From Terriglobia bacterium (lineage in GTDB: Bacteria; Acidobacteriota; Vicinamibacteria; Vicinamibacterales; CAVVIG01), in contig JAIQFX010000032.1 in NCBI GenBank assembly GCA_020073005.1, positions 1-49,101 on the forward strand: a stretch of DNA of 49,101 nt. The letters run 5' to 3'. This document shows positions 1 through 49,101 of this stretch, one piece after another. The position numbers were made by a program, and so were the translations under genes. Positions within the stretch are counted from its first letter, which is position 1. Every line of letters starts with the position of its first letter. A model generated the notes under the pieces. That model was given only the letters and a program-made list of their open reading frames with translations, was not told the DNA's origin and did not search any database.

Positions 1-225
1 GTGGCGCGGCGCGTGCGCGCGCCGTTTCTCGGCACGACCGTGCTGGTGCCCGAGGACGTACAGGCGCTCGTCAGTCAGCGCTACGGCCAATCCTTCGCGA
101 GGCCGCGCCGCGGCGACAAGGGCACCGGGCGCCCGTACAGCTGGTGGTACGCCATCGTCGAGGACCTGCAGGACAACGTCCTCGGCATCTGGTCGTGGTT
201 GCGCGCCGTGGGGCTTCCGGAGTGA
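1..225 (+). CDS. C-terminal fragment of a LicD-like protein (5' end outside window)
   Basis: The reading frame is open from the first base and ends with TGA at 223-225, so the gene very probably starts upstream of the window. The visible 74 residues contain VPEDVQALVSQRYG followed by a Trp/Tyr-rich tail. This resembles the C-terminal part of LicD/fukutin-type proteins, where a 'P-x-D-Y-x-x-x-L-x-x-x-Y-G' stretch follows the catalytic domain. LicD proteins move a phosphorylated small molecule, classically phosphocholine, onto a surface glycan. The stop overlaps the GTG start of the Stealth-type gene by four bases (GTGA), so the two are likely translationally coupled. The catalytic part is not visible, so the family call rests on the tail and on the neighbourhood, which has another LicD-like gene at 2991-3722. 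Confidence 0.45.
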   Translation: MARRVRAPFLGTTVLVPEDVQALVSQRYGQSFARPRRGDKGTGRPYSWWYAIVEDLQDNVLGIWSWLRAVGLPE

Positions 226-1169
226 CGGCCGAGCCGATCGACGCGGTCTATACGTGGGTTGACAGCACGTGGCCCGGCTACGACGAGCTGCTGCGAAAGT
301 ACGCGCAGGATCGCCACGATCTCAATCCGAATCGCTATCGCGACAACCTGAGCATCCTGAAGTACAGCCTGCGATCGCTGGCCCGCTACGCGCCGTGGAT
401 TCGCCGCGTGTTCGTCGTGTCGGCGCGGCCGCAGTGTCCGCCGTGGCTGAACACCACCGCCGTGCATCTGGTGCACCACGACGAGTTCATGCCGGCGGCG
501 GTTCTGCCGACGTTCAACTCGTTCGCGATCGTGTCGCACCTGCACCGGATCGAAGGGCTCTCGTCGCGGTTCCTGTACATCGAGGACGACAAGCTGTTCG
601 GATCGCCGGTCGCGCCGGGCGACGTCTTCGACGCCGAGGGCCGCCCGCGCATCTATCTGAAATACCGCTCGGCGATTGCGCCCGGCCAGCGCGGGAACGC
701 GCGGCTGAGTCCGTGGAATCGCGCGCTCGCCTACTCGAACTACCTGCTGGACGCGCGCTACGGCGCGAAGCGCCGCGCCTTCGTCCACCACGCGCCGCTG
801 GCCGTCGACGTCGAGAGCTGGCGCGCGATGATCGAACAGTGGCCCGGGGAGTTCGCGCACACCTCGGCGAGTCGTTTCCGTGCAACAGGCAACGTCGCGC
901 CCGAGTATCTCTATCCGCACTATCTCCTCGAGGAAGGCCGCGGGGCGCTCGCGTCGAGGATGGAGACGGTGCGTCACGTGGCTTATCACCCGCTGAACAA
1001 CCTGCTGCCGTTGCAGCGGTCCGGATTCTTCCGCCTGCGCTGGCAGCGGCCGCGCTTCTTCTGTATGAACGACAACTTCGATCAGCAACCGCATCCCAGA
1101 GCTGTGGCGCTGGCGCAGCACGCGCTGGATGCGATGTTCACATTCCCTTCACCATTCGAATTGCATTGA
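222..1169 (+). CDS. Stealth-family sugar-phosphate transferase
   Basis: A 315-residue protein with the conserved Stealth regions in order: CR1 IDAVYTWVD at residues 6-14; CR2 from about residue 38 to 127, including a PWIRRVFVVSA stretch, LPTFNSFAI near 96 and YIEDDKLFG near 119-127; and CR4 FFCMND near 279. Stealth proteins (capsule polymerases such as SacB, and the catalytic core of animal GlcNAc-1-phosphotransferase) transfer a hexose-1-phosphate from a nucleotide sugar and build phosphodiester-linked glycans. The GTG at 222 is chosen because it places CR1 at the N-terminus as in the family and overlaps the upstream stop by four bases. The cytoplasmic location and glycan target are inferred from the family and from the surrounding glycosyltransferases. 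The exact sugar cannot be read from sequence. Confidence 0.88.
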   Translation: MTAEPIDAVYTWVDSTWPGYDELLRKYAQDRHDLNPNRYRDNLSILKYSLRSLARYAPWIRRVFVVSARPQCPPWLNTTAVHLVHHDEFMPAAVLPTFNSFAIVSHLHRIEGLSSRFLYIEDDKLFGSPVAPGDVFDAEGRPRIYLKYRSAIAPGQRGNARLSPWNRALAYSNYLLDARYGAKRRAFVHHAPLAVDVESWRAMIEQWPGEFAHTSASRFRATGNVAPEYLYPHYLLEEGRGALASRMETVRHVAYHPLNNLLPLQRSGFFRLRWQRPRFFCMNDNFDQQPHPRAVALAQHALDAMFTFPSPFELH

Positions 1170-1174
1170 CGGGG

Positions 1175-1180
1175 TATCAT
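1175..1180 (+). promoter_or_regulatory. Candidate -10 hexamer, near-leaderless
   Basis: TATCAT lies six bases before the ATG at 1187. It belongs to a set of TANNNT hexamers placed just upstream of start codons across the window. No good -35 hexamer was recognised. Confidence 0.3.
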
Positions 1181-1186
1181 TTTCAA

Positions 1187-1948
1187 ATGTCGCGCGCGCT
1201 GTCGTTCGAGCAGGTCGATGCTTTTCATCGAGACGGTTTTCTTATAATCCGCGGTCTCTTCTCTCCGGCCGACGTCCGCAGCCAGGAACACTGGATCGAC
1301 GAGATCGCGAAGCGCCCGCCGGAAGCCGGCCGGCAGATGGTGTACTTCGAGGACAGCCTGAAGGATCCCGGCACGCGTGTCCTCGCGCGGATCGAGAAGT
1401 TCTCCGAGTATCACGCCGGCATGGGCGGCCTCGTCGCCGACCCGCGCCTGCTCGACCCGATCGCGGATCTGCTCGGCGAAGACGCCGTGTTGTTCAAGGA
1501 GAAGGTCAACTTCAAGATGCCGGGCGGCGCGGGCTTCACGCCGCATCAGGACATTCAGCCAGGCTGGGATCGATACGCGCCGTACTTCATTTCGGTGCTG
1601 ATTGCCGTCGACGCGAACACGATCGAGAACGGCTGCCTCGAGCTCGCCGCCGGCCACCATACACGCGGACTGATCGGCCGCAAGTGGGAGCCGCTCGAAG
1701 GCGACGAGCTCGCCGGCGTCGAGTTCGCGGCGTACCCGATGGCGCCCGGCGACGTCGCGTTCTTCGACTGCTTCACGCCGCACCAGTCGCAGCCGAACAT
1801 GACGGATAGGCCGCGACGCAACATCTACCTGACGTACAACCGCCGCAGCGCGGGCGACTTCCGCGAGCAGTACTTCGCGGACAAGCGGAAGAGCTACCCG
1901 CCCGACTTCGAGCGGGACCCAAATGCGTCGTACGTGTTCCGGGTTTAG
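1187..1948 (+). CDS. Phytanoyl-CoA dioxygenase (PhyH) family protein
   Basis: A 253-residue Fe(II)/2-oxoglutarate-dependent dioxygenase of the PhyH fold. The proximal iron ligands are seen as TPHQD (His and Asp near residues 120 and 122) and the distal His in FTPHQSQPN near residue 199, followed by a basic TDRPRRN segment suited to bind 2-oxoglutarate. The N-terminal FHRDGFLIIRGLFS is typical of the family. Such enzymes hydroxylate aliphatic carbons of lipids, amino acids or small secondary metabolites. The start is the ATG 17 bases after the Stealth stop; longer readings in this frame run antisense or through the Stealth gene and are shadows. Members of this family also act on phosphonates (PhnY-type), but nothing in this sequence assigns that substrate. 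Confidence 0.85.
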   Translation: MSRALSFEQVDAFHRDGFLIIRGLFSPADVRSQEHWIDEIAKRPPEAGRQMVYFEDSLKDPGTRVLARIEKFSEYHAGMGGLVADPRLLDPIADLLGEDAVLFKEKVNFKMPGGAGFTPHQDIQPGWDRYAPYFISVLIAVDANTIENGCLELAAGHHTRGLIGRKWEPLEGDELAGVEFAAYPMAPGDVAFFDCFTPHQSQPNMTDRPRRNIYLTYNRRSAGDFREQYFADKRKSYPPDFERDPNASYVFRV

Positions 1949-2043
1949 TGGCTGGTGGCTGGTGGCTGGTGGCTGGTGGCTGGTGAATGAGACGAACGAC
2001 CAACGACCAACGACCAACGACCAACGACTAACGACTAACGACT
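1949..2043. repeat. Composite heptamer tandem array (TGGCTGG)5 + (AACGACY)7
   Basis: Bases 1949-1985 are five copies of TGGCTGG plus two bases. After a nine-base spacer, bases 1995-2043 are seven copies of AACGACC or AACGACT. The array starts right after the stop of the PhyH gene and overlaps the last three codons of the convergent glycosyltransferase gene, whose TAG stop (2035-2037) lies inside a repeat unit. The same two units in the same relative arrangement recur inverted at 40037-40119. No open reading frame of its own is supported. Confidence 0.95.
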
Positions 2044-2994
2044 ATTCTTCCAACATTCCGCAAAGTACTTCAACATAATCGTGTTGTTCCGGCTCTCCAG
2101 CGTTCCGGTCCCGCGATTGGGCAGCGCGACGCTCGATCGCTTGTAGAACCTCGCGTCGGCCAGCGACGGAAAATTCGTCCGCCGGCCGTGACACACGATC
2201 TTCCTCGCGCGGCAGTGCGCGCTGATCCAGACATCGTCGACGAAAAACGCGGCCTCGGGCGCGCGGGAGTAGTCGGCGAGCGCGGCCGCGTCGAAGTCGC
2301 GCGGCCGGACGATGTAGCCGGACAGGCCCTGCATGATGTCCACGTCGCGGCAGCCGCGCACGCGCGTGCACTTGAGCGGCGCCGGCGCGCGGCCCATCAG
2401 CGTGTCGATGAGCGACGTCGGACGATCGATCAGATCCGCGGGCGCGTCCCAGCCGCTGCCCGCGACTGCGGCGTCCGGATGCGCGTCCGACCACGCGGTC
2501 ATCTGCTCGACGAAGTGCGGGTGAAACACGCGGTCGTCGTCGATGACGAGCAGACGCTGATCGGGCGGACCGGCGAGGATCGCTGGAATCGACTTGGTCG
2601 CCGGCCCGTAGTCGTCGGTGCGGACAATCGTCAGCGACTTCAGGCGGCTCAGCCGCTCCGGCACGACGTACGGCACGCCTTCGCGCCGGCTGTCGCGCGG
2701 CACGTGGAGCCGAATCGCCGCCGGCGCGACAGTCTGGCGGAAGAGACTCTTCAGCGTGAGATCGATGCGATCGATCCGGCTCGGCAAGGTCGTAAAGGTG
2801 ACGACGAGATCCGCGCGGCGCGGATTCGCCGCGCACGCGCGATCGAGCGCCTCGAGATCCTGCCGGCGGAGCCAGACGTCGTAGATCGCGTCGAGGACGG
2901 GATTCTCGGCCGCGTAATACTCGTACGCGACCAGGAATGCGACGCCGGCAAGAAGCAGCGCGCCGGCGGCAATCAGCAGCGTGACAAGTGTCAC
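2035..2994 (-). CDS. Membrane-anchored DxD glycosyltransferase-like protein
   Basis: A 319-residue protein with one N-terminal membrane segment (residues about 3-25) followed by a soluble domain. The domain has a nucleotide-sugar-transferase look: VVTFTTLPSRIDRIDLTLKS near residue 63, a VIDDDRVFH acidic motif near residue 150 that would hold the metal/nucleotide, and FFVDDVWIS further on. These features fit a GT-A fold enzyme that acts on a surface glycan. The ATG start overlaps the stop of the LicD-like gene upstream by four bases (ATGA), so the pair is one operon. The last residues and the TAG stop are encoded within the heptamer array. Donor and acceptor are unknown. Confidence 0.7.
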   Translation of the reverse strand: MTLVTLLIAAGALLLAGVAFLVAYEYYAAENPVLDAIYDVWLRRQDLEALDRACAANPRRADLVVTFTTLPSRIDRIDLTLKSLFRQTVAPAAIRLHVPRDSRREGVPYVVPERLSRLKSLTIVRTDDYGPATKSIPAILAGPPDQRLLVIDDDRVFHPHFVEQMTAWSDAHPDAAVAGSGWDAPADLIDRPTSLIDTLMGRAPAPLKCTRVRGCRDVDIMQGLSGYIVRPRDFDAAALADYSRAPEAAFFVDDVWISAHCRARKIVCHGRRTNFPSLADARFYKRSSVALPNRGTGTLESRNNTIMLKYFAECWKNSR

Positions 2995-3722
2995 GGGCGC
3001 GGGTCCGCGTGGCCCGGCTGCGCGAGGACGGGTCCCTCACGCGACCACAGAATGCTCCACGCCGCCTTCCAGAAGTCCGACGAGAACCAGCAGCGCTGCT
3101 TGTGCGGGAAGCACAGGCGCAGGTTGATGCGGCAGGTCGGATAGCGGCGCCGCAGCAGCCGTTCAGGATGATTCGGGCACGGGTACCAGTCGCCCTCGAA
3201 CTTGATCTGCCAGAGCGGATCGAGCAACGCGACGGGAATGTCGTCGAAGAGCGGCCGCATGACGATGTAGAGGCCCTCGCGCGTCGCCGGATCCTCTCGG
3301 CACCGCACGCCGCCGAAGAGGTGCCACGCCTCGAGGTCGCCGACTTTGTTCCCCTGATAGAAGAGGATGCCGTGATCGAGATTGAGCGTGATGCCTTTCG
3401 CCGCCAGCCGGTCGCGGCACTTCTCGACGAGCGGCTTGTCTTCCGCGAGGTACGACAGGTCGGCGTCGTGATCGAACGGCATCGTCCGGCCGAGCCGCCA
3501 CGCGCCGAGCAGCGTGCCGTAGTCGAGCCACCAGCGGATGCCCGTGCCCGCGAACGCCTCGCGGACCGCGCGGATCGCCAGCAGCACCTCGTCTTGGACG
3601 TCACGCGGCGTGATACACGGGTCGTGCCACACATGGTGGGCGTTCCGCAGTTCGAGATAGATCAGATAGAAGAGCCACGAGAACCCGGCTACCGCGACGA
3701 GCGACACGACGAGTCGAAACAC
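2991..3722 (-). CDS. LicD family protein, membrane-anchored
   Basis: A 243-residue protein with a membrane segment at residues about 4-26. The LicD signature follows: a WWLDYGTLLGAWR run from about residue 63 and PFDHDADL, the Asp-rich nucleotidyltransferase-like motif, ending near residue 88. LicD proteins attach phosphocholine or another phosphorylated alcohol to surface polysaccharide. The start is GTG with a GGAGG ribosome-binding site four bases upstream, and the downstream glycosyltransferase overlaps by four bases. Because the window also makes 2-aminoethylphosphonate and carries two nucleotidyltransferases related to LicC/PntC, a phosphonate rather than phosphocholine could be the group transferred. 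That last point is inference. Confidence 0.75.
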   Translation of the reverse strand: MFRLVVSLVAVAGFSWLFYLIYLELRNAHHVWHDPCITPRDVQDEVLLAIRAVREAFAGTGIRWWLDYGTLLGAWRLGRTMPFDHDADLSYLAEDKPLVEKCRDRLAAKGITLNLDHGILFYQGNKVGDLEAWHLFGGVRCREDPATREGLYIVMRPLFDDIPVALLDPLWQIKFEGDWYPCPNHPERLLRRRYPTCRINLRLCFPHKQRCWFSSDFWKAAWSILWSREGPVLAQPGHADPRP

Positions 3723-3815
3723 ACGACCTCCGCTCTACACGCTACTGAATTGCCGGCCGTTGGACAACAGGCTGCACGGCCCCGCGGGATGCGGTACGCT
3801 GGACGCTGACTCGTG

Positions 3816-4847
3816 ATGCTTGACTGGCCGCTGTTCCTCGCCCGCGTCGCGCGCGATCATCTCTACGAGTCGCTGTCCTACTATCCGTTCCGCGCCTCGG
3901 AGTATCCGACACGGTTTCTCTGCCCGCACGGCCTCGCGCTCGCGTGCGACGTCAACGGCGGCGTGCGGTACGTGATGTGCGGCCGCGAGTCGCGTCCGCG
4001 GCTGCTCGATCTCTCCGTGTACGAGCGCGCGCAACCGGGCGCGGTCGTGTGGATTCGTCCTGACGATCTCAGTCGATTCTCGCGCGAGGCGCTGCCGCGG
4101 ATGGCCGGGCCGTTCGTCCTCGTGACGAGCGATTCCGACTATTGTCTGCCGACGGATCACGCGGACGCGGCGGCCGCGATCATCGGCAGCGGACAGATCA
4201 CGCGCTGGTTCACGACCAACTACGACGGGACCGCGCACAGAGACGTCATGCAGGGCGTGCCGCTCGGGCTCAACTATCCGAAGCGAAACGATCTGCACCG
4301 GCCGTTCAGCGCCATCGGCACGACGCGGGTCGACATGAAGCCGCCGCGCGAGCAGGAAGCCGAATGGCTGGCGATTGTCGATCGGGCGCCGGCGCTGGCC
4401 GATCGCATCCCCAAAGCGATCGGCGATTTTCAATTCAACGACACGGCGCGGCGCCGGCGGTTCGGCGAGTCGCGGTCCGACATCCACGCGCTGCTGCGCG
4501 ACAATCCGGACGTCGTCTGGCTGCCGAAGCGCGGCGCGCAGACGTGGTTGCTCTCGGAATACGCGCGGCACGTGTTCGTGATCAGCCCGCACGGGTACGG
4601 ACTCGACTGCTATCGCACGTGGGAAGCGCTGCTGATGGGCTGCATTCCGATCGTCAAGCGCTCGCCGCTCGACGATCTCTATCGCGGCCTCCCGGTCGCG
4701 ATCGTCGACGACTGGCGCGCCGTCACCCGCGCGAATCTCGATCGCTGGCTGGGCCAGTTCGCGTCCACCGTCGATCGCGCGCACGTGCTGCGCGTGCTGT
4801 CCGCCGATTACTGGTTGAAGCAAATCCGGAGCCCGCACGGGGTATGA
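3816..4847 (+). CDS. Exostosin-like (GT47-type) glycosyltransferase domain protein
   Basis: A 343-residue protein whose C-terminal half carries an exostosin-like module: SPHGYGLDCYRTWEALL near residue 257, then PIVKRSPLDDLY and a DDW segment. An upstream portion VLVTSDSDYC and WFTTNYDGT fits the N-terminal part of the same fold. The module is clearly paralogous to the C-terminal half of the protein at 8010-9995 (GLDC[YF]RTWE, PIVK-S-LD-LY, VT-ANL-RW and ADYW-QI are shared). GTG at 3813 and ATG at 3816 are both possible starts; ATG is used. It lies divergent to the LicD-like gene with 90 bases between, and seven bases upstream of the ABC exporter. The acceptor is unknown. Confidence 0.68.
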   Translation: MLDWPLFLARVARDHLYESLSYYPFRASEYPTRFLCPHGLALACDVNGGVRYVMCGRESRPRLLDLSVYERAQPGAVVWIRPDDLSRFSREALPRMAGPFVLVTSDSDYCLPTDHADAAAAIIGSGQITRWFTTNYDGTAHRDVMQGVPLGLNYPKRNDLHRPFSAIGTTRVDMKPPREQEAEWLAIVDRAPALADRIPKAIGDFQFNDTARRRRFGESRSDIHALLRDNPDVVWLPKRGAQTWLLSEYARHVFVISPHGYGLDCYRTWEALLMGCIPIVKRSPLDDLYRGLPVAIVDDWRAVTRANLDRWLGQFASTVDRAHVLRVLSADYWLKQIRSPHGV

Positions 4848-4848
4848 T
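4843..4848 (+). promoter_or_regulatory. Candidate -10 hexamer overlapping the preceding stop codon
   Basis: TATGAT spans the end of the exostosin-like gene and lies six bases before the GTG start of the ABC exporter gene. It could drive a short-leader transcript independent of the upstream gene. No clear -35 was seen. Confidence 0.3.
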
Positions 4849-4854
4849 CTTCAC

Positions 4855-6585
4855 GTGAAACGACAGTTGCGCGCGCTGCTCACGCTCGTGTGGGCGGAGC
4901 GATCCTTCTACACGATCGGCTCGGTCCTCGTGGTGGTGAGCGTGTTCACGGGGCTGTCGTATCCGTACTTCGTCCAGCAGCTCATCGATCAGGGCGTGAT
5001 GAGCGGCCAGATCGAGCGCGTCAATCGTATCGGCGTCATCCTGTTCGGACTGCTCCTGGCCGAGGGCCTGTCGACGGTCGCGCGCGATTACTTCTTCAAC
5101 CTCGCGGCCGAACGAGTGACCGCGCGCCTGCGGCAGAAGGTGTTCGATCATCTCCTGCGCCAGGACATTGCGTTCTTCGATCGCCAGCGATCCGGCGAGC
5201 TGACCACGCGGCTCTGGTCCGACGTGCCGGCGATCGGACGCGTCGTCGGCGAAGAAGCGGCCGACTCGTCCCGCTTCGCGCTGTTCGCCCTCGGCGGCAC
5301 CGCGCTGCTCTTCTACACCTCCCTGACGCTCACGCTGTACGTGATGCTGGCCGTGCCGCCGATCGTGATCGCCTCGTGGTGGCTCGGCAAACGCGTCAAG
5401 GTGCTGGCGACGCAGATGCAGACGGCGTACGCGCAGAGCGGGGGGACGGCCGAAGAATCCATGTCGGGCATCCGCACCGTGCGCGCGTTCTCGCAGGAGG
5501 CCGCGGAGGGTGCCCGCTACGGGCGGACGATCGATCGCGCGCTCGATCTCGCGCGGCGGAAGATCCTCGTGACCGGCGCGCTCAGCGGCCTCACGTTCGG
5601 GTTCGGCGAAGGCGCGGCGCTTCTCGCGCTCTGGGCCGGCGGCCGGCTGATCGTCCGCGGCCAGCTGACGTCGGGCCAGCTGATCGGCTTCGTCCTGTAC
5701 GCGTTCCTCGTCGCCCGCGGATTCCGCAATGCCACCGGATTCTGGACCGATGCGCTGCGCGGGCTGGGCGCGACCTCCTGGGTGTTCGAGCTGCTCGATC
5801 GCACGCCGGCGCTGCCGCGCAGCGGCTCGCGACGGCTTGACCGCGTGGACGGTGCGGTGACGTTCGACGGCGTCGCCTTCCGGTATCCGACGCGGCCTGA
5901 CGTCGATGCCGTCGCGGACTTCAATCTGCGCGTCGCGCCCAACGAGGTCGTGGCGCTCGTCGGCCGATCGGGCGCGGGCAAATCGACGATCGTCAACTTG
6001 CTGCTGCGCTTCTACGAGCCCAGCGCGGGCCACCTGCTGCTCGACGGCCACGACGTGAACACGCTGGACGCGATGTGGCTCCGCCAGCAGATCGGCGTCG
6101 TCATGCAGGAGCCCGTGCTATTCTCCGGCAGCATCGCCGACAACATCCGGTACGGCCGGCCAGACGCGACCGAGGAGGAAGTGGCGGCGGCCGCAGCGCT
6201 TGCGCACGCGAAGGAATTCATCGACCGGTTTCCTGCCGGGCTCGCAACCGCGATTGGCGATCGCGGCGTGCAGCTCTCCGGCGGCCAGCGCCAGCGCCTG
6301 GCGATCGCCCGCGCGGTCCTGCGGCGCCCGCGCATTCTGATTCTGGACGAGGCCACGAGCGCGCTGGACTCCGAGAACGAATCGTTCGTGCAGGACGCGC
6401 TGCGCGCGCTGCCCTACCGGCCGACGACCTTCGTCATCGCGCACCGGCTGTCGTCGGTCGCGACCGTCGACCGCGTGATCCTGCTCGACCGCGGCCACAT
6501 CATCGCGGCTGGCCCGCACGACGAGCTGCTCCGCACGTCGGACCGGTACCGCCAGCTCGTCGAGACGCAGCTCGTCCCCGCCTGA
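4855..6585 (+). CDS. ABC exporter half-transporter (membrane + ATPase domains)
   Basis: A 576-residue fused half-transporter. Six membrane helices occupy about residues 15-300, and the nucleotide-binding domain follows. Walker A GRSGAGKST lies near residue 372, the Q-loop QEPVLF near 418, the ABC signature LSGGQRQR near 474, Walker B ILILDEATSALD near 494 and the switch His in IAHRLS near 529. All catalytic elements are intact, and it should work as a homodimer. The organisation is that of MsbA/ABCB-type lipid or glycolipid exporters. The start is GTG, seven bases after the exostosin-like gene. In this neighbourhood a lipid-linked glycan or a sphingolipid is a plausible cargo, but sequence does not identify it. 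Confidence 0.88.
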   Translation: MKRQLRALLTLVWAERSFYTIGSVLVVVSVFTGLSYPYFVQQLIDQGVMSGQIERVNRIGVILFGLLLAEGLSTVARDYFFNLAAERVTARLRQKVFDHLLRQDIAFFDRQRSGELTTRLWSDVPAIGRVVGEEAADSSRFALFALGGTALLFYTSLTLTLYVMLAVPPIVIASWWLGKRVKVLATQMQTAYAQSGGTAEESMSGIRTVRAFSQEAAEGARYGRTIDRALDLARRKILVTGALSGLTFGFGEGAALLALWAGGRLIVRGQLTSGQLIGFVLYAFLVARGFRNATGFWTDALRGLGATSWVFELLDRTPALPRSGSRRLDRVDGAVTFDGVAFRYPTRPDVDAVADFNLRVAPNEVVALVGRSGAGKSTIVNLLLRFYEPSAGHLLLDGHDVNTLDAMWLRQQIGVVMQEPVLFSGSIADNIRYGRPDATEEEVAAAAALAHAKEFIDRFPAGLATAIGDRGVQLSGGQRQRLAIARAVLRRPRILILDEATSALDSENESFVQDALRALPYRPTTFVIAHRLSSVATVDRVILLDRGHIIAAGPHDELLRTSDRYRQLVETQLVPA

Positions 6586-6595
6586 CGCGATCGCT

Positions 6596-7987
6596 CTACG
6601 GAAATCGTTCGACGCGCAAGCCGTCGACGAGCGTGATCCTGGATCCCTCCAGGCTGTTGATGGTGTGGAGACCGTCCGGCCACGCCCACGACGGAGACGG
6701 CGCGAGCGTGAGGACCGGGTGCTCGCGAAAGCGCGTCGGCGACAGCTCGACGATCTTGTTGATCGACACGGCCCCGCCGTACCGGCGCGAGCAATCCTGA
6801 GCGGGGCGATACAAGACGCCGTCGATCGAGAACAGCGCGCCCGCGGGCCGGCTCGATCGCGCGTCTGACTTGACCGGATTCCACGGATGGGACGTCCATG
6901 GGCCACGCCAGCCGGCCGCCGAGAACACGAAGAGATCCGTCTGGTTCGTGTCGCCGTGCCGCGTGCAGAACAACCACCATCGGCCGTCGTGTTGCGCGAG
7001 CGTCGCGTCGACGGCGCGAAATCCGTCCATCACGATCTCTTCCGCGCCAAGTCGATCGGCCGGTTCCGCGATCGGAAACGCGCCTACGTGGCCGGCACTC
7101 GCGGATTCGGGCACGCAGAAACAGCGGCCCTTCTCTCTGAGCACGAACGGATAGGACAGGTGATGGCCGGAAGCCAGCCGCTCATGCGCCTCCCGCAGCG
7201 TGCCATCGGCCGCGATGAGCAACTCGGCGATGCGGCCGCGTCCGGTCCGGTATCGGTACTCCTCCGCGAGCACGCGAACGCCCGCGTCAGTGGCCGCGAG
7301 CGGAAACGGGTCGGCGTAGTAGCGATCGCCGGGCTGGCCGCGGAGCCAGGCGGGTTCGGGCAGCGCCCCCCGCGCCACGATCGCCTCGATCCCCATCGGG
7401 ACGATGCCAAGTGTCCAACGTTCGCGGCGGCGCCAGCGCGCGACCGCGTCGCGCAGTTTCTCGACACCTGTCGCGCCAACGGGCGGCGGCAACGGATCGC
7501 TGCAGCCCGCGGTCGGTTGCGGCGTCGCGTTCAGTAGATCGAGGTCGCGCGCGACCACGCGCTCGAGCACGCGCGCGCACCAGAAGGCGACGCGATCGCC
7601 GACCGAGCGCGTGCCGGCGCTGTCGGCGGACGGACCGCGGAACCAGCCTTCGTGAAGAACGACGGCGCGATCGGGATCCGCGGTGAGGCGATACAGGCGC
7701 GCCAGCGTGCCGCACGCGCCGGCCGCCACGGACGCGCCGTCGCCGAATCCGAACGACCACACGCCGAGCGGCACCGCCCGACCGCGATGGCGGCCCGTGA
7801 AGTCGACGATGACATCGGCGTCCGGCGCGCGATCGCCCGGTTCGTGATCACTGGTCTCGACGTCGGCGAGCACGACGATCGTCGCATCCTGCACGCGCGC
7901 CATGGCGTCGACGCACGCGCGCTGCCAGCGAGGAACGGGCGGGGCGCCGAGCGCGGCGAGGACGCGCACACGCCCTGCGGATGACAT
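6596..7987 (-). CDS. GINT1-like glycosyltransferase (formyltransferase-like + beta-propeller)
   Basis: A 463-residue protein with two parts. The N-terminal part (to about residue 185) resembles the formyltransferase-like region of bacterial 'glucosamine inositolphosphorylceramide transferase family' proteins, with PLGVWSFGFGDG near residue 75. The C-terminal part is a GH43-like beta-propeller, with repeated YYADPFPL, LSYPFVL, DATLAQHDGRWWLFCT and SRPAGALF blades. In plants GINT1 transfers glucosamine onto inositol-phosphoryl-ceramide; bacterial members are mostly uncharacterised. A longer reading from 8035 would run into the divergent gene. The ATG at 7987 is preferred because a TATTCT hexamer lies eight bases upstream. 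Its occurrence near a sphingolipid gene set makes a lipid acceptor attractive, but a polysaccharide acceptor fits the immediate neighbours equally well. Confidence 0.62.
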   Translation of the reverse strand: MSSAGRVRVLAALGAPPVPRWQRACVDAMARVQDATIVVLADVETSDHEPGDRAPDADVIVDFTGRHRGRAVPLGVWSFGFGDGASVAAGACGTLARLYRLTADPDRAVVLHEGWFRGPSADSAGTRSVGDRVAFWCARVLERVVARDLDLLNATPQPTAGCSDPLPPPVGATGVEKLRDAVARWRRRERWTLGIVPMGIEAIVARGALPEPAWLRGQPGDRYYADPFPLAATDAGVRVLAEEYRYRTGRGRIAELLIAADGTLREAHERLASGHHLSYPFVLREKGRCFCVPESASAGHVGAFPIAEPADRLGAEEIVMDGFRAVDATLAQHDGRWWLFCTRHGDTNQTDLFVFSAAGWRGPWTSHPWNPVKSDARSSRPAGALFSIDGVLYRPAQDCSRRYGGAVSINKIVELSPTRFREHPVLTLAPSPSWAWPDGLHTINSLEGSRITLVDGLRVERFP

Positions 7988-7994
7988 CGGGCGG

Positions 7995-8001
7995 TAGAAT
8001 A
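7995..8001. promoter_or_regulatory. Overlapping divergent -10 elements (candidate bidirectional promoter)
   Basis: The seven bases TAGAATA hold TAGAAT on the plus strand, nine bases before the ATG at 8010, and TATTCT on the minus strand, eight bases before the start at 7987. The whole gap between the two divergent start codons is 22 bases, so both genes would have short or no leaders. This is inferred from spacing and motif only. Confidence 0.4.
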
Positions 8002-8009
8002 GCCCAAAG

Positions 8010-9995
8010 ATGGCGCGCCACCACACCATCGTCACCGCAGCGGACCACCGCTTCTTCCGGACGCTGCGACAGATGCTGCGGAGCGCGGCGCGTCACGGTC
8101 TCGACCGCGCGCACGACTTCGTCGTCGTCGATCTCGGGCTGACCGACGATGATCGTCGCGTGTTGGGACGCGAGGCGCCGTGGTGCGAAGTCACGCCGTT
8201 CCCGTTCGATCGCTATCCGCCGCACGTCCGCGACCTTTCGTGCTTCGCCTGGAAACCGATTCTCATCGCGAACGTGATCGCCGAGCGCGGCGGCACGATC
8301 CTCTGGCTGGATTCCGCCACGCTCTTCCACGGATCGCTGGCCCCGGCCTTTGCGCGAATCGCGCGCGACGGCGTGTTCTCGCTGATCGGTCAGACGCCGC
8401 TCGGGAAATGCTGCGACGGCCGGACGCTCTCTCGGCTCGGCGTGCGCGACGAGGATCTCCTGAAGCCGTACCGCGCGGGCGGCGCGCTCGGGTTCGACGC
8501 GGATCGTCCGGGCGTGCGCGCGCTGGTCACCGCGTGGCGCGACTACGCGCTCGACGCCGGCTGCATCGCCCCGCCCGGGCTGGACCGGCGCATCCACCGT
8601 TTCGACCAGGCGATCATGACCGCGCTGCTCTGCCGGTTCGAGCGCGAACACGGCATCGTGCTGCCGCTCGACGAAATCGACATCAGCTCGATCGACCCGG
8701 TTCGATGGATCTCCACGCGGAACAAAGTGGCCCCGCGGCTGCCGCTCGCACTCGATTCCGCAGTTCGCGCGTACTACGGCATCTGGAAGCGCGCCGATCG
8801 TTTCGGCCTCCGCGCGCAGCGTCACGGCTGGTTACGCACGGTGGCGAGAAGCGCCGAAGGACTCATCCAGACGTCGATCGATCGCGTGTCGCTCCGCCGC
8901 GCTGCACGGCGCGCTCGACGGTTCCTGCGCGACGCGCGATCGGTCCGCGGCCATCGCTGCTCCTGCGATCCGACGCTCGACGTCCACCTCGTGCACAGCG
9001 AAGCGCTGCGCGAAGCGTGCGACGTCGTGGTCGACTTCGGCAGCAACATCGAGCGTCCGGAACGGCCGCACGTGCCGGTGCCGATGCTCGCCGCGATCGC
9101 CGGCAGCATCACCGCGGGCAGCGCGATCCACGTGAAGAGCGATCTGCTCGCGTCGTTCGTCGAGTCGGTGCTGCCGCACATCCGCGTCCCGTTCGTCCTG
9201 GTCACGGGCGACTCGGACGTCGCGCCCGTCAGCGCGTTCGCGCCGCTCCTTGACGATGCGCGGGTGCTCCACTGGTTCGCGCAGAACTGCGACGTCGAGT
9301 ACGACCATCCGCGCCTCACGCGCATTCCGATCGGCGTGGACAATCCCGTCTACACGAAGCTGGACAAGCGGCTGGGATTTCTCCTCGCGATGCTGCTCGG
9401 CCGGATTCCGTTCGACCGGACGCTGAGCCGCAACGGCATGGGCGATCAGAAGCTGTTGCAGGCCGTGAGCCGCCGCGCGACGCGGACGTTTCGCGAAAAG
9501 CCGGCGCGCGCGTTGTGCACGTTTCACCGCAACAGCATCCTGCTGCCCAACGCCGACACGATCACCGATCGCCGCGACGCCGTCGAGCAGCTGCGCGATC
9601 AGCCCGACTGTCACTTCATCGAACGACGGCTGGCGCAAGCCGAGTACTGGGAAGCGCACCAGGATTTTGCGTTCGAGGTGTCGCCTCGCGGCAGCGGCCT
9701 CGACTGCTTCCGGACGTGGGAGTGTCTGTTTCTCGAAACCGTGCCGATCGTGAAGGCGTCGGCCCTCGACGCGCTCTACCGGCAGGAGCGTCTGCCCGTG
9801 GCGGTCGTGGAATCGTGGCGGGAGGTGACGTCCGCCAATCTGCGGCGGTGGCAGACCGATCTCGCGGATCGCTTCACGCCTGATCTACGGCGTCGCCTGA
9901 CGGCTGACTACTGGCGGGGACAGATCGAAGACGCGAAGCGTCAGGGCGAAGGCACGACGCCGCGCAGGCTGGTGTCGACGCGCGTGCCCGCGTAG
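8010..9995 (+). CDS. Two-domain glycosyltransferase: GT-A-like domain + exostosin-like domain
   Basis: A 661-residue fusion. The N-terminal part (about 1-270) looks like a nucleotide-sugar transferase of the kind annotated as DUF1647/GT-A: FAWKPILIANVI, then ILWLDSATLF near residue 97, where a D-x-x replaces a clean DxD, and a RFDQAIMTALL helix. The C-terminal part (about 310-650) is an exostosin-like module with SPRGSGLDCFRTWE near residue 558 and PIVKASALDALY. It is paralogous to the protein at 3816-4847. A bifunctional enzyme adding two residues to one glycan, as in animal exostosins, is a reasonable inference. The stop region overlaps the convergent TPR gene by 55 bases. Confidence 0.65.
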   Translation: MARHHTIVTAADHRFFRTLRQMLRSAARHGLDRAHDFVVVDLGLTDDDRRVLGREAPWCEVTPFPFDRYPPHVRDLSCFAWKPILIANVIAERGGTILWLDSATLFHGSLAPAFARIARDGVFSLIGQTPLGKCCDGRTLSRLGVRDEDLLKPYRAGGALGFDADRPGVRALVTAWRDYALDAGCIAPPGLDRRIHRFDQAIMTALLCRFEREHGIVLPLDEIDISSIDPVRWISTRNKVAPRLPLALDSAVRAYYGIWKRADRFGLRAQRHGWLRTVARSAEGLIQTSIDRVSLRRAARRARRFLRDARSVRGHRCSCDPTLDVHLVHSEALREACDVVVDFGSNIERPERPHVPVPMLAAIAGSITAGSAIHVKSDLLASFVESVLPHIRVPFVLVTGDSDVAPVSAFAPLLDDARVLHWFAQNCDVEYDHPRLTRIPIGVDNPVYTKLDKRLGFLLAMLLGRIPFDRTLSRNGMGDQKLLQAVSRRATRTFREKPARALCTFHRNSILLPNADTITDRRDAVEQLRDQPDCHFIERRLAQAEYWEAHQDFAFEVSPRGSGLDCFRTWECLFLETVPIVKASALDALYRQERLPVAVVESWREVTSANLRRWQTDLADRFTPDLRRRLTADYWRGQIEDAKRQGEGTTPRRLVSTRVPA

Positions 9996-10663
9996 AGCGC
10001 GTCGCTCACAGCCCAACCGACTTTTTTCTCGTCGTCGTCGAGCCGCCGGATCAGCTCCGGATCGGGCCCGATGCGCGCCGTCCCCGTCTTCCACACCTCG
10101 CGCGCCTTGTCGCGCTCGTCCAGCCGCCAGTGGCCGTCGCCGAGCGATCGGTAGACGTGCGCGATGAGGATCGTCGGCGTGTCCGGCGCCACCATGCGCA
10201 GCGCCTGCTCGAGGTCGGCGATGCCGCGCGGGATCCGCTTGAAGATGAAGGTGTTGTAGTACAGGTTGACGACGCCGCGGATGTAGTACGCGAGCACGGT
10301 CGGCTTGAGCGCGATCGACTTCGTCAGGCTGTCCATCGCATCGCGCCCGAGGTAGAGCCGGCGGAGGTCGCCCGCCACCGGCACTTTATCCACGCAGGCG
10401 AGCGCGTGGCTGATGAGAATGTTCGGGCCGCGGTTCTTGCGCTTCGCCAGGCTCTCGAGGATGTCGATGGCGCGGTCGAATTGTCCCTGCGCAATCGCGA
10501 GCTGCCGATAGTCCGCGGCCGCGCGCAGGTTCTCGGGATCGGCGGCCACCGTCTTCTCGAGCGTGGCCAGCGCCGCGAGGTCGGGCGCCTTCTCCGCGCG
10601 CAGGACGACGCCGGCGGCAAGGCACGCGAGCAGGGGAAGCATCAGGAACGCAGGACGCCGCAT
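9941..10663 (-). CDS. Secreted TPR-repeat protein
   Basis: A 240-residue protein with a cleavable-looking signal peptide (MRRPAFLMLPLLACLAAGVV) and TPR-like helical repeats: LEKTVAADPENLRAAADY, QFDRAIDILESLAKRKN, MDSLTKSIALKP and IADLEQALRMVAPD. TPR domains hold protein complexes together, and no enzymatic motif is seen. Its ATG overlaps the stop of the upstream TonB-dependent receptor by one base (TGATG), so it is the last gene of the operon PepM-like / decarboxylase / receptor / TPR. A periplasmic partner of that receptor is the simplest inference. The 3' end overlaps the convergent glycosyltransferase gene. Confidence 0.75.
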   Translation of the reverse strand: MRRPAFLMLPLLACLAAGVVLRAEKAPDLAALATLEKTVAADPENLRAAADYRQLAIAQGQFDRAIDILESLAKRKNRGPNILISHALACVDKVPVAGDLRRLYLGRDAMDSLTKSIALKPTVLAYYIRGVVNLYYNTFIFKRIPRGIADLEQALRMVAPDTPTILIAHVYRSLGDGHWRLDERDKAREVWKTGTARIGPDPELIRRLDDDEKKVGWAVSDALYAGTRVDTSLRGVVPSP

Positions 10664-13146
10664 CAGCGCTCGAACCGTAACTGCAGCCGGAACTGCCGGT
10701 ACTCGGAGTTATAGAACGTGCCGAAGTTCGGCGAGCTGAGATTCGCCTGCACGTCGACGGGGTTGAAGGAATCGAGCGCGTTGTACGCGCGGACGCCGAT
10801 CCACGGCTGCAGCTTGCCCACCTTGAACCGGTGCTCGATCCCGAGGTCCACGTGGAAGCGGTTCGGCAGCCGCAGCGCGTTGCGCGGGCCGACGAAATCC
10901 AGCGCGTCGTTCACGACCGAGTACGGCAGGCCCGTCCGCCAGTCGAGGACGCCGATCAGCAGCCAGTGCGGCGTCGGCATCAGGTGGCCCCGCGCGAACA
11001 GCCGGTGCGGCACGTCGGTCGCGGACGGCCCGTATTGGTTCGGCGCGACGATCGGCCACATCATGGCGTCGAAGTAGCTCGCGAACGCGTTCAGATCGCT
11101 CTGCGCAAGGGCGTACGCGTAGCTCACGTTGAGATCCGCGGCCGGCGATCGCGCGTAATGGACGCCCACCTCGAGCGCACGGTAGAGCGACTCTCCGTCA
11201 TCGCTCATCACCAGCTGTCCCAACCCCGCCTGTCGCGCCGTGTCCACGATGAGCTCGTTGCCGCCGCGCCGCTCGAGCACGCCGGCGTGCACGGACCAGC
11301 GCGGCGTCCAACGATTGTCGTACGAGATGTCCCACGTCCGGCTTCGCGCGGTCCGCAGGATCGGATCCACGACGTTCGAAAACGGCACGCGGGACAGCGC
11401 GGTCGTGCCGTCCGGCGCGAACCGCGTGTCGGTGAACGTCTCGAACTGCGTGAAGGCGCCGGCGGCCGACGGCGTGCGCTCGTAGAACAAGCCGAGCCCG
11501 CCCCGCAGCACCTCGGACCCGGACGCGTTCAGCAGCAGCGCCGCACCGACGCGCGGCGTCAGGTTCCACCGATCGACGACGCCGTCGCGGTCGAGCCGGG
11601 CGCCGTACTCGAGGTACCAGCGCGTGGAAAACTGCCAGCGATCCTGCGCGAAGAACGCGACGTCCGTGCTGTCGACGGCCTGCATGGTCGGCGCGGTGAA
11701 GTCGAGGCGGCGCGAGAGCGTCCCGTTCGGACGGAAGATGAGGAACGGCCGGCTCGCGCTCGTCCCGTCGTAGCCGTTCACGAGAACGTCGACGCCCGCC
11801 TTGAAGAGATGCAAGCCGCCGGACTTCCCCGCCGACGAACCGGACACGGTCTCGATCCACTGCAGCGTCGACAGCCGGCGCTCCTGCGTGTTGTAGAAAT
11901 TGCCGAGCGTCGTGTCGGGGAACAGCTGCATGGGCGCCACGCCCTGCGGGTCCAGGTTCGTTCTGGTGCCGCGCCACTGCACGGTCGACTCCCCGATGAG
12001 CCGGTCCGTCCACAGCGCGCGCTCGGTCAGCGACACGTGATTCACACGCTCGCGCAGATCGACGGTCGCCTCCGGCGGCGTGAACGTGCCGAGCGACGCC
12101 CACGTGGTGGTGCTCGGGAACAGGCCGACCTGGCCGATGAGCGAGTGCCGCGGGCTGAGATTCGCGTCCACGCGCGAGAACGAGCTGAACCACTGCGTCG
12201 TGTGGCGCTCGTCTTCGGGACGGCTGGGGACGTCGTCGGTGCTGTAGCGGTACTGGCCCGTCTGCTCGAGGAACAGCCGGTCCTTCAGAATCGGTCCGCC
12301 CACTTCCACGCGCGGCCCGAAGCCCGAGATGCCTTTGACGTTCCAGTCCTCTTTGCGTTTCGTGCGCAGCGTCGGATCGAAGTTGTTCACCCGGAGCCGC
12401 CACTGGTCGCCGGCGCGCTTGGTCTGAATGACGACGAGACCCGACGAGAACCGGCCGTACTCGACCGCGTACGGGTTCGGCAGCACCGAGACCGAATCGA
12501 TCGCGTCGTCGGGCAGCGTCAGGTTCACGAGGCCCATCGCGGGATCGGCCAGCGTCGTCGCACCAATCTGGACGCCCGACTGCGTCGGCCGGCCGCCTTT
12601 GATGCTCATGCCGCCGGGCACTTCAATCACGCTCGCCAGCAGGCGCATCGCCGCGCCGAGCCCGCCGCCGGGCGACAGCCGATCCGTTTCCTTGTCGTCG
12701 ATCGTGTCGGTCTTCGCGAGCGTGTCGGCGCTCGACACGACCGCGGGCGGCGCGACGACGTCGATCGTGTCGGTCAGCGTGGCGATCGCGAGATCGATCT
12801 GGACGTCGGCCGCCTTCCCGGCGACGACGGTCGCCGTGACGGCGAGCGTCGTGAATCCGCCGAGCGACGCGACGACCCGATACGGGCCCTCGGGCAGGTC
12901 CTCGATGCGGAAATGCCCGTCGCCCTCCGACAGGAGCGAGGCGACCTGGCGGTTGTTGGCGGCGACCACCATGATCTGCGCGCCGGGCAGGCGCACCGTG
13001 TTGTTCAAGGTCGTCACGACGCCGTCGATGGCGCCGGTCGCCGGGCGCACCTGCGCGGTTCCGCGTGCTGCGCCCGCGCACACGAAGGCAACGGCCAGCA
13101 CCACGGCCGGGACGGAGCACCGAAGGAATCCGGACCGCAGCCTCAC
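10663..13146 (-). CDS. TonB-dependent receptor, Oar-like, in phosphonate operon (copy 1)
   Basis: An 827-residue outer-membrane protein. The order is signal peptide (about 1-32, ending near TAQ), a carboxypeptidase-regulatory/CnaB-like beta-sandwich (about 38-115: GAIDGVVTTLNN, FRIEDLPEGPYRVVAS), a plug-like segment with MSIKGGRPTQSGVQIG and PNPYAVEYGRFSSGLVVIQT, and a long beta-barrel ending in the terminal aromatic strand RLQLRFER. The start is GTG, 35 bases after the decarboxylase beta gene. Acidobacterial genomes carry many such receptors, usually with unknown ligands. What is unusual is the operon: it lies directly behind phosphonate biosynthesis genes and overlaps the TPR gene by one base. 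It is a close paralogue of the receptor at 17442-19901, which sits in the other phosphonate operon. Confidence 0.85.
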   Translation of the reverse strand: MRLRSGFLRCSVPAVVLAVAFVCAGAARGTAQVRPATGAIDGVVTTLNNTVRLPGAQIMVVAANNRQVASLLSEGDGHFRIEDLPEGPYRVVASLGGFTTLAVTATVVAGKAADVQIDLAIATLTDTIDVVAPPAVVSSADTLAKTDTIDDKETDRLSPGGGLGAAMRLLASVIEVPGGMSIKGGRPTQSGVQIGATTLADPAMGLVNLTLPDDAIDSVSVLPNPYAVEYGRFSSGLVVIQTKRAGDQWRLRVNNFDPTLRTKRKEDWNVKGISGFGPRVEVGGPILKDRLFLEQTGQYRYSTDDVPSRPEDERHTTQWFSSFSRVDANLSPRHSLIGQVGLFPSTTTWASLGTFTPPEATVDLRERVNHVSLTERALWTDRLIGESTVQWRGTRTNLDPQGVAPMQLFPDTTLGNFYNTQERRLSTLQWIETVSGSSAGKSGGLHLFKAGVDVLVNGYDGTSASRPFLIFRPNGTLSRRLDFTAPTMQAVDSTDVAFFAQDRWQFSTRWYLEYGARLDRDGVVDRWNLTPRVGAALLLNASGSEVLRGGLGLFYERTPSAAGAFTQFETFTDTRFAPDGTTALSRVPFSNVVDPILRTARSRTWDISYDNRWTPRWSVHAGVLERRGGNELIVDTARQAGLGQLVMSDDGESLYRALEVGVHYARSPAADLNVSYAYALAQSDLNAFASYFDAMMWPIVAPNQYGPSATDVPHRLFARGHLMPTPHWLLIGVLDWRTGLPYSVVNDALDFVGPRNALRLPNRFHVDLGIEHRFKVGKLQPWIGVRAYNALDSFNPVDVQANLSSPNFGTFYNSEYRQFRLQLRFER

Positions 13147-13181
13147 GTTTCAGTTTCCGTTGGGTCTTTCCAATTGTGGCC

Positions 13182-13769
13182 CTACGCCGAACGGGTTTTC
13201 AAGGTCGCGCGCGCCCGGAAGCGCGCGGTCAGTTCGGACGGAGACGGCTCGACCCGGCCGATTCCGGGCTGATTGCCGCGCTCGACGTCGACGACGAGCA
13301 TCGCCGGCGCGGGAGTGTGGAGAAACGAGCGCAGCGCATCCGTCAGCGCCTGTTCGTCGCGCACGCGCACGACCGAGCGGTAGCCGGCGGCGCGGGCGAC
13401 GGCGTCCAGCGGCACGCGATCGGAAATCGTCCGCTGATCGCCCGTCGATCCGTGCGCGGCGTTGTCGAAGACGACGTGGTAGAAGTTCGGCGGCGCCGCG
13501 GCCGCGACGCTGCCGAGCGCGCCCATGTTCATCAGCACGTTGCCGTCGCCGTCGAAGACGACGACCGTCCGCGACGGCTGGACGAGCGCGAGGCCGAGTC
13601 CGATCGAGGACGCGAGCCCCATCGATCCGATCATGTAGAAGCGCGACGGCGCGTCAGCGTGCGTGTACAGCTCGCGGCCGATCATGCCGTTGCAGACGAC
13701 GGTGAGGCAGTCCGCGCCAGTGACGTCGACGGCATCGGCGACGCGCGCGACGGCGAAGGCGCGCTTCAC
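13182..13769 (-). CDS. Phosphonopyruvate decarboxylase-like, ThDP-binding C-terminal subunit
   Basis: A 195-residue protein corresponding to the C-terminal, diphosphate-binding half of a thiamine-diphosphate decarboxylase. GSMGLASSIGLGLAL leads to the ThDP/Mg motif GDGNVLMNMGALG near residues 70-82, followed by an NAAHGSTGDQ segment. With the preceding gene it makes a split enzyme of about 360 residues in total, the size of one-chain phosphonopyruvate decarboxylases (Ppd, Fom2), which convert phosphonopyruvate to phosphonoacetaldehyde and make the PEP-mutase step irreversible. The split resembles archaeal sulfopyruvate decarboxylase (ComD/ComE), so sulfopyruvate is an alternative substrate. 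The start ATG overlaps the upstream stop by four bases. The upstream PEP-mutase-like gene and the AEP transaminase nearby favour the phosphonate role. Confidence 0.8.
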   Translation of the reverse strand: MKRAFAVARVADAVDVTGADCLTVVCNGMIGRELYTHADAPSRFYMIGSMGLASSIGLGLALVQPSRTVVVFDGDGNVLMNMGALGSVAAAAPPNFYHVVFDNAAHGSTGDQRTISDRVPLDAVARAAGYRSVVRVRDEQALTDALRSFLHTPAPAMLVVDVERGNQPGIGRVEPSPSELTARFRARATLKTRSA

Positions 13770-14263
13770 GATTGCAGCCTCCCCTTCCCGACGACGAGCG
13801 CGACGGGCCTGCGCGTCTCGCGCATGACACGGGTGAGCCGCTCGACGTTCGCGCCGAGCGTCGCCGGATCGAACACCGCGTACGGGATCTGCAGCAGCTG
13901 CAGAAACGGCTGCATCACGTCGCCCATGATGAGATGTTCGGGCGCGTCCTTCCCGCCTTCGCCGCGCCAGCTGACCGCGAGGAGCGCCGGGATGTCGTAG
14001 ATCTGATGCAGCGACACGAGCGCGTTCATGCTGACGCCGAGCCCGCTGTTCTGCATGAAGACGACGGGCTGCCGGCCGCCGAGGTAGGCGCCCGCCGCGA
14101 GGCCCAGCGCGGAATCTTCGCGCACCGCGCTGACGTAGCCGTAGCGCGGCTCGGCGTCGAGGATGCGCGTCACGCCCTCGAAGAGCGAGCAGGGAACGCC
14201 CGTGAAGAAGTTGTAGCCGTGCTGTTCGAGCAGGTCGAGGAAGTGGCGGGACGGACTAGCCAA
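13766..14263 (-). CDS. Phosphonopyruvate decarboxylase-like, N-terminal (PYR) subunit
   Basis: A 165-residue protein matching the pyrimidine-binding half of ThDP decarboxylases. It has FFTGVPCSLFEGVTRIL near the N-terminus, the activating Glu in VREDSALGLAAGAYLGG near residue 48, and QNSGLGVSMNALVSLHQIYDIP, a stretch very characteristic of the phosphonopyruvate/sulfopyruvate decarboxylase group. It works with the next gene as an alpha/beta pair. It overlaps the PepM-like fusion gene by eight bases upstream and the beta gene by four bases downstream, so the three are translated from one message. Substrate assignment rests on family and operon context. Confidence 0.8.
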   Translation of the reverse strand: MASPSRHFLDLLEQHGYNFFTGVPCSLFEGVTRILDAEPRYGYVSAVREDSALGLAAGAYLGGRQPVVFMQNSGLGVSMNALVSLHQIYDIPALLAVSWRGEGGKDAPEHLIMGDVMQPFLQLLQIPYAVFDPATLGANVERLTRVMRETRRPVALVVGKGRLQS

Positions 14264-15935
14264 CTTCTGTCCACGCCCGGCGATAGTCGTCGAACGTATC
14301 GACCTCGAGCCAGCCCTGGTGGATCCCGACCGATCCGACCGCGTGCCCGCGCCGGATGACCTCGTGCAGCAGATCGGTCAGCTTCGCCTTCCGCAGCGAC
14401 GGCGACTCGTGGACGGGCGCCGACTCGCCGCGCTCGCGCAGCTCGCGATAGACTTCGCCGAGGATCTGGCAGCCGTGCGCCGTGAGCTTCGCCATGCCGA
14501 TGAACTCGGCGGTCGCCTCGCCCGGGTCCAGCGACTGCCCGATCGCCGTGAGCCGCACGGGCTGATCGTCGGCGAGGAAGCGGTGGTGGCGCCGCGGCGT
14601 GGGCGTTTCGATCACGAGATCGGCCGCCGAGCCCTCGCGCGTCGCGCGCGTGTCGGGCCACGAGCGATCGCAGACGAGCGCGATGTCCTGGTCGCACTGC
14701 AGCAGGCGGTCGAGGATGTTGCGGTCGAACAGGATGTCGCCGTACATCACGATCACCGTGCCCGACAGCTCCGAGCCCGCGCGCAGCAGGCTCTCCAGCT
14801 CGCCGCTCTCCTCGAACGCGTCGTTGTCGTAATAGCGCACGTTCGGGATCGTGATCATTTCCTTCTTGTAGCCGCGCACGACGGCGATCGGGCGGACGCC
14901 GGCCTGCTGCAGCATGTCCACCTGGCGCTCGAGAATCGGCTTGCCTTTCACCTCGAGCATCGCCTTCGGACGATCCGAGACCAGCGGCATGAGCCGTCGA
15001 TCGAAGCCGGCCGCAAGAATGATGGCCTTGACGGTCTCGACGTCGGCCGGCAGGTACTCGCGCTCGTCGGCCTTCATCTGGGCGAGGTTCACGAGCCGGT
15101 AGACTTCAGTCAGCGGCACGATGCGATCTTCGACGTTCGACGCGCGACCGGTCTCGCGGATCGTCTTCAGGGACTCCTGCGCCGCGCGAATCGCCGCGCG
15201 CATGCCCTGATTCGCGAAGATCATCAGCTTCAGTCCGGCGCGCGCGAGCTCGTCGATGCTCGCGCCGTTGTAGGTCGTCGGCACGCACGCGAGCGGCGTC
15301 AGCCGATCCCATTCGGAGGCGAACTGCGCGACCTCGTCCATCGTGCCGTGCTTGGAATGGATCAACACGACGTCGGCGCCCGCGTCGGCGTACGCGCGGC
15401 CGCGGCGCAGCGCCTCTTCCATGCCCCAGCCGGCGATCAGCGCCTCGGTCCGCGCGACGATGACGAGCTCGCCGGCGGCGGCGTCGACGGCCGACGTGAT
15501 CTTCAGGACCTGCTCGTCGGTGTCGGTCAGCAGGCGCTTGACGCCGCCGTAGAAGCTGCAGCGCTTCGGAAAGACGTTGTCTTCGATGCAGATGCTGGCG
15601 ATGCCGGCGGCGGCGAACTGGCGCACCGTCCGGATCGCGTTGATCGAATTGCCGAAGCCCGTGTCGCAGTCGGCCATCACGGGAAGACTCACGGCGTCGT
15701 TCATGACCTGCGCGGCGTGCAGCGTCTCGGTCATCGTCAGGATGCTGGCATCCGGCACGGCGTAGCTCGCGCTGATTTCGAACCCGCTCGCCCAGACGGC
15801 GTCATAGCCGGCTTCCTCGACGATCCGCGCCGTGAGGCCGTCGTGCGCGCCTCCGAGCACGATCGGGCCGGGTTTCGCGAGCAGGCGCCGGAGCGCCGCG
15901 GCTTTCGACAGAAGTGGCGTGACGCGTTTGCTCAT
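14256..15935 (-). CDS. PEP mutase-like protein fused to a nucleotidyltransferase
   Basis: A 559-residue fusion. Residues 1 to about 300 are an isocitrate-lyase/PEP-mutase superfamily barrel: VWASGFEISASYAVPD, MADCDTGFGN, IVARTEALIAGWG, VLIHSKHG and NVEDRIVPL all follow PEP mutase. From about residue 305 a nucleotidyltransferase domain begins (AIILAAGFDRRL, DRPKAMLEVKGKP, VMYGDILFD) and ends with GWLEVDTFDDYRRA. PEP mutase makes phosphonopyruvate, the entry to nearly all natural phosphonates. The fused domain resembles LicC/PntC-type cytidylyltransferases, and Fom1 has a related fusion in the opposite order. The gating loop reads EDNVFPKRCS (118-127) instead of the diagnostic EDKxxxxxNS. It is first in the operon with the split decarboxylase and a receptor. 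The ATG at 15935 has TATCGT nine bases upstream. Confidence 0.8.
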   Translation of the reverse strand: MSKRVTPLLSKAAALRRLLAKPGPIVLGGAHDGLTARIVEEAGYDAVWASGFEISASYAVPDASILTMTETLHAAQVMNDAVSLPVMADCDTGFGNSINAIRTVRQFAAAGIASICIEDNVFPKRCSFYGGVKRLLTDTDEQVLKITSAVDAAAGELVIVARTEALIAGWGMEEALRRGRAYADAGADVVLIHSKHGTMDEVAQFASEWDRLTPLACVPTTYNGASIDELARAGLKLMIFANQGMRAAIRAAQESLKTIRETGRASNVEDRIVPLTEVYRLVNLAQMKADEREYLPADVETVKAIILAAGFDRRLMPLVSDRPKAMLEVKGKPILERQVDMLQQAGVRPIAVVRGYKKEMITIPNVRYYDNDAFEESGELESLLRAGSELSGTVIVMYGDILFDRNILDRLLQCDQDIALVCDRSWPDTRATREGSAADLVIETPTPRRHHRFLADDQPVRLTAIGQSLDPGEATAEFIGMAKLTAHGCQILGEVYRELRERGESAPVHESPSLRKAKLTDLLHEVIRRGHAVGSVGIHQGWLEVDTFDDYRRAWTEVG

Positions 15936-15944
15936 GGAACATCG

Positions 15945-15950
15945 ACGATA
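15945..15950 (-). promoter_or_regulatory. Candidate -10 hexamer for the PepM-like operon
   Basis: TATCGT on the minus strand lies nine bases before the ATG at 15935, in the 51-base gap shared with the divergent ceramide synthase gene. This is the same spacing pattern as other starts in the window. Confidence 0.3.
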
Positions 15951-15986
15951 CCACAGTCATGCTTTGATAAAGTAGGTGTCACGTTG

Positions 15987-17096
15987 GTGATACAGCCCGT
16001 CCGCGGACGCCGCGCGTTCCGCGAATTCATCGATTACGCCTACGAGAGGAACGCCGCCGATCCGCACTGGATTCCTCCGCTGCGCCTCTCCGAGCACGAG
16101 CGGCTGAAGCCGGCCAAGAATCCGTTCTTCGCGCACGCCGACGTCGAGCTGTTCCTCGCGCGCCGCCCCGACGGCCGGATCGCCGGACGCATCGCCGCGA
16201 TCGACGATCGGCTCCACCAGGAGACGCATCGCGATCAGACGGCCATGTTCGGCTTCTTCGAAGCCGAGGACGCCGACGCCGCGCGCGCGCTGCTGAACAC
16301 GGTCGAGGCGTGGGCGGCCGCCCGCGGCCGGCGCCGCGTGCGCGGACCGATCAATCCGTCGCTCAACGAGAGCTGCGGCCTGCTGATCGACGGCTTCGAC
16401 ACCGACTCGATGCTGCTGATGCCGCACAACCCGCCGGAGTACGCGGCGTTCATCGAGTCGGCCGGCTACGGCAAGGTCAAGGATCTCTACGCGTGGCTGT
16501 ACGACATCGCGGCCGAGCCGCCCGAGGTCATCACGCGCCTCGCGGCGCGCCTGCGCGAGCGGCTGCAGCTCGTCGTGCGTCCGCTGAACCTGTCCGAGTT
16601 CACGAGCGAGATCGAACGTCTGCGCGAGATCTACTGCGGCGCGTGGGAGAACAACTGGGGCTTCGTGCCGCCGACGAAGGAGGAATTCCGGCGCCTGGCG
16701 ACGGAGCTCAAGCCGATCTTCGATACGCGGGCGGCGGTCGTCGCCGAGGCCGAGGGCCGCATGGTGGCGTGCGCGGTCGCGGTGCCGGACATCAATCAGG
16801 CGCTGAAGGGCACGAGCGGCCGGCTCTTCCCGAGCGCGCTGTTCCGTCTGCTGATGCGCCGTCGCTACATCGATCAGGCGCGGCTCCTGCTGCTGGGCGT
16901 CGCGCCCGAGTACCGCACGCGCGGCCTCTATCCGCTGCTCGTGTACGAGCTGCACCGCCAGACGCGCGGCGGGCCGTACAAGCGCGCGGAGTTCTCGTGG
17001 GTGCTCGAGGACAACCGCGACATCAACCAGCCGGCCGAGAACTCCGGCGCGCGCCGCTACAAGACCTACCGCATCTACGAAAAATCCCTGAGTTAA
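15987..17096 (+). CDS. Bacterial ceramide synthase-like GNAT protein (bCerS/YghO type)
   Basis: A 369-residue protein matching the GNAT-fold family of Caulobacter bacterial ceramide synthase and E. coli YghO. It has an N-terminal DPHWIPPLRLSEHERLKPAK, then KNPFFAHADVELFLARR, GRIAGRIAAIDDR, FGFFEAEDA, RGPINPSLNESCGLL, AWENNWGFVPPT, LLLLGVAPEYRTRGLYPLLV and a YKTYRIYEKSL C-terminus. The family N-acylates a long-chain base with an acyl-CoA/ACP. Here it would acylate the product of the Spt-like or CerR-like enzyme encoded at 23571-25742. The start is GTG at 15987 with a TAGGTG-type ribosome-binding site; TTG at 15984 is possible. It is divergent from the PepM-like operon with 51 bases between. 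The stop codon lies inside the left arm of the palindromic element that follows. Confidence 0.82.
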   Translation: MIQPVRGRRAFREFIDYAYERNAADPHWIPPLRLSEHERLKPAKNPFFAHADVELFLARRPDGRIAGRIAAIDDRLHQETHRDQTAMFGFFEAEDADAARALLNTVEAWAAARGRRRVRGPINPSLNESCGLLIDGFDTDSMLLMPHNPPEYAAFIESAGYGKVKDLYAWLYDIAAEPPEVITRLAARLRERLQLVVRPLNLSEFTSEIERLREIYCGAWENNWGFVPPTKEEFRRLATELKPIFDTRAAVVAEAEGRMVACAVAVPDINQALKGTSGRLFPSALFRLLMRRRYIDQARLLLLGVAPEYRTRGLYPLLVYELHRQTRGGPYKRAEFSWVLEDNRDINQPAENSGARRYKTYRIYEKSLS

Positions 17097-17441
17097 CCAC
17101 GGAGGATACGGGGGACACGGAGGAAGACACACTCATGATGTGCCCCTCGTGAATCCGTCGTACTGACGAGCTAACAACGAGAAACGCAGAAACCGCGGAA
17201 CTCGCAGAGACGCTCGACGCGGGCGGCCTGCAAAGCAGGCCGCGCTGCGTCGGTCGGAAGCCGGTGCGCAAACGACGAATCACCGGAGTCCACGTCGCTT
17301 GCGCGCCGGCTTCCGGCCGACTCGACGCCGCTTCGCGGCGCCGCGTCGAGCGTGGGCCCTCCGTGACCTCCGTGTCCTCCGTGGTTAACGTTCTTTTCTT
17401 CTCTGCGTTTTCTGCGGGTTCCGCGTTGATCGTCGTCAGTC
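17092..17441. repeat. Nested palindromic intergenic element between convergent genes
   Basis: This is the only gene-free stretch above 300 bases. Outer arms at 17092-17123 and 17358-17389 are inverted copies (29 of 32 positions), built of a CACGGAGGA-like motif. A 13-base arm at 17210-17222 pairs perfectly with 17341-17353. Inside are three hairpins: 17223-17243 (9-bp stem, AAA loop), 17250-17271 with 17299-17320 (20 of 22 positions) and 17326-17340. Two GCAGAG/GCGGAA-rich stretches, at about 17179-17210 and 17402-17428, flank the core in opposite orientation. The left outer arm contains the TAA of the ceramide synthase gene. No ORF is supported. It may be a REP/MITE-like element, and folded RNA from either strand could terminate the two convergent transcripts. 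Confidence 0.85.
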
Positions 17442-19901
17442 CTATCTTTCGAACCGGAACTGCAGGCGCACGCCGCGGTTGTCCGAGTTGTAGAACGTGC
17501 CGTACGACGGCGAGTTCGTGTTGGCCTGCACGTCCGCCGGCAGAAACGCCCCGAGGATGTTGGTGACGCGGATGCCGACCCACGGTTGGTACCGCAGCAC
17601 TTTGATCCGCCGCTCGAGGCCGAGTTCGAGGCGCGCGGCGTTCGGGAAGCGCAGCGAGTTTCGCGGCCCGACGAAATCCAGCATCTCGTTGACGGCCGAG
17701 TACGGAATGCCCGTCCGCCAGTCGAACACGCCGAGGAAGAGCCAGCGCGGCGCGGGCATCAGGCGGCCGCGCACGAACAGCCGGTGCGGCACGTCCGCGT
17801 TCAGCGGCGCGTACGCGTTCGCGCCGACGACCGGCGTCAGCACCGTGTCGAAGAAATTCGTCAGCGCGTTCAGGTCGCCCTGCGCCTTCGACCGCACGTA
17901 CGACGCGTCGACGTCGACCGATGATCCGCGCGTGAAGTGCACGCCGACCTCGGCGTCGCGGTAGCTGGACGCGCCGGCGCTGGACAACGTCAGCGCCGCG
18001 CCGGCCGGCGTCACCGACGGCGTCACGATCAGCTCCTGCCGCCCTTCGCGCTGGAGAAAGCCGGTGCGGAACGCCCATTGCGCATTCAACCGGTGCTCGT
18101 AGGTCACGTCCCAGGTCCGGCTCCGCGGCGTCTCGAGGCCCGGCGCCGTGAGACGCGCGACGCGCGCGGCGGGACCGAGGGGCGTCACGCCGTCGGCGGC
18201 AAAGCGCGTGTCCGTCTCGAGCTCGAACGTCCCGAACGCGCCGGCGACGGCCGGCGTGCGTTCGTAGAAGAGTCCCCAGCCTCCGCGCAGCACGGCGCTG
18301 CCCGACTCGTTGAGGAGCACGGCCGTTCCGAGGCGCGGCGACAGGTTGATGCGATCGAGAACGCCGTCACGATCGAGGCGGCCGCCGAACTCGACGTACC
18401 AGCGCGGATGCAGTTGCAGGCGATCCTGCGCGAAGAGCGCCGCCTCCAGGCTGCCGACGGCCTGACTCGTCGCGGCCGCGAAATCCAGGCGCCGCGCGGT
18501 CGTGCCGTCGGCGCGCTCGATCACGACGGATCGACTGTCGCTGGTCCCGTCGTATTGCGTGTGGATCAGATCGACGCCGGCCTTGAACAGGTGCAGGCCG
18601 ACCGGGCCGTCGCGATCCGTCGTCACGACGCTGACGAGCTGATACGACGTCGAGTTGCGGTGCTGCCGGTTGAAGAAGTTGCCCAGCGTGGTGTCCGGCT
18701 GCAGTTCCATCGGCGCGGTTCCCTGCGGGACCACGTCGGTGCGCGACTGGAAGAACTGCAGCGTCGTCTCGCTGACCGTCTTGGCGGTCCACAACGCGCG
18801 CTCGGTGATCGACGCCTGCTTGCCGTAGATGTGAAAGTCGACCGACGCGTCGGGCGGAATGAACGTGCCGAGCGTCGCGAACGTCGACCGGCTCGGAAAC
18901 AGCCCGACCGTCGCGCCGAGGCTGTGACTCGGCGACACGTTCGCGTCGAGGCGCGTGAACGAGCTCATCGTCGTCGACACGCGCTCCTCGTCCGGGGGCC
19001 GGCTCGGCACCTCGCCCGTGCTGTAGCGGAACTGTCCCGTCTGCTCGAGGAACACCCGGTCTTTGACCAACGGTCCGCCCGTGGCGAACCGCGGGCCGAA
19101 CGCATCGATGTGCGTGAAGGTGAACGGCTGGTCGCGCCGGTTGCGGAACGTCGGACCGAAACGGTTGATCCGGAATATCCATTGATCCTTGGCGCGGCGC
19201 GTCTGAATCACGACGAGGCCCGAGGCGAAGCGGCCGTACTCGACGGCGTACGGATTCGGCAGCACCGTCACCGAGTCGATCGCATCGTCGGGCAGCGAGA
19301 CATTCGCGATGGCCGACGCCGGATCGACGAGCGTCGCGGCGCCCAGCTGCACGCCCGCCTGGTTCGGCCGCCCGCCCTTGATGCTGATGCTGCCGTCCGG
19401 CAGCGTGATCGCGGTCGACAGCATGCGCACGGCGCCCTGAAAGCCGGTGCCCGGCACGAACTGATCGAGCTCGCGGCTGGCGATCGCTTCGACCGGCGCC
19501 AGCGTGTCGCCGCCGGACACGGCCGTCGTCGTTCCCACGACGTCGATCGTGTCGGACAGCGTGCCGATCGGCAGATCGATCGTGACGTTCGCGGGATCGC
19601 GATCGGTCACGGCGGCGGACTCCAGCATCGTCTCGAAGCCCTGGAACACCGCCATCACGCGGTACGTGCCGGTCACCAGGCCGCCGACGTGAAAGCGCCC
19701 GTCGCCGTCGCTGACCACGGTCGCGACAATCCGGCCGGTCGCGTCGATGACGATCACGCTGACGCCGCCGAGCGGCGTGGTGTGCTGCGTCGAGACCGCG
19801 CCGTCGATGGCGCCAATCGGCACTTGCGCAGTCGCGGGGCCTGGCCACGCGAGCAGCGCCGCGCCGATCACGAATGGCAGATGCCAGCGGACGCGACTCA
19901 T
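17442..19901 (-). CDS. TonB-dependent receptor, Oar-like, in AEP operon (copy 2)
   Basis: An 819-residue outer-membrane protein. The signal peptide (MSRVRWHLPFVIGAALLAWPG, ending near TAQ) is followed by a beta-sandwich domain (GAIDGAVSTQHT, FHVGGLVTGTYRVMAV), a plug-like region (SISIKGGRPNQAGVQLG, PNPYAVEYGRFASGLVVIQT) and a barrel ending in RLQFRFER. The ATG at 19901 is chosen because it overlaps the stop of the nucleotidyltransferase gene by four bases (ATGA) and gives a clean signal peptide; a longer reading adds 27 basic residues from the upstream gene. It is collinear along its whole length with the receptor at 10663-13146, including barrel motifs such as RDRLFLEQTGQYRYST versus KDRVFLEQTGQFRYST. 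Transcription ends towards the palindromic element. The ligand is unknown. Confidence 0.85.
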   Translation of the reverse strand: MSRVRWHLPFVIGAALLAWPGPATAQVPIGAIDGAVSTQHTTPLGGVSVIVIDATGRIVATVVSDGDGRFHVGGLVTGTYRVMAVFQGFETMLESAAVTDRDPANVTIDLPIGTLSDTIDVVGTTTAVSGGDTLAPVEAIASRELDQFVPGTGFQGAVRMLSTAITLPDGSISIKGGRPNQAGVQLGAATLVDPASAIANVSLPDDAIDSVTVLPNPYAVEYGRFASGLVVIQTRRAKDQWIFRINRFGPTFRNRRDQPFTFTHIDAFGPRFATGGPLVKDRVFLEQTGQFRYSTGEVPSRPPDEERVSTTMSSFTRLDANVSPSHSLGATVGLFPSRSTFATLGTFIPPDASVDFHIYGKQASITERALWTAKTVSETTLQFFQSRTDVVPQGTAPMELQPDTTLGNFFNRQHRNSTSYQLVSVVTTDRDGPVGLHLFKAGVDLIHTQYDGTSDSRSVVIERADGTTARRLDFAAATSQAVGSLEAALFAQDRLQLHPRWYVEFGGRLDRDGVLDRINLSPRLGTAVLLNESGSAVLRGGWGLFYERTPAVAGAFGTFELETDTRFAADGVTPLGPAARVARLTAPGLETPRSRTWDVTYEHRLNAQWAFRTGFLQREGRQELIVTPSVTPAGAALTLSSAGASSYRDAEVGVHFTRGSSVDVDASYVRSKAQGDLNALTNFFDTVLTPVVGANAYAPLNADVPHRLFVRGRLMPAPRWLFLGVFDWRTGIPYSAVNEMLDFVGPRNSLRFPNAARLELGLERRIKVLRYQPWVGIRVTNILGAFLPADVQANTNSPSYGTFYNSDNRGVRLQFRFER

Positions 19902-20659
19902 GCGTTCCGCAACTCCTGCAGTCGGGGCCAGACGTGCCGGGTGACGCGGGCGAACTGCCGCTCGTCGTCGATTTCGCCCCACAGCAAATCCGGCACGAGC
20001 ACGGCGGCAATCGGGCGCTCGGCGGCCACGTTGACCAGCGCGCCGGCCTCATAGTCCATGCGCTCGTGGCCGAATCGCACGACGAACTCGGCGAAGGCAC
20101 GGCGCATCGCTCGCGCGCCTTCCGCGGACAGGCGCGTGATGCCCACGAACTCGCCGGCGATGCCGGGCAGTTCGGCGGCGCGCTTGCTCATCGTCTGCAG
20201 ACGTCCGTTCGGCGCGCACACCCAGACTTCGTCGCCCGCTCCGGTCGGCCCGGAGAGGAGCGTCGCGTCGGACGCCGGCGACGCAAGGATCGCCGTCAAG
20301 GCTCGCGTTTCATACACGATGTCGCTCTCCAGCACGAGGACGCCGGCGGCATCGCCGGGATCCGCGGCGTCGAGCGCCCGCGCCAGCGACGCCATGCTGC
20401 CGGACGTGGCAAATCGTTCGTTGAGGATCGTCCGTACTCCCGGCCGCTGAGCCGCGAAGAGCTCGTACTGCTCGGCGCAATAGCCAACGACGATGATCAC
20501 GTCGTCGATGCCGGCCTCGTGGAGGACACGCACCGATCGGCCGGCGAGCGTCTCGCCGTCGATCTCGATGAGCCCTTTCGGTCTGGCGTCGACCATCGAC
20601 CTCAGACGCGTGCCCATGCCGGCCGCGAGAATGATCGCACGGCAGTCACGCGCGGCCAA
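19898..20659 (-). CDS. LicC/PntC-like nucleotidyltransferase (candidate CTP:AEP cytidylyltransferase)
   Basis: A 253-residue nucleotidyltransferase: AIILAAGMGTRL at residues 8-19, RPKGLIEIDG from residue 27, VIIVVGY, then NERFATSGSMASL, LVLESDIVYE and a C-terminal WGEIDDERQFARV. The layout is that of LicC (CTP:phosphocholine) and PntC (CTP:2-aminoethylphosphonate) cytidylyltransferases. It overlaps the AEP transaminase gene by 14 bases, which matches the known PntC-AEPT partnership and makes CMP-AEP the likely product. The start is TTG at 20659, supported by a GGGAG ribosome-binding site, with no ATG or GTG in a suitable place. The next gene, a receptor, overlaps by four bases. A sugar-1-phosphate substrate cannot be excluded from sequence. 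Confidence 0.75.
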   Translation of the reverse strand: MAARDCRAIILAAGMGTRLRSMVDARPKGLIEIDGETLAGRSVRVLHEAGIDDVIIVVGYCAEQYELFAAQRPGVRTILNERFATSGSMASLARALDAADPGDAAGVLVLESDIVYETRALTAILASPASDATLLSGPTGAGDEVWVCAPNGRLQTMSKRAAELPGIAGEFVGITRLSAEGARAMRRAFAEFVVRFGHERMDYEAGALVNVAAERPIAAVLVPDLLWGEIDDERQFARVTRHVWPRLQELRNA

Positions 20660-21755
20660 TGGCCACTCCCAGGCTGTGGATGAAACGCCGGTAGTCGTCC
20701 TCGCGAACGTCGCCCATCGTCGCGACGCGGAAGAGCGTCGCCGCCAGCGGCCCCTGCCCCGCGTAGATGACGAAGCCGTCGCGTTTCAGCGCGTCGTGGA
20801 GCTCGGCGTAGCCGATTTCTCCCGGCAGCGCGATCGCGGTCAGCGTCGTCGAGCGCAGCGCGGGCGGCAGCAGCAGCGCGAGTCCCAGCGCCGCCACGCC
20901 CTCTCGGACGATCGCCGCCGCGCGGCCGTAGCGCGCGACGCGGCCGTCGACGGTCTCGTCGATCAGTTCGTCGAGCGCAGTGCGGAGCGCGTACGCGACC
21001 TGCACGGCGGGCGTGAACGGCGTCGATCGCTTTTCCTGTTCGTCGTGATGCCGCGGCAGGTGCAGGTACAGCGTCCGCTCCGGGTAGCCGCGCATCGCGT
21101 CCATGAACTCGCGCTTGACCAGCGCGAACGAGAGGCCGGGCAATCCCTGAACGCACTTGTTCGCGGTGCACGCGACCGCGTCTGGGGCCAGCGTCGCGAA
21201 GTCGAAGGCCTCGCCCGCCAGCGCGCTGACGGCGTCCACGAGCAGACGAGTCCGATGCCGCCGGCACAGCGCGGCGACCGGCGCCAGATCGTTCAGCAGC
21301 CCTGTCGTCGTCTCGTGGTGGACGATGGCCAGCGCGTCGTACTGCGTGTGCGCGAGCCGCGTCGCAATCGCGTCGAGCGACGGACGCTCCATCGGCGAGC
21401 ACTCGACCACGTCGTGCGCGATGCCGTGTACGCGGGCGATCCGCGCGATGCGCTCGCCGTACACGCCGTTCTGGACGACGAGCAGCCGCCCGCCGTCCGG
21501 CACGGCCGAGGCCGTCACGGCTTCCACCATCGCGGTGCCGCTGCCGGTCAGCAGGACCGGCGTGTACTCGCCTGCGGGCGTGCGAAACGCCTCGAGCAGG
21601 CGCTGGCGGATGCCGTCCTGCAAGTCGAAGAACTCGGGCTCGCGATGACAGAGATCCGGGCCGCCGAGCGCCTCGCGGACGCGCGGGCTGACGTTGACGG
21701 GACCCGGATTGAGCAGAATGGTCCGGACAGTTTTGACAGTGTTGACAATGTTCAC
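20646..21755 (-). CDS. phnW: 2-aminoethylphosphonate--pyruvate transaminase
   Basis: A 369-residue class-V PLP aminotransferase. LLNPGPVNVSPRVREAL then LCHREPEFFDLQ at the N-terminus is the hallmark of AEP transaminases. It continues with LLTGSGTAMVEA, IVHHETTTGLLNDL, LLVDAVSALAGE and the PLP lysine in ANKCVQGLPG near residue 200. The enzyme interconverts phosphonoacetaldehyde plus alanine with AEP plus pyruvate. Next to a PEP-mutase-like gene and a cytidylyltransferase the biosynthetic direction is likely, and no phosphonatase gene (PhnX) is seen in the window. The start is GTG at 21755, and the first dozen codons are a 9-base tandem repeat giving NIVNTVKTV, so the N-terminus may be an expansion. 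It lies 30 bases after the PAP2-like gene and overlaps the nucleotidyltransferase gene by 14 bases. Confidence 0.88.
   Translation of the reverse strand: MNIVNTVKTVRTILLNPGPVNVSPRVREALGGPDLCHREPEFFDLQDGIRQRLLEAFRTPAGEYTPVLLTGSGTAMVEAVTASAVPDGGRLLVVQNGVYGERIARIARVHGIAHDVVECSPMERPSLDAIATRLAHTQYDALAIVHHETTTGLLNDLAPVAALCRRHRTRLLVDAVSALAGEAFDFATLAPDAVACTANKCVQGLPGLSFALVKREFMDAMRGYPERTLYLHLPRHHDEQEKRSTPFTPAVQVAYALRTALDELIDETVDGRVARYGRAAAIVREGVAALGLALLLPPALRSTTLTAIALPGEIGYAELHDALKRDGFVIYAGQGPLAATLFRVATMGDVREDDYRRFIHSLGVAIGRA
21726..21752. repeat. Nonamer tandem repeat at the AEP transaminase start
   Basis: Three consecutive 9-base units (GACAGTTTT, GACAGTGTT, GACAATGTT on the plus strand) lie directly after the GTG start codon of the transaminase gene and are translated as NIVNTVKTV. 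The unit length is a multiple of three, so copy-number change would keep the frame. Confidence 0.8.
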
Positions 21756-21785
21756 AGGGGCGCCCAGAAAAGTATCACACGCGCG

Positions 21786-22577
21786 TCACACCCCGGCCGC
21801 GGCGACGAGGCCCCAGATCACGAGGGCCAGCGCGGCGCCCGCGACGACGTCGACGATGTAGTGATAGCGGCCGACGACGCAGGCCAGGCTGATGCTGGCG
21901 GCCAGGACGAACAGGATCGCGCCGGCCCACGGCATCGCCACGCCGACGGCCATCGCGACCGCGAGCGAGCCGGCGACGTGACCGCTCGGAAACGTGTTCG
22001 CGCGGATCGTGAACGTGCTGACGAGGCCGGAGGCGATCTGATGGAACGCACGGGCGCGCTGGCTCGACGGACGCTCGAGCGCCCACGGCGGGCGCGTCTG
22101 AATCAGGCTCAGCGGCGCGAACGCGCCGAATTCCGCGGCGACGACCATCGTCCAGTAGTGATCCGCCATCGCGCGGCGGCCGGTCCAGACGAGCGCGGCG
22201 AAGCCGGCCGGGATGAGGAGAAAGCAGCCGAGGTAGATGACCTCCAGGTACGCCAGCACCGGGCGCGGCCAGTGCGCGAACCGCGTCGTCGGATCGCCGA
22301 GCAGCCGGTGGTCCCACGCCATCAGCCAGCGTTCGAACGCCGGCGCCGAGCCGACGAAAAATCGTCCCGACACGTAATAGCCGACGAGAATCAGGATTGC
22401 GGGCGCCCAGTCACGGACCAGCGGGCTCGCGTCGCGCGGCAGCATCCAGATCGCGGCGATCATGACGATGCCGATGATCGTGACCTGGACGCGGCGCGCC
22501 ATGGGCAGCGGGCGGATCCACGCCGCCACCGCCATCACGCCGAAGTATCCCGCCGCGAGCCCCTCCGAAAAACGCAC
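21786..22577 (-). CDS. PAP2/AUR1-like membrane phosphotransferase (candidate ceramide head-group transferase)
   Basis: A 263-residue multi-span membrane protein with the three PAP2-superfamily motifs: a C1-like QTRPPWALERP, C2 FPSGHVAGS near residue 193 and C3 GRYHYIVDVVAG near residue 236. The PAP2 superfamily includes lipid phosphatases and the AUR1-type inositol-phosphoryl-ceramide synthases, which use the same His-Asp chemistry to move a phospho-head-group to ceramide. It is the first gene of an operon with AEP transaminase and a cytidylyltransferase, and it is divergent from the sphingolipid desaturase gene. A head-group transferase making a phosphono-ceramide is therefore a natural inference, with plain phosphatase as the alternative. 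The start is GTG at 22577 with a GAGAGG ribosome-binding site; a longer reading would overlap the divergent gene. Confidence 0.7.
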   Translation of the reverse strand: MRFSEGLAAGYFGVMAVAAWIRPLPMARRVQVTIIGIVMIAAIWMLPRDASPLVRDWAPAILILVGYYVSGRFFVGSAPAFERWLMAWDHRLLGDPTTRFAHWPRPVLAYLEVIYLGCFLLIPAGFAALVWTGRRAMADHYWTMVVAAEFGAFAPLSLIQTRPPWALERPSSQRARAFHQIASGLVSTFTIRANTFPSGHVAGSLAVAMAVGVAMPWAGAILFVLAASISLACVVGRYHYIVDVVAGAALALVIWGLVAAAGV

Positions 22578-22598
22578 GGTATCGACCTCTCGTGATGC

Positions 22599-22605
22599 TA
22601 ACGTA
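22599..22605. promoter_or_regulatory. Candidate overlapping divergent -10 elements
   Basis: The seven bases TAACGTA give TAACGT on the plus strand, seven bases before GTG 22612, and TACGTT on the minus strand, 22 bases before GTG 22577, where a GAGAGG ribosome-binding site also lies. The whole gap between the divergent starts is 34 bases. The motif is weak, and the call rests on repetition of the arrangement seen at 7995-8001. Confidence 0.25.
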
Positions 22606-22611
22606 TGTCGC

Positions 22612-23574
22612 GTGTCCGCCGCCTTCATGCAGGTTGACTACGCCGAGCCGCACCTCGCGCGCGGGCGTCGGATTCTCGCGGCGCATCCGGAGCTGCGCGC
22701 GCTCGCGGGACCGCGGGCGCTGAGCGCGGTGTGGATCGTCGTCCTCGTGTCGGCGCAGATCGCGATGGCCGTCGCGCTCGGGCCTCAATCGTGGCACATC
22801 TGGCTGCCGGTGGCCTACATCATCGGCGCGACGATCGATCACGCGCTGTGGGTCCTCATTCACGAGTGCGCGCACAACCTGATCTTCGGCGCGCGGCTCG
22901 GCAATCGCGCGGCGGCGCTCACCGCGAATCTGCCGCTCGTGTTTCCGGCGGCGATGTCGTTCTGCAAGTACCACCTGCTCCACCATCGCCACCTGGGCGA
23001 GATCGAGCTCGATGCCGATCTCGCCGGCCCGGTCGAAGCGCGCATGGTCGGTCGATCGTCGATCCTCAAGACGGTGTGGCTGGCCGCGTTCGTGCTCGTC
23101 GTCGGCACGCTGCGGCCCCGCCGCCTGACGCGCGTGCCCTTCGTCGACCGCTGGACGACGATCAACCTGCTGGTGCAGGCGGCCGCCGTCGTCGCGCTCG
23201 TGTGGTGGTTCGGATGGGCGCCGCTGAAGTACCTCGTCGCCTCGTCCATTCTCGCGATCGGCTTTCATCCGCTCGGCGCGCGCTGGATTCAGGAGCACTA
23301 CGTGTTCGCGCCCGGCCAGGAGACGTACTCGTACTACGGCCCGCTCAACCGCGTGTCGTTCAACGTCGGCTACCACAACGAGCATCACGATCTCGTGACC
23401 GTACCCTGGTCCAACCTGCCGCGGGTCCGCGCGGGCGCGCCGGAGTTCTACGACACGCTGCGGTCGCACGGCTCGTGGACGGGGCTCCTCGTCGCGTTCC
23501 TCCGCGATCGCGACATGACGCTCTTCAGCCGCATCATCCGTCCGCTGCGGGGCGAACCCACGCGCGAGCCGTGA
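22612..23574 (+). CDS. Sphingolipid delta-4 desaturase-like fatty acid desaturase (DEGS type)
   Basis: A 320-residue membrane di-iron desaturase with the three His boxes of the DEGS family: HECAH at residues 84-88, HHRH at 124-127 and YHNEHHD at 254-260. Beyond the boxes it keeps DEGS-specific runs: an EHYVFAPGQETYSYYGPLN stretch, FNVGYHNEHHD and EFYDTLRSHGSW. DEGS1 introduces the 4,5-trans double bond of dihydroceramide to give ceramide. The start is GTG at 22612: it keeps the Phe-x-x-Val/Tyr and 'EPH...RR.IL..HPE' segment that aligns with the DEGS N-terminus, whereas ATG 22627 would cut into it. The CerR-like gene follows with a four-base overlap, and the divergent PAP2/AEP operon starts 34 bases away. 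Sphingosine-type bases are rare in bacteria, so this gene is notable. Confidence 0.85.
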   Translation: MSAAFMQVDYAEPHLARGRRILAAHPELRALAGPRALSAVWIVVLVSAQIAMAVALGPQSWHIWLPVAYIIGATIDHALWVLIHECAHNLIFGARLGNRAAALTANLPLVFPAAMSFCKYHLLHHRHLGEIELDADLAGPVEARMVGRSSILKTVWLAAFVLVVGTLRPRRLTRVPFVDRWTTINLLVQAAAVVALVWWFGWAPLKYLVASSILAIGFHPLGARWIQEHYVFAPGQETYSYYGPLNRVSFNVGYHNEHHDLVTVPWSNLPRVRAGAPEFYDTLRSHGSWTGLLVAFLRDRDMTLFSRIIRPLRGEPTREP

Positions 23575-24533
23575 TCCGCAGGGTCGCGATCACGGGAGCG
23601 ACCGGCTTCATCGGCCGCCATCTCACCGCCCGCCTCGCCTCCCGCGGCGTCAGCGTCCACGCCGTTCAGCGGCCCGAGTCCAGGCAGCCGGCGCCGGAAG
23701 GCGCGACGGTCGTGCGCGCCGCGCTCGACGCCGGGTCGCTCGCGCCGGTGTTCGCGCAGGTCGACGCGGTCGTGCATCTGGCGGGCGTCGTCTCGTCGAC
23801 GCGCGCGCGCGATTTTACCGACGTCAACGTCGCCGGCACGCAGGCGGTCGCGCGCGCCGCGCGCGCCGCGGACGTGCCCGTGATCCACGTGTCGAGCCTC
23901 GCCGCCGCCGGCCCCGCGGCGCCGTCGGCGCCGCGCGGCGAAGCGGACGCGTCGCGGCCCGTGACGCCGTACGGCCGCAGCAAGCTCGAAGGCGAGCGCG
24001 TGATCGCGGCCGAGCAGGGTCTCCGCTGGACGATTCTGCGGCCCGGCGTCGTGTACGGACCCGGCGATCGCGCCATGCTGCCGCTGTTCGCGCTCGCCAG
24101 ACGCGGCGTCCTGCCGCTCGTCGGGCGCGCGACGGCCGCGTTCACATTCGTGTACGTCGACGATCTCGTTCGCGCGATCGTCGCCGCGCTGGATCTGCCC
24201 GCGCGGCAGGACACGCTGTTCGTCGGCCACCCCGAGCCCGTCGCCACGCGCGGGCTGCTCGAGGACATTCGGTCGGTCGTCGGCGGCGGCGCCATCATCG
24301 TCCCGATCCCGATGCTTCTCACGCGCGCCGCGGCGCTCGCCGGGGAGCTCGCCGGCGCGCTTGCTGGACGCCCGATGACGATCAATCGCTCGCGCTACAC
24401 GGAGCTGGCGTCGGAGGGATTCGTGTGCCGCGTCGATCGGCTGCGCGAACAGCTCGGCATCGTCGCTGAAGTTGATCTTCGGACAGGATTGACGCGAACC
24501 GCGGAGTGGTATCGAAAAGAGGGCTGGATCTGA
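23571..24533 (+). CDS. NAD-dependent epimerase/reductase, candidate ceramide reductase CerR
   Basis: A 320-residue extended short-chain dehydrogenase. The Rossmann motif TGATGFIGRH lies at residues 8-17, an HLAGVV segment near 65, VIHVSSLAA near 105 and the catalytic YGRSK (Tyr and Lys near 133 and 137). The family is shared with UDP-sugar epimerases. In Caulobacter a protein of this type, CerR, reduces the 3-keto group during bacterial ceramide synthesis. Its GTG start overlaps the desaturase stop by four bases and it converges on the Spt-like gene, so the sphingolipid role is the best inference. Sequence alone cannot separate CerR from a nucleotide-sugar epimerase. Confidence 0.72.
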   Translation: MIRRVAITGATGFIGRHLTARLASRGVSVHAVQRPESRQPAPEGATVVRAALDAGSLAPVFAQVDAVVHLAGVVSSTRARDFTDVNVAGTQAVARAARAADVPVIHVSSLAAAGPAAPSAPRGEADASRPVTPYGRSKLEGERVIAAEQGLRWTILRPGVVYGPGDRAMLPLFALARRGVLPLVGRATAAFTFVYVDDLVRAIVAALDLPARQDTLFVGHPEPVATRGLLEDIRSVVGGGAIIVPIPMLLTRAAALAGELAGALAGRPMTINRSRYTELASEGFVCRVDRLREQLGIVAEVDLRTGLTRTAEWYRKEGWI

Positions 24534-24536
24534 AAT

Positions 24537-25742
24537 CTAACTCACGGCTACTCGCGTGACTCCGAGTTCAGCCCCAACCCGTCCCAGCACGTCCAGCGCG
24601 CGGGCGATGTGCTCGGGCGTGTGCGCGGCCGAGCAGCTCGCGCGCAGGACGCACTCATCGACCGGGCACCCGGGCGGCACGATCAGATTCACGTAGAGAC
24701 CCTCGGCGAGCAGGCGCTGCCACAACGCGATCGTGCGCGCTTCGTCGCCGGTCATGATCGGCACGATCGGCGATTCGGTCTCGCCAATCACGTAGCCGAC
24801 CTCGCGCAGCCCCTGACGGAGCCGGCGCACGTTCGCCCACAGCTGCTCGCGCAGCTCCGGCGTCCGGCGCACGACGTTGACGGCGGCGCTCACGCTCGCG
24901 ATGTTCGACGGCGATCCCGACGCCGTGAAGACGTAGGCGCGCGCCAGGAAATGCAGCGCGCGCAGCTCGGGATGATCCGACACGCACACGCCGCCGATTC
25001 CGGCCAGCGACTTCGAGAACGTCCCCACCAGGAAGTCGACGTGCTCGAGCACGCCCTGATCTTCCGCGCATCCAAGGCCGGACGGACCGTACGTGCCGAG
25101 CGAATGCGCTTCGTCGACGAGCAGGTACGCGTCGTGCGCGCGGCAGACGTCGACGATGTCGCGCAGCGGCGCGACGTCGCCGCGAATCGAGTAGAGCCCC
25201 TCGACGACGACGAGCTTGTTGCGGCGCTGGCGGTCCAGCCGCTCGAGCTTCTTGCGGAGGCTCTCGGCGGAATTGTGACGGAAGCCGATCACCTGCGCCG
25301 CCGTCTGGCGCGTCGCGTCGTAGATGCTCGCGTGGCTGTCGCTGTCGATCAGGATGACGTCGCCCTGGCCGCACAGTCCGCCGATGAGCGACAGGTTCGC
25401 CTGGTAGCCGGTGCTGAAGATGATCGCGTGGCGCTTGCCGAACCATTCGGCGAACTGCCGCTCGAGATCCTCGTGAATCGCCAGCGTGCCGTTGGCCGTG
25501 CGCGATCCGGTCGTGCCGGTGCCGTACTCGCCCACCGCGCGGCGCGCCGCCTCGATGACCTCGGGATGCAGCGTCAGGCCGAGATAGTTGTTGGACCCGA
25601 ACATGAGCGTGGGCCGGCCCTGGACGACGACTTCGCAGGGCCCGATCACGCGATCGATCACCGTCAGGCCGGGCATGGCCGATCGGTCCGCGAACTTCGC
25701 GCACCGCGCTTCGACCGCCCGCAGTTTGTTGAGGAGATCCAT
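24537..25742 (-). CDS. spt: Alpha-oxoamine synthase, likely serine palmitoyltransferase
   Basis: A 401-residue PLP enzyme of the alpha-oxoamine synthase family. It has LMFGSNNYLGL near residue 47, TGTTGSRTANGTLAIHEDLE, FSTGYQANLSL, DSDSHASIYDA, VEGLYSIRGD, LLVDEAHSLGTYG and the PLP lysine in GTFSKSLAGIGG near residue 242. The family condenses an amino acid with an acyl thioester (Spt, Kbl, BioF, HemA). The immediate partners are a fatty acyl-AMP ligase and an acyl carrier protein on the same message, which is the Spt arrangement known from Caulobacter and Sphingomonas-type clusters. CerR-like, bCerS-like and desaturase genes are nearby. Spt is therefore preferred; a cysteate-using enzyme for sulfonolipids is the main alternative. 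The ATG start lies 27 bases after the ligase gene. Confidence 0.8.
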   Translation of the reverse strand: MDLLNKLRAVEARCAKFADRSAMPGLTVIDRVIGPCEVVVQGRPTLMFGSNNYLGLTLHPEVIEAARRAVGEYGTGTTGSRTANGTLAIHEDLERQFAEWFGKRHAIIFSTGYQANLSLIGGLCGQGDVILIDSDSHASIYDATRQTAAQVIGFRHNSAESLRKKLERLDRQRRNKLVVVEGLYSIRGDVAPLRDIVDVCRAHDAYLLVDEAHSLGTYGPSGLGCAEDQGVLEHVDFLVGTFSKSLAGIGGVCVSDHPELRALHFLARAYVFTASGSPSNIASVSAAVNVVRRTPELREQLWANVRRLRQGLREVGYVIGETESPIVPIMTGDEARTIALWQRLLAEGLYVNLIVPPGCPVDECVLRASCSAAHTPEHIARALDVLGRVGAELGVTRVAVS

Positions 25743-25769
25743 CGAGTCTGTGTGCCTCAGCCCGTTGCC

Positions 25770-27440
25770 CTACGACTTCACCGCTTCCGCCACCAGCTCG
25801 CCGCGCTCGTATCGCGCCTTGGTCGCCGCGCGCTGCACTTTCCCGCTGGTCGTCCGGCTCACGGTCCCGCTCGGGACCAGCGCCACGGCGTCCACATACA
25901 AGCCGAACAAATCGCCAATCCGGCGCCGAATCGTGTCGGTCAGCACGTCGGTCGCGACCGTGCCGTTCGGTTCGGCGACGATGACGACGCGATCGGGACG
26001 GCCATGATTGGTGGCGCCGAACGCCACCACGCGGCCCCGGCGAACGCCCGCGAGGCCGTCGACCGCCCATTCGAGATCCTGCGGATGGTACTTGCGGCCG
26101 TGAACGATGATGACGTCCTTGGCGCGCCCGCAGACAAATAGTTCGCTGTCCGAAAGATACCCGAGATCGCCCGTGTGCAGCCACCCGTCCCGGATGGTCT
26201 GCGCCGTCAGGGCATCCCGCTTATAGTAGCCCAGCATAACCGAAGGACCCGCGAGCAGGATTTCTCCCACGTGCCGCTCCGGCAGGGGCCGTCCGTCCTC
26301 CCCGACGATGCGAATCTGGTGCTCGGGCAGGGGTTTCCCGCAGCTGACGAGCCCCACCGAGAGGCCTTCCCCCTTGTGCGGGATCGCGATCCGGCGCTCG
26401 GTCAGCGCGTCGGCCGAGACTTCTTCGGTGCGCGGCGCGCGCCCGCGGGCCGGAAACGCCGCGGCCAGGACGTGCTCGGCGAGCCCGTAACTCGGGAGGT
26501 AACTCGTCTTCCTGAATCCGACTGGGGCGAATTTCTGCGCAAACGCCGCGAGCGTCGGCGGATGGATCGGCTCGGCGCCGCAGCCCGCCACGCGCCACGA
26601 CGCGAGATCGAGCCCGGCCATGTCGCGGTCCTTCACGCGGCGGACGCACAGGTCGTACGCGAAATTCGGGCCGAAGCTGATCGTGCCGCGGTGCCGCGTG
26701 ATCGCCGACAGCCATTCGGACGGCCGCTTCACGAAGGCCTGCGGCGTGAGGAGCACGCACGGGCAGCGCCCGTAGAGCGCGCCGAACGCCATCCCGACCA
26801 GCCCCATGTCGTGGTTGAGCGGCAGCCAGCTGACCGCGACGTCGTCGGGCGTCGTGCCGACGCCGTGGTGGTTGAACGCGTCGACGTTGGCCGAGACGTT
26901 CGCGTGCGTGAGCGCGACGCCCTTGGGCGAGGACGTCGATCCGGACGTGAACTGCACGAAGGCGATGTCGTCGATCTTCGGCATCACGCCGGGCTCGTCG
27001 CACGGCCCGTGCAGGCTGGCGTGCGCCAGCACCTGCGTCAGCTCCGGACATTGCGCGCGCACGCGATCGAATTCGGGGACCAGCGCGTTGGTCGTGATCA
27101 CCGTGCGCGCGCCGGACGATCGCAGGATCGACGTCGTGAGCTCGAGGTACCGCGGCAGGTCGCTCGTCGTCGCCGGCGGATAGAGCGACGCGGGGATGAC
27201 GCCCGCCATCGACGCGCCGAACAGCGTGGACAGGAATTCTTCGGCGTCGGCCAGCACGATGGCGACCAGGTCGCCGCGCCGCAGGCCCGCTGCACGCAGC
27301 GCGGCCGCGACCTGAATCGCGCGGCAGCGCAGATCGGCGTACGAGACGATTCTTTCCGCGCCGGCAGACACGAAGACAAAGCCCGCGCGCGTGCGCGCGG
27401 CCTGCTCCAGTGCCTCGGGCATGGTCCGCGGTGTGGGCAT
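25770..27440 (-). CDS. Fatty acyl-AMP ligase / acyl-ACP synthetase
   Basis: A 556-residue adenylate-forming enzyme. VSYADLRCRAIQVAAALR lies at the N-terminus, the P-loop-like FTSGSTSSPKGVALTHAN near residue 160, SWLPLNHDMGLVG (typical of fatty acyl-AMP ligases) near 205, SYGLAEHVLAAAF near 320, GWLHTGDLGYL near 420 and a C-terminal TTSGKVQR with the conserved Lys. It would activate a fatty acid as acyl-AMP and load it on the ACP encoded just upstream, feeding Spt or the ceramide synthase. The ATG overlaps the ACP stop by one base (TGATG). The ACP-ligase-Spt order is the same logic as the AasR/AcpR/Spt set of Caulobacter. Chain length cannot be read from sequence. Confidence 0.85.
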   Translation of the reverse strand: MPTPRTMPEALEQAARTRAGFVFVSAGAERIVSYADLRCRAIQVAAALRAAGLRRGDLVAIVLADAEEFLSTLFGASMAGVIPASLYPPATTSDLPRYLELTTSILRSSGARTVITTNALVPEFDRVRAQCPELTQVLAHASLHGPCDEPGVMPKIDDIAFVQFTSGSTSSPKGVALTHANVSANVDAFNHHGVGTTPDDVAVSWLPLNHDMGLVGMAFGALYGRCPCVLLTPQAFVKRPSEWLSAITRHRGTISFGPNFAYDLCVRRVKDRDMAGLDLASWRVAGCGAEPIHPPTLAAFAQKFAPVGFRKTSYLPSYGLAEHVLAAAFPARGRAPRTEEVSADALTERRIAIPHKGEGLSVGLVSCGKPLPEHQIRIVGEDGRPLPERHVGEILLAGPSVMLGYYKRDALTAQTIRDGWLHTGDLGYLSDSELFVCGRAKDVIIVHGRKYHPQDLEWAVDGLAGVRRGRVVAFGATNHGRPDRVVIVAEPNGTVATDVLTDTIRRRIGDLFGLYVDAVALVPSGTVSRTTSGKVQRAATKARYERGELVAEAVKS

Positions 27441-27703
27441 CAGGCCTTTGGCCGCTCCCCGACGAGCTCGGCGACCTGCGCCACGACTTGCCCCACGGTG
27501 CGCGTGGCGGGCACGTCGTTGAGCGGGATGGAAATGTCGAAGCGGTCCTCGAGTTCGGCGATCACTTCGAGCACCTGCAACGAATCGAATCCCAGATCGG
27601 CGATCAGGTCGCTGGCGAGCGAGGGCTTGATCGGGCGACGACTCACGCTGTTGAGGACGTCGATCACGCCTTCTTCGATGGCGGCGGAGGCTGGCTGCGG
27701 CAT
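27440..27703 (-). CDS. Acyl carrier protein (with the Spt/ligase operon)
   Basis: An 87-residue acyl carrier protein with the phosphopantetheine serine in LGFDSLQ near residue 41 and the usual acidic helix VLEVIAELEDRF. ATG 27703 is preferred because it gives family length; ATG 27730 or a still earlier start would add 9-15 hydrophobic residues. It heads the minus-strand operon ACP-ligase-Spt with one-base overlap to the ligase. It would carry the acyl chain condensed with serine. A second ACP gene starts divergently at 27781. Confidence 0.82.
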   Translation of the reverse strand: MPQPASAAIEEGVIDVLNSVSRRPIKPSLASDLIADLGFDSLQVLEVIAELEDRFDISIPLNDVPATRTVGQVVAQVAELVGERPKA

Positions 27704-27720
27704 GGCAGAAATGTTGCGTA

Positions 27721-27748
27721 AGAATAGCATCACCCCGTGAGAAAACAA
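27721..27748 (-). promoter_or_regulatory. Candidate sigma-70-like promoter for the ACP/ligase/Spt operon
   Basis: On the minus strand TTGTTT (complement of 27743-27748) and TATTCT (complement of 27721-27726) are separated by 16 bases, with the ATG 17 bases downstream of the -10. This is one of the better -35/-10 pairs in the window. Confidence 0.45.
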
Positions 27749-27754
27749 TAACGG

Positions 27755-27760
27755 TATGAT
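27755..27760 (+). promoter_or_regulatory. Candidate -10 hexamer for the second ACP / ketoacyl synthase pair
   Basis: TATGAT lies 20 bases before the GTG at 27781, and a GGGAGG ribosome-binding site sits between them at about 27770-27775. No good -35 was recognised. Confidence 0.35.
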
Positions 27761-27780
27761 GCGCTCGGCGGGAGGTTCAC

Positions 27781-28035
27781 GTGGAGCAGGACGTCGAGCG
27801 ACAGGTCATCGGTCTGATTGCGCGCAAGAAGAAGCTGGACCCCGCGCGGATCACGCCGGCCAGTACGTTCGAGGAACTCGGGCTCGATTCGCTCGACGCC
27901 GCGGATCTGATCTTCACGATCGAGGATACGTTCAAGATTGTCGTCCCCGACGAAGCGGCGCTGTCGATGAGGTCCGTGGGGCAGGTCGTCGCCGGCATCG
28001 AGAAGCTCGTGGCCGACGGCGCCGGGGCGCCCTGA
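27781..28035 (+). CDS. Acyl carrier protein (with the ketoacyl synthase)
   Basis: An 84-residue acyl carrier protein with the phosphopantetheine serine (Ser37) in LGLDSLDAADL and a typical LIFTIEDTFKI second helix. The start is GTG with a strong GGGAGG site. The ketoacyl synthase gene begins one base after its stop codon. It is divergent from the other ACP gene with 77 bases between the starts, so this lipid module has two different ACPs, probably one for chain building and one for delivery. The assignment of roles is inference. Confidence 0.88.
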   Translation: MEQDVERQVIGLIARKKKLDPARITPASTFEELGLDSLDAADLIFTIEDTFKIVVPDEAALSMRSVGQVVAGIEKLVADGAGAP

Positions 28036-28036
28036 C

Positions 28037-29266
28037 GTGCGGCGTGTCGCCGTCACCGGACTCGGGGCCGTGTCCGCGCTCGGCGTCGGCGTCGCCCCGT
28101 TCTGGGAGCGCGTGGTCGCGGGCGCGAGCGGCGTCCGCCGCATTTCCAACTTCGACGCCACCGGATTTCTCGCGCAGGTCGCGGCCGAAGTCCCCGGCTA
28201 CGATCCCGCGCGACATTTCTCCGACGCCGAGCAGGACATCCTCGATCGCTTCGCGCAGTTCGCGCTGATCGCCGCCGGCGAAGCGTGCGCGCAGGCCGGC
28301 CTCACGCTGGACGACGCCGAGCGCGATCGCGCCGGCGTCACGATCGGCAGCGGCATGGGCGGCGTCGTCACGCAGGACCAACGCTACCAGAAGCTGTACG
28401 GTGAAGGCGTGTGGCGCGTGCACCCGTTCACCATCCCGCGCATCATGAACAACGCCGCCACCTCGCAGATCAGCATGCGCCACGGCCTGCGCGGACCGTC
28501 GCTGTCGATCGGGACGGCATGCGCGGCGTCGGCGCACGCGATCGGCGAAGCCGCCGAGATGATCCGCGCCGGGCGCGCGGACGTGATGATCGCCGGCGGC
28601 GCCGAAGCGCCGATCGCGCCGGGCGTCGTCCGCGGCTGGGAGTCCATGCGCGTGCTGGCGCCCGCGCCGGCCGGCGATCCGTCGCGCGCGTGCCGTCCGT
28701 TCAGCCGCGATCGCCTCGGGATGGTGCTCGGCGAAGGCGCGGGGATCGTCGTGCTCGAGGCCTGGGACCGCGCGACCGCGCGAGGCACGACGATTCTGGC
28801 GGAGATCGCCGGCTACGCCGCGACGGCCGACGCGGGACACATCACGCAGCCTGGCGTGCACTCGCCCGCGCGCGCCATCACGCTGGCGCTCGCGCAGGCG
28901 GGCATGGCGCCGGCCGACATCGACTACGTCAACGCGCACGGCACGGCGACGCGGCTCAACGACGCGACCGAGACGACGGTCATCAAGCAGGCGTTCGGCG
29001 CCGACGCCGCGCGCCTCGCGATCAGCTCGACCAAGGCCGTCCACGGTCATGCCATGGGCGCGTCCGCCGCGCTCGAGTGCATCGCGACGATCCTGGCGGT
29101 GCGGCACGGCGTCGCGCCGCCGACGGCCAACTACACCGAGCCCGATCCGGAATGCGATCTCGACTACGTGCCGAACACCGCGCGGCCCATGAAGATTCGC
29201 GCGGCCATCTCGAATTCGTTCGCGTTCGGCGGGCTGAACGCCGTCCTGGCGATAAAGAAAGTCTGA
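28037..29266 (+). CDS. Beta-ketoacyl-ACP synthase II-like (FabF family)
   Basis: A 409-residue condensing enzyme. VAVTGLGAVSALG lies at the N-terminus, the active-site Cys in GTACAASAHAIGEA near residue 163 and the catalytic histidines in NAHGTAT (near 302) and AVHGHAMGAS (near 336). The C-terminus is NSFAFGGLNAVLAI. All catalytic residues are present, so it should elongate acyl-ACP chains by decarboxylative condensation. It is coupled to a dedicated ACP gene and sits at the edge of the sphingolipid gene set. It may therefore tailor chain length for that lipid rather than serve general fatty acid synthesis. The GTG start follows the ACP stop. The TGA stop is the start of a heptamer repeat. 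Confidence 0.88.
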   Translation: MRRVAVTGLGAVSALGVGVAPFWERVVAGASGVRRISNFDATGFLAQVAAEVPGYDPARHFSDAEQDILDRFAQFALIAAGEACAQAGLTLDDAERDRAGVTIGSGMGGVVTQDQRYQKLYGEGVWRVHPFTIPRIMNNAATSQISMRHGLRGPSLSIGTACAASAHAIGEAAEMIRAGRADVMIAGGAEAPIAPGVVRGWESMRVLAPAPAGDPSRACRPFSRDRLGMVLGEGAGIVVLEAWDRATARGTTILAEIAGYAATADAGHITQPGVHSPARAITLALAQAGMAPADIDYVNAHGTATRLNDATETTVIKQAFGADAARLAISSTKAVHGHAMGASAALECIATILAVRHGVAPPTANYTEPDPECDLDYVPNTARPMKIRAAISNSFAFGGLNAVLAIKKV

Positions 29267-29304
29267 AAGCTGAGAGCTGAGCGCTGACTGCTGAAAGCTG
29301 GTCC
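29263..29304. repeat. Heptamer tandem array, consensus CTGARAG
   Basis: Six imperfect 7-base units (CTGAAAG, CTGAGAG, CTGAGCG, CTGACTG, CTGAAAG, CTGGTCC). The TGA stop codon of the ketoacyl synthase gene is inside the first unit. The array fills most of the gap to the next gene. Confidence 0.8.
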
Positions 29305-29313
29305 GCGCACAGG

Positions 29314-29319
29314 TAGAAT
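29314..29319 (+). promoter_or_regulatory. Candidate -10 hexamer, near-leaderless
   Basis: TAGAAT lies nine bases before the ATG at 29329, directly after the heptamer array. The spacing matches the pattern seen at other starts. Confidence 0.35.
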
Positions 29320-29328
29320 ACCTGGGGA

Positions 29329-30411
29329 ATGCGGCGCTACCTTTCTGCCATCCTGCCCTTCTGCCTTTCTGCCATTCTTCTGGCGCAGATCGATCCGAAG
29401 ACCGCGTTGCTCGAGCGCAGCGCGTGGAGCGCGCTCAACGCGGGTCAGGCGCATACCGCGGCGGAGGCGTTTCGGCAGGCGCTCGCGGCCGATCCGAAGA
29501 ACGCGCGGCTGCATCTCGGCGCGGGCATGGCGGCGGCGCTCGAACGGCGCGACGCGGACGCCCGGGACGAGTTCGAACGCGCGCTCGCGCTCGATCCGAA
29601 GCTGCCGCAGGCGCGCGCGCGGCTCGGGTTGATCGAGTACCGCATGGGCGATCCGGCGAGCGCGATCCGCACTTACGAAATCGTCGTCGCCGAGAATCCG
29701 GACGATCGCGGCGCGCAGGCGACGCTCGATCGGTGGAAACGCGAGGCCGAGCTGCACGATCAGATGCGGCAGGCGATCGACGATCGCTTCACCGTGTCGT
29801 TCGAGGGGCCGCGCGAGGAAGCGATCGCGGCGCAGGCGCTCGAGTCGCTGGATCGCGCCTACTGGCGCATCGGCCAGGTGCTCGGGTCGTATCCGAGCGA
29901 GCCAATCAAAGTCGTTCTCTACACCACCCAGCAGTTCACCGACATCACCCGATCGCCCTCATGGGCCGCCGGCGCGTACGACGGCACGATCCGCGTGCCG
30001 ATGCGCGGCGCGCTCGACAAGCAGAAAGAGCTGGACCGCGTCCTCGCGCACGAGTTCACGCACGCGCTGATCCGCACGCTCGCCTCGCGCGGCGTGCCGA
30101 CGTGGCTCAACGAAGGCATCGCGACCGCGCTCGAAGCCGACGATCTCGACTGGGCGCAGAAAAACGTCGCGAAGGCCGGCGCGCCCGTGCCGCTCCGCGC
30201 GCTTCAGACCGGATTCGGCCGCTTCAATGGCGCCCAGGCCCAGCTCGCCTACGCCACGAGCGCGCTCGCCGCGCGCCGTCTGCTCGAAGAGGCCGGCGGG
30301 TTCGCCGTGGCCAACCTGCTGCGCGATCTCGGCGACGGCGCCGACTTCGAGACGGCGTTTCTCCATCGCATCCAGCGCTCGTTCGCGGATTTCCAGTCGA
30401 CGCCGTTCTGA
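29329..30411 (+). CDS. Secreted TPR protein with peptidase MA-like (gluzincin) domain
   Basis: A 360-residue protein. A short signal peptide (MRRYLSAILPFCLSAILLAQ) is followed by three TPR-like repeats (about 30-130, for example AAEAFRQALAADPKNARLH and EFERALALDPKLPQARARL). A metallopeptidase-like domain follows with HEFTH near residue 241 and NEGIA near 262, the HExxH plus glutamate pattern of peptidase MA-type gluzincins. The two His, the catalytic Glu and the third ligand candidate are all present, so activity is plausible. Bases 29341-29382, encoding the signal peptide, are themselves made of a CTTTCTGCC-like repeat. The substrate is unknown. Confidence 0.75.
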   Translation: MRRYLSAILPFCLSAILLAQIDPKTALLERSAWSALNAGQAHTAAEAFRQALAADPKNARLHLGAGMAAALERRDADARDEFERALALDPKLPQARARLGLIEYRMGDPASAIRTYEIVVAENPDDRGAQATLDRWKREAELHDQMRQAIDDRFTVSFEGPREEAIAAQALESLDRAYWRIGQVLGSYPSEPIKVVLYTTQQFTDITRSPSWAAGAYDGTIRVPMRGALDKQKELDRVLAHEFTHALIRTLASRGVPTWLNEGIATALEADDLDWAQKNVAKAGAPVPLRALQTGFGRFNGAQAQLAYATSALAARRLLEEAGGFAVANLLRDLGDGADFETAFLHRIQRSFADFQSTPF

Positions 30412-30427
30412 CGGGCGCCGCCTCACC

Positions 30428-30433
30428 TATACT
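30428..30433 (+). promoter_or_regulatory. Candidate -10 hexamer, near-leaderless
   Basis: TATACT lies eight bases before the ATG at 30442, in the 30-base gap between the two genes. Confidence 0.35.
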
Positions 30434-30441
30434 GGGCGCCG

Positions 30442-31836
30442 ATGTCGACGCCGACCGGCGCGCGCGGACTGGATGCCGCGATCGCCGATCTCAAGCAGCT
30501 GCTCGGCGGTCGCGCCAACGACAGCGCGGCCGTCCGCGACCACCACAGCCACGGCGAGTCGTACCACACGCCCGCGGCGCCCGACGTCGTCTGCTTCCCG
30601 CACACGACGGCTGAAGTCGCCGAGATTCTGAAGATCAGCGCGCGGCTGAAGATTCCCGTCGTCCCGTTCGGCGCGGGCACGTCGCTCGAGGGCCACGTCA
30701 ACGCGATTCGCGGCGGCATCTCGATCGACCTGCGCGAAATGAACGGGATCGTCCGCGTCAGCGTGGACGATCTCGACGTCACGGTCGAAGCCGGCGTCAC
30801 GCGCAAGCAGCTGCAGAAAGCCCTGAACAACACGGGGCTCCACTTCCCCGTCGATCCCGGCGCGGACGCGACGATTGGCGGCATGACCGCGACGCGCGCG
30901 TCAGGGACGACCGCCGTCCGCTATGGCACGATGCGCGAGAACGTGCTCGGCCTGACCGTCGTCCTCGCCGACGGCTCGGTGATCAAGACCGGCACGCGCG
31001 CGCGCAAATCGTCGACGGGCTACGACCTGACGCGGCTCTTCGTCGGATCTGAAGGCACGCTCGGCGTGATCACCGAGGTGACGCTGCGCCTGCATCCGCT
31101 TCCCGAAGCGGTCTCGGCCGCCATCTGCTCGTTCGACTCGATCGACGGCGCGGTCAACACGGTGATCGCGACGATTCAGCTCGGCGTTCCGGTCGCGCGC
31201 ATTGAATTGCTCGACGAGACGCAGCTCGACGCCGTCAACCGCTACTCGAAGACGGACTATCCTGTCGCGCCGACGCTGTTCTTCGAATTCCACAGCGACA
31301 GCCAGGATCACGTCGCCGGGCAGGCGAAGACCGTGCAGGCTCTCGCGACGGAACGCGGCGGCCATCGTTTCCAGTGGGCGACGCGGCTCGAGGATCGCGA
31401 GAAGCTGTGGCAGGCGCGGCACGAAGCGCTCTACGCCGCCCTTGCGCTGCGCCCCGGCTCGCGCGGCTGGACGACGGACGTCTGCGTGCCGATTTCGAAG
31501 CTGGCGGAATGCGTTGTCGAAACCCGCAAGGACAACACAGGCGCGTCGTTTCCGATCTGCCTCGTCGGCCACGCCGGCGACGGCAACTTCCACCTTATAT
31601 ATGTGCTGGATCCTGCGAACCCGGCGGAGCTGGAAGAAGCCGGCCGGCTGAACGATCGCATGGTGCGGCGCGCGCTCGCGATGGGCGGCACGTGCAGCGG
31701 CGAGCACGGCGTCGGCGTCGGCAAGATGAAGTACCTCGACGCGGAGCACGGCCCCGCGCTCGAGGTCATGCGTGCAATCAAGCGCACTCTTGATCCGGAC
31801 AACCGCATGAATCCCGGTAAGATGGTGGACGTATGA
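30442..31836 (+). CDS. FAD-linked oxidase, D-lactate dehydrogenase (LDHD/GlcD) type
   Basis: A 464-residue flavoprotein of the VAO/PCMH family. The FAD-binding domain has VPFGAGTSLEGHVN near residue 75, PVDPGADATIGGMTATRASGT near 138 and RKSSTGYDLTRLFVGSEGTLG near 190. The C-terminal cap contains LVGHAGDGNFH near 375 and GGTCSGEHGVGVGKMKYL near 413, a signature shared by D-lactate and glycolate oxidising enzymes. It oxidises a D-2-hydroxy acid and passes electrons to a quinone or another acceptor. There is no iron-sulfur domain fused to it. The stop overlaps the start of the TraB-like gene by four bases. Confidence 0.85.
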   Translation: MSTPTGARGLDAAIADLKQLLGGRANDSAAVRDHHSHGESYHTPAAPDVVCFPHTTAEVAEILKISARLKIPVVPFGAGTSLEGHVNAIRGGISIDLREMNGIVRVSVDDLDVTVEAGVTRKQLQKALNNTGLHFPVDPGADATIGGMTATRASGTTAVRYGTMRENVLGLTVVLADGSVIKTGTRARKSSTGYDLTRLFVGSEGTLGVITEVTLRLHPLPEAVSAAICSFDSIDGAVNTVIATIQLGVPVARIELLDETQLDAVNRYSKTDYPVAPTLFFEFHSDSQDHVAGQAKTVQALATERGGHRFQWATRLEDREKLWQARHEALYAALALRPGSRGWTTDVCVPISKLAECVVETRKDNTGASFPICLVGHAGDGNFHLIYVLDPANPAELEEAGRLNDRMVRRALAMGGTCSGEHGVGVGKMKYLDAEHGPALEVMRAIKRTLDPDNRMNPGKMVDV

Positions 31837-32753
31837 GCGTGAATCGCCCAGCCACCAGTCACCAGCCACCCGCCATCATCGGGCGGCGCGCGTTCCTTGT
31901 CGCCGGCGTCATCGCCGCCGCGCTGGCGCTGCTCGCGCCGCTGCACGCCGCGGGGCGCGCGTTTGGGTGGAAGGCGACCGGCAAGGGCGGCGTCGTGTAC
32001 CTCGTCGGCTCCATCCACATGCTGTCGAGCGCGATGTATCCGCTCAACGCGTCGCTCGAATCGGCGTACAAGGATTCCGATCTGCTCGTCGAAGAAGTGG
32101 ACCTCGGACTGATGATGGACCCGTCGTCGCAGATGCAGGTGCTGATGCGCGGCATGCTGCCCTCATCGCAGTCGCTCGACAAAGTGCTGACGCCCGCCAC
32201 GTACGCGCTCGTCACCAAGCACCTCGACAGTTCGGCCGCGATGCAGCCGCTCAATCTCATGAAACCATGGATGGTCGCGCTGATCATCGAGGCGCTGGAG
32301 TGGGAGAAAGCCGGTCTCGATCCCGAGCTCGGCCTCGACAAGCACTTCTACGACGAGGCGAAGAACGACAGCAAAGGCGTCCAGGGTCTGGAGACGGCCG
32401 ACGATCAGCTGGCCATCTTCGACACGATGACGATGGATCAGCAGGACCACATGCTGGCGCAGACGATCAAGGACATCGACACCGAGCAGGCGCAGATGGC
32501 GAAGATGATGGACGCGTGGAGGTCGGGCGACGCCCCGGCCGTCGAGCGCGTCGTGCTCTCGGGCCTGAAAGAGGATCCCGCCCTGTATCAGCGGCTGCTC
32601 GTCGGACGCAACAAGAGCTGGATACCGAAGATCGAAGCGCTCTTCGCCCGGCGCGGCCACGCGCTCGTCGTCGTCGGCGCCGCGCACCTGGTCGGCCCCG
32701 ACGGCCTCGTCGCGATGCTCAAGGCGAAGGGCTACGCCGTCGAACAGATGTAG
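31833..32753 (+). CDS. TraB/GumN family protein, exported
   Basis: A 306-residue protein with the TraB/GumN signature: VYLVGSIHML near residue 50, LLVEEVDLG near 85 and the C-terminal HALVVVGAAHLVGPDGLVAML with the conserved GxxH-like motif. The family is thought to be metallopeptidase-like (Tiki-related), but its function in bacteria is mostly unknown. A hydrophobic export segment (GRRAFLVAGVIAAALALLAP) is preceded by a short tail translated from the heptamer repeat (PATSHQPPA). The ATG overlaps the previous stop (ATGA). The stop codon abuts the convergent S9 peptidase stop with no base between. Confidence 0.75.
   Translation: MSVNRPATSHQPPAIIGRRAFLVAGVIAAALALLAPLHAAGRAFGWKATGKGGVVYLVGSIHMLSSAMYPLNASLESAYKDSDLLVEEVDLGLMMDPSSQMQVLMRGMLPSSQSLDKVLTPATYALVTKHLDSSAAMQPLNLMKPWMVALIIEALEWEKAGLDPELGLDKHFYDEAKNDSKGVQGLETADDQLAIFDTMTMDQQDHMLAQTIKDIDTEQAQMAKMMDAWRSGDAPAVERVVLSGLKEDPALYQRLLVGRNKSWIPKIEALFARRGHALVVVGAAHLVGPDGLVAMLKAKGYAVEQM
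31848..31875. repeat. Heptamer tandem array inside the TraB-like gene (CCAGCCA)
   Basis: Four units (CCAGCCA, CCAGTCA, CCAGCCA, CCCGCCA) directly after the start codon. They are translated and are the same unit, complemented, as TGGCTGG at 1949-1985. Confidence 0.8.
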
Positions 32754-34754
32754 TTATTTCGGGAAGTGCTGCTCGTACCACTTGATGCTGCGATCGATGC
32801 TGTCGACGACGTGCGTCGACTCGCGGATGCCGTGTCCCTCGCGCGGATAGCGCACCATCACCGCCTCAGTGCCAACGTCCTTTAGCGCGATATAGAACTG
32901 CTCCGCCTCGGCGATCGGCACGTCGTTGTCGTTTTCGCCGTGCATCAGCATGGTCGGCGTGTGCGCGTTCGCCACGTGACGCAGCGCCGATCGCTGCAGC
33001 AGCGTGTCCATCAGCGTGCCCTGATGCGGATACACGCCCCACTCCATCGCCTCGTACTGGTTGTAGTACGTCATGTAGTTGTAGCTGATGATGTTCGTGA
33101 TCGCCGCGGTCGGAATCGCCGCTTTGAAGATGTTCGTCTGCGTGATGAGCCACGTGGAGAGCTGACCGCCGTAGCTCGTCCCTTCGATGCCGAGGCGATC
33201 GCGATCGATCCACGGATAGCGACGCAGCGCCGCGTTGACGCCGTACAGCACGTCCTGTCCCTCGTTCCCATTCTGATCCGCGAACACGGCGTCCGCGAAC
33301 GCCTGGCTGTAGCCGGTCGAGCCGCGGTAGTTGACCATCAGCGTCGCCCACCCGCGCGCGGCGTACACCTGATTCTTGAAGTTGAACGCGGGCCCCTGCT
33401 GGCCGTGCGGCCCGCCGTGAATGTTCACGATGAGCGGATAGCGCGCGTTCGGATTGAGCCCGATCGGTTTCGTGAGGAACGCCTCGACCTCGAACTTGTT
33501 GTCGTTCGACACGAACGTGAACGGCTCGACGTCGGCGATCCGCTTGCCGCCGAGCACGGACGCGTTCAGGTCGGTCATCTTCCGGCTCGCGACGTACAGC
33601 TCCGCCTGATCCGATGGCGTCGAGAGCGTGTACGCGAGAACCGTCTTCGCCATCGAGTGCGCGCCGACCGATCCGCGCTCGCCGACCAGCGTCTCCGGCT
33701 TGCCGCCCGCGATCGCCATGCGATACAGGTGCACGGCGCCGCGCTCCTGCGCAGTGACGAGCACCGCGCGGCCATCGGGCGTCCATTCGGGTGGGCCCTG
33801 ACGGTTGTCGAGCGCCGTGCCCAGCTCGCGACGGTTCGTGCCGTCCGCGTTCACGACCCACACGTGCGTGTCCTCCATCGTCGTCTCACGATCGGTGAGG
33901 CCGCGCTTCGTCGCCTCGAACGCGATCGATCGGCCGTCGGGCGACCAGCGCGGGCGGTACTCGGCGTTCTCGGTCGCGGTGATCCGGCGAATCGATTTGT
34001 CGCTCAGCTTCAGCGCGAAGATGTCGTAGTTGAAGAACTCGTCATCGTCGGCGGCGAGATTCGTCAGAAACAGGATCTCTTCGCCGTTCGGCGACCAGTC
34101 GATCGAGTGCTCGTAGTGCGTGCCGCTGGTGAGCGGCTCGACGCGGCCCGACGCGACGTCGACGACGAAGATGTGCAGCCGGCGGTTGTCGTTGAAATGC
34201 GTCAGGCCTTCGGCGGCGTCCGGCTTGTAGAGGTAGCGCGTGATCACCATCGGATCGCCGGTCGCGTCGGCTGTCTCAGGTCCCGGCACGGAAGAGACGA
34301 AGGCGATGCGCGTGCTGTCGGGCGACCACGCGATCGTCCTGCCCGACCCCGGCAGCGGCGCGTTGGTGCCGGACATCTCGGCGAGGAATCGCTTCCCCGT
34401 TCCGTCCGGCTTCGCGATGACGAGACCGGACTGTTCGCCGGCGCGGCCGCGATACGCAATCCACTGCGAGTCGGGCGACCACTCGGGGTTGCCGGAGGGC
34501 TCCTTGTCGCCGCCGAAGCGGACGCTCCTGCCGTCGGCGATGGTCATCACCCACAGCTGGCCGTACGGCCGTCGATCGCCGTCGTTGTTGTCGACGGTAT
34601 AGGCGACGCGCGCGCCGTCGGGCGACACCTGCACGCCCGCGACGGATCGCAGCTTCAGCAGATCGCTGCTCTGCAGACCGGGCTGCGCGAACGCAGCGAT
34701 AGCTGTCATCAGTACAAACGCGGAGGCAGAGACGAAGCGGACGCGCGTCAACAT
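32754..34754 (-). CDS. S9 family prolyl oligopeptidase-like peptidase
   Basis: A 666-residue secreted serine peptidase. The signal peptide (MLTRVRFVSASAFVLMTAIAAFAQ) is followed by a WD40-like beta-propeller with repeated SPDGxxIAF blades (about 30-390). A C-terminal alpha/beta-hydrolase domain carries NIHGGPHGQQG, the catalytic Ser in IEGTSYGGQLS near residue 526, Asp in HGENDNDVP near 615 and His in REGHGIRE near 650. The triad is complete, so it should act as a dipeptidyl- or acylaminoacyl-peptidase in the periplasm. ATG 34754 is chosen because it gives the signal peptide and has AGGAG eight bases upstream. It lies two bases downstream of the RsmE gene. Confidence 0.9.
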   Translation of the reverse strand: MLTRVRFVSASAFVLMTAIAAFAQPGLQSSDLLKLRSVAGVQVSPDGARVAYTVDNNDGDRRPYGQLWVMTIADGRSVRFGGDKEPSGNPEWSPDSQWIAYRGRAGEQSGLVIAKPDGTGKRFLAEMSGTNAPLPGSGRTIAWSPDSTRIAFVSSVPGPETADATGDPMVITRYLYKPDAAEGLTHFNDNRRLHIFVVDVASGRVEPLTSGTHYEHSIDWSPNGEEILFLTNLAADDDEFFNYDIFALKLSDKSIRRITATENAEYRPRWSPDGRSIAFEATKRGLTDRETTMEDTHVWVVNADGTNRRELGTALDNRQGPPEWTPDGRAVLVTAQERGAVHLYRMAIAGGKPETLVGERGSVGAHSMAKTVLAYTLSTPSDQAELYVASRKMTDLNASVLGGKRIADVEPFTFVSNDNKFEVEAFLTKPIGLNPNARYPLIVNIHGGPHGQQGPAFNFKNQVYAARGWATLMVNYRGSTGYSQAFADAVFADQNGNEGQDVLYGVNAALRRYPWIDRDRLGIEGTSYGGQLSTWLITQTNIFKAAIPTAAITNIISYNYMTYYNQYEAMEWGVYPHQGTLMDTLLQRSALRHVANAHTPTMLMHGENDNDVPIAEAEQFYIALKDVGTEAVMVRYPREGHGIRESTHVVDSIDRSIKWYEQHFPK

Positions 34755-34756
34755 GG

Positions 34757-35500
34757 TCAGGTCTCCTGTGTTCTTATCGCTTCGTTTACCAGCGTGAGCA
34801 GCGCCACGCACGCCGTGTCGGTCCTCAGAGTGCGCGGGCCAATGCCGACACAGTGAAAGCCGTGCGCCTCGAGCAGGCGCCGTTCGACATCAGTCCATCC
34901 GCCTTCCGGTCCAATCGCGAGCAGCACGCGTCGATCCTTCACATCAGCGGACAGCGCGCCGACGGGTTTTGTCGCTGACGGGTCGGCGACCAGTCGAATG
35001 CCGCGCGCGAAGAGACCATCCAGCGTGTCTTCGACGAGCACCTTGAACTGCCTGTGGATGGACACCGCCGGCACGCGCGTGTCGCGCGCCTGCTGCAGGC
35101 CTTCGATCAGCAGCGGGCGGTAGCACTCTGGCGTCACGACGTGCGTGTCGAAGTAGTTGCGCTCGACTCGCTCCGCCTTCGTCAGGATGATCTGTCCGAC
35201 GCCGAGCGCGGCGAGCTGCGCCCAGAGGCGGCGCAGCACCTTCGGTCGAGGCAACGCGAGCAGCAGATCCACTGGGGGCAGAGGCGGCAGGCTCGCTTCG
35301 AACGCGCAACGCACAACGATCGTCGCGCCGGCGATCGACTCGACCGTGCCCGTGCCGAGCGGACCATCGAGCAGACCGATGCGAACGGTCTGTCCGACAG
35401 AGGCGCCGAGCACATCGCGCAGATGAGACGCGCGGGCGCCCGAAAGACTGACGTCGCCGGCCGCCCCGAGTTCGCCGGGTTCGAGAAGGATCAGATTCAC
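34757..35500 (-). CDS. rsmE: 16S rRNA m3U1498 methyltransferase RsmE
   Basis: A 247-residue SPOUT methyltransferase. The N-terminal PUA-like part has GARASHLRDVLGASVGQTVRIG. The SPOUT part has LLLALPRPKVLRRLWAQLAALGV-type helices, AERVERNYFDTH, EGLQQARDTRVP, the knot region LAIGPEGGWTDVE near residue 190 and ILRTDTA-like GPRTLRTDTACV. RsmE methylates N3 of U1498 in 16S rRNA. The start is GTG at 35500, as a longer reading runs into the M48 peptidase gene. It lies ten bases after the M48 gene and two bases before the S9 gene, so the three form one directon. Confidence 0.92.
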   Translation of the reverse strand: MNLILLEPGELGAAGDVSLSGARASHLRDVLGASVGQTVRIGLLDGPLGTGTVESIAGATIVVRCAFEASLPPLPPVDLLLALPRPKVLRRLWAQLAALGVGQIILTKAERVERNYFDTHVVTPECYRPLLIEGLQQARDTRVPAVSIHRQFKVLVEDTLDGLFARGIRLVADPSATKPVGALSADVKDRRVLLAIGPEGGWTDVERRLLEAHGFHCVGIGPRTLRTDTACVALLTLVNEAIRTQET

Positions 35501-35510
35501 CCGGCGAGAT

Positions 35511-36818
35511 TCATTTCTTGAAGCGGTCGCCGTAGACGAGCGGCTGGCCGCTGCGCCAGGGATGATAGTCGTTGGCGAAGTCGATGCGCTCGCCAAGCGG
35601 CGGATGGCTCTCGCGCCAGAGCGTGTAGAACAGGCCCGGCCGCGGCACGCCGAGGACGTCGGTCTGCAGCTTGACGAACGCCGTCGCCGCGCTGTGGTTC
35701 GATTGCGTGATCTCGAGCCCGAACCGATCGGCCTCGTGCTCCACGTGCCGCGTGAACGCATTCTCGACCGGTGCGGTCACGAACGAGAAGACGCCCGTCA
35801 GAGCGAACAGCAGCGGCAGCGACGCGATGTCGCTCAGCGCGGAGAAGCCGAAGCGCGCGCTGTACCGCGCGAGCACGGCGCCCGCGGTTCTGTAGGCCAC
35901 GTAGAACGACAACATGATCATGAACGACGACAGCGCGACCAGTTGCCAGGTGTGCCCGAGCGCGTAGTGCCCCATTTCGTGTCCCATCACGAAGAGGAGC
36001 TCGCGCTCGTTCATCCGCGCGATGATCGTGTCCCACAGCACGATACGCTTCGTACCGAGCAGGCCGGCGACGTAGGCGTTGATCGTTTTCGTGTCGACGC
36101 TCTTGTTGACCTCGAAGACGCGGCTGCCCTCGATGCCGGCGCGATCGGCGAGCGCGAGAATGCGCGTCTCGAGCGCCTTGTCCTGCATCGGCTCGAACGT
36201 GTTGAAGAGCGGCGCGATCCAGATCGGCGCGATGAGGTTGCCGGCGACGATGAACGGAATCAGCGCGACCGCTGAGTACAGCCACCACCGCGTGGGGCTC
36301 TTCCGCAACAGCAGGTACGGCACCCAGATCACCAGCGGTCCGACGATGCACGCGACGCCGAGCGACGTCAGCGTGTCGGTCACCCATTTCCTCAGCGTCT
36401 GGTTCGACAGCCCGTAGGCGTGCTCGCGCACGAACTCGACGTAGTACGCGCGCGGCAGATCGACGACGCTCGTGAGGATCGTGAACAGGATGAAGTAAAT
36501 CGCGAGCGTGAAGAACCACTTGCGGCCGATGCGCTGCGACCAGTCGCGCAGCCGCGCCGAGAAGCCGGTCGCGAGCAGGACAATCAGGATCAGGAACGAC
36601 CACGCCTGATCGATCGCCCACAGGATGTTGCCGCTCGCATGATACTGCAGCGCCTTCTCGGTCGGCGGCGGGACGTCCACAGGCTGCGTCTCGTCGACGG
36701 TCGCCGACACCGTCGCGGCGGCCCTCGCATCCGACGGGGCGACCTGGGGCGCGTGCGCGCTCGCCGACACGACGAGTGCCGTCCACACGGCGACGATGAC
36801 GACGCTGCGCTTCAGCAT
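35511..36818 (-). CDS. M48 family metallopeptidase, CAAX protease/Ste24-like
   Basis: A 435-residue integral-membrane peptidase. The signal or first membrane segment is at 1-20, and further spans lie near 65-85, 100-120, 150-170 and 185-205. The zinc motif HEMGH lies near residue 280, membrane spans follow, and HEADRFGLE near 370 provides the third ligand. This order matches Ste24/HtpX-type M48A peptidases, which cleave membrane proteins. ATG 36818 is preferred over an upstream TTG. Immediately upstream of the start is the octamer repeat that separates it from the rhodanese gene. Confidence 0.88.
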   Translation of the reverse strand: MLKRSVVIVAVWTALVVSASAHAPQVAPSDARAAATVSATVDETQPVDVPPPTEKALQYHASGNILWAIDQAWSFLILIVLLATGFSARLRDWSQRIGRKWFFTLAIYFILFTILTSVVDLPRAYYVEFVREHAYGLSNQTLRKWVTDTLTSLGVACIVGPLVIWVPYLLLRKSPTRWWLYSAVALIPFIVAGNLIAPIWIAPLFNTFEPMQDKALETRILALADRAGIEGSRVFEVNKSVDTKTINAYVAGLLGTKRIVLWDTIIARMNERELLFVMGHEMGHYALGHTWQLVALSSFMIMLSFYVAYRTAGAVLARYSARFGFSALSDIASLPLLFALTGVFSFVTAPVENAFTRHVEHEADRFGLEITQSNHSAATAFVKLQTDVLGVPRPGLFYTLWRESHPPLGERIDFANDYHPWRSGQPLVYGDRFKK

Positions 36819-36822
36819 CACG

Positions 36823-36886
36823 CCCAATCACCCAATCACTCAATCACCCAATCACCCAATTACCCAATCACCCAATTACCCAATTA
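36823..36886. repeat. Octamer tandem array, consensus CCCAATCA
   Basis: Eight units of CCCAATCA, CCCAATTA or CTCAATCA with no spacer. The TAA stop of the rhodanese gene (complement of 36884-36886) is formed by the last unit, and the array fills the gap to the M48 start. Its A+T content is far above the surroundings. It is the only array here with an 8-base period. Confidence 0.95.
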
Positions 36887-37726
36887 TTTTCTCTCGATCG
36901 GCAGGTCATCCCGGTTCCCCCACTCTTCCCACGCGCCGTAGTAGTTGCGCAGCTTGTCGTAGCCGACGAGGTGCAGCGCAAACAGATCCACCGAGGCGCG
37001 CATCCCGACCTGGCAGTACGCGATCACTTCCTGCGACGGCAGAATTCCGCGATCCTCGTAGAGCTTCCTGATTTCGTCCGCGGACTTGAACGTCTTTGCC
37101 TGGGGATCGAGCAGATCCTCCCAGTACACCGGGGTGGACGACTTGATGAAGCCGCCGCGCTTGATGTTGCGCAGATCCGTGCCGTCGATTTCGTTACGCG
37201 TGCGCGCGTCGACGATCCGGATGCCGGGCTTGCCGATCGCGGCGACGACGTCGCTCGCCGTGGCGAGCCATTTCGGCTGCGGCTTCGCCGTGAACTGTCC
37301 CGCCGGCGGCGAAGGCGTCTCCTTCGACGTGGGGCGATGCTCGGCGCTCCACTTGAGCCAGCCGCCGTTCATCAGCGCCACGTTCGGGTGGCCGAAGTAG
37401 TTGAGGATCCACCACAGCCGCGCCCCGTAGATCCCGCCGCGCTCGTCGTACACGACGACGCGCGTCGCGTTCGAGATGCCGAGCCGCGCCATCATCGCGT
37501 CGAACGCCGCGGGCGTCGGCAGGAACGTCGGCGGCGCCTTGGCATCGCGAATCGCGACGGGCGACAAGGCGACCGCGCCAGGGACGTGACCGTCGGCAAA
37601 TCCGCTCTGGCGCATGTCCACGACGCGGACGTTGACGTCGGCCGCGTGCGCGGCGACCCAATCGGTATCGACGAGCTGCTCGGGATGGGCGTAGGTCATG
37701 GCCAGCAGGGCGACGACAGCAATCAT
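36884..37726 (-). CDS. Rhodanese-type sulfurtransferase (two domains), exported
   Basis: A 280-residue tandem-rhodanese protein. The first, inactive domain has VVDMRQSGFADGHVPGA and VVVYDERGGIYGARLWWIL. The second has IVDARTRNEIDG and the active-site Cys in AYCQVGMRAS near residue 236. Thiosulfate and 3-mercaptopyruvate sulfurtransferases share this plan, transferring sulfur from a donor to cyanide or a thiol. The first residues (MIAVVALLAMTYA) could be a short signal peptide. TAAACT lies six bases upstream of the ATG. The TAA stop is embedded in the octamer repeat. Confidence 0.88.
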   Translation of the reverse strand: MIAVVALLAMTYAHPEQLVDTDWVAAHAADVNVRVVDMRQSGFADGHVPGAVALSPVAIRDAKAPPTFLPTPAAFDAMMARLGISNATRVVVYDERGGIYGARLWWILNYFGHPNVALMNGGWLKWSAEHRPTSKETPSPPAGQFTAKPQPKWLATASDVVAAIGKPGIRIVDARTRNEIDGTDLRNIKRGGFIKSSTPVYWEDLLDPQAKTFKSADEIRKLYEDRGILPSQEVIAYCQVGMRASVDLFALHLVGYDKLRNYYGAWEEWGNRDDLPIERK

Positions 37727-37732
37727 GCGCGA

Positions 37733-37738
37733 AGTTTA
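37733..37738 (-). promoter_or_regulatory. Candidate -10 hexamer for the rhodanese gene
   Basis: TAAACT on the minus strand lies six bases before the ATG at 37726, in the 52-base divergent gap. Confidence 0.3.
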
Positions 37739-37761
37739 ACCCACGCCGTCGCGTTTCCCGA

Positions 37762-37767
37762 TACAGT
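37762..37767 (+). promoter_or_regulatory. Candidate -10 hexamer for the FAD oxidoreductase gene
   Basis: TACAGT lies 11 bases before the ATG at 37779, in the same divergent gap. Confidence 0.3.
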
Positions 37768-37778
37768 GTGAGGTCTTC

Positions 37779-39140
37779 ATGCCTTCACTGTCTGGCGCCT
37801 CGGTCCTCGTCGCCGGCGCCGGCCTCGCCGGCCTCGCCGCCGCGCGCGACCTCAGCGCGATGGGCGCGGCCGTGACCGTCGTGGACGCGCGCGATCGCGT
37901 CGGCGGGCGCGTGTGGACCGTCCGCGACGGCTTCGCGCAGGGCCAGTACGCCGAAGGCGGCGGCGACATGATCGACGAAGCGCAGCGGGAGATCCGGACG
38001 CTGGCCGGCGAGCTCGGCCTGAAGCTGACGCGCATGCTGCGCGGCGGCTTCGGCTACGTGCGGCTGGACGCGGCGGGCCGGCCGCGCATCGTGCAGCGCA
38101 CCGCCCTGCGCGGGTGGACGCGGCTCGCCGAGGCGCTCGACGCGTTCATCCATCCGTACCGGCTCGCGGAGCAGCGCTGGGACTCGCCGATCGTGACGGC
38201 CATCGCGCGGCGATCCGTCGCGTCGTGGCTCGACGAGGTGAACGCCGACGCCGAGCTGCGCGCGACCGCGACGGGCCTGCGCGGATTCTTTCTGGCCGAC
38301 CCGGACGAGCTCTCGCTGCTGGCGCTGGTCGATCAGTTCGCGGCGACCGACGCGTGGGGCGCGCTGTACCACATCGACGGCGGCAACGATCGAATCACCG
38401 CGGCGCTGGCGGCGCCGCTCGGCGACCGGCTGCACCTGAGCACGGAGGTCGTCGCGGTCTCGCACCGCGGCCGCACCGTCCGCGTCGCTGTGAAGAATGG
38501 CAAGAACGGCCGCGCGCAGTCCGCCCTGACGTGCGACTACGTCCTCTTCGCGCTGCCGGCGACCACGCTCCGGCGGATTCCAATCGAGCCGTCGTTGCCG
38601 TCGCAGCACCACGACGCGATCGTGCGGCTCAAGTACGGGCGCGCGACGCGCACGCTGCTGCAGTTCTCCCGCCGCTTCTGGCGCGCGGCAGGCCGGCCCA
38701 CGGCGTTCGGCTCGCCGCTGCCCTTCGGCGCGGTGTGGGACGGCAACGAGGGCCAGCGCGGCAAGGCCGGCATTCTGAGCCTGCTGGCCGGCGGCGGCGC
38801 GAGCGAAGCGACGCAGACGCTGGTCGCGAAGGACGGTCCGCGCGGGCTGGTGCAGTCGCTCGAGTGGCTCGGATCGCGCGGCGCCGATCTGATCGGATCG
38901 AAGCAAATCGTCTGGGAACAGGATCCGTTCGCGCGCGGCGGCTACGCGTTCTTCGATCCGTCCTACGAGCCCGCGCTGCGCGCGTGGCTCCCGCGGCCGT
39001 TCGGACGGCTGTTCTTCGCCGGCGAGCACACGAGCATCCGATGGCAGGGATATATGAACGGGGCCGTCGAAAGCGGACGAAGAGCCGCTGCCGAGATCGC
39101 GGCTGTTCATAGTCGGGAGTCAGGAGTCGGGAGTCAGTAG
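37779..39140 (+). CDS. FAD-dependent amine oxidase-like flavoprotein
   Basis: A 453-residue flavin amine oxidase-type protein. The dinucleotide-binding motif is VLVAGAGLAGLAAARDL at about 9-25, followed by VVDARDRVGGRVWTV, the GGR-V motif of monoamine oxidases. The C-terminal FAD contact is LFFAGEHTS near residue 412 with GYMNGAVESGRRAA. The substrate is not evident; family members oxidise polyamines, aromatic amines, phytoene or protoporphyrinogen. The last residues (after IAAVHS) and the TAG stop are encoded by the heptamer array, so the natural C-terminus may have been altered by repeat expansion. Confidence 0.82.
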   Translation: MPSLSGASVLVAGAGLAGLAAARDLSAMGAAVTVVDARDRVGGRVWTVRDGFAQGQYAEGGGDMIDEAQREIRTLAGELGLKLTRMLRGGFGYVRLDAAGRPRIVQRTALRGWTRLAEALDAFIHPYRLAEQRWDSPIVTAIARRSVASWLDEVNADAELRATATGLRGFFLADPDELSLLALVDQFAATDAWGALYHIDGGNDRITAALAAPLGDRLHLSTEVVAVSHRGRTVRVAVKNGKNGRAQSALTCDYVLFALPATTLRRIPIEPSLPSQHHDAIVRLKYGRATRTLLQFSRRFWRAAGRPTAFGSPLPFGAVWDGNEGQRGKAGILSLLAGGGASEATQTLVAKDGPRGLVQSLEWLGSRGADLIGSKQIVWEQDPFARGGYAFFDPSYEPALRAWLPRPFGRLFFAGEHTSIRWQGYMNGAVESGRRAAAEIAAVHSRESGVGSQ

Positions 39141-39174
39141 TCGAGAGTCGAGAGTCGACTACCGACTACCGACT
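39112..39174. repeat. Heptamer tandem array, GTCGRGA grading into ACCGACT
   Basis: Nine 7-base units: GTCGGGA, GTCAGGA, GTCGGGA, GTCAGTA, GTCGAGA (twice), GTCGACT, ACCGACT (twice). It bridges two convergent genes, supplies the TAG stop of the flavoprotein gene (39138-39140) and overlaps the TAG stop of the EamA gene (39173-39175). Confidence 0.92.
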
Positions 39175-40024
39175 ATTCCCCGGTTCGCAGAGTCCCGACA
39201 CCGATCAGCACGAGCACACAGCCCGCCCATTGCAGCGGCGACAACCGTTCCGCGAACAGCATCCGTCCCCAGATCACGGCGAAGACTGGCTGTCCCAGCA
39301 GCATGATCGACGTCTCGATCGCCGGCAGCTTCGGCATCGCTCTCGCGATCAGCAGCCATCCGACCACCTGGCTCACCAGCGCCAGCAGCGCGAGCCACGC
39401 GTGGGCGGCGACGCTCGGCGTCCACGTGAAGTGCGCGTCGAGCGGAATGCAGACCAGCGCGCCGGCGAGCATGCCGATCGTCGCGCCGAGCAGCGGGCCC
39501 GACGGCGGCGCGTGCGACTGCGTCGCCGCGCGAAACACCAGGATGTACGCCGCGTAGCAGAGCCCCGCGACGACGCCCAGCGCGACGCCCGCCACCGGAT
39601 TCGATCCGTACGCATCGTCGCGCGCCAGCCCGGACGCGAGCACGACGCCGGCGACGACGAAGACGATCGTCCCGTAGCGCCGGAGCGACGGGCGCTCGCC
39701 GTGAAACAGCCAGGCCGCGATCGCGACGAACACCACCTGCACGTTCGGAATCACCGTGCCGAGGCCGGCGCCGACCAGCCCGATCGATTCGTGCCAGACG
39801 TTGAGGTCCGCGGCCAGCACGAGACCGCTCGCGAGCGCCACCAGCCGATCCCGCCTCACGCGGTGATCGTCGGCACGCTGCATGAACCACACGATCGCCA
39901 GCGGCGGGATCGCGTACGCCGCGCGGAAGAACGTGACGGTGACAGGTGAGACGGCCGCGAGCCGGACGAAGACGGCAGAGAACGAAATGAGGAGGACGCC
40001 GGAGAGCGCGAGGAGATGCAGCAC
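39173..40024 (-). CDS. EamA/DMT family transporter
   Basis: A 283-residue integral-membrane protein with about ten hydrophobic segments in two EamA repeats (first near LLISFSAVFVRLAAVSPVTVTFFRAAYAIP, second near GALVCIPLDAHFTW and beyond). It would export a small metabolite or amino acid. GTG 40024 is preferred: TACAAT lies eight bases upstream, and a longer reading to 40120 would only add residues translated from the heptamer array (KDQRPTTNDQRPTTN). It is convergent with the flavoprotein gene, meeting it inside a repeat array. Confidence 0.85.
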   Translation of the reverse strand: MLHLLALSGVLLISFSAVFVRLAAVSPVTVTFFRAAYAIPPLAIVWFMQRADDHRVRRDRLVALASGLVLAADLNVWHESIGLVGAGLGTVIPNVQVVFVAIAAWLFHGERPSLRRYGTIVFVVAGVVLASGLARDDAYGSNPVAGVALGVVAGLCYAAYILVFRAATQSHAPPSGPLLGATIGMLAGALVCIPLDAHFTWTPSVAAHAWLALLALVSQVVGWLLIARAMPKLPAIETSIMLLGQPVFAVIWGRMLFAERLSPLQWAGCVLVLIGVGTLRTGE

Positions 40025-40032
40025 GGAAGGTG

Positions 40033-40038
40033 ATTGTA
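40033..40038 (-). promoter_or_regulatory. Candidate -10 hexamer for the EamA gene
   Basis: TACAAT on the minus strand lies eight bases before GTG 40024 and touches the heptamer array, so array length would set the spacing to any -35 or activator site. Confidence 0.35.
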
Positions 40039-40119
40039 GTCGTTGGTCGTTGGTCGTTGGTCGTTGGTCGTTGGTCGTTGGTCGTTGGTCCTTAGTCACC
40101 AGCCACCAGCCACCAGCCA
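40037..40119. repeat. Composite heptamer tandem array (GGTCGTT and CCAGCCA units), inverted copy of 1949-2043
   Basis: Nearly twelve 7-base units: TAGTCGT, six TGGTCGT, TGGTCCT, TAGTCAC, two CAGCCAC and a partial one. Read on the minus strand it is TGGCTGG units followed by AACGACC units, the same composite order as at 1949-2043. It lies between two divergent starts. Confidence 0.95.
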
Positions 40120-40125
40120 TAGATG

Positions 40126-40131
40126 TACACT
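40126..40131 (+). promoter_or_regulatory. Candidate -10 hexamer for the CoA-binding protein gene
   Basis: TACACT lies six bases before ATG 40138, just after the heptamer array. This favours ATG 40138 over ATG 40123. Confidence 0.35.
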
Positions 40132-40137
40132 CACTTC

Positions 40138-40605
40138 ATGGCGCACGCGAACCCATCCGATCAGGATCTGACGCAACTTCTCGCCGATGCGACGACGATC
40201 GCCGTCGTCGGCGCGTCGTCGAATCCGGAGAAGTCGTCCTACGGCATCATGCGCAAGCTGCAGAGCGTCGGCTACCACGTGATTCCCGTGAACCCGCGCG
40301 AGACCGAGGTGCTCGGCGAGCGCGCATACGCGTCGCTCCGCGAGATTCCCGGGCGCGTCGACATCGTCGACGTCTTCAGGCGGGCCGAGGACACGCCCCC
40401 GATCGCGGACGAAGCCGTCGCCATCGGCGCGAAAGCGCTGTGGCTGCAGAGCGGAATCTCGAACGAAGACGCGGCGGCGCGCGCGGCGAAAGGCGGGCTG
40501 ACGGTGGTGATGGACGCGTGCATCGGCACGATGCACGGTCTGTTGCGGGTGCCCGCGAAGACGAGCGTTACGTCATCGCCTGAATTTCCTTTTCCAGCCG
40601 CGTGA
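40138..40605 (+). CDS. CoA-binding domain protein (YccU-like)
   Basis: A 155-residue small Rossmann-fold CoA-binding protein: TTIAVVGASSNPEKSSYGIMRKLQ near residue 18, VIPVNPRETEVLGE, VDIVDVFRRAED, LWLQSGISNEDAA and VMDACIG at the end. The family binds CoA and its physiological role is poorly known. ATG 40138 is preferred because of the -10-like hexamer upstream; ATG 40123 would add five residues. The 3' end overlaps the convergent PepF gene by 38 bases. Confidence 0.85.
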   Translation: MAHANPSDQDLTQLLADATTIAVVGASSNPEKSSYGIMRKLQSVGYHVIPVNPRETEVLGERAYASLREIPGRVDIVDVFRRAEDTPPIADEAVAIGAKALWLQSGISNEDAAARAAKGGLTVVMDACIGTMHGLLRVPAKTSVTSSPEFPFPAA

Positions 40606-42421
40606 CCAGCCCGTCGAGCTGATCGACGACGGCGCAGACGGTCTCGGGCTTGCTGAGATCGACGCCGGCGCGCTGCAGGAGCGGCATCGGGTGATCGCTG
40701 CCGCCCGACTTCAGCAGCGTCAGATAGCGATCGATCGCCGTCGCGCGGTCGGCGTCCGATCCGGTCGTCAGCACATTCATCAGCTGCGCGCTCGAGGCGA
40801 AACACGTCGCGTACTGATAGACGTAGTACGGCGTGCTGTAGAAGTGCGGAATCCGCGCCCACGTCACGCGCTGCAGCTCGTCGTAGTCGAACGCGTCGCC
40901 GTGGTACGCCTTGAGCAGGCCGAAGTAGATCTCGCCGAGCGATTCGGCGGTCACGGGACGGCCCTGCTCGACGAGCCTGTGGGCCTGGAGCTCGTAGTCC
41001 GCGAACAGCACCTGCGTGTAGAACGTGCCGACGATGCCGTCGATCGCGTGCTGCAGGAGCACGATGCGCTCGCGCTCGTCGGTCGCGCGCGCCAGCATGT
41101 AATCGAGAAACAGCGCCTCGCTCAGCGTCGACGGCACTTCGGCGACGAAGATCGTGTAGGCCGAGTACACGAACGGCTGGGCCGCGTTCGACAGGAGCGT
41201 GTGCATCGAATGGCCCATCTCGTGGGCCAGCGTGCACGCGGCGTCGAGCGTGTCGTTGTGATTCAGCAGCATGTACGGATGGACGCCGTACACCGGCGCT
41301 GAATACGCGCCGCTGCGCTTGCCGGGATTCTCGAAGACGTCGATCCACTGCCCCGCCAGCACGTCACGCAGCCGCGACAGGTAGTCGCCTCCGAGCGGCG
41401 CCACCGACGAGGGCAGCGCGTCGACGACCTGTTCGTACGGATACTTGCGATCGAAATCCACGAGCGGGATCGTCGTGTCGTAGCTGTGATAACTGTCGAC
41501 GCCGAGGACGCGCTTGCGCAGGCGATGGTAGCGGCGCAGCGGCTCGGTCCCCGCCTTCGTCGTCTCGATCAGGTTCTCGACGACCGCCGTCGGAATGTTG
41601 TTGCCGTGCAGCGCCGCGTCGAGCGTCGTCGCGTAGCCGCGCGCCTGCGAATGAAACCAGTCGCGCTGCAGGACGCTGTTGTAGAGCGACGCGTACGTGT
41701 TGACGTTGGTCTCGAAGAGCCGGTGATACGCCGCGAACGCCTCGGCGCGGTCCGCCTGATGGCGGTGCGTCGCGAGGATCGCGCGGTACTGCCCGTAGGT
41801 CAGCGTCACCTCGCCGCCGGAGGGCAGCGTCAGCGTCGGATGCTTGATGTCCGCGGTCGAGAGCGCGGCGTAGGCGTCGTTCGGCGTCGACGAGAAGCGG
41901 CTCGACAGCGACATCAGGTGCTCGCCCTTGTCGTCGAGCACGTGCTCCTGCTGGCGGTAGAGATCCTCGAGCGCGAAGCGATAGACCGCCAGCTCGGCGT
42001 TGGCGGCCATCCACTGCTGCACGGTCGCGAGCGGAATCTTCAGCAGCTCGGGGTTGAACCACGCGCTGGCCTGGCTCGCCTTCGCGAACAGAATCTGCAC
42101 CTGCTGCCGCTTGGCGTTGCTCTGGTTGTCGCGCTGATCCTCGTCGTGCTTGAGCGACGCGAAATACCAGACCTTGTACGTCAGCTGGCCGATGTCGTCG
42201 GACAGCTTCATGGCGTTCAGCAGGTCGGCGGCGCCGCGCGCGAGCGTGCCCTGCAGCGCGGCATACTCGCCGATCTTCGTCTCGAGCTCCGCGTACGCCG
42301 CCTGCCACGCCGTCCAGTCCGGGAAGATGTGCGAGAGGTTCCACTTGTAGCGATCCGGGATGTCGGCCCGGTCGCGAAGACGCGGCGCGGCGGTCGCTTC
42401 GGCTGGAGCGAGGGAGTCCAT
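40568..42421 (-). CDS. pepF: Oligoendopeptidase F (M3B family)
   Basis: A 617-residue zinc peptidase. The N-terminal ALPS-type helical region (RYKWNLSHIFPDWTAW, LSSRFSSTPNDAYAAL) is followed by the catalytic domain with AHEMGHSMHTLLS near residue 398, the third zinc ligand in VAEVPSTLSEALF near 425, and PHFYSTPYYVYQYATCF near 530, a typical PepF substrate-binding segment. It degrades short peptides in the cytoplasm. ATG 42421 is preferred because TATGAT lies seven bases upstream; ATG 42433 is the alternative. The upstream neighbour is a broken pseudouridine synthase gene. Confidence 0.92.
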   Translation of the reverse strand: MDSLAPAEATAAPRLRDRADIPDRYKWNLSHIFPDWTAWQAAYAELETKIGEYAALQGTLARGAADLLNAMKLSDDIGQLTYKVWYFASLKHDEDQRDNQSNAKRQQVQILFAKASQASAWFNPELLKIPLATVQQWMAANAELAVYRFALEDLYRQQEHVLDDKGEHLMSLSSRFSSTPNDAYAALSTADIKHPTLTLPSGGEVTLTYGQYRAILATHRHQADRAEAFAAYHRLFETNVNTYASLYNSVLQRDWFHSQARGYATTLDAALHGNNIPTAVVENLIETTKAGTEPLRRYHRLRKRVLGVDSYHSYDTTIPLVDFDRKYPYEQVVDALPSSVAPLGGDYLSRLRDVLAGQWIDVFENPGKRSGAYSAPVYGVHPYMLLNHNDTLDAACTLAHEMGHSMHTLLSNAAQPFVYSAYTIFVAEVPSTLSEALFLDYMLARATDERERIVLLQHAIDGIVGTFYTQVLFADYELQAHRLVEQGRPVTAESLGEIYFGLLKAYHGDAFDYDELQRVTWARIPHFYSTPYYVYQYATCFASSAQLMNVLTTGSDADRATAIDRYLTLLKSGGSDHPMPLLQRAGVDLSKPETVCAVVDQLDGLVTRLEKEIQAMT

Positions 42422-42428
42422 TGACGAA

Positions 42429-42434
42429 ATCATA
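42429..42434 (-). promoter_or_regulatory. Candidate -10 hexamer for pepF
   Basis: TATGAT on the minus strand lies seven bases before ATG 42421 and overlaps the stop of the broken upstream gene. Confidence 0.35.
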
Positions 42435-43028
42435 CTGTAGTCGGTCGCGCGGTTGAGACTGGTGCACGCGGAAACGCTGCAACGAGTTCGCCGCGCGACA
42501 GCCCGCGCCACGCGCCCGGTTCGAGCGGGCCGAGGTCGAGGCCGCCGAGCGCGACGCGCTTGAGGCGTGTCACCTCGTGGCCGATCGCGTCGAAGAGCCG
42601 GCGCCGCGGCTCTCCACGCCGTGCCGCAGCCGCTCGACGTCGGCGTCCGTGACCCGGCCGCGGGCCGTCACGATGTACACGCGCGGCACGCCATTGTCCG
42701 GATCGGTGATCCAGTTGGCGAGCACGGTGTCCGTCGTCAGCAGCGGCAGGCCGCTCGTCGCGAGATCGAGCCGGCCGACGGCGATCAGCCCGCGTCCGGC
42801 GTCGCCGAGCACGTCGTAGATCGTCTTGCGGCCCTGCGGATCGCGTCTCGTCGTCACGACGCCGCGCGGCTTGTGCAGGAGGATCGCCCGCCACTCGACG
42901 CGCGGCTGCGGTTCGTCGTCCATGGCGATGCGCGCGCGAGAGCAAGCCACGCTTGGAGAGCGCACGATTGAGAGCGGCCGAGCGGACGATCGCTCGCCTG
43001 AAAGCCTCGCGCTACGATTCTTGCGCAC
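42430..43028 (-). pseudogene. Broken RsuA/RluB-type pseudouridine synthase
   Basis: Two pieces of one gene lie in different frames. From about 42930 down to 42600 the frame reads LLHKPRGVVTTRRDPQGRKT, then AVGRLDLATSGLPLLT with the catalytic Asp, then VTDADVERLRHGVES, and stops at 42570. The frame ending at 42430 reads RRLFDAIGHEVTRLKRVALG and LEPGAWRGL, the C-terminal part of the family. About 40 residues that normally lie between HGVE and RRLF (including the EG-NR-VRR stretch) are missing, so this is an internal deletion plus frameshift near 42600-42612. The N-terminal S4 RNA-binding domain is also absent, and a dispersed 24-base repeat sits there at 42992-43015. A functional product is unlikely unless the sequence has an assembly error. 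Confidence 0.75.
42992..43015. repeat. Dispersed 24-base REP-like repeat, copy A
   Basis: A GCTCGCCTGAAAG-core sequence ending in CGCGCTAC. It matches 47284-47307 at 23 of 24 positions, and its core resembles the second hairpin at 45227-45250. Confidence 0.8.
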
Positions 43029-43030
43029 GG

Positions 43031-43061
43031 CTCACGACTATCGACTCACGACCAACGACTA
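43031..43061. repeat. Heptamer tandem array, CTCACGA/CCAACGA
   Basis: Four units (CTCACGA, CTATCGA, CTCACGA, CCAACGA) and a following CTA, which is the complement of the TAG stop of the beta-lactamase/M20 gene (43059-43061). Confidence 0.75.
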
Positions 43062-45293
43062 CTTCTTCCCGGCCACATCCACGAGCGTCTTGTAGATCAT
43101 CTCCGTTCCCTGCCGCAGCGACTCGACGCTCACGCGCTCGTCGTTGCCGTGCATGCGCGTCAGCTCGTCGGCGGTGATCGGGTACGGGTAGATGCCGTAG
43201 ACGGGAATCCCCTTCGAGCGCCACGCGCCGGCGTCCGTTCCGGCCTGGAACAGATACGGCGTCACTTCCGCGCCGGGGAACGTCGCGCGCGCTTCACGCA
43301 CGAGCGCGCGGAACAGGTCGGTGTCCTCGGACGACGCCGGGTTCGCGGCAAAGCCGGGTCCGAGCTTGACCTCGACGTTCGGATCGGCCACGACGCGCTG
43401 CACCTGCTCGGCGAGCCGGTTGAGATCCGTGCCGGGAATCGTCCGCACGTTGATCGTCGCCTCCGCGGAGCCGGGAATGACGTTCGACCGGAACCCGGCG
43501 TTCATCAGCACAGGCGCGAGCGTGTTGCGGATCAGCGCGTGCAGCAGCGGATCCTTGCTGATCTCCTTGTCGGCGCGCGCGAGCGCCATGGGATCGGTGC
43601 TGGTCGCGATCGTCTGGTAGTGCTGGGACATCGGCGGCGCGCTCGTCTTCGCCAGCGTGAGGAAGAACTGCTTCGTCGCCGGCGTGAGCTCGATCTGGGG
43701 GTCGAAGTCGGCGAGCCGCGCCATGGCCTTCGTCAGCGCGAAGATCGCGTTGTCGGGCCGCGGCATCGATGAATGCGTCGACGTCCCGCGCGCGGTCAGC
43801 ACGAGGCTCGTGCCGCCTTTGTCGGTCGTCGAGATGCTGACGTACTTCACCTTGCCGGCATCGTCCGTGATGATCCAGCCGCCCTCGTTCAGCGAGAACT
43901 CGCAGTCCATCTTCGCCCAGTGCGTCCGCGCCAGCCACGACGTGTTGTACTGCGCGCCTTCCTCGTCGGCTTCCGAGAGAAAGATCACGTCGCGCGCGAG
44001 CGGGACTTTGTTCTCCGCGAGCATCATCACGGCGCGCGCGAAGACGGCGATGCCGCCCTTGAAGTCAATCGCGCCGCGCCCGTAGACGTGGCCGTCTCTG
44101 ATGAGCCCGGCAAACGGATCGACGGACCACTTCTCGCGCTCGACGCCGACCGTGTCCGCGTGCGACGCGATGAGCACCGGCTTCTTGCTGCCGTCGCCCT
44201 TGAGGCGCGCGATCAGATGCGACTTCCCCGCCTCGGGCGTCGGCACGATCTCGATCTCGAAGCCGAGCGGCCGCAGCTTCGACGCCAGCAGCTCGTCGAT
44301 CTGATTCTCGTGGCCGGGCGGGTTGCTGTTGTTGATGCGAATCAGCTCGCTCAGGAGCTGCGCCGTCGGATTCGTCGCGGTGGACGCCTGACTGGCGTCG
44401 TACAACACGCGCGTGATGCCGGCCGTCAACGCCGATCCCTGCTTTGGATCCTGCAGCCCGCGTACCAGGACGACGAGCGTGAACGGACGCTCGGCGTACA
44501 CGATCGCCGCGTCGTGCTGGATCTTCGTGATCTCGCCGGTCTTGTGCGCGACTGACATTCCCGGCGGCAATCCAGCCGGAATGCGCTCGTTGAATTTCTG
44601 GCGCTTGAGGATGGCGAGCATCTCGTCGCTCGCCGCGCGGTCGACCGCCTGTCCCCGCGCGATCTTCTCCATCAGCGTCGCGAGCGCGCGCGCGGTCGTC
44701 GTGTTGTTGAGGCCCTTCTGAAACGCCTTGTCGTCCTCGACGCCGCGCAGGACGTGCATGCCGTTCGCGCCGAGCGTGTCGGTCGTGCGCTGAATGGTCT
44801 TCGCGCCCAGGCGCTCGATGAGGAGGTTCGTCGCGAAGTTGCTGCTCACCGTGATCATCGCCTCGGCGAGATCGCGATACGACATCGTCGTCCCGACGCG
44901 CTTGTAGACGCCGGCGTCCGAATCGTCGCCGACGCTCAGCGCGAACGGGCTCCCGTCGACGATGCTGTGGAACTGGTTGACGACCGGGATCTGATCGTCG
45001 AGCTTCAGCGTGCCGGCGCTCGCCTGGCGGAACAGTTCGATGAGCACGGGCACCTTCATCGTGCTCGCCGCGTGATACTCGACGTCGGGCTGAATCAGCA
45101 GCTCGTCCTTGCCGTCGAGCGTGCGAAAGGCGACGGCCACGTCGGCGCCGCTCTTCGTGATCAAAGCCTCGACTGTCGCGCGGGCCGCCCCGAGCTGCAG
45201 CGCGGCCCTTTCAGGGCCGCGATCGGGCGGGCCTGAAAGGCCCGCTCTACTTGCGGACAGCGTGAGCACGACAATCGCCGCGAGTCGCTTCAT
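43059..45293 (-). CDS. Fusion of a class A beta-lactamase-like serine hydrolase and an M20 metallopeptidase
   Basis: A 744-residue exported protein with two catalytic domains. Residues about 40-300 are a class A beta-lactamase fold: STMK (the SxxK serine and lysine) near 77, SSN in place of SDN near 150, a GVEDDKAFQKGLNN stretch holding an omega-loop Glu candidate, and HKTGE near 251. Residues about 315-744 are an M20 peptidase with metal ligands in ASHADTVG near 376, GRGAIDFKGG near 402, SEADEEG near 432 and a C-terminal MHGNDERVS. Both sites look intact. ATG 45293 gives a signal peptide (MKRLAAIVVLTLSA) and has TAGAAT eight bases upstream. Codons just after it are made of the twin-hairpin repeat. 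A role in peptidoglycan-peptide or beta-lactam turnover is inference. Confidence 0.85.
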   Translation of the reverse strand: MKRLAAIVVLTLSASRAGLSGPPDRGPERAALQLGAARATVEALITKSGADVAVAFRTLDGKDELLIQPDVEYHAASTMKVPVLIELFRQASAGTLKLDDQIPVVNQFHSIVDGSPFALSVGDDSDAGVYKRVGTTMSYRDLAEAMITVSSNFATNLLIERLGAKTIQRTTDTLGANGMHVLRGVEDDKAFQKGLNNTTTARALATLMEKIARGQAVDRAASDEMLAILKRQKFNERIPAGLPPGMSVAHKTGEITKIQHDAAIVYAERPFTLVVLVRGLQDPKQGSALTAGITRVLYDASQASTATNPTAQLLSELIRINNSNPPGHENQIDELLASKLRPLGFEIEIVPTPEAGKSHLIARLKGDGSKKPVLIASHADTVGVEREKWSVDPFAGLIRDGHVYGRGAIDFKGGIAVFARAVMMLAENKVPLARDVIFLSEADEEGAQYNTSWLARTHWAKMDCEFSLNEGGWIITDDAGKVKYVSISTTDKGGTSLVLTARGTSTHSSMPRPDNAIFALTKAMARLADFDPQIELTPATKQFFLTLAKTSAPPMSQHYQTIATSTDPMALARADKEISKDPLLHALIRNTLAPVLMNAGFRSNVIPGSAEATINVRTIPGTDLNRLAEQVQRVVADPNVEVKLGPGFAANPASSEDTDLFRALVREARATFPGAEVTPYLFQAGTDAGAWRSKGIPVYGIYPYPITADELTRMHGNDERVSVESLRQGTEMIYKTLVDVAGKK
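45202..45250. repeat. Twin-hairpin REP-like repeat inside the beta-lactamase/M20 gene
   Basis: Two adjacent perfect 8-bp hairpins: 45202-45220 (GCGGCCCT, TTC loop, AGGGCCGC) and 45227-45245 (GCGGGCCT, GAA loop, AGGCCCGC), followed by TCTAC. It is translated as RAGLSGPPDRGPERAA just behind the signal peptide. It is related to 42992-43015, 47284-47307 and the hairpin at 17223-17243. Confidence 0.85.
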
Positions 45294-45301
45294 GAGGGCG
45301 G

Positions 45302-45307
45302 ATTCTA
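45302..45307 (-). promoter_or_regulatory. Candidate -10 hexamer for the beta-lactamase/M20 gene
   Basis: TAGAAT on the minus strand lies eight bases before ATG 45293 in the 49-base divergent gap, and supports that start. Confidence 0.35.
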
Positions 45308-45342
45308 GCGCGGACACCCTGAATCCGTGTCATCGTATATGG

Positions 45343-46134
45343 ATGCGATTCGGCGCTTTCGGTCTGCTCGCCCTCGTCGCGCTGACGACGTCCGGCTGCT
45401 TCCACATGACGACGACGCTCACCGTGCGCGGCGACGGCAGCGGGATGATCGAACACCAGATGCTCGTCACCAACGCCGGCATCGCGCAGCTGAAACAGTT
45501 CGGCGCGCTCGCCGGCGGCCGCGGACAGAACGTCGATCCGATTTCCGAAGCGCAGGCGCGCGCGCTGGCCGCGAGCATCGGGCCCGGCGTCACCTACGTC
45601 AGCTCGACGCCGACCTCCTCGCCGATGGGACAGGGCCGCGATGCGACGTACGCGTTCACCGACGTGAGCCAGCTGCGCATTTCGCCGCGGCCCGCGGTGC
45701 CGGCCGGCCTGCCCGCGTCGCGCGCGCCCGGCCTCACCGACGATGCGCCCATCACGTTTTCGATGACGCACGAAGCGAACGGCAACGCCGTGCTGCACAT
45801 CCACGTGCCCGAGCCGGACTTCCTCGGCACGCTGGCGTCGCCGGCGGCGGCGAATCAGATCGCGATGGTGAAGATGCTGCTGGGCGGCGCGCGCGTCTCG
45901 CTGATGACCGAGCCCGCGGGCACGCTGGTCCACGCGACCAGCCCCTACGTCGACGGATCGCGCGTGACGCTTCTCGACGTCGATCTCGATCAGATCCTGA
46001 AAGACGAAGCGTCGGTCGCGAAACTGCAGGCCGCGACGACGCAGGAAGAGGCGCAGGCCGTGCTCGAGCATCTGGCCGGCCTCAAGATCGATCTCACCCG
46101 CGAGATTACGATCGAGTTCACGCCGGCGAAATGA
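45343..46134 (+). CDS. Putative lipoprotein of unknown function
   Basis: A 263-residue protein with a type II signal peptide: MRFGAFGLLALVALTTSGC, with the lipobox Cys at residue 19. The mature part starts FHMTTTLTVRGDGSGMIEHQM, which resembles the LppM-like 'threshold' beta-domain seen in bacterial lipoproteins annotated as DUF3153-type. No catalytic motif is seen. It should be anchored in the periplasmic face of a membrane. Its stop overlaps the start of the MFS gene by four bases (ATGA), so the two are co-translated. It is divergent from the beta-lactamase/M20 gene with 49 bases between. Confidence 0.72.
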   Translation: MRFGAFGLLALVALTTSGCFHMTTTLTVRGDGSGMIEHQMLVTNAGIAQLKQFGALAGGRGQNVDPISEAQARALAASIGPGVTYVSSTPTSSPMGQGRDATYAFTDVSQLRISPRPAVPAGLPASRAPGLTDDAPITFSMTHEANGNAVLHIHVPEPDFLGTLASPAAANQIAMVKMLLGGARVSLMTEPAGTLVHATSPYVDGSRVTLLDVDLDQILKDEASVAKLQAATTQEEAQAVLEHLAGLKIDLTREITIEFTPAK

Positions 46135-47321
46135 CGGCGGCGCGGAGCCGGCTCTTCTCGCCGCACTTCTTCGTGATGTGCGGCTTCACCTTCACGGTCT
46201 TCCTGTCGGCGTTCCAGCTGCTGCCGACGGCGCCGTTCCGGATTCTCGATCTGGGCGGCAGCACGTCGGCGTCCGGCCTGTTCCTCGGCTTCCTGACGTA
46301 CGCGTCCGCGGGATCCGCGCCGTTCACGGGCGCGATCGCCGATCGCATCGGGCGCCGCCGGACGCTCCTGATCGCGAGCGGCGTCATCTTGCTGTGCGCG
46401 ATCGGCTACGCGATCACCACGAGCGTCGCCGTGATGCTCGCGCTCGTCCTCGTGCACGGCGTGTTCTGGTCCGGACTGCTGTCGGCGTCGGCGGCGCATC
46501 TGACGAGCCTGGTGCCCGAGGATCGCCGCGCCGAAGGCATCGGGTACTGGGGCCTGTCGAGCGTCGCCGCGATCGCCGTCGCGCCGCCAATCGCGTTCTG
46601 GATCATGGGCCACGGCGGCTGGCGGTGGATCTGCATCTCGTGCGGCTGCCTCACCGTCGTGATGGGCGCGATCGCGTGGACGCTGCGCGAAGCCGCGCAG
46701 GCCGCACCTCCGCACCCCGCGCCTCAGCACCCCGCACCTCGCACCTTTACGATCGAGTGGCGCGTCCTCATCGTCTCGATCACGCTCTTTCTCTACACGT
46801 TCGGCTACGGCGCCGTGACGAGCTTCAGCGCCATGTACGCCGACGCGATCGGCGTAACGCCCAAGAGCCTGTACCTGACGCTCCTCGCGATCGTGATTCT
46901 GATGACGCGGCCGCTGGCTGGCGCGCTGGCGGATCGGCGCGGGCACCGGCGCGTGCTCGTGCCGTGTCTGGCGATGATCGCGGTCGGACTCGCGCTGCTG
47001 CCCCTCGCGGCGTCCCGCACGCTGCTCGCCGCGTCGGCGGCCGTGTTCGGCGCGGGCTTCGGCACCGCCTATCCGGTGTTCGTCGCGTACATGATGCGCG
47101 ACGTCAGCGCCGCGCGGCGCGGCGCCGCGTTCGGCGCGATCCTCGCGGCGTTCGATACGGGCATCGGCACCGGATCGACGATGGTCGGCTGGCTGATTGA
47201 ACGGTTCGGATTTCCGGCGGCGTTCGGCGTGGCGGCGGCGTTGTCGGCGCTCTCGCTGCCGTATTTTCTGATCGCCGATCGTCGCTCGCCTGAAAGGCTC
47301 GCGCTACAATCGCCCGACTGA
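46131..47321 (+). CDS. MFS transporter
   Basis: A 396-residue major-facilitator protein with 12 predicted spans. The loop 2-3 motif is ADRIGRRRTLL near residue 72 and its second-half counterpart is ADRRGHRRVLV near 267. The central cytoplasmic loop (about residues 191-206) is translated from a 7-base repeat and reads PPHPAPQHPAPRT, an insertion place that should be tolerated. The C-terminal RSPERLALQ is encoded by a dispersed REP-like repeat. The substrate is unknown. It overlaps the lipoprotein gene by four bases. Confidence 0.85.
   Translation: MTAARSRLFSPHFFVMCGFTFTVFLSAFQLLPTAPFRILDLGGSTSASGLFLGFLTYASAGSAPFTGAIADRIGRRRTLLIASGVILLCAIGYAITTSVAVMLALVLVHGVFWSGLLSASAAHLTSLVPEDRRAEGIGYWGLSSVAAIAVAPPIAFWIMGHGGWRWICISCGCLTVVMGAIAWTLREAAQAAPPHPAPQHPAPRTFTIEWRVLIVSITLFLYTFGYGAVTSFSAMYADAIGVTPKSLYLTLLAIVILMTRPLAGALADRRGHRRVLVPCLAMIAVGLALLPLAASRTLLAASAAVFGAGFGTAYPVFVAYMMRDVSAARRGAAFGAILAAFDTGIGTGSTMVGWLIERFGFPAAFGVAAALSALSLPYFLIADRRSPERLALQSPD
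46703..46746. repeat. Heptamer tandem repeat inside the MFS gene (central loop)
   Basis: Six 7-base units related to CCGCACC (GCACCTC, CGCACCC, CGCGCCT, CAGCACC, CCGCACC, TCGCACC). The 42 bases are a multiple of three, so the reading frame is kept and the repeat lies in the loop between the two halves of the transporter. Confidence 0.75.
47284..47307. repeat. Dispersed 24-base REP-like repeat, copy B
   Basis: It matches 42992-43015 at 23 of 24 positions, in the same orientation. It forms the last codons of the MFS gene (SPERLALQ). Confidence 0.8.
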
Positions 47322-47328
47322 CCCGCCC

Positions 47329-48579
47329 CTACGCCTTCTCTGTCTTTCTGTAGCTGCGGAGCCTTGGTGTCGCGACGGCGACCCACGCCGTCGCAAGAAG
47401 ACACCCGACGCCGCCGCTGATCACGGAGAACGGCGCGCCGAGCCAGTTCGCCACGGTGCCGGCTTCGAGCTCGCCGAGCTGCGGGCCGCCCATGAAGAAG
47501 ACCATGTTGACGCCGGTCATGCGGCCCCGCAGGCGATCGGGCGTCTCGAGCTGGCGGATGACGTTGCGAATGATCGTGCTGACGGTGTCGGTCGCGCCCG
47601 TCATCGCCAGGCACGCGAACGTCAGCCAGAAGGATCGCGACAGACCGAAAATCACGGTCGCCACGCCGTAGCCGCACACGGCCCACAGCAGCACGCGGCC
47701 GCGCGGCTCGATGCGCTCGGCGAGCGGCACCATCGCGGCGCTCGACACCATCGCGCCGGCCGCCGGCGCGGCGTACAGCCACCCGTAGCCCTGCGCGCCC
47801 ACGCCGAGAATGTCCTGCGCGAAGATCGGGAGCAGCGCGGTGGCCGACGAGAAGAACGTCGCGAAGAAGTCCAGGAGCATCGTCGATCGGATCAGCGGCG
47901 AGCGGAAGACGAAGCGCAGGCCTTCGAGCGCGGCGTGCAGCGAGACGTTGTCCTTCGCTCCGGCTTCCGAGGGCGGACGGGCGGGCACATCGCGCATCAT
48001 CAGCAGCGCGACGATCACGAACGAGAACGAGATCGCGTTCAGCACGTACACCCAGCCGACGCCGCCCGCCGCGATGCAGATGCCGCCGAGCGACGGCCCG
48101 AGCACGGACGAGGTTTGGAACATGATCGACTGCAGGCTGATCGCGTTCGGCAGGTGCTCGCGCGGCACGAGCGTCGGCATGAGCGACTGCCGCGCCGGCA
48201 GATCGAACGCGCCGACGGCGGCGCCGACGCCGGACAGCGCGTAGATCGGCCACACGTGCGTCGAGCCCGTGAACGCGATCACCGCCAGACCGATGGCGAC
48301 GAGCGTCGCCGCGATCTGCGTGCCGAACATCACCTTCCGCCGATCCCACGCGTCGGCGACGACGCCGCTCAGCAGCGAAAAAAAGACGACGGGCACGAAC
48401 CGCGAGGCGCCGACCATGCCGAGCGCCAGCCCTTTGCGGTCGGGCGGAACGAGCAGCGAGACGTGCCACAGCAGCGCCGCGTTCTGCATCATCGATCCCG
48501 TGAAGGACACGAAGAGCCCGATCCACAGCAGACGATAGTTACGGTGCTGCAGCGCGACGAAGGACTGGAGGGAGAGCAT
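47329..48579 (-). CDS. MFS transporter, EntS/MFS_3-like
   Basis: A 416-residue major-facilitator protein with 12 spans. An N-terminal FRNYRLLW-like segment (LQHRNYRLLWIGLFVSFTGSMMQ) and GVVADAWDRRKVM in loop 2-3 near residue 75 are typical of the MFS_3 (EntS-type) exporters. DLPARQSLMPTLVPREHLPNA around 125 and GRVLLWAVCGYGV in the second half support the family. It would export a small molecule such as a siderophore or drug; the substrate is unknown. It is convergent with the other MFS gene, leaving seven bases between the stops. Confidence 0.85.
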   Translation of the reverse strand: MLSLQSFVALQHRNYRLLWIGLFVSFTGSMMQNAALLWHVSLLVPPDRKGLALGMVGASRFVPVVFFSLLSGVVADAWDRRKVMFGTQIAATLVAIGLAVIAFTGSTHVWPIYALSGVGAAVGAFDLPARQSLMPTLVPREHLPNAISLQSIMFQTSSVLGPSLGGICIAAGGVGWVYVLNAISFSFVIVALLMMRDVPARPPSEAGAKDNVSLHAALEGLRFVFRSPLIRSTMLLDFFATFFSSATALLPIFAQDILGVGAQGYGWLYAAPAAGAMVSSAAMVPLAERIEPRGRVLLWAVCGYGVATVIFGLSRSFWLTFACLAMTGATDTVSTIIRNVIRQLETPDRLRGRMTGVNMVFFMGGPQLGELEAGTVANWLGAPFSVISGGVGCLLATAWVAVATPRLRSYRKTEKA

Positions 48580-48595
48580 CGGTCAGCGGCCGCCG

Positions 48596-49101
48596 CTACT
48601 GGTGGCCGCGAATCGCATGAGGCGCGTAGAGTTCCTCGAGAGACGTGATTTCGGCGGCGTCGAGGCGCAGGTCCAGGGCGGCGACGGCCTCGTCGAGATG
48701 TGGCGGCTTCGACGCGCCGACGATCGGCGCCGTGACGCCGGGCTTCGACAGCAGCCACGCGAGCGCGACCTGGGTCGGCTTCACGCCGCGCTTCGCCGCG
48801 AGCGCCGCCGCGCGATCGGCGATGCGAAATCCGAGTCGGTGTAGTAGAGCTGATGCGCGAACTCGTCGGTCTTCGCGCGGACGGTCTCGCCGCGGTCCGC
48901 CCCGTCGGCTTTCTTGCGGTTGCCCGCGAGAAAGCCCCGCGCGAGCGGGCTCCACGGAATCACGCCGATGCCCTCGTCCCGGCACAGCGGGAGCATCTCG
49001 CGCTCCTCCTCGCGGTAGACGAGGTTGTAGTGATTCTGCATCGAGACGAAGCGCGTCCAGCCGTGGGCGTCGGCCGTGTGGAGCATCTTCGCGAACTGCC
49101 A
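48596..49101 (-). pseudogene. Frameshifted aldo/keto reductase (start outside window)
   Basis: The gene enters from the right edge. The upstream frame reads [33 protein letters not shown] and ends its match at LYYTDSDF. The match continues in another frame with [39 protein letters not shown] and a C-terminal LYAPHAIRGHQ, stopping at 48596. The two parts fit end to end as one aldo/keto reductase if one base is restored near 48824-48832, where the sequence has a GCGAAATCC run. This is either a recent one-base deletion or a sequencing/assembly error. The catalytic N-terminal half is not in the window. Confidence 0.8.

What the first reader, a model, noticed from the sequence alone, without database searches (positions are those of the whole stretch)
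13182..29266. Interlocked phosphonate and sphingolipid genes: candidate pathway for a bacterial phosphonosphingolipid
Seen: a PEP-mutase-like/nucleotidyltransferase fusion, split phosphonopyruvate decarboxylase, AEP transaminase and a PntC/LicC-like cytidylyltransferase lie among a bCerS-like ceramide synthase, DEGS-like desaturase, CerR-like reductase, Spt-like enzyme, acyl-AMP ligase, two ACPs and a ketoacyl synthase, plus a PAP2/AUR1-like protein. Known: ceramide aminoethylphosphonate occurs in molluscs and phosphonosphingolipids in Bacteriovorax stolpii, and the bacterial ceramide route is defined in Caulobacter. Inference: this locus makes a ceramide with a phosphonate head group, including a 4,5-desaturated base. 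I do not know of a described gene cluster joining all these steps.
Basis: partly seen in the sequence, partly recalled or inferred. Interest (0 to 1): 0.92.

Follow-up and report, generated by a model that had tools for sequence, protein, structure and literature searches.

The report
Phosphonate genes inside sphingolipid gene cluster
An Acidobacteriota genome carries, in one stretch, genes to make a carbon-phosphorus head group and genes to make ceramide, so it probably builds a rare phosphonate sphingolipid, and its carbon-phosphorus enzyme has an unusual active site that marker-based surveys would overlook.

Summary
In detail: the named genes are at the stated coordinates, and the pairing is not chance. 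In the window's family 6 of 27 held genomes (4 genera) carry the PepM-nucleotidyltransferase fusion; in all 6 it shares a contig with Caulobacter-type ceramide genes, in different gene orders. Four PepM-less relatives keep the ceramide set with the AUR1-like PAP2 gene, one also the desaturase: the phosphonate module is an add-on to a sphingolipid locus.

The stand-alone cytidylyltransferase matches a PntC structure end to end and keeps both AEP-contacting Glu residues, so CMP-AEP is likely. This form has 32 of 84 superfamily rows, labelled as eight phyla, outside canonical PepM plus hydrolase. Phosphonopyruvate decarboxylase is encoded in 29 of 32 such genomes; none has a PepM above the curated cut-off.

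Best reading: ceramide aminoethylphosphonate, made by a variant PEP mutase. Not shown: the mutase activity, the transfer to ceramide, any lipid. Surface glycan is the main rival acceptor.

The parts
13182..13769 (-). ppdC: phosphonopyruvate decarboxylase, C-terminal (TPP-binding) subunit
   Evidence: PF02775 4e-17; TIGR03297 175.1 bits over model 173-358 of 360
13766..14263 (-). ppdN: phosphonopyruvate decarboxylase, N-terminal subunit; ends overlap ppdC and pepM by a few bases
   Evidence: PF02776 4e-7; TIGR03297 137.6 bits over model 2-156 of 360
14256..15935 (-). PepM-like domain (about residues 10-295) fused to a MobA-like NTP transferase (about 301-559); motif EDNVFPKRCS in place of EDKx5NS
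   Evidence: PF13714 6e-57 and PF12804 4e-15; TIGR02320 264.3 bits, cut-off 319.55; best PDB matches are PEP mutases 5unc and 1m1b; EDN, PK, RCSFY invariant in 6 orthologues
15987..17096 (+). bacterial ceramide synthase (bCerS)-like acyltransferase (start uncertain)
   Evidence: translation; GNAT 20.3 bits, marginal; next to cerR and spt in family relatives and on a Rubrobacter plasmid
17442..19905 (-). TonB-dependent receptor-like protein inside the locus (start uncertain)
   Evidence: PF13620 5e-11 and PF00593
19898..20659 (-). PntC: CTP:2-aminoethylphosphonate cytidylyltransferase (ORF as listed)
   Evidence: 6pd1 1.9e-33 over residues 7-249; E111 and E204 align with its Glu104 and Glu196; LicC 1jyk 1.3e-15
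20646..21755 (-). 2-aminoethylphosphonate transaminase (PhnW/AepZ type)
   Evidence: TIGR03301 339.6 bits (cut-off 360.8) over model 1-351 of 355
21786..22628 (-). AUR1/IPC-synthase-like PAP2 membrane protein: candidate head-group transferase
   Evidence: PF14378 8e-14; model matches IPC synthase 9vj4 Z 13.8 over 244 and Aur1 9ivc Z 13.6 over 248 residues, LpxE 13.2 over 160; pLDDT 63
22627..23574 (+). DEGS-like dihydroceramide desaturase
   Evidence: PF00487 1e-24 and PF08557 Lipid_DES 24.2 bits (cut-off 23); His boxes HECAH, HLLHH, HNEHH with their His kept in the 4 sequences aligned
23571..24533 (+). CerR-like NAD(P) reductase (epimerase/dehydratase family)
   Evidence: PF01370 2.5e-40; next to bCerS and spt in relatives
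24537..25742 (-). serine palmitoyltransferase (Spt)
   Evidence: NF047599 520.5 bits, cut-off 500; solved SPT 2x8u 1.6e-110
25770..27440 (-). fatty acyl-AMP ligase / acyl-ACP synthetase
   Evidence: PF00501 2e-64; NF006624 483.8 bits, cut-off 600
27440..27703 (-). acyl carrier protein 1 (start uncertain)
   Evidence: PF00550 8e-11
27781..28035 (+). acyl carrier protein 2
   Evidence: PF00550 5e-13
28037..29266 (+). FabF-type ketoacyl-ACP synthase
   Evidence: TIGR03150 494.3 bits, cut-off 493.75

Best explanation
The locus makes a phosphonosphingolipid, most likely ceramide 2-aminoethylphosphonate. Steps: PEP to phosphonopyruvate by a variant, Cys-bearing PEP mutase (inferred); decarboxylation by the two-subunit Ppd (homology); transamination to AEP (homology); activation to CMP-AEP by PntC (strong homology, contact residues kept). 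In parallel, acyl groups activated by the acyl-AMP ligase and carried on ACP are joined to serine by Spt, acylated by bCerS, reduced by CerR, and in some lineages desaturated by the DEGS-like enzyme. An AUR1-like PAP2 protein then puts AEP on ceramide. Because PAP2 active sites of bacterial inner membranes face the periplasm (recalled), the donor is more likely a flipped AEP-glycerolipid than CMP-AEP itself (inference).
For: pepM and ceramide genes on one contig in 6 of 6 fusion-bearing genomes among 27 of the family, 4 genera, with different gene orders. PntC match over residues 7-249 with both AEP-contacting Glu residues. Ppd in 29 of 32 genomes with the variant PepM. Outside this family a CDP-alcohol phosphotransferase gene lies within 10 kb of the variant pepM in 9 of 19 genomes examined, about 0.5 expected by chance, which points to lipids as acceptors for the lineage. 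PAP2 stays with bCerS in four PepM-less relatives, and its model matches ceramide-acting synthases over nearly full length. Precedent: AEP-ceramide in T. cruzi (PMC5648825, passages) and a phosphonate head group in B. stolpii (PMC6148460, one passage).
Against: The PepM lacks EDKx5NS. No transferase is specific to the phosphonate-bearing members: PAP2 is also in PepM-less relatives, and none of 6 family genomes has a CDP-alcohol phosphotransferase match on the locus contig. PAP2 fold evidence is weak: no Foldseek match at E <= 0.001, and a phosphatase ties on Z. GINT1_N and DUF1647 glycan-type genes were found in 5 of 6 PepM-bearing loci each. The DEGS-like gene is in 3 of 6. In the 26 more distant variant-pepM loci no Spt or bCerS match was seen (many flanks are short). 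No lipid data exist.
Confidence: 0.58

Rival explanations
1. CMP-AEP decorates a surface glycan made by the adjacent genes (LicD, Stealth, GINT1_N, DUF1647/RXYLT1-like, ABC exporter), as in known phosphonoglycan clusters; the ceramide genes are neighbours only.
For: The window holds a Stealth protein (144-1169) and a LicD-like protein (2991-3722; PF04991 6.7e-10, but only 32 residues matched). DUF1647 and GINT1_N genes were each found in 5 of 6 PepM-bearing loci; of 8 PepM-less loci one (G017) had GINT1_N at 38% and a 30% DUF1647 match, though five of the eight hardly reach that region. Rice 2019 links PntC clusters with LicD-like genes (PMC6697681, passages).
Against: LicD and Stealth were not found in the 5 other PepM-bearing loci, though only G001 extends well past GINT1_N and G011 covers the stretch up to pepM; in the window's genus phosphonate and ceramide genes are interleaved; distant variant-pepM loci carry lipid-type CDP-alcohol phosphotransferases.
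Confidence: 0.2
2. AEP goes onto a glycerolipid through a CDP-alcohol phosphotransferase encoded elsewhere; ceramide carries another head group.
For: All 6 PepM-bearing family genomes encode 4 to 6 PF01066 matches elsewhere; distant variant-pepM loci have one within 10 kb in 9 of 19.
Against: Eight PepM-less relatives have 5 to 8, so no extra copy goes with PepM by number; the gene linkage and the ceramide-synthase-like PAP2 are then unexplained.
Confidence: 0.12
3. The PepM-like domain is not a PEP mutase but a lyase or hydrolase with Cys at the catalytic position; no C-P bond is made from PEP.
For: EDNVFPKRCS shares PKRC with the lyase rows and lacks Asn122; with lyases as outgroup these rows form a grade outside PepM plus hydrolase; below the curated PepM cut-off.
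Against: Best PDB match is a PEP mutase (5unc 7e-79; methylisocitrate lyase 3e-35). The CGH of the lyase rows is absent. Fusion to an NTP transferase, Ppd in 29 of 32 genomes and no above-cut-off PepM in any leave it as the only evident source of phosphonopyruvate in nearly all of them.
Confidence: 0.12

Closest known systems
Phosphonyl tailoring (Pnt) clusters with Ppm-NTP fusion, AEP production genes and PntC (PMC6697681; abstract, passages and two results sections read)
   Same: Same enzyme types and fusion architecture; stand-alone PntC with the AEP-contacting Glu pair
   Different: Ppm motif EDN..CS in place of EDKx5NS; two-gene Ppd; linked with ceramide synthesis; LicD only in the window among the six family loci
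Caulobacter ceramide set, five structural genes (PMC11324152, abstract and passages; gene identities partly recalled)
   Same: Spt, ACP, acyl-ACP synthetase, CerR-like and bCerS-like genes clustered
   Different: Here with a DEGS-like desaturase, second ACP and KAS, AUR1-like PAP2 and the phosphonate module; the Caulobacter phosphoglycerate head-group genes were not searched for
AUR1/IPC synthase and sphingomyelin-synthase-related PAP2 proteins (9vj4, 9ivc, 8ijq)
   Same: PAP2_3 family; model aligned over 244 to 248 residues with the first two
   Different: 14% identity; low-confidence model; substrate unknown
Bacteriovorax stolpii sphingophosphonolipids (PMC6148460, one passage)
   Same: Bacterial sphingolipid with a phosphonate linked to C1 of the base
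   Different: The passage names no gene cluster; its genome was not searched here
Trypanosoma cruzi AEP-ceramide (PMC5648825, passages)
   Same: PEP mutase route to AEP, then ceramide
   Different: Eukaryote; the final transferase is not identified in the passages seen

Membership tests
Phosphoenolpyruvate mutase (PepM/Ppm) | EDKx5NS motif | tested here: not met
   EDNVFPKRCS; EDN and CS invariant in 6 orthologues; K116 to N and N122 to C against 1m1b
Phosphoenolpyruvate mutase (PepM/Ppm) | Score above the curated TIGR02320 cut-off | tested here: not met
   264.3 of 319.55 bits; 0 of 32 variant genomes pass
Phosphoenolpyruvate mutase (PepM/Ppm) | Closest to PEP mutase within the superfamily, residues at K120 and R159 kept | tested here: met
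   5unc 7e-79, 1m1b 1.6e-63, hydrolase 2dua 2e-60; K124 and R162 invariant
Phosphoenolpyruvate mutase (PepM/Ppm) | Coupled phosphonopyruvate decarboxylase in the genome | tested here: met
   29 of 32 genomes
Phosphoenolpyruvate mutase (PepM/Ppm) | Catalytic activity | not testable with these tools
   no assay
PntC (AEP cytidylyltransferase) | Match over the domain to a PntC structure and the AEP-contacting Glu pair | tested here: met
   6pd1 1.9e-33; E111 and E204 (Glu104 and Glu196 named in PMC6697681; that 6pd1 is Tde1415 is recalled and fits its two-domain name and length)
Caulobacter-type bacterial ceramide pathway | spt, acp, acyl-ACP synthetase, cerR and bCerS clustered | tested here: met
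   the bCerS call rests on synteny
Sphingolipid delta-4 desaturase (DEGS) | FA_desaturase domain, Lipid_DES N-terminal domain, His boxes | tested here: met
   PF00487 and PF08557 above cut-offs
AUR1/IPC synthase | PAP2_3 family and whole-protein fold match | tested here: inconclusive
   Z 13.8 and 13.6, but LpxE 13.2 is tied; pLDDT 63; no Foldseek match at E <= 0.001
Phosphonosphingolipid pathway | Phosphonate head group on ceramide | not testable with these tools
   no lipid data

The most novel reading that the evidence does not exclude
A second, cysteine-type lineage of PEP mutases (EDNx[F/Y]PK[R/K/E]CS[F/L]Y), missed by the EDKx5NS marker, makes phosphonates for membrane lipids in organisms labelled as eight phyla; in Acidobacteriota it is wired into a full ceramide pathway, in some with a eukaryote-like delta-4 desaturase, to make ceramide aminoethylphosphonate.
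Probability: 0.4. Interest if true: 0.86.

Novelty: new variant of a known kind. Interest (0 to 1): 0.74.

Why it matters
Bacterial phosphonosphingolipids have been known chemically, but the searches made here (in an open-access library) showed no gene cluster for one; this locus gives a testable gene set. Separately, a 2025 actinomycete survey (PMC12723261, passages) and Rice 2019 (PMC6697681) accept as PepM only proteins with EDKx5NS. If the EDN..CS lineage makes C-P bonds, such filters miss producers in Planctomycetota, Omnitrophota, Nitrospirota, Acidobacteriota and others, and the Asn taken as the mark of the family can be replaced by Cys, which bears on how PEP mutase and the Cys-bearing lyases are related.

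Tried and rejected
The ORF first taken at 15957-17132(-) gave no family match; the gene there is on the + strand, bCerS-like. Assembly chimera: rejected, since five other genomes show the linkage. PAP2 as a phosphonate-specific enzyme: rejected, present in four PepM-less relatives. An extra CDP-alcohol phosphotransferase going with PepM in the family: not seen by number (4-6 copies against 5-8); the copies were not compared by sequence. Spt in distant variant-pepM genomes: 19 of 26 gave hits at E <= 1e-60, but at 33-49% identity, not separable here from related synthases. bCerS query in a Caulobacteraceae genome (L107): no match, uninformative. PDB sequence searches with the desaturase, PAP2 and bCerS: nothing at the limits used. 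Desaturase in the plasmid collection: no match. The PF01066 control on 20 genomes with NS-motif PepM gave matches in all 20, but their contigs could not be tied to the pepM loci, so near-pepM counts for that class are missing; a similarity check limited to the fetched stretches and biased to the EDN queries found L106 alone among the NS loci. A CerR-like match at 32% in L078 and a desaturase-like ORF at 23% beside pepM in L080 look like generic family members. Rfam at gathering thresholds and tRNA scan: nothing. The fused NTP domain matched LicC only over residues 3-106 of the stretch sent, so its substrate is unassigned. The motif finder picked a wrong site in L069; the aligned motif replaces it.
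Full report
WHAT IS THERE. The window is a whole contig (G000:C105) of a 5.86 Mb genome in 179 contigs. The nearest named record is an Acidobacteria groundwater MAG (92% identity in PepM); another carrier is labelled gp6, which fits Acidobacteria subdivision 6 (class name recalled: Vicinamibacteria). pepM, ppdN and ppdC overlap at their ends by a few bases, and so do phnW and the NTP ORF, as in operons; bCerS, desaturase, cerR, acp2 and KAS run the other way.

LINKAGE. In the held family, 6 of 27 genomes (the window's included) match the fusion at E <= 1e-100. Spt at E <= 1e-100 is in 22 of these 27, and at 80% identity or more in 14; all 6 carriers are among the 14. In all 6, spt, cerR, bCerS and PAP2 lie on the same contig as pepM. 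Orders differ: in the window's genus bCerS sits between the pepM and phnW blocks; in G016 the order is PAP2-pepM-ppdN-ppdC-phnW-NTP; in G019 NTP-ppdC-ppdN-pepM-PAP2-bCerS; in G011 pepM is at a contig end about 10 kb from PAP2, and Ppd pairs are on other contigs. phnW was seen in the locus of 4 of 6. Descent from one ancestor makes the six not independent; reshuffling with linkage kept is the stronger point. Of 8 PepM-less relatives with Spt of at least 80% identity, four (G012, G022, G007, G017) show acp, acyl ligase, spt, cerR, bCerS, PAP2 and TonB1 without the phosphonate genes; G014 has no PAP2 match in its 20 kb; G015, G025 and G026 are cut by contig ends. G007 holds the desaturase between PAP2 and bCerS. 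So the phosphonate module was added to, or lost from, a standing sphingolipid locus.

THE PEPM IS NOT CANONICAL. Against PEP mutase 1m1b (mussel, recalled) the window reads N for K116 and C for N122, keeping K120 and R159. The motif is EDNVFPKRCSFY in five and EDNMYPKRCSFY in one of six orthologues. Aligning 84 PepM-domain rows (73 of the 76 loci, nine lyase-like loci and one further PepM-like locus of relatives, and the window) gave four motif classes: 32 EDN..CS, 21 NS (19 of them EDK; L043 has EDQ, L091 EDN), 21 TS/SS (hydrolase-like), 10 CGH (lyases). The EDN..CS rows carry labels of eight phyla (some MAG labels look wrong, such as L057 'Klebsiella pneumoniae'). The tree puts NS plus TS in one clade with 100/100 support that excludes all EDN..CS rows. 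With the distant lyases as outgroup the EDN..CS rows form a grade, not one clade (one clade in 0% of 200 bootstrap trees); the lyase branch, with one very long row, is a poor root. Ppd is encoded in 29 of 32 genomes that carry the variant (missing in L070, L072, L073). In several of the six family genomes further Ppd-like pairs exist, and the model also rings in 2 of 14 control genomes, both methanogens, so this is support, not proof. None of the 32 genomes has a PepM over the curated cut-off; best scores are 240 to 299 bits. G011 has a second high-scoring copy (277.5 bits, EDQ..NS motif); five others have second matches of 110 to 138 bits. So the variant is probably the working PEP mutase of these genomes. 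Rice 2019 found 883 of 905 fused PF13714 proteins with the motif and removed the other 22.

ACTIVATION. The stand-alone NTP transferase aligns with 6pd1 (PntC-transaminase protein; Tde1415 by recall) over residues 7-249 (1.9e-33), far better than LicC (1.3e-15), and keeps Glu at both positions reported to contact the AEP amine, where LicC has Asp. This is the firmest functional call in the locus. The fused NTP domain is of the same superfamily, but its substrate is unclear.

WHERE DOES AEP GO? Among the 26 more distant EDN..CS loci one recurrent neighbour family (8 loci) is of CDP-alcohol phosphotransferase type: two representatives sent to Pfam matched PF01066 and a third matched related NCBIfam models weakly. 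By whole-genome search PF01066 lies within 10 kb of pepM in 9 of 19 such genomes (G100, G105, G107, G108, G112, G115, G116, G118, G125; 0.49 expected from gene number and genome size, P about 2e-10 if places were random) and on the pepM contig in 0 of 6 of the window's family. Seven of the 26 were not, and the same count for canonical pepM genes could not be made. That points to lipid head groups for the lineage. In the window's family the AUR1-like PAP2 stands in the place of a head-group transferase. Its model (pLDDT 63) best matches IPC synthase with ceramide (Z 13.8, 244 residues) and Aur1 (13.6, 248), but the phosphatase LpxE is tied over the shorter core (13.2, 160), Foldseek gave nothing at E <= 0.001, and the tool warns that helical proteins can reach such Z without kinship. 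Against: GINT1_N and DUF1647 genes were found in 5 of 6 PepM-bearing loci each, and weakly in one of 8 PepM-less ones, most of which do not reach that region; the window itself carries LicD-like and Stealth genes. A glycan or glycolipid acceptor is not excluded.

CERAMIDE SIDE. Spt passes its NCBIfam cut-off and matches solved SPTs. bCerS has no family model here; its call rests on adjacency to cerR and spt in relatives and on a Rubrobacter plasmid where a 49% homologue lies between a PLP enzyme of aminotransferase type and an NAD(P) oxidoreductase. The desaturase passes both Pfam cut-offs, including the sphingolipid delta-4 N-terminal domain.

LITERATURE. Searches of the open library listed bacterial and eukaryotic phosphonosphingolipids, the PntC work and the Caulobacter pathway; in the listings and the papers opened I saw no gene cluster joining them and no EDN..CS PepM. 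Most subscription papers are not held, so this is not proof of absence in print.

VERDICT. It is a new variant of known kinds, with an enzyme lineage that may be the larger finding.

Noticed in passing
14256-15935; loci L048-L073, L078, L080, L081, L085, L121: EDN..CS PepM lineage in records labelled as eight phyla, excluded by motif-based phosphonate surveys.
   Followed up: yes
22627-23574, 27781-29266; L151: The desaturase, second ACP and KAS go together: all three in the window, G001 and G007, no match to any of them in G012, G014, G017, G019, G022; G002, G015, G016, G025 and G026 are cut short. The KAS pair may serve the desaturated sphingoid base.
   Followed up: partly
L155, L156, L159, L160, L161, L162: Other sphingolipid loci of the same family (Spt 53-63% identical) showed no PAP2 match but have CDP-alcohol-phosphotransferase-like matches nearby: perhaps a different head-group chemistry.
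   Followed up: no
6596-9995: GINT1_N protein (domain named after plant glucosamine inositolphosphorylceramide transferase) next to a DUF1647 protein whose second half resembles the RXYLT1-like neighbour by eye, found beside most PepM-bearing loci.
   Followed up: partly
10663-13146 and 17442-19905: TonB-dependent receptors with carboxypeptidase-regulatory domains; the first is kept at the sphingolipid locus of relatives without pepM.
   Followed up: no
43059-45317: One 752-aa ORF joins a class-A beta-lactamase-like domain to an M20 peptidase domain.
   Followed up: no
G000:C46:56-1068 and G000:C122:15328-16312: Two more Ppd/sulfopyruvate-decarboxylase-like gene pairs elsewhere in the genome.
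   Followed up: no
L043 (G011:C838) and L091: Mixed motif forms: EDQ..NS in L043, beside the EDN..CS copy of the same genome, and EDN..NS in L091.
   Followed up: no
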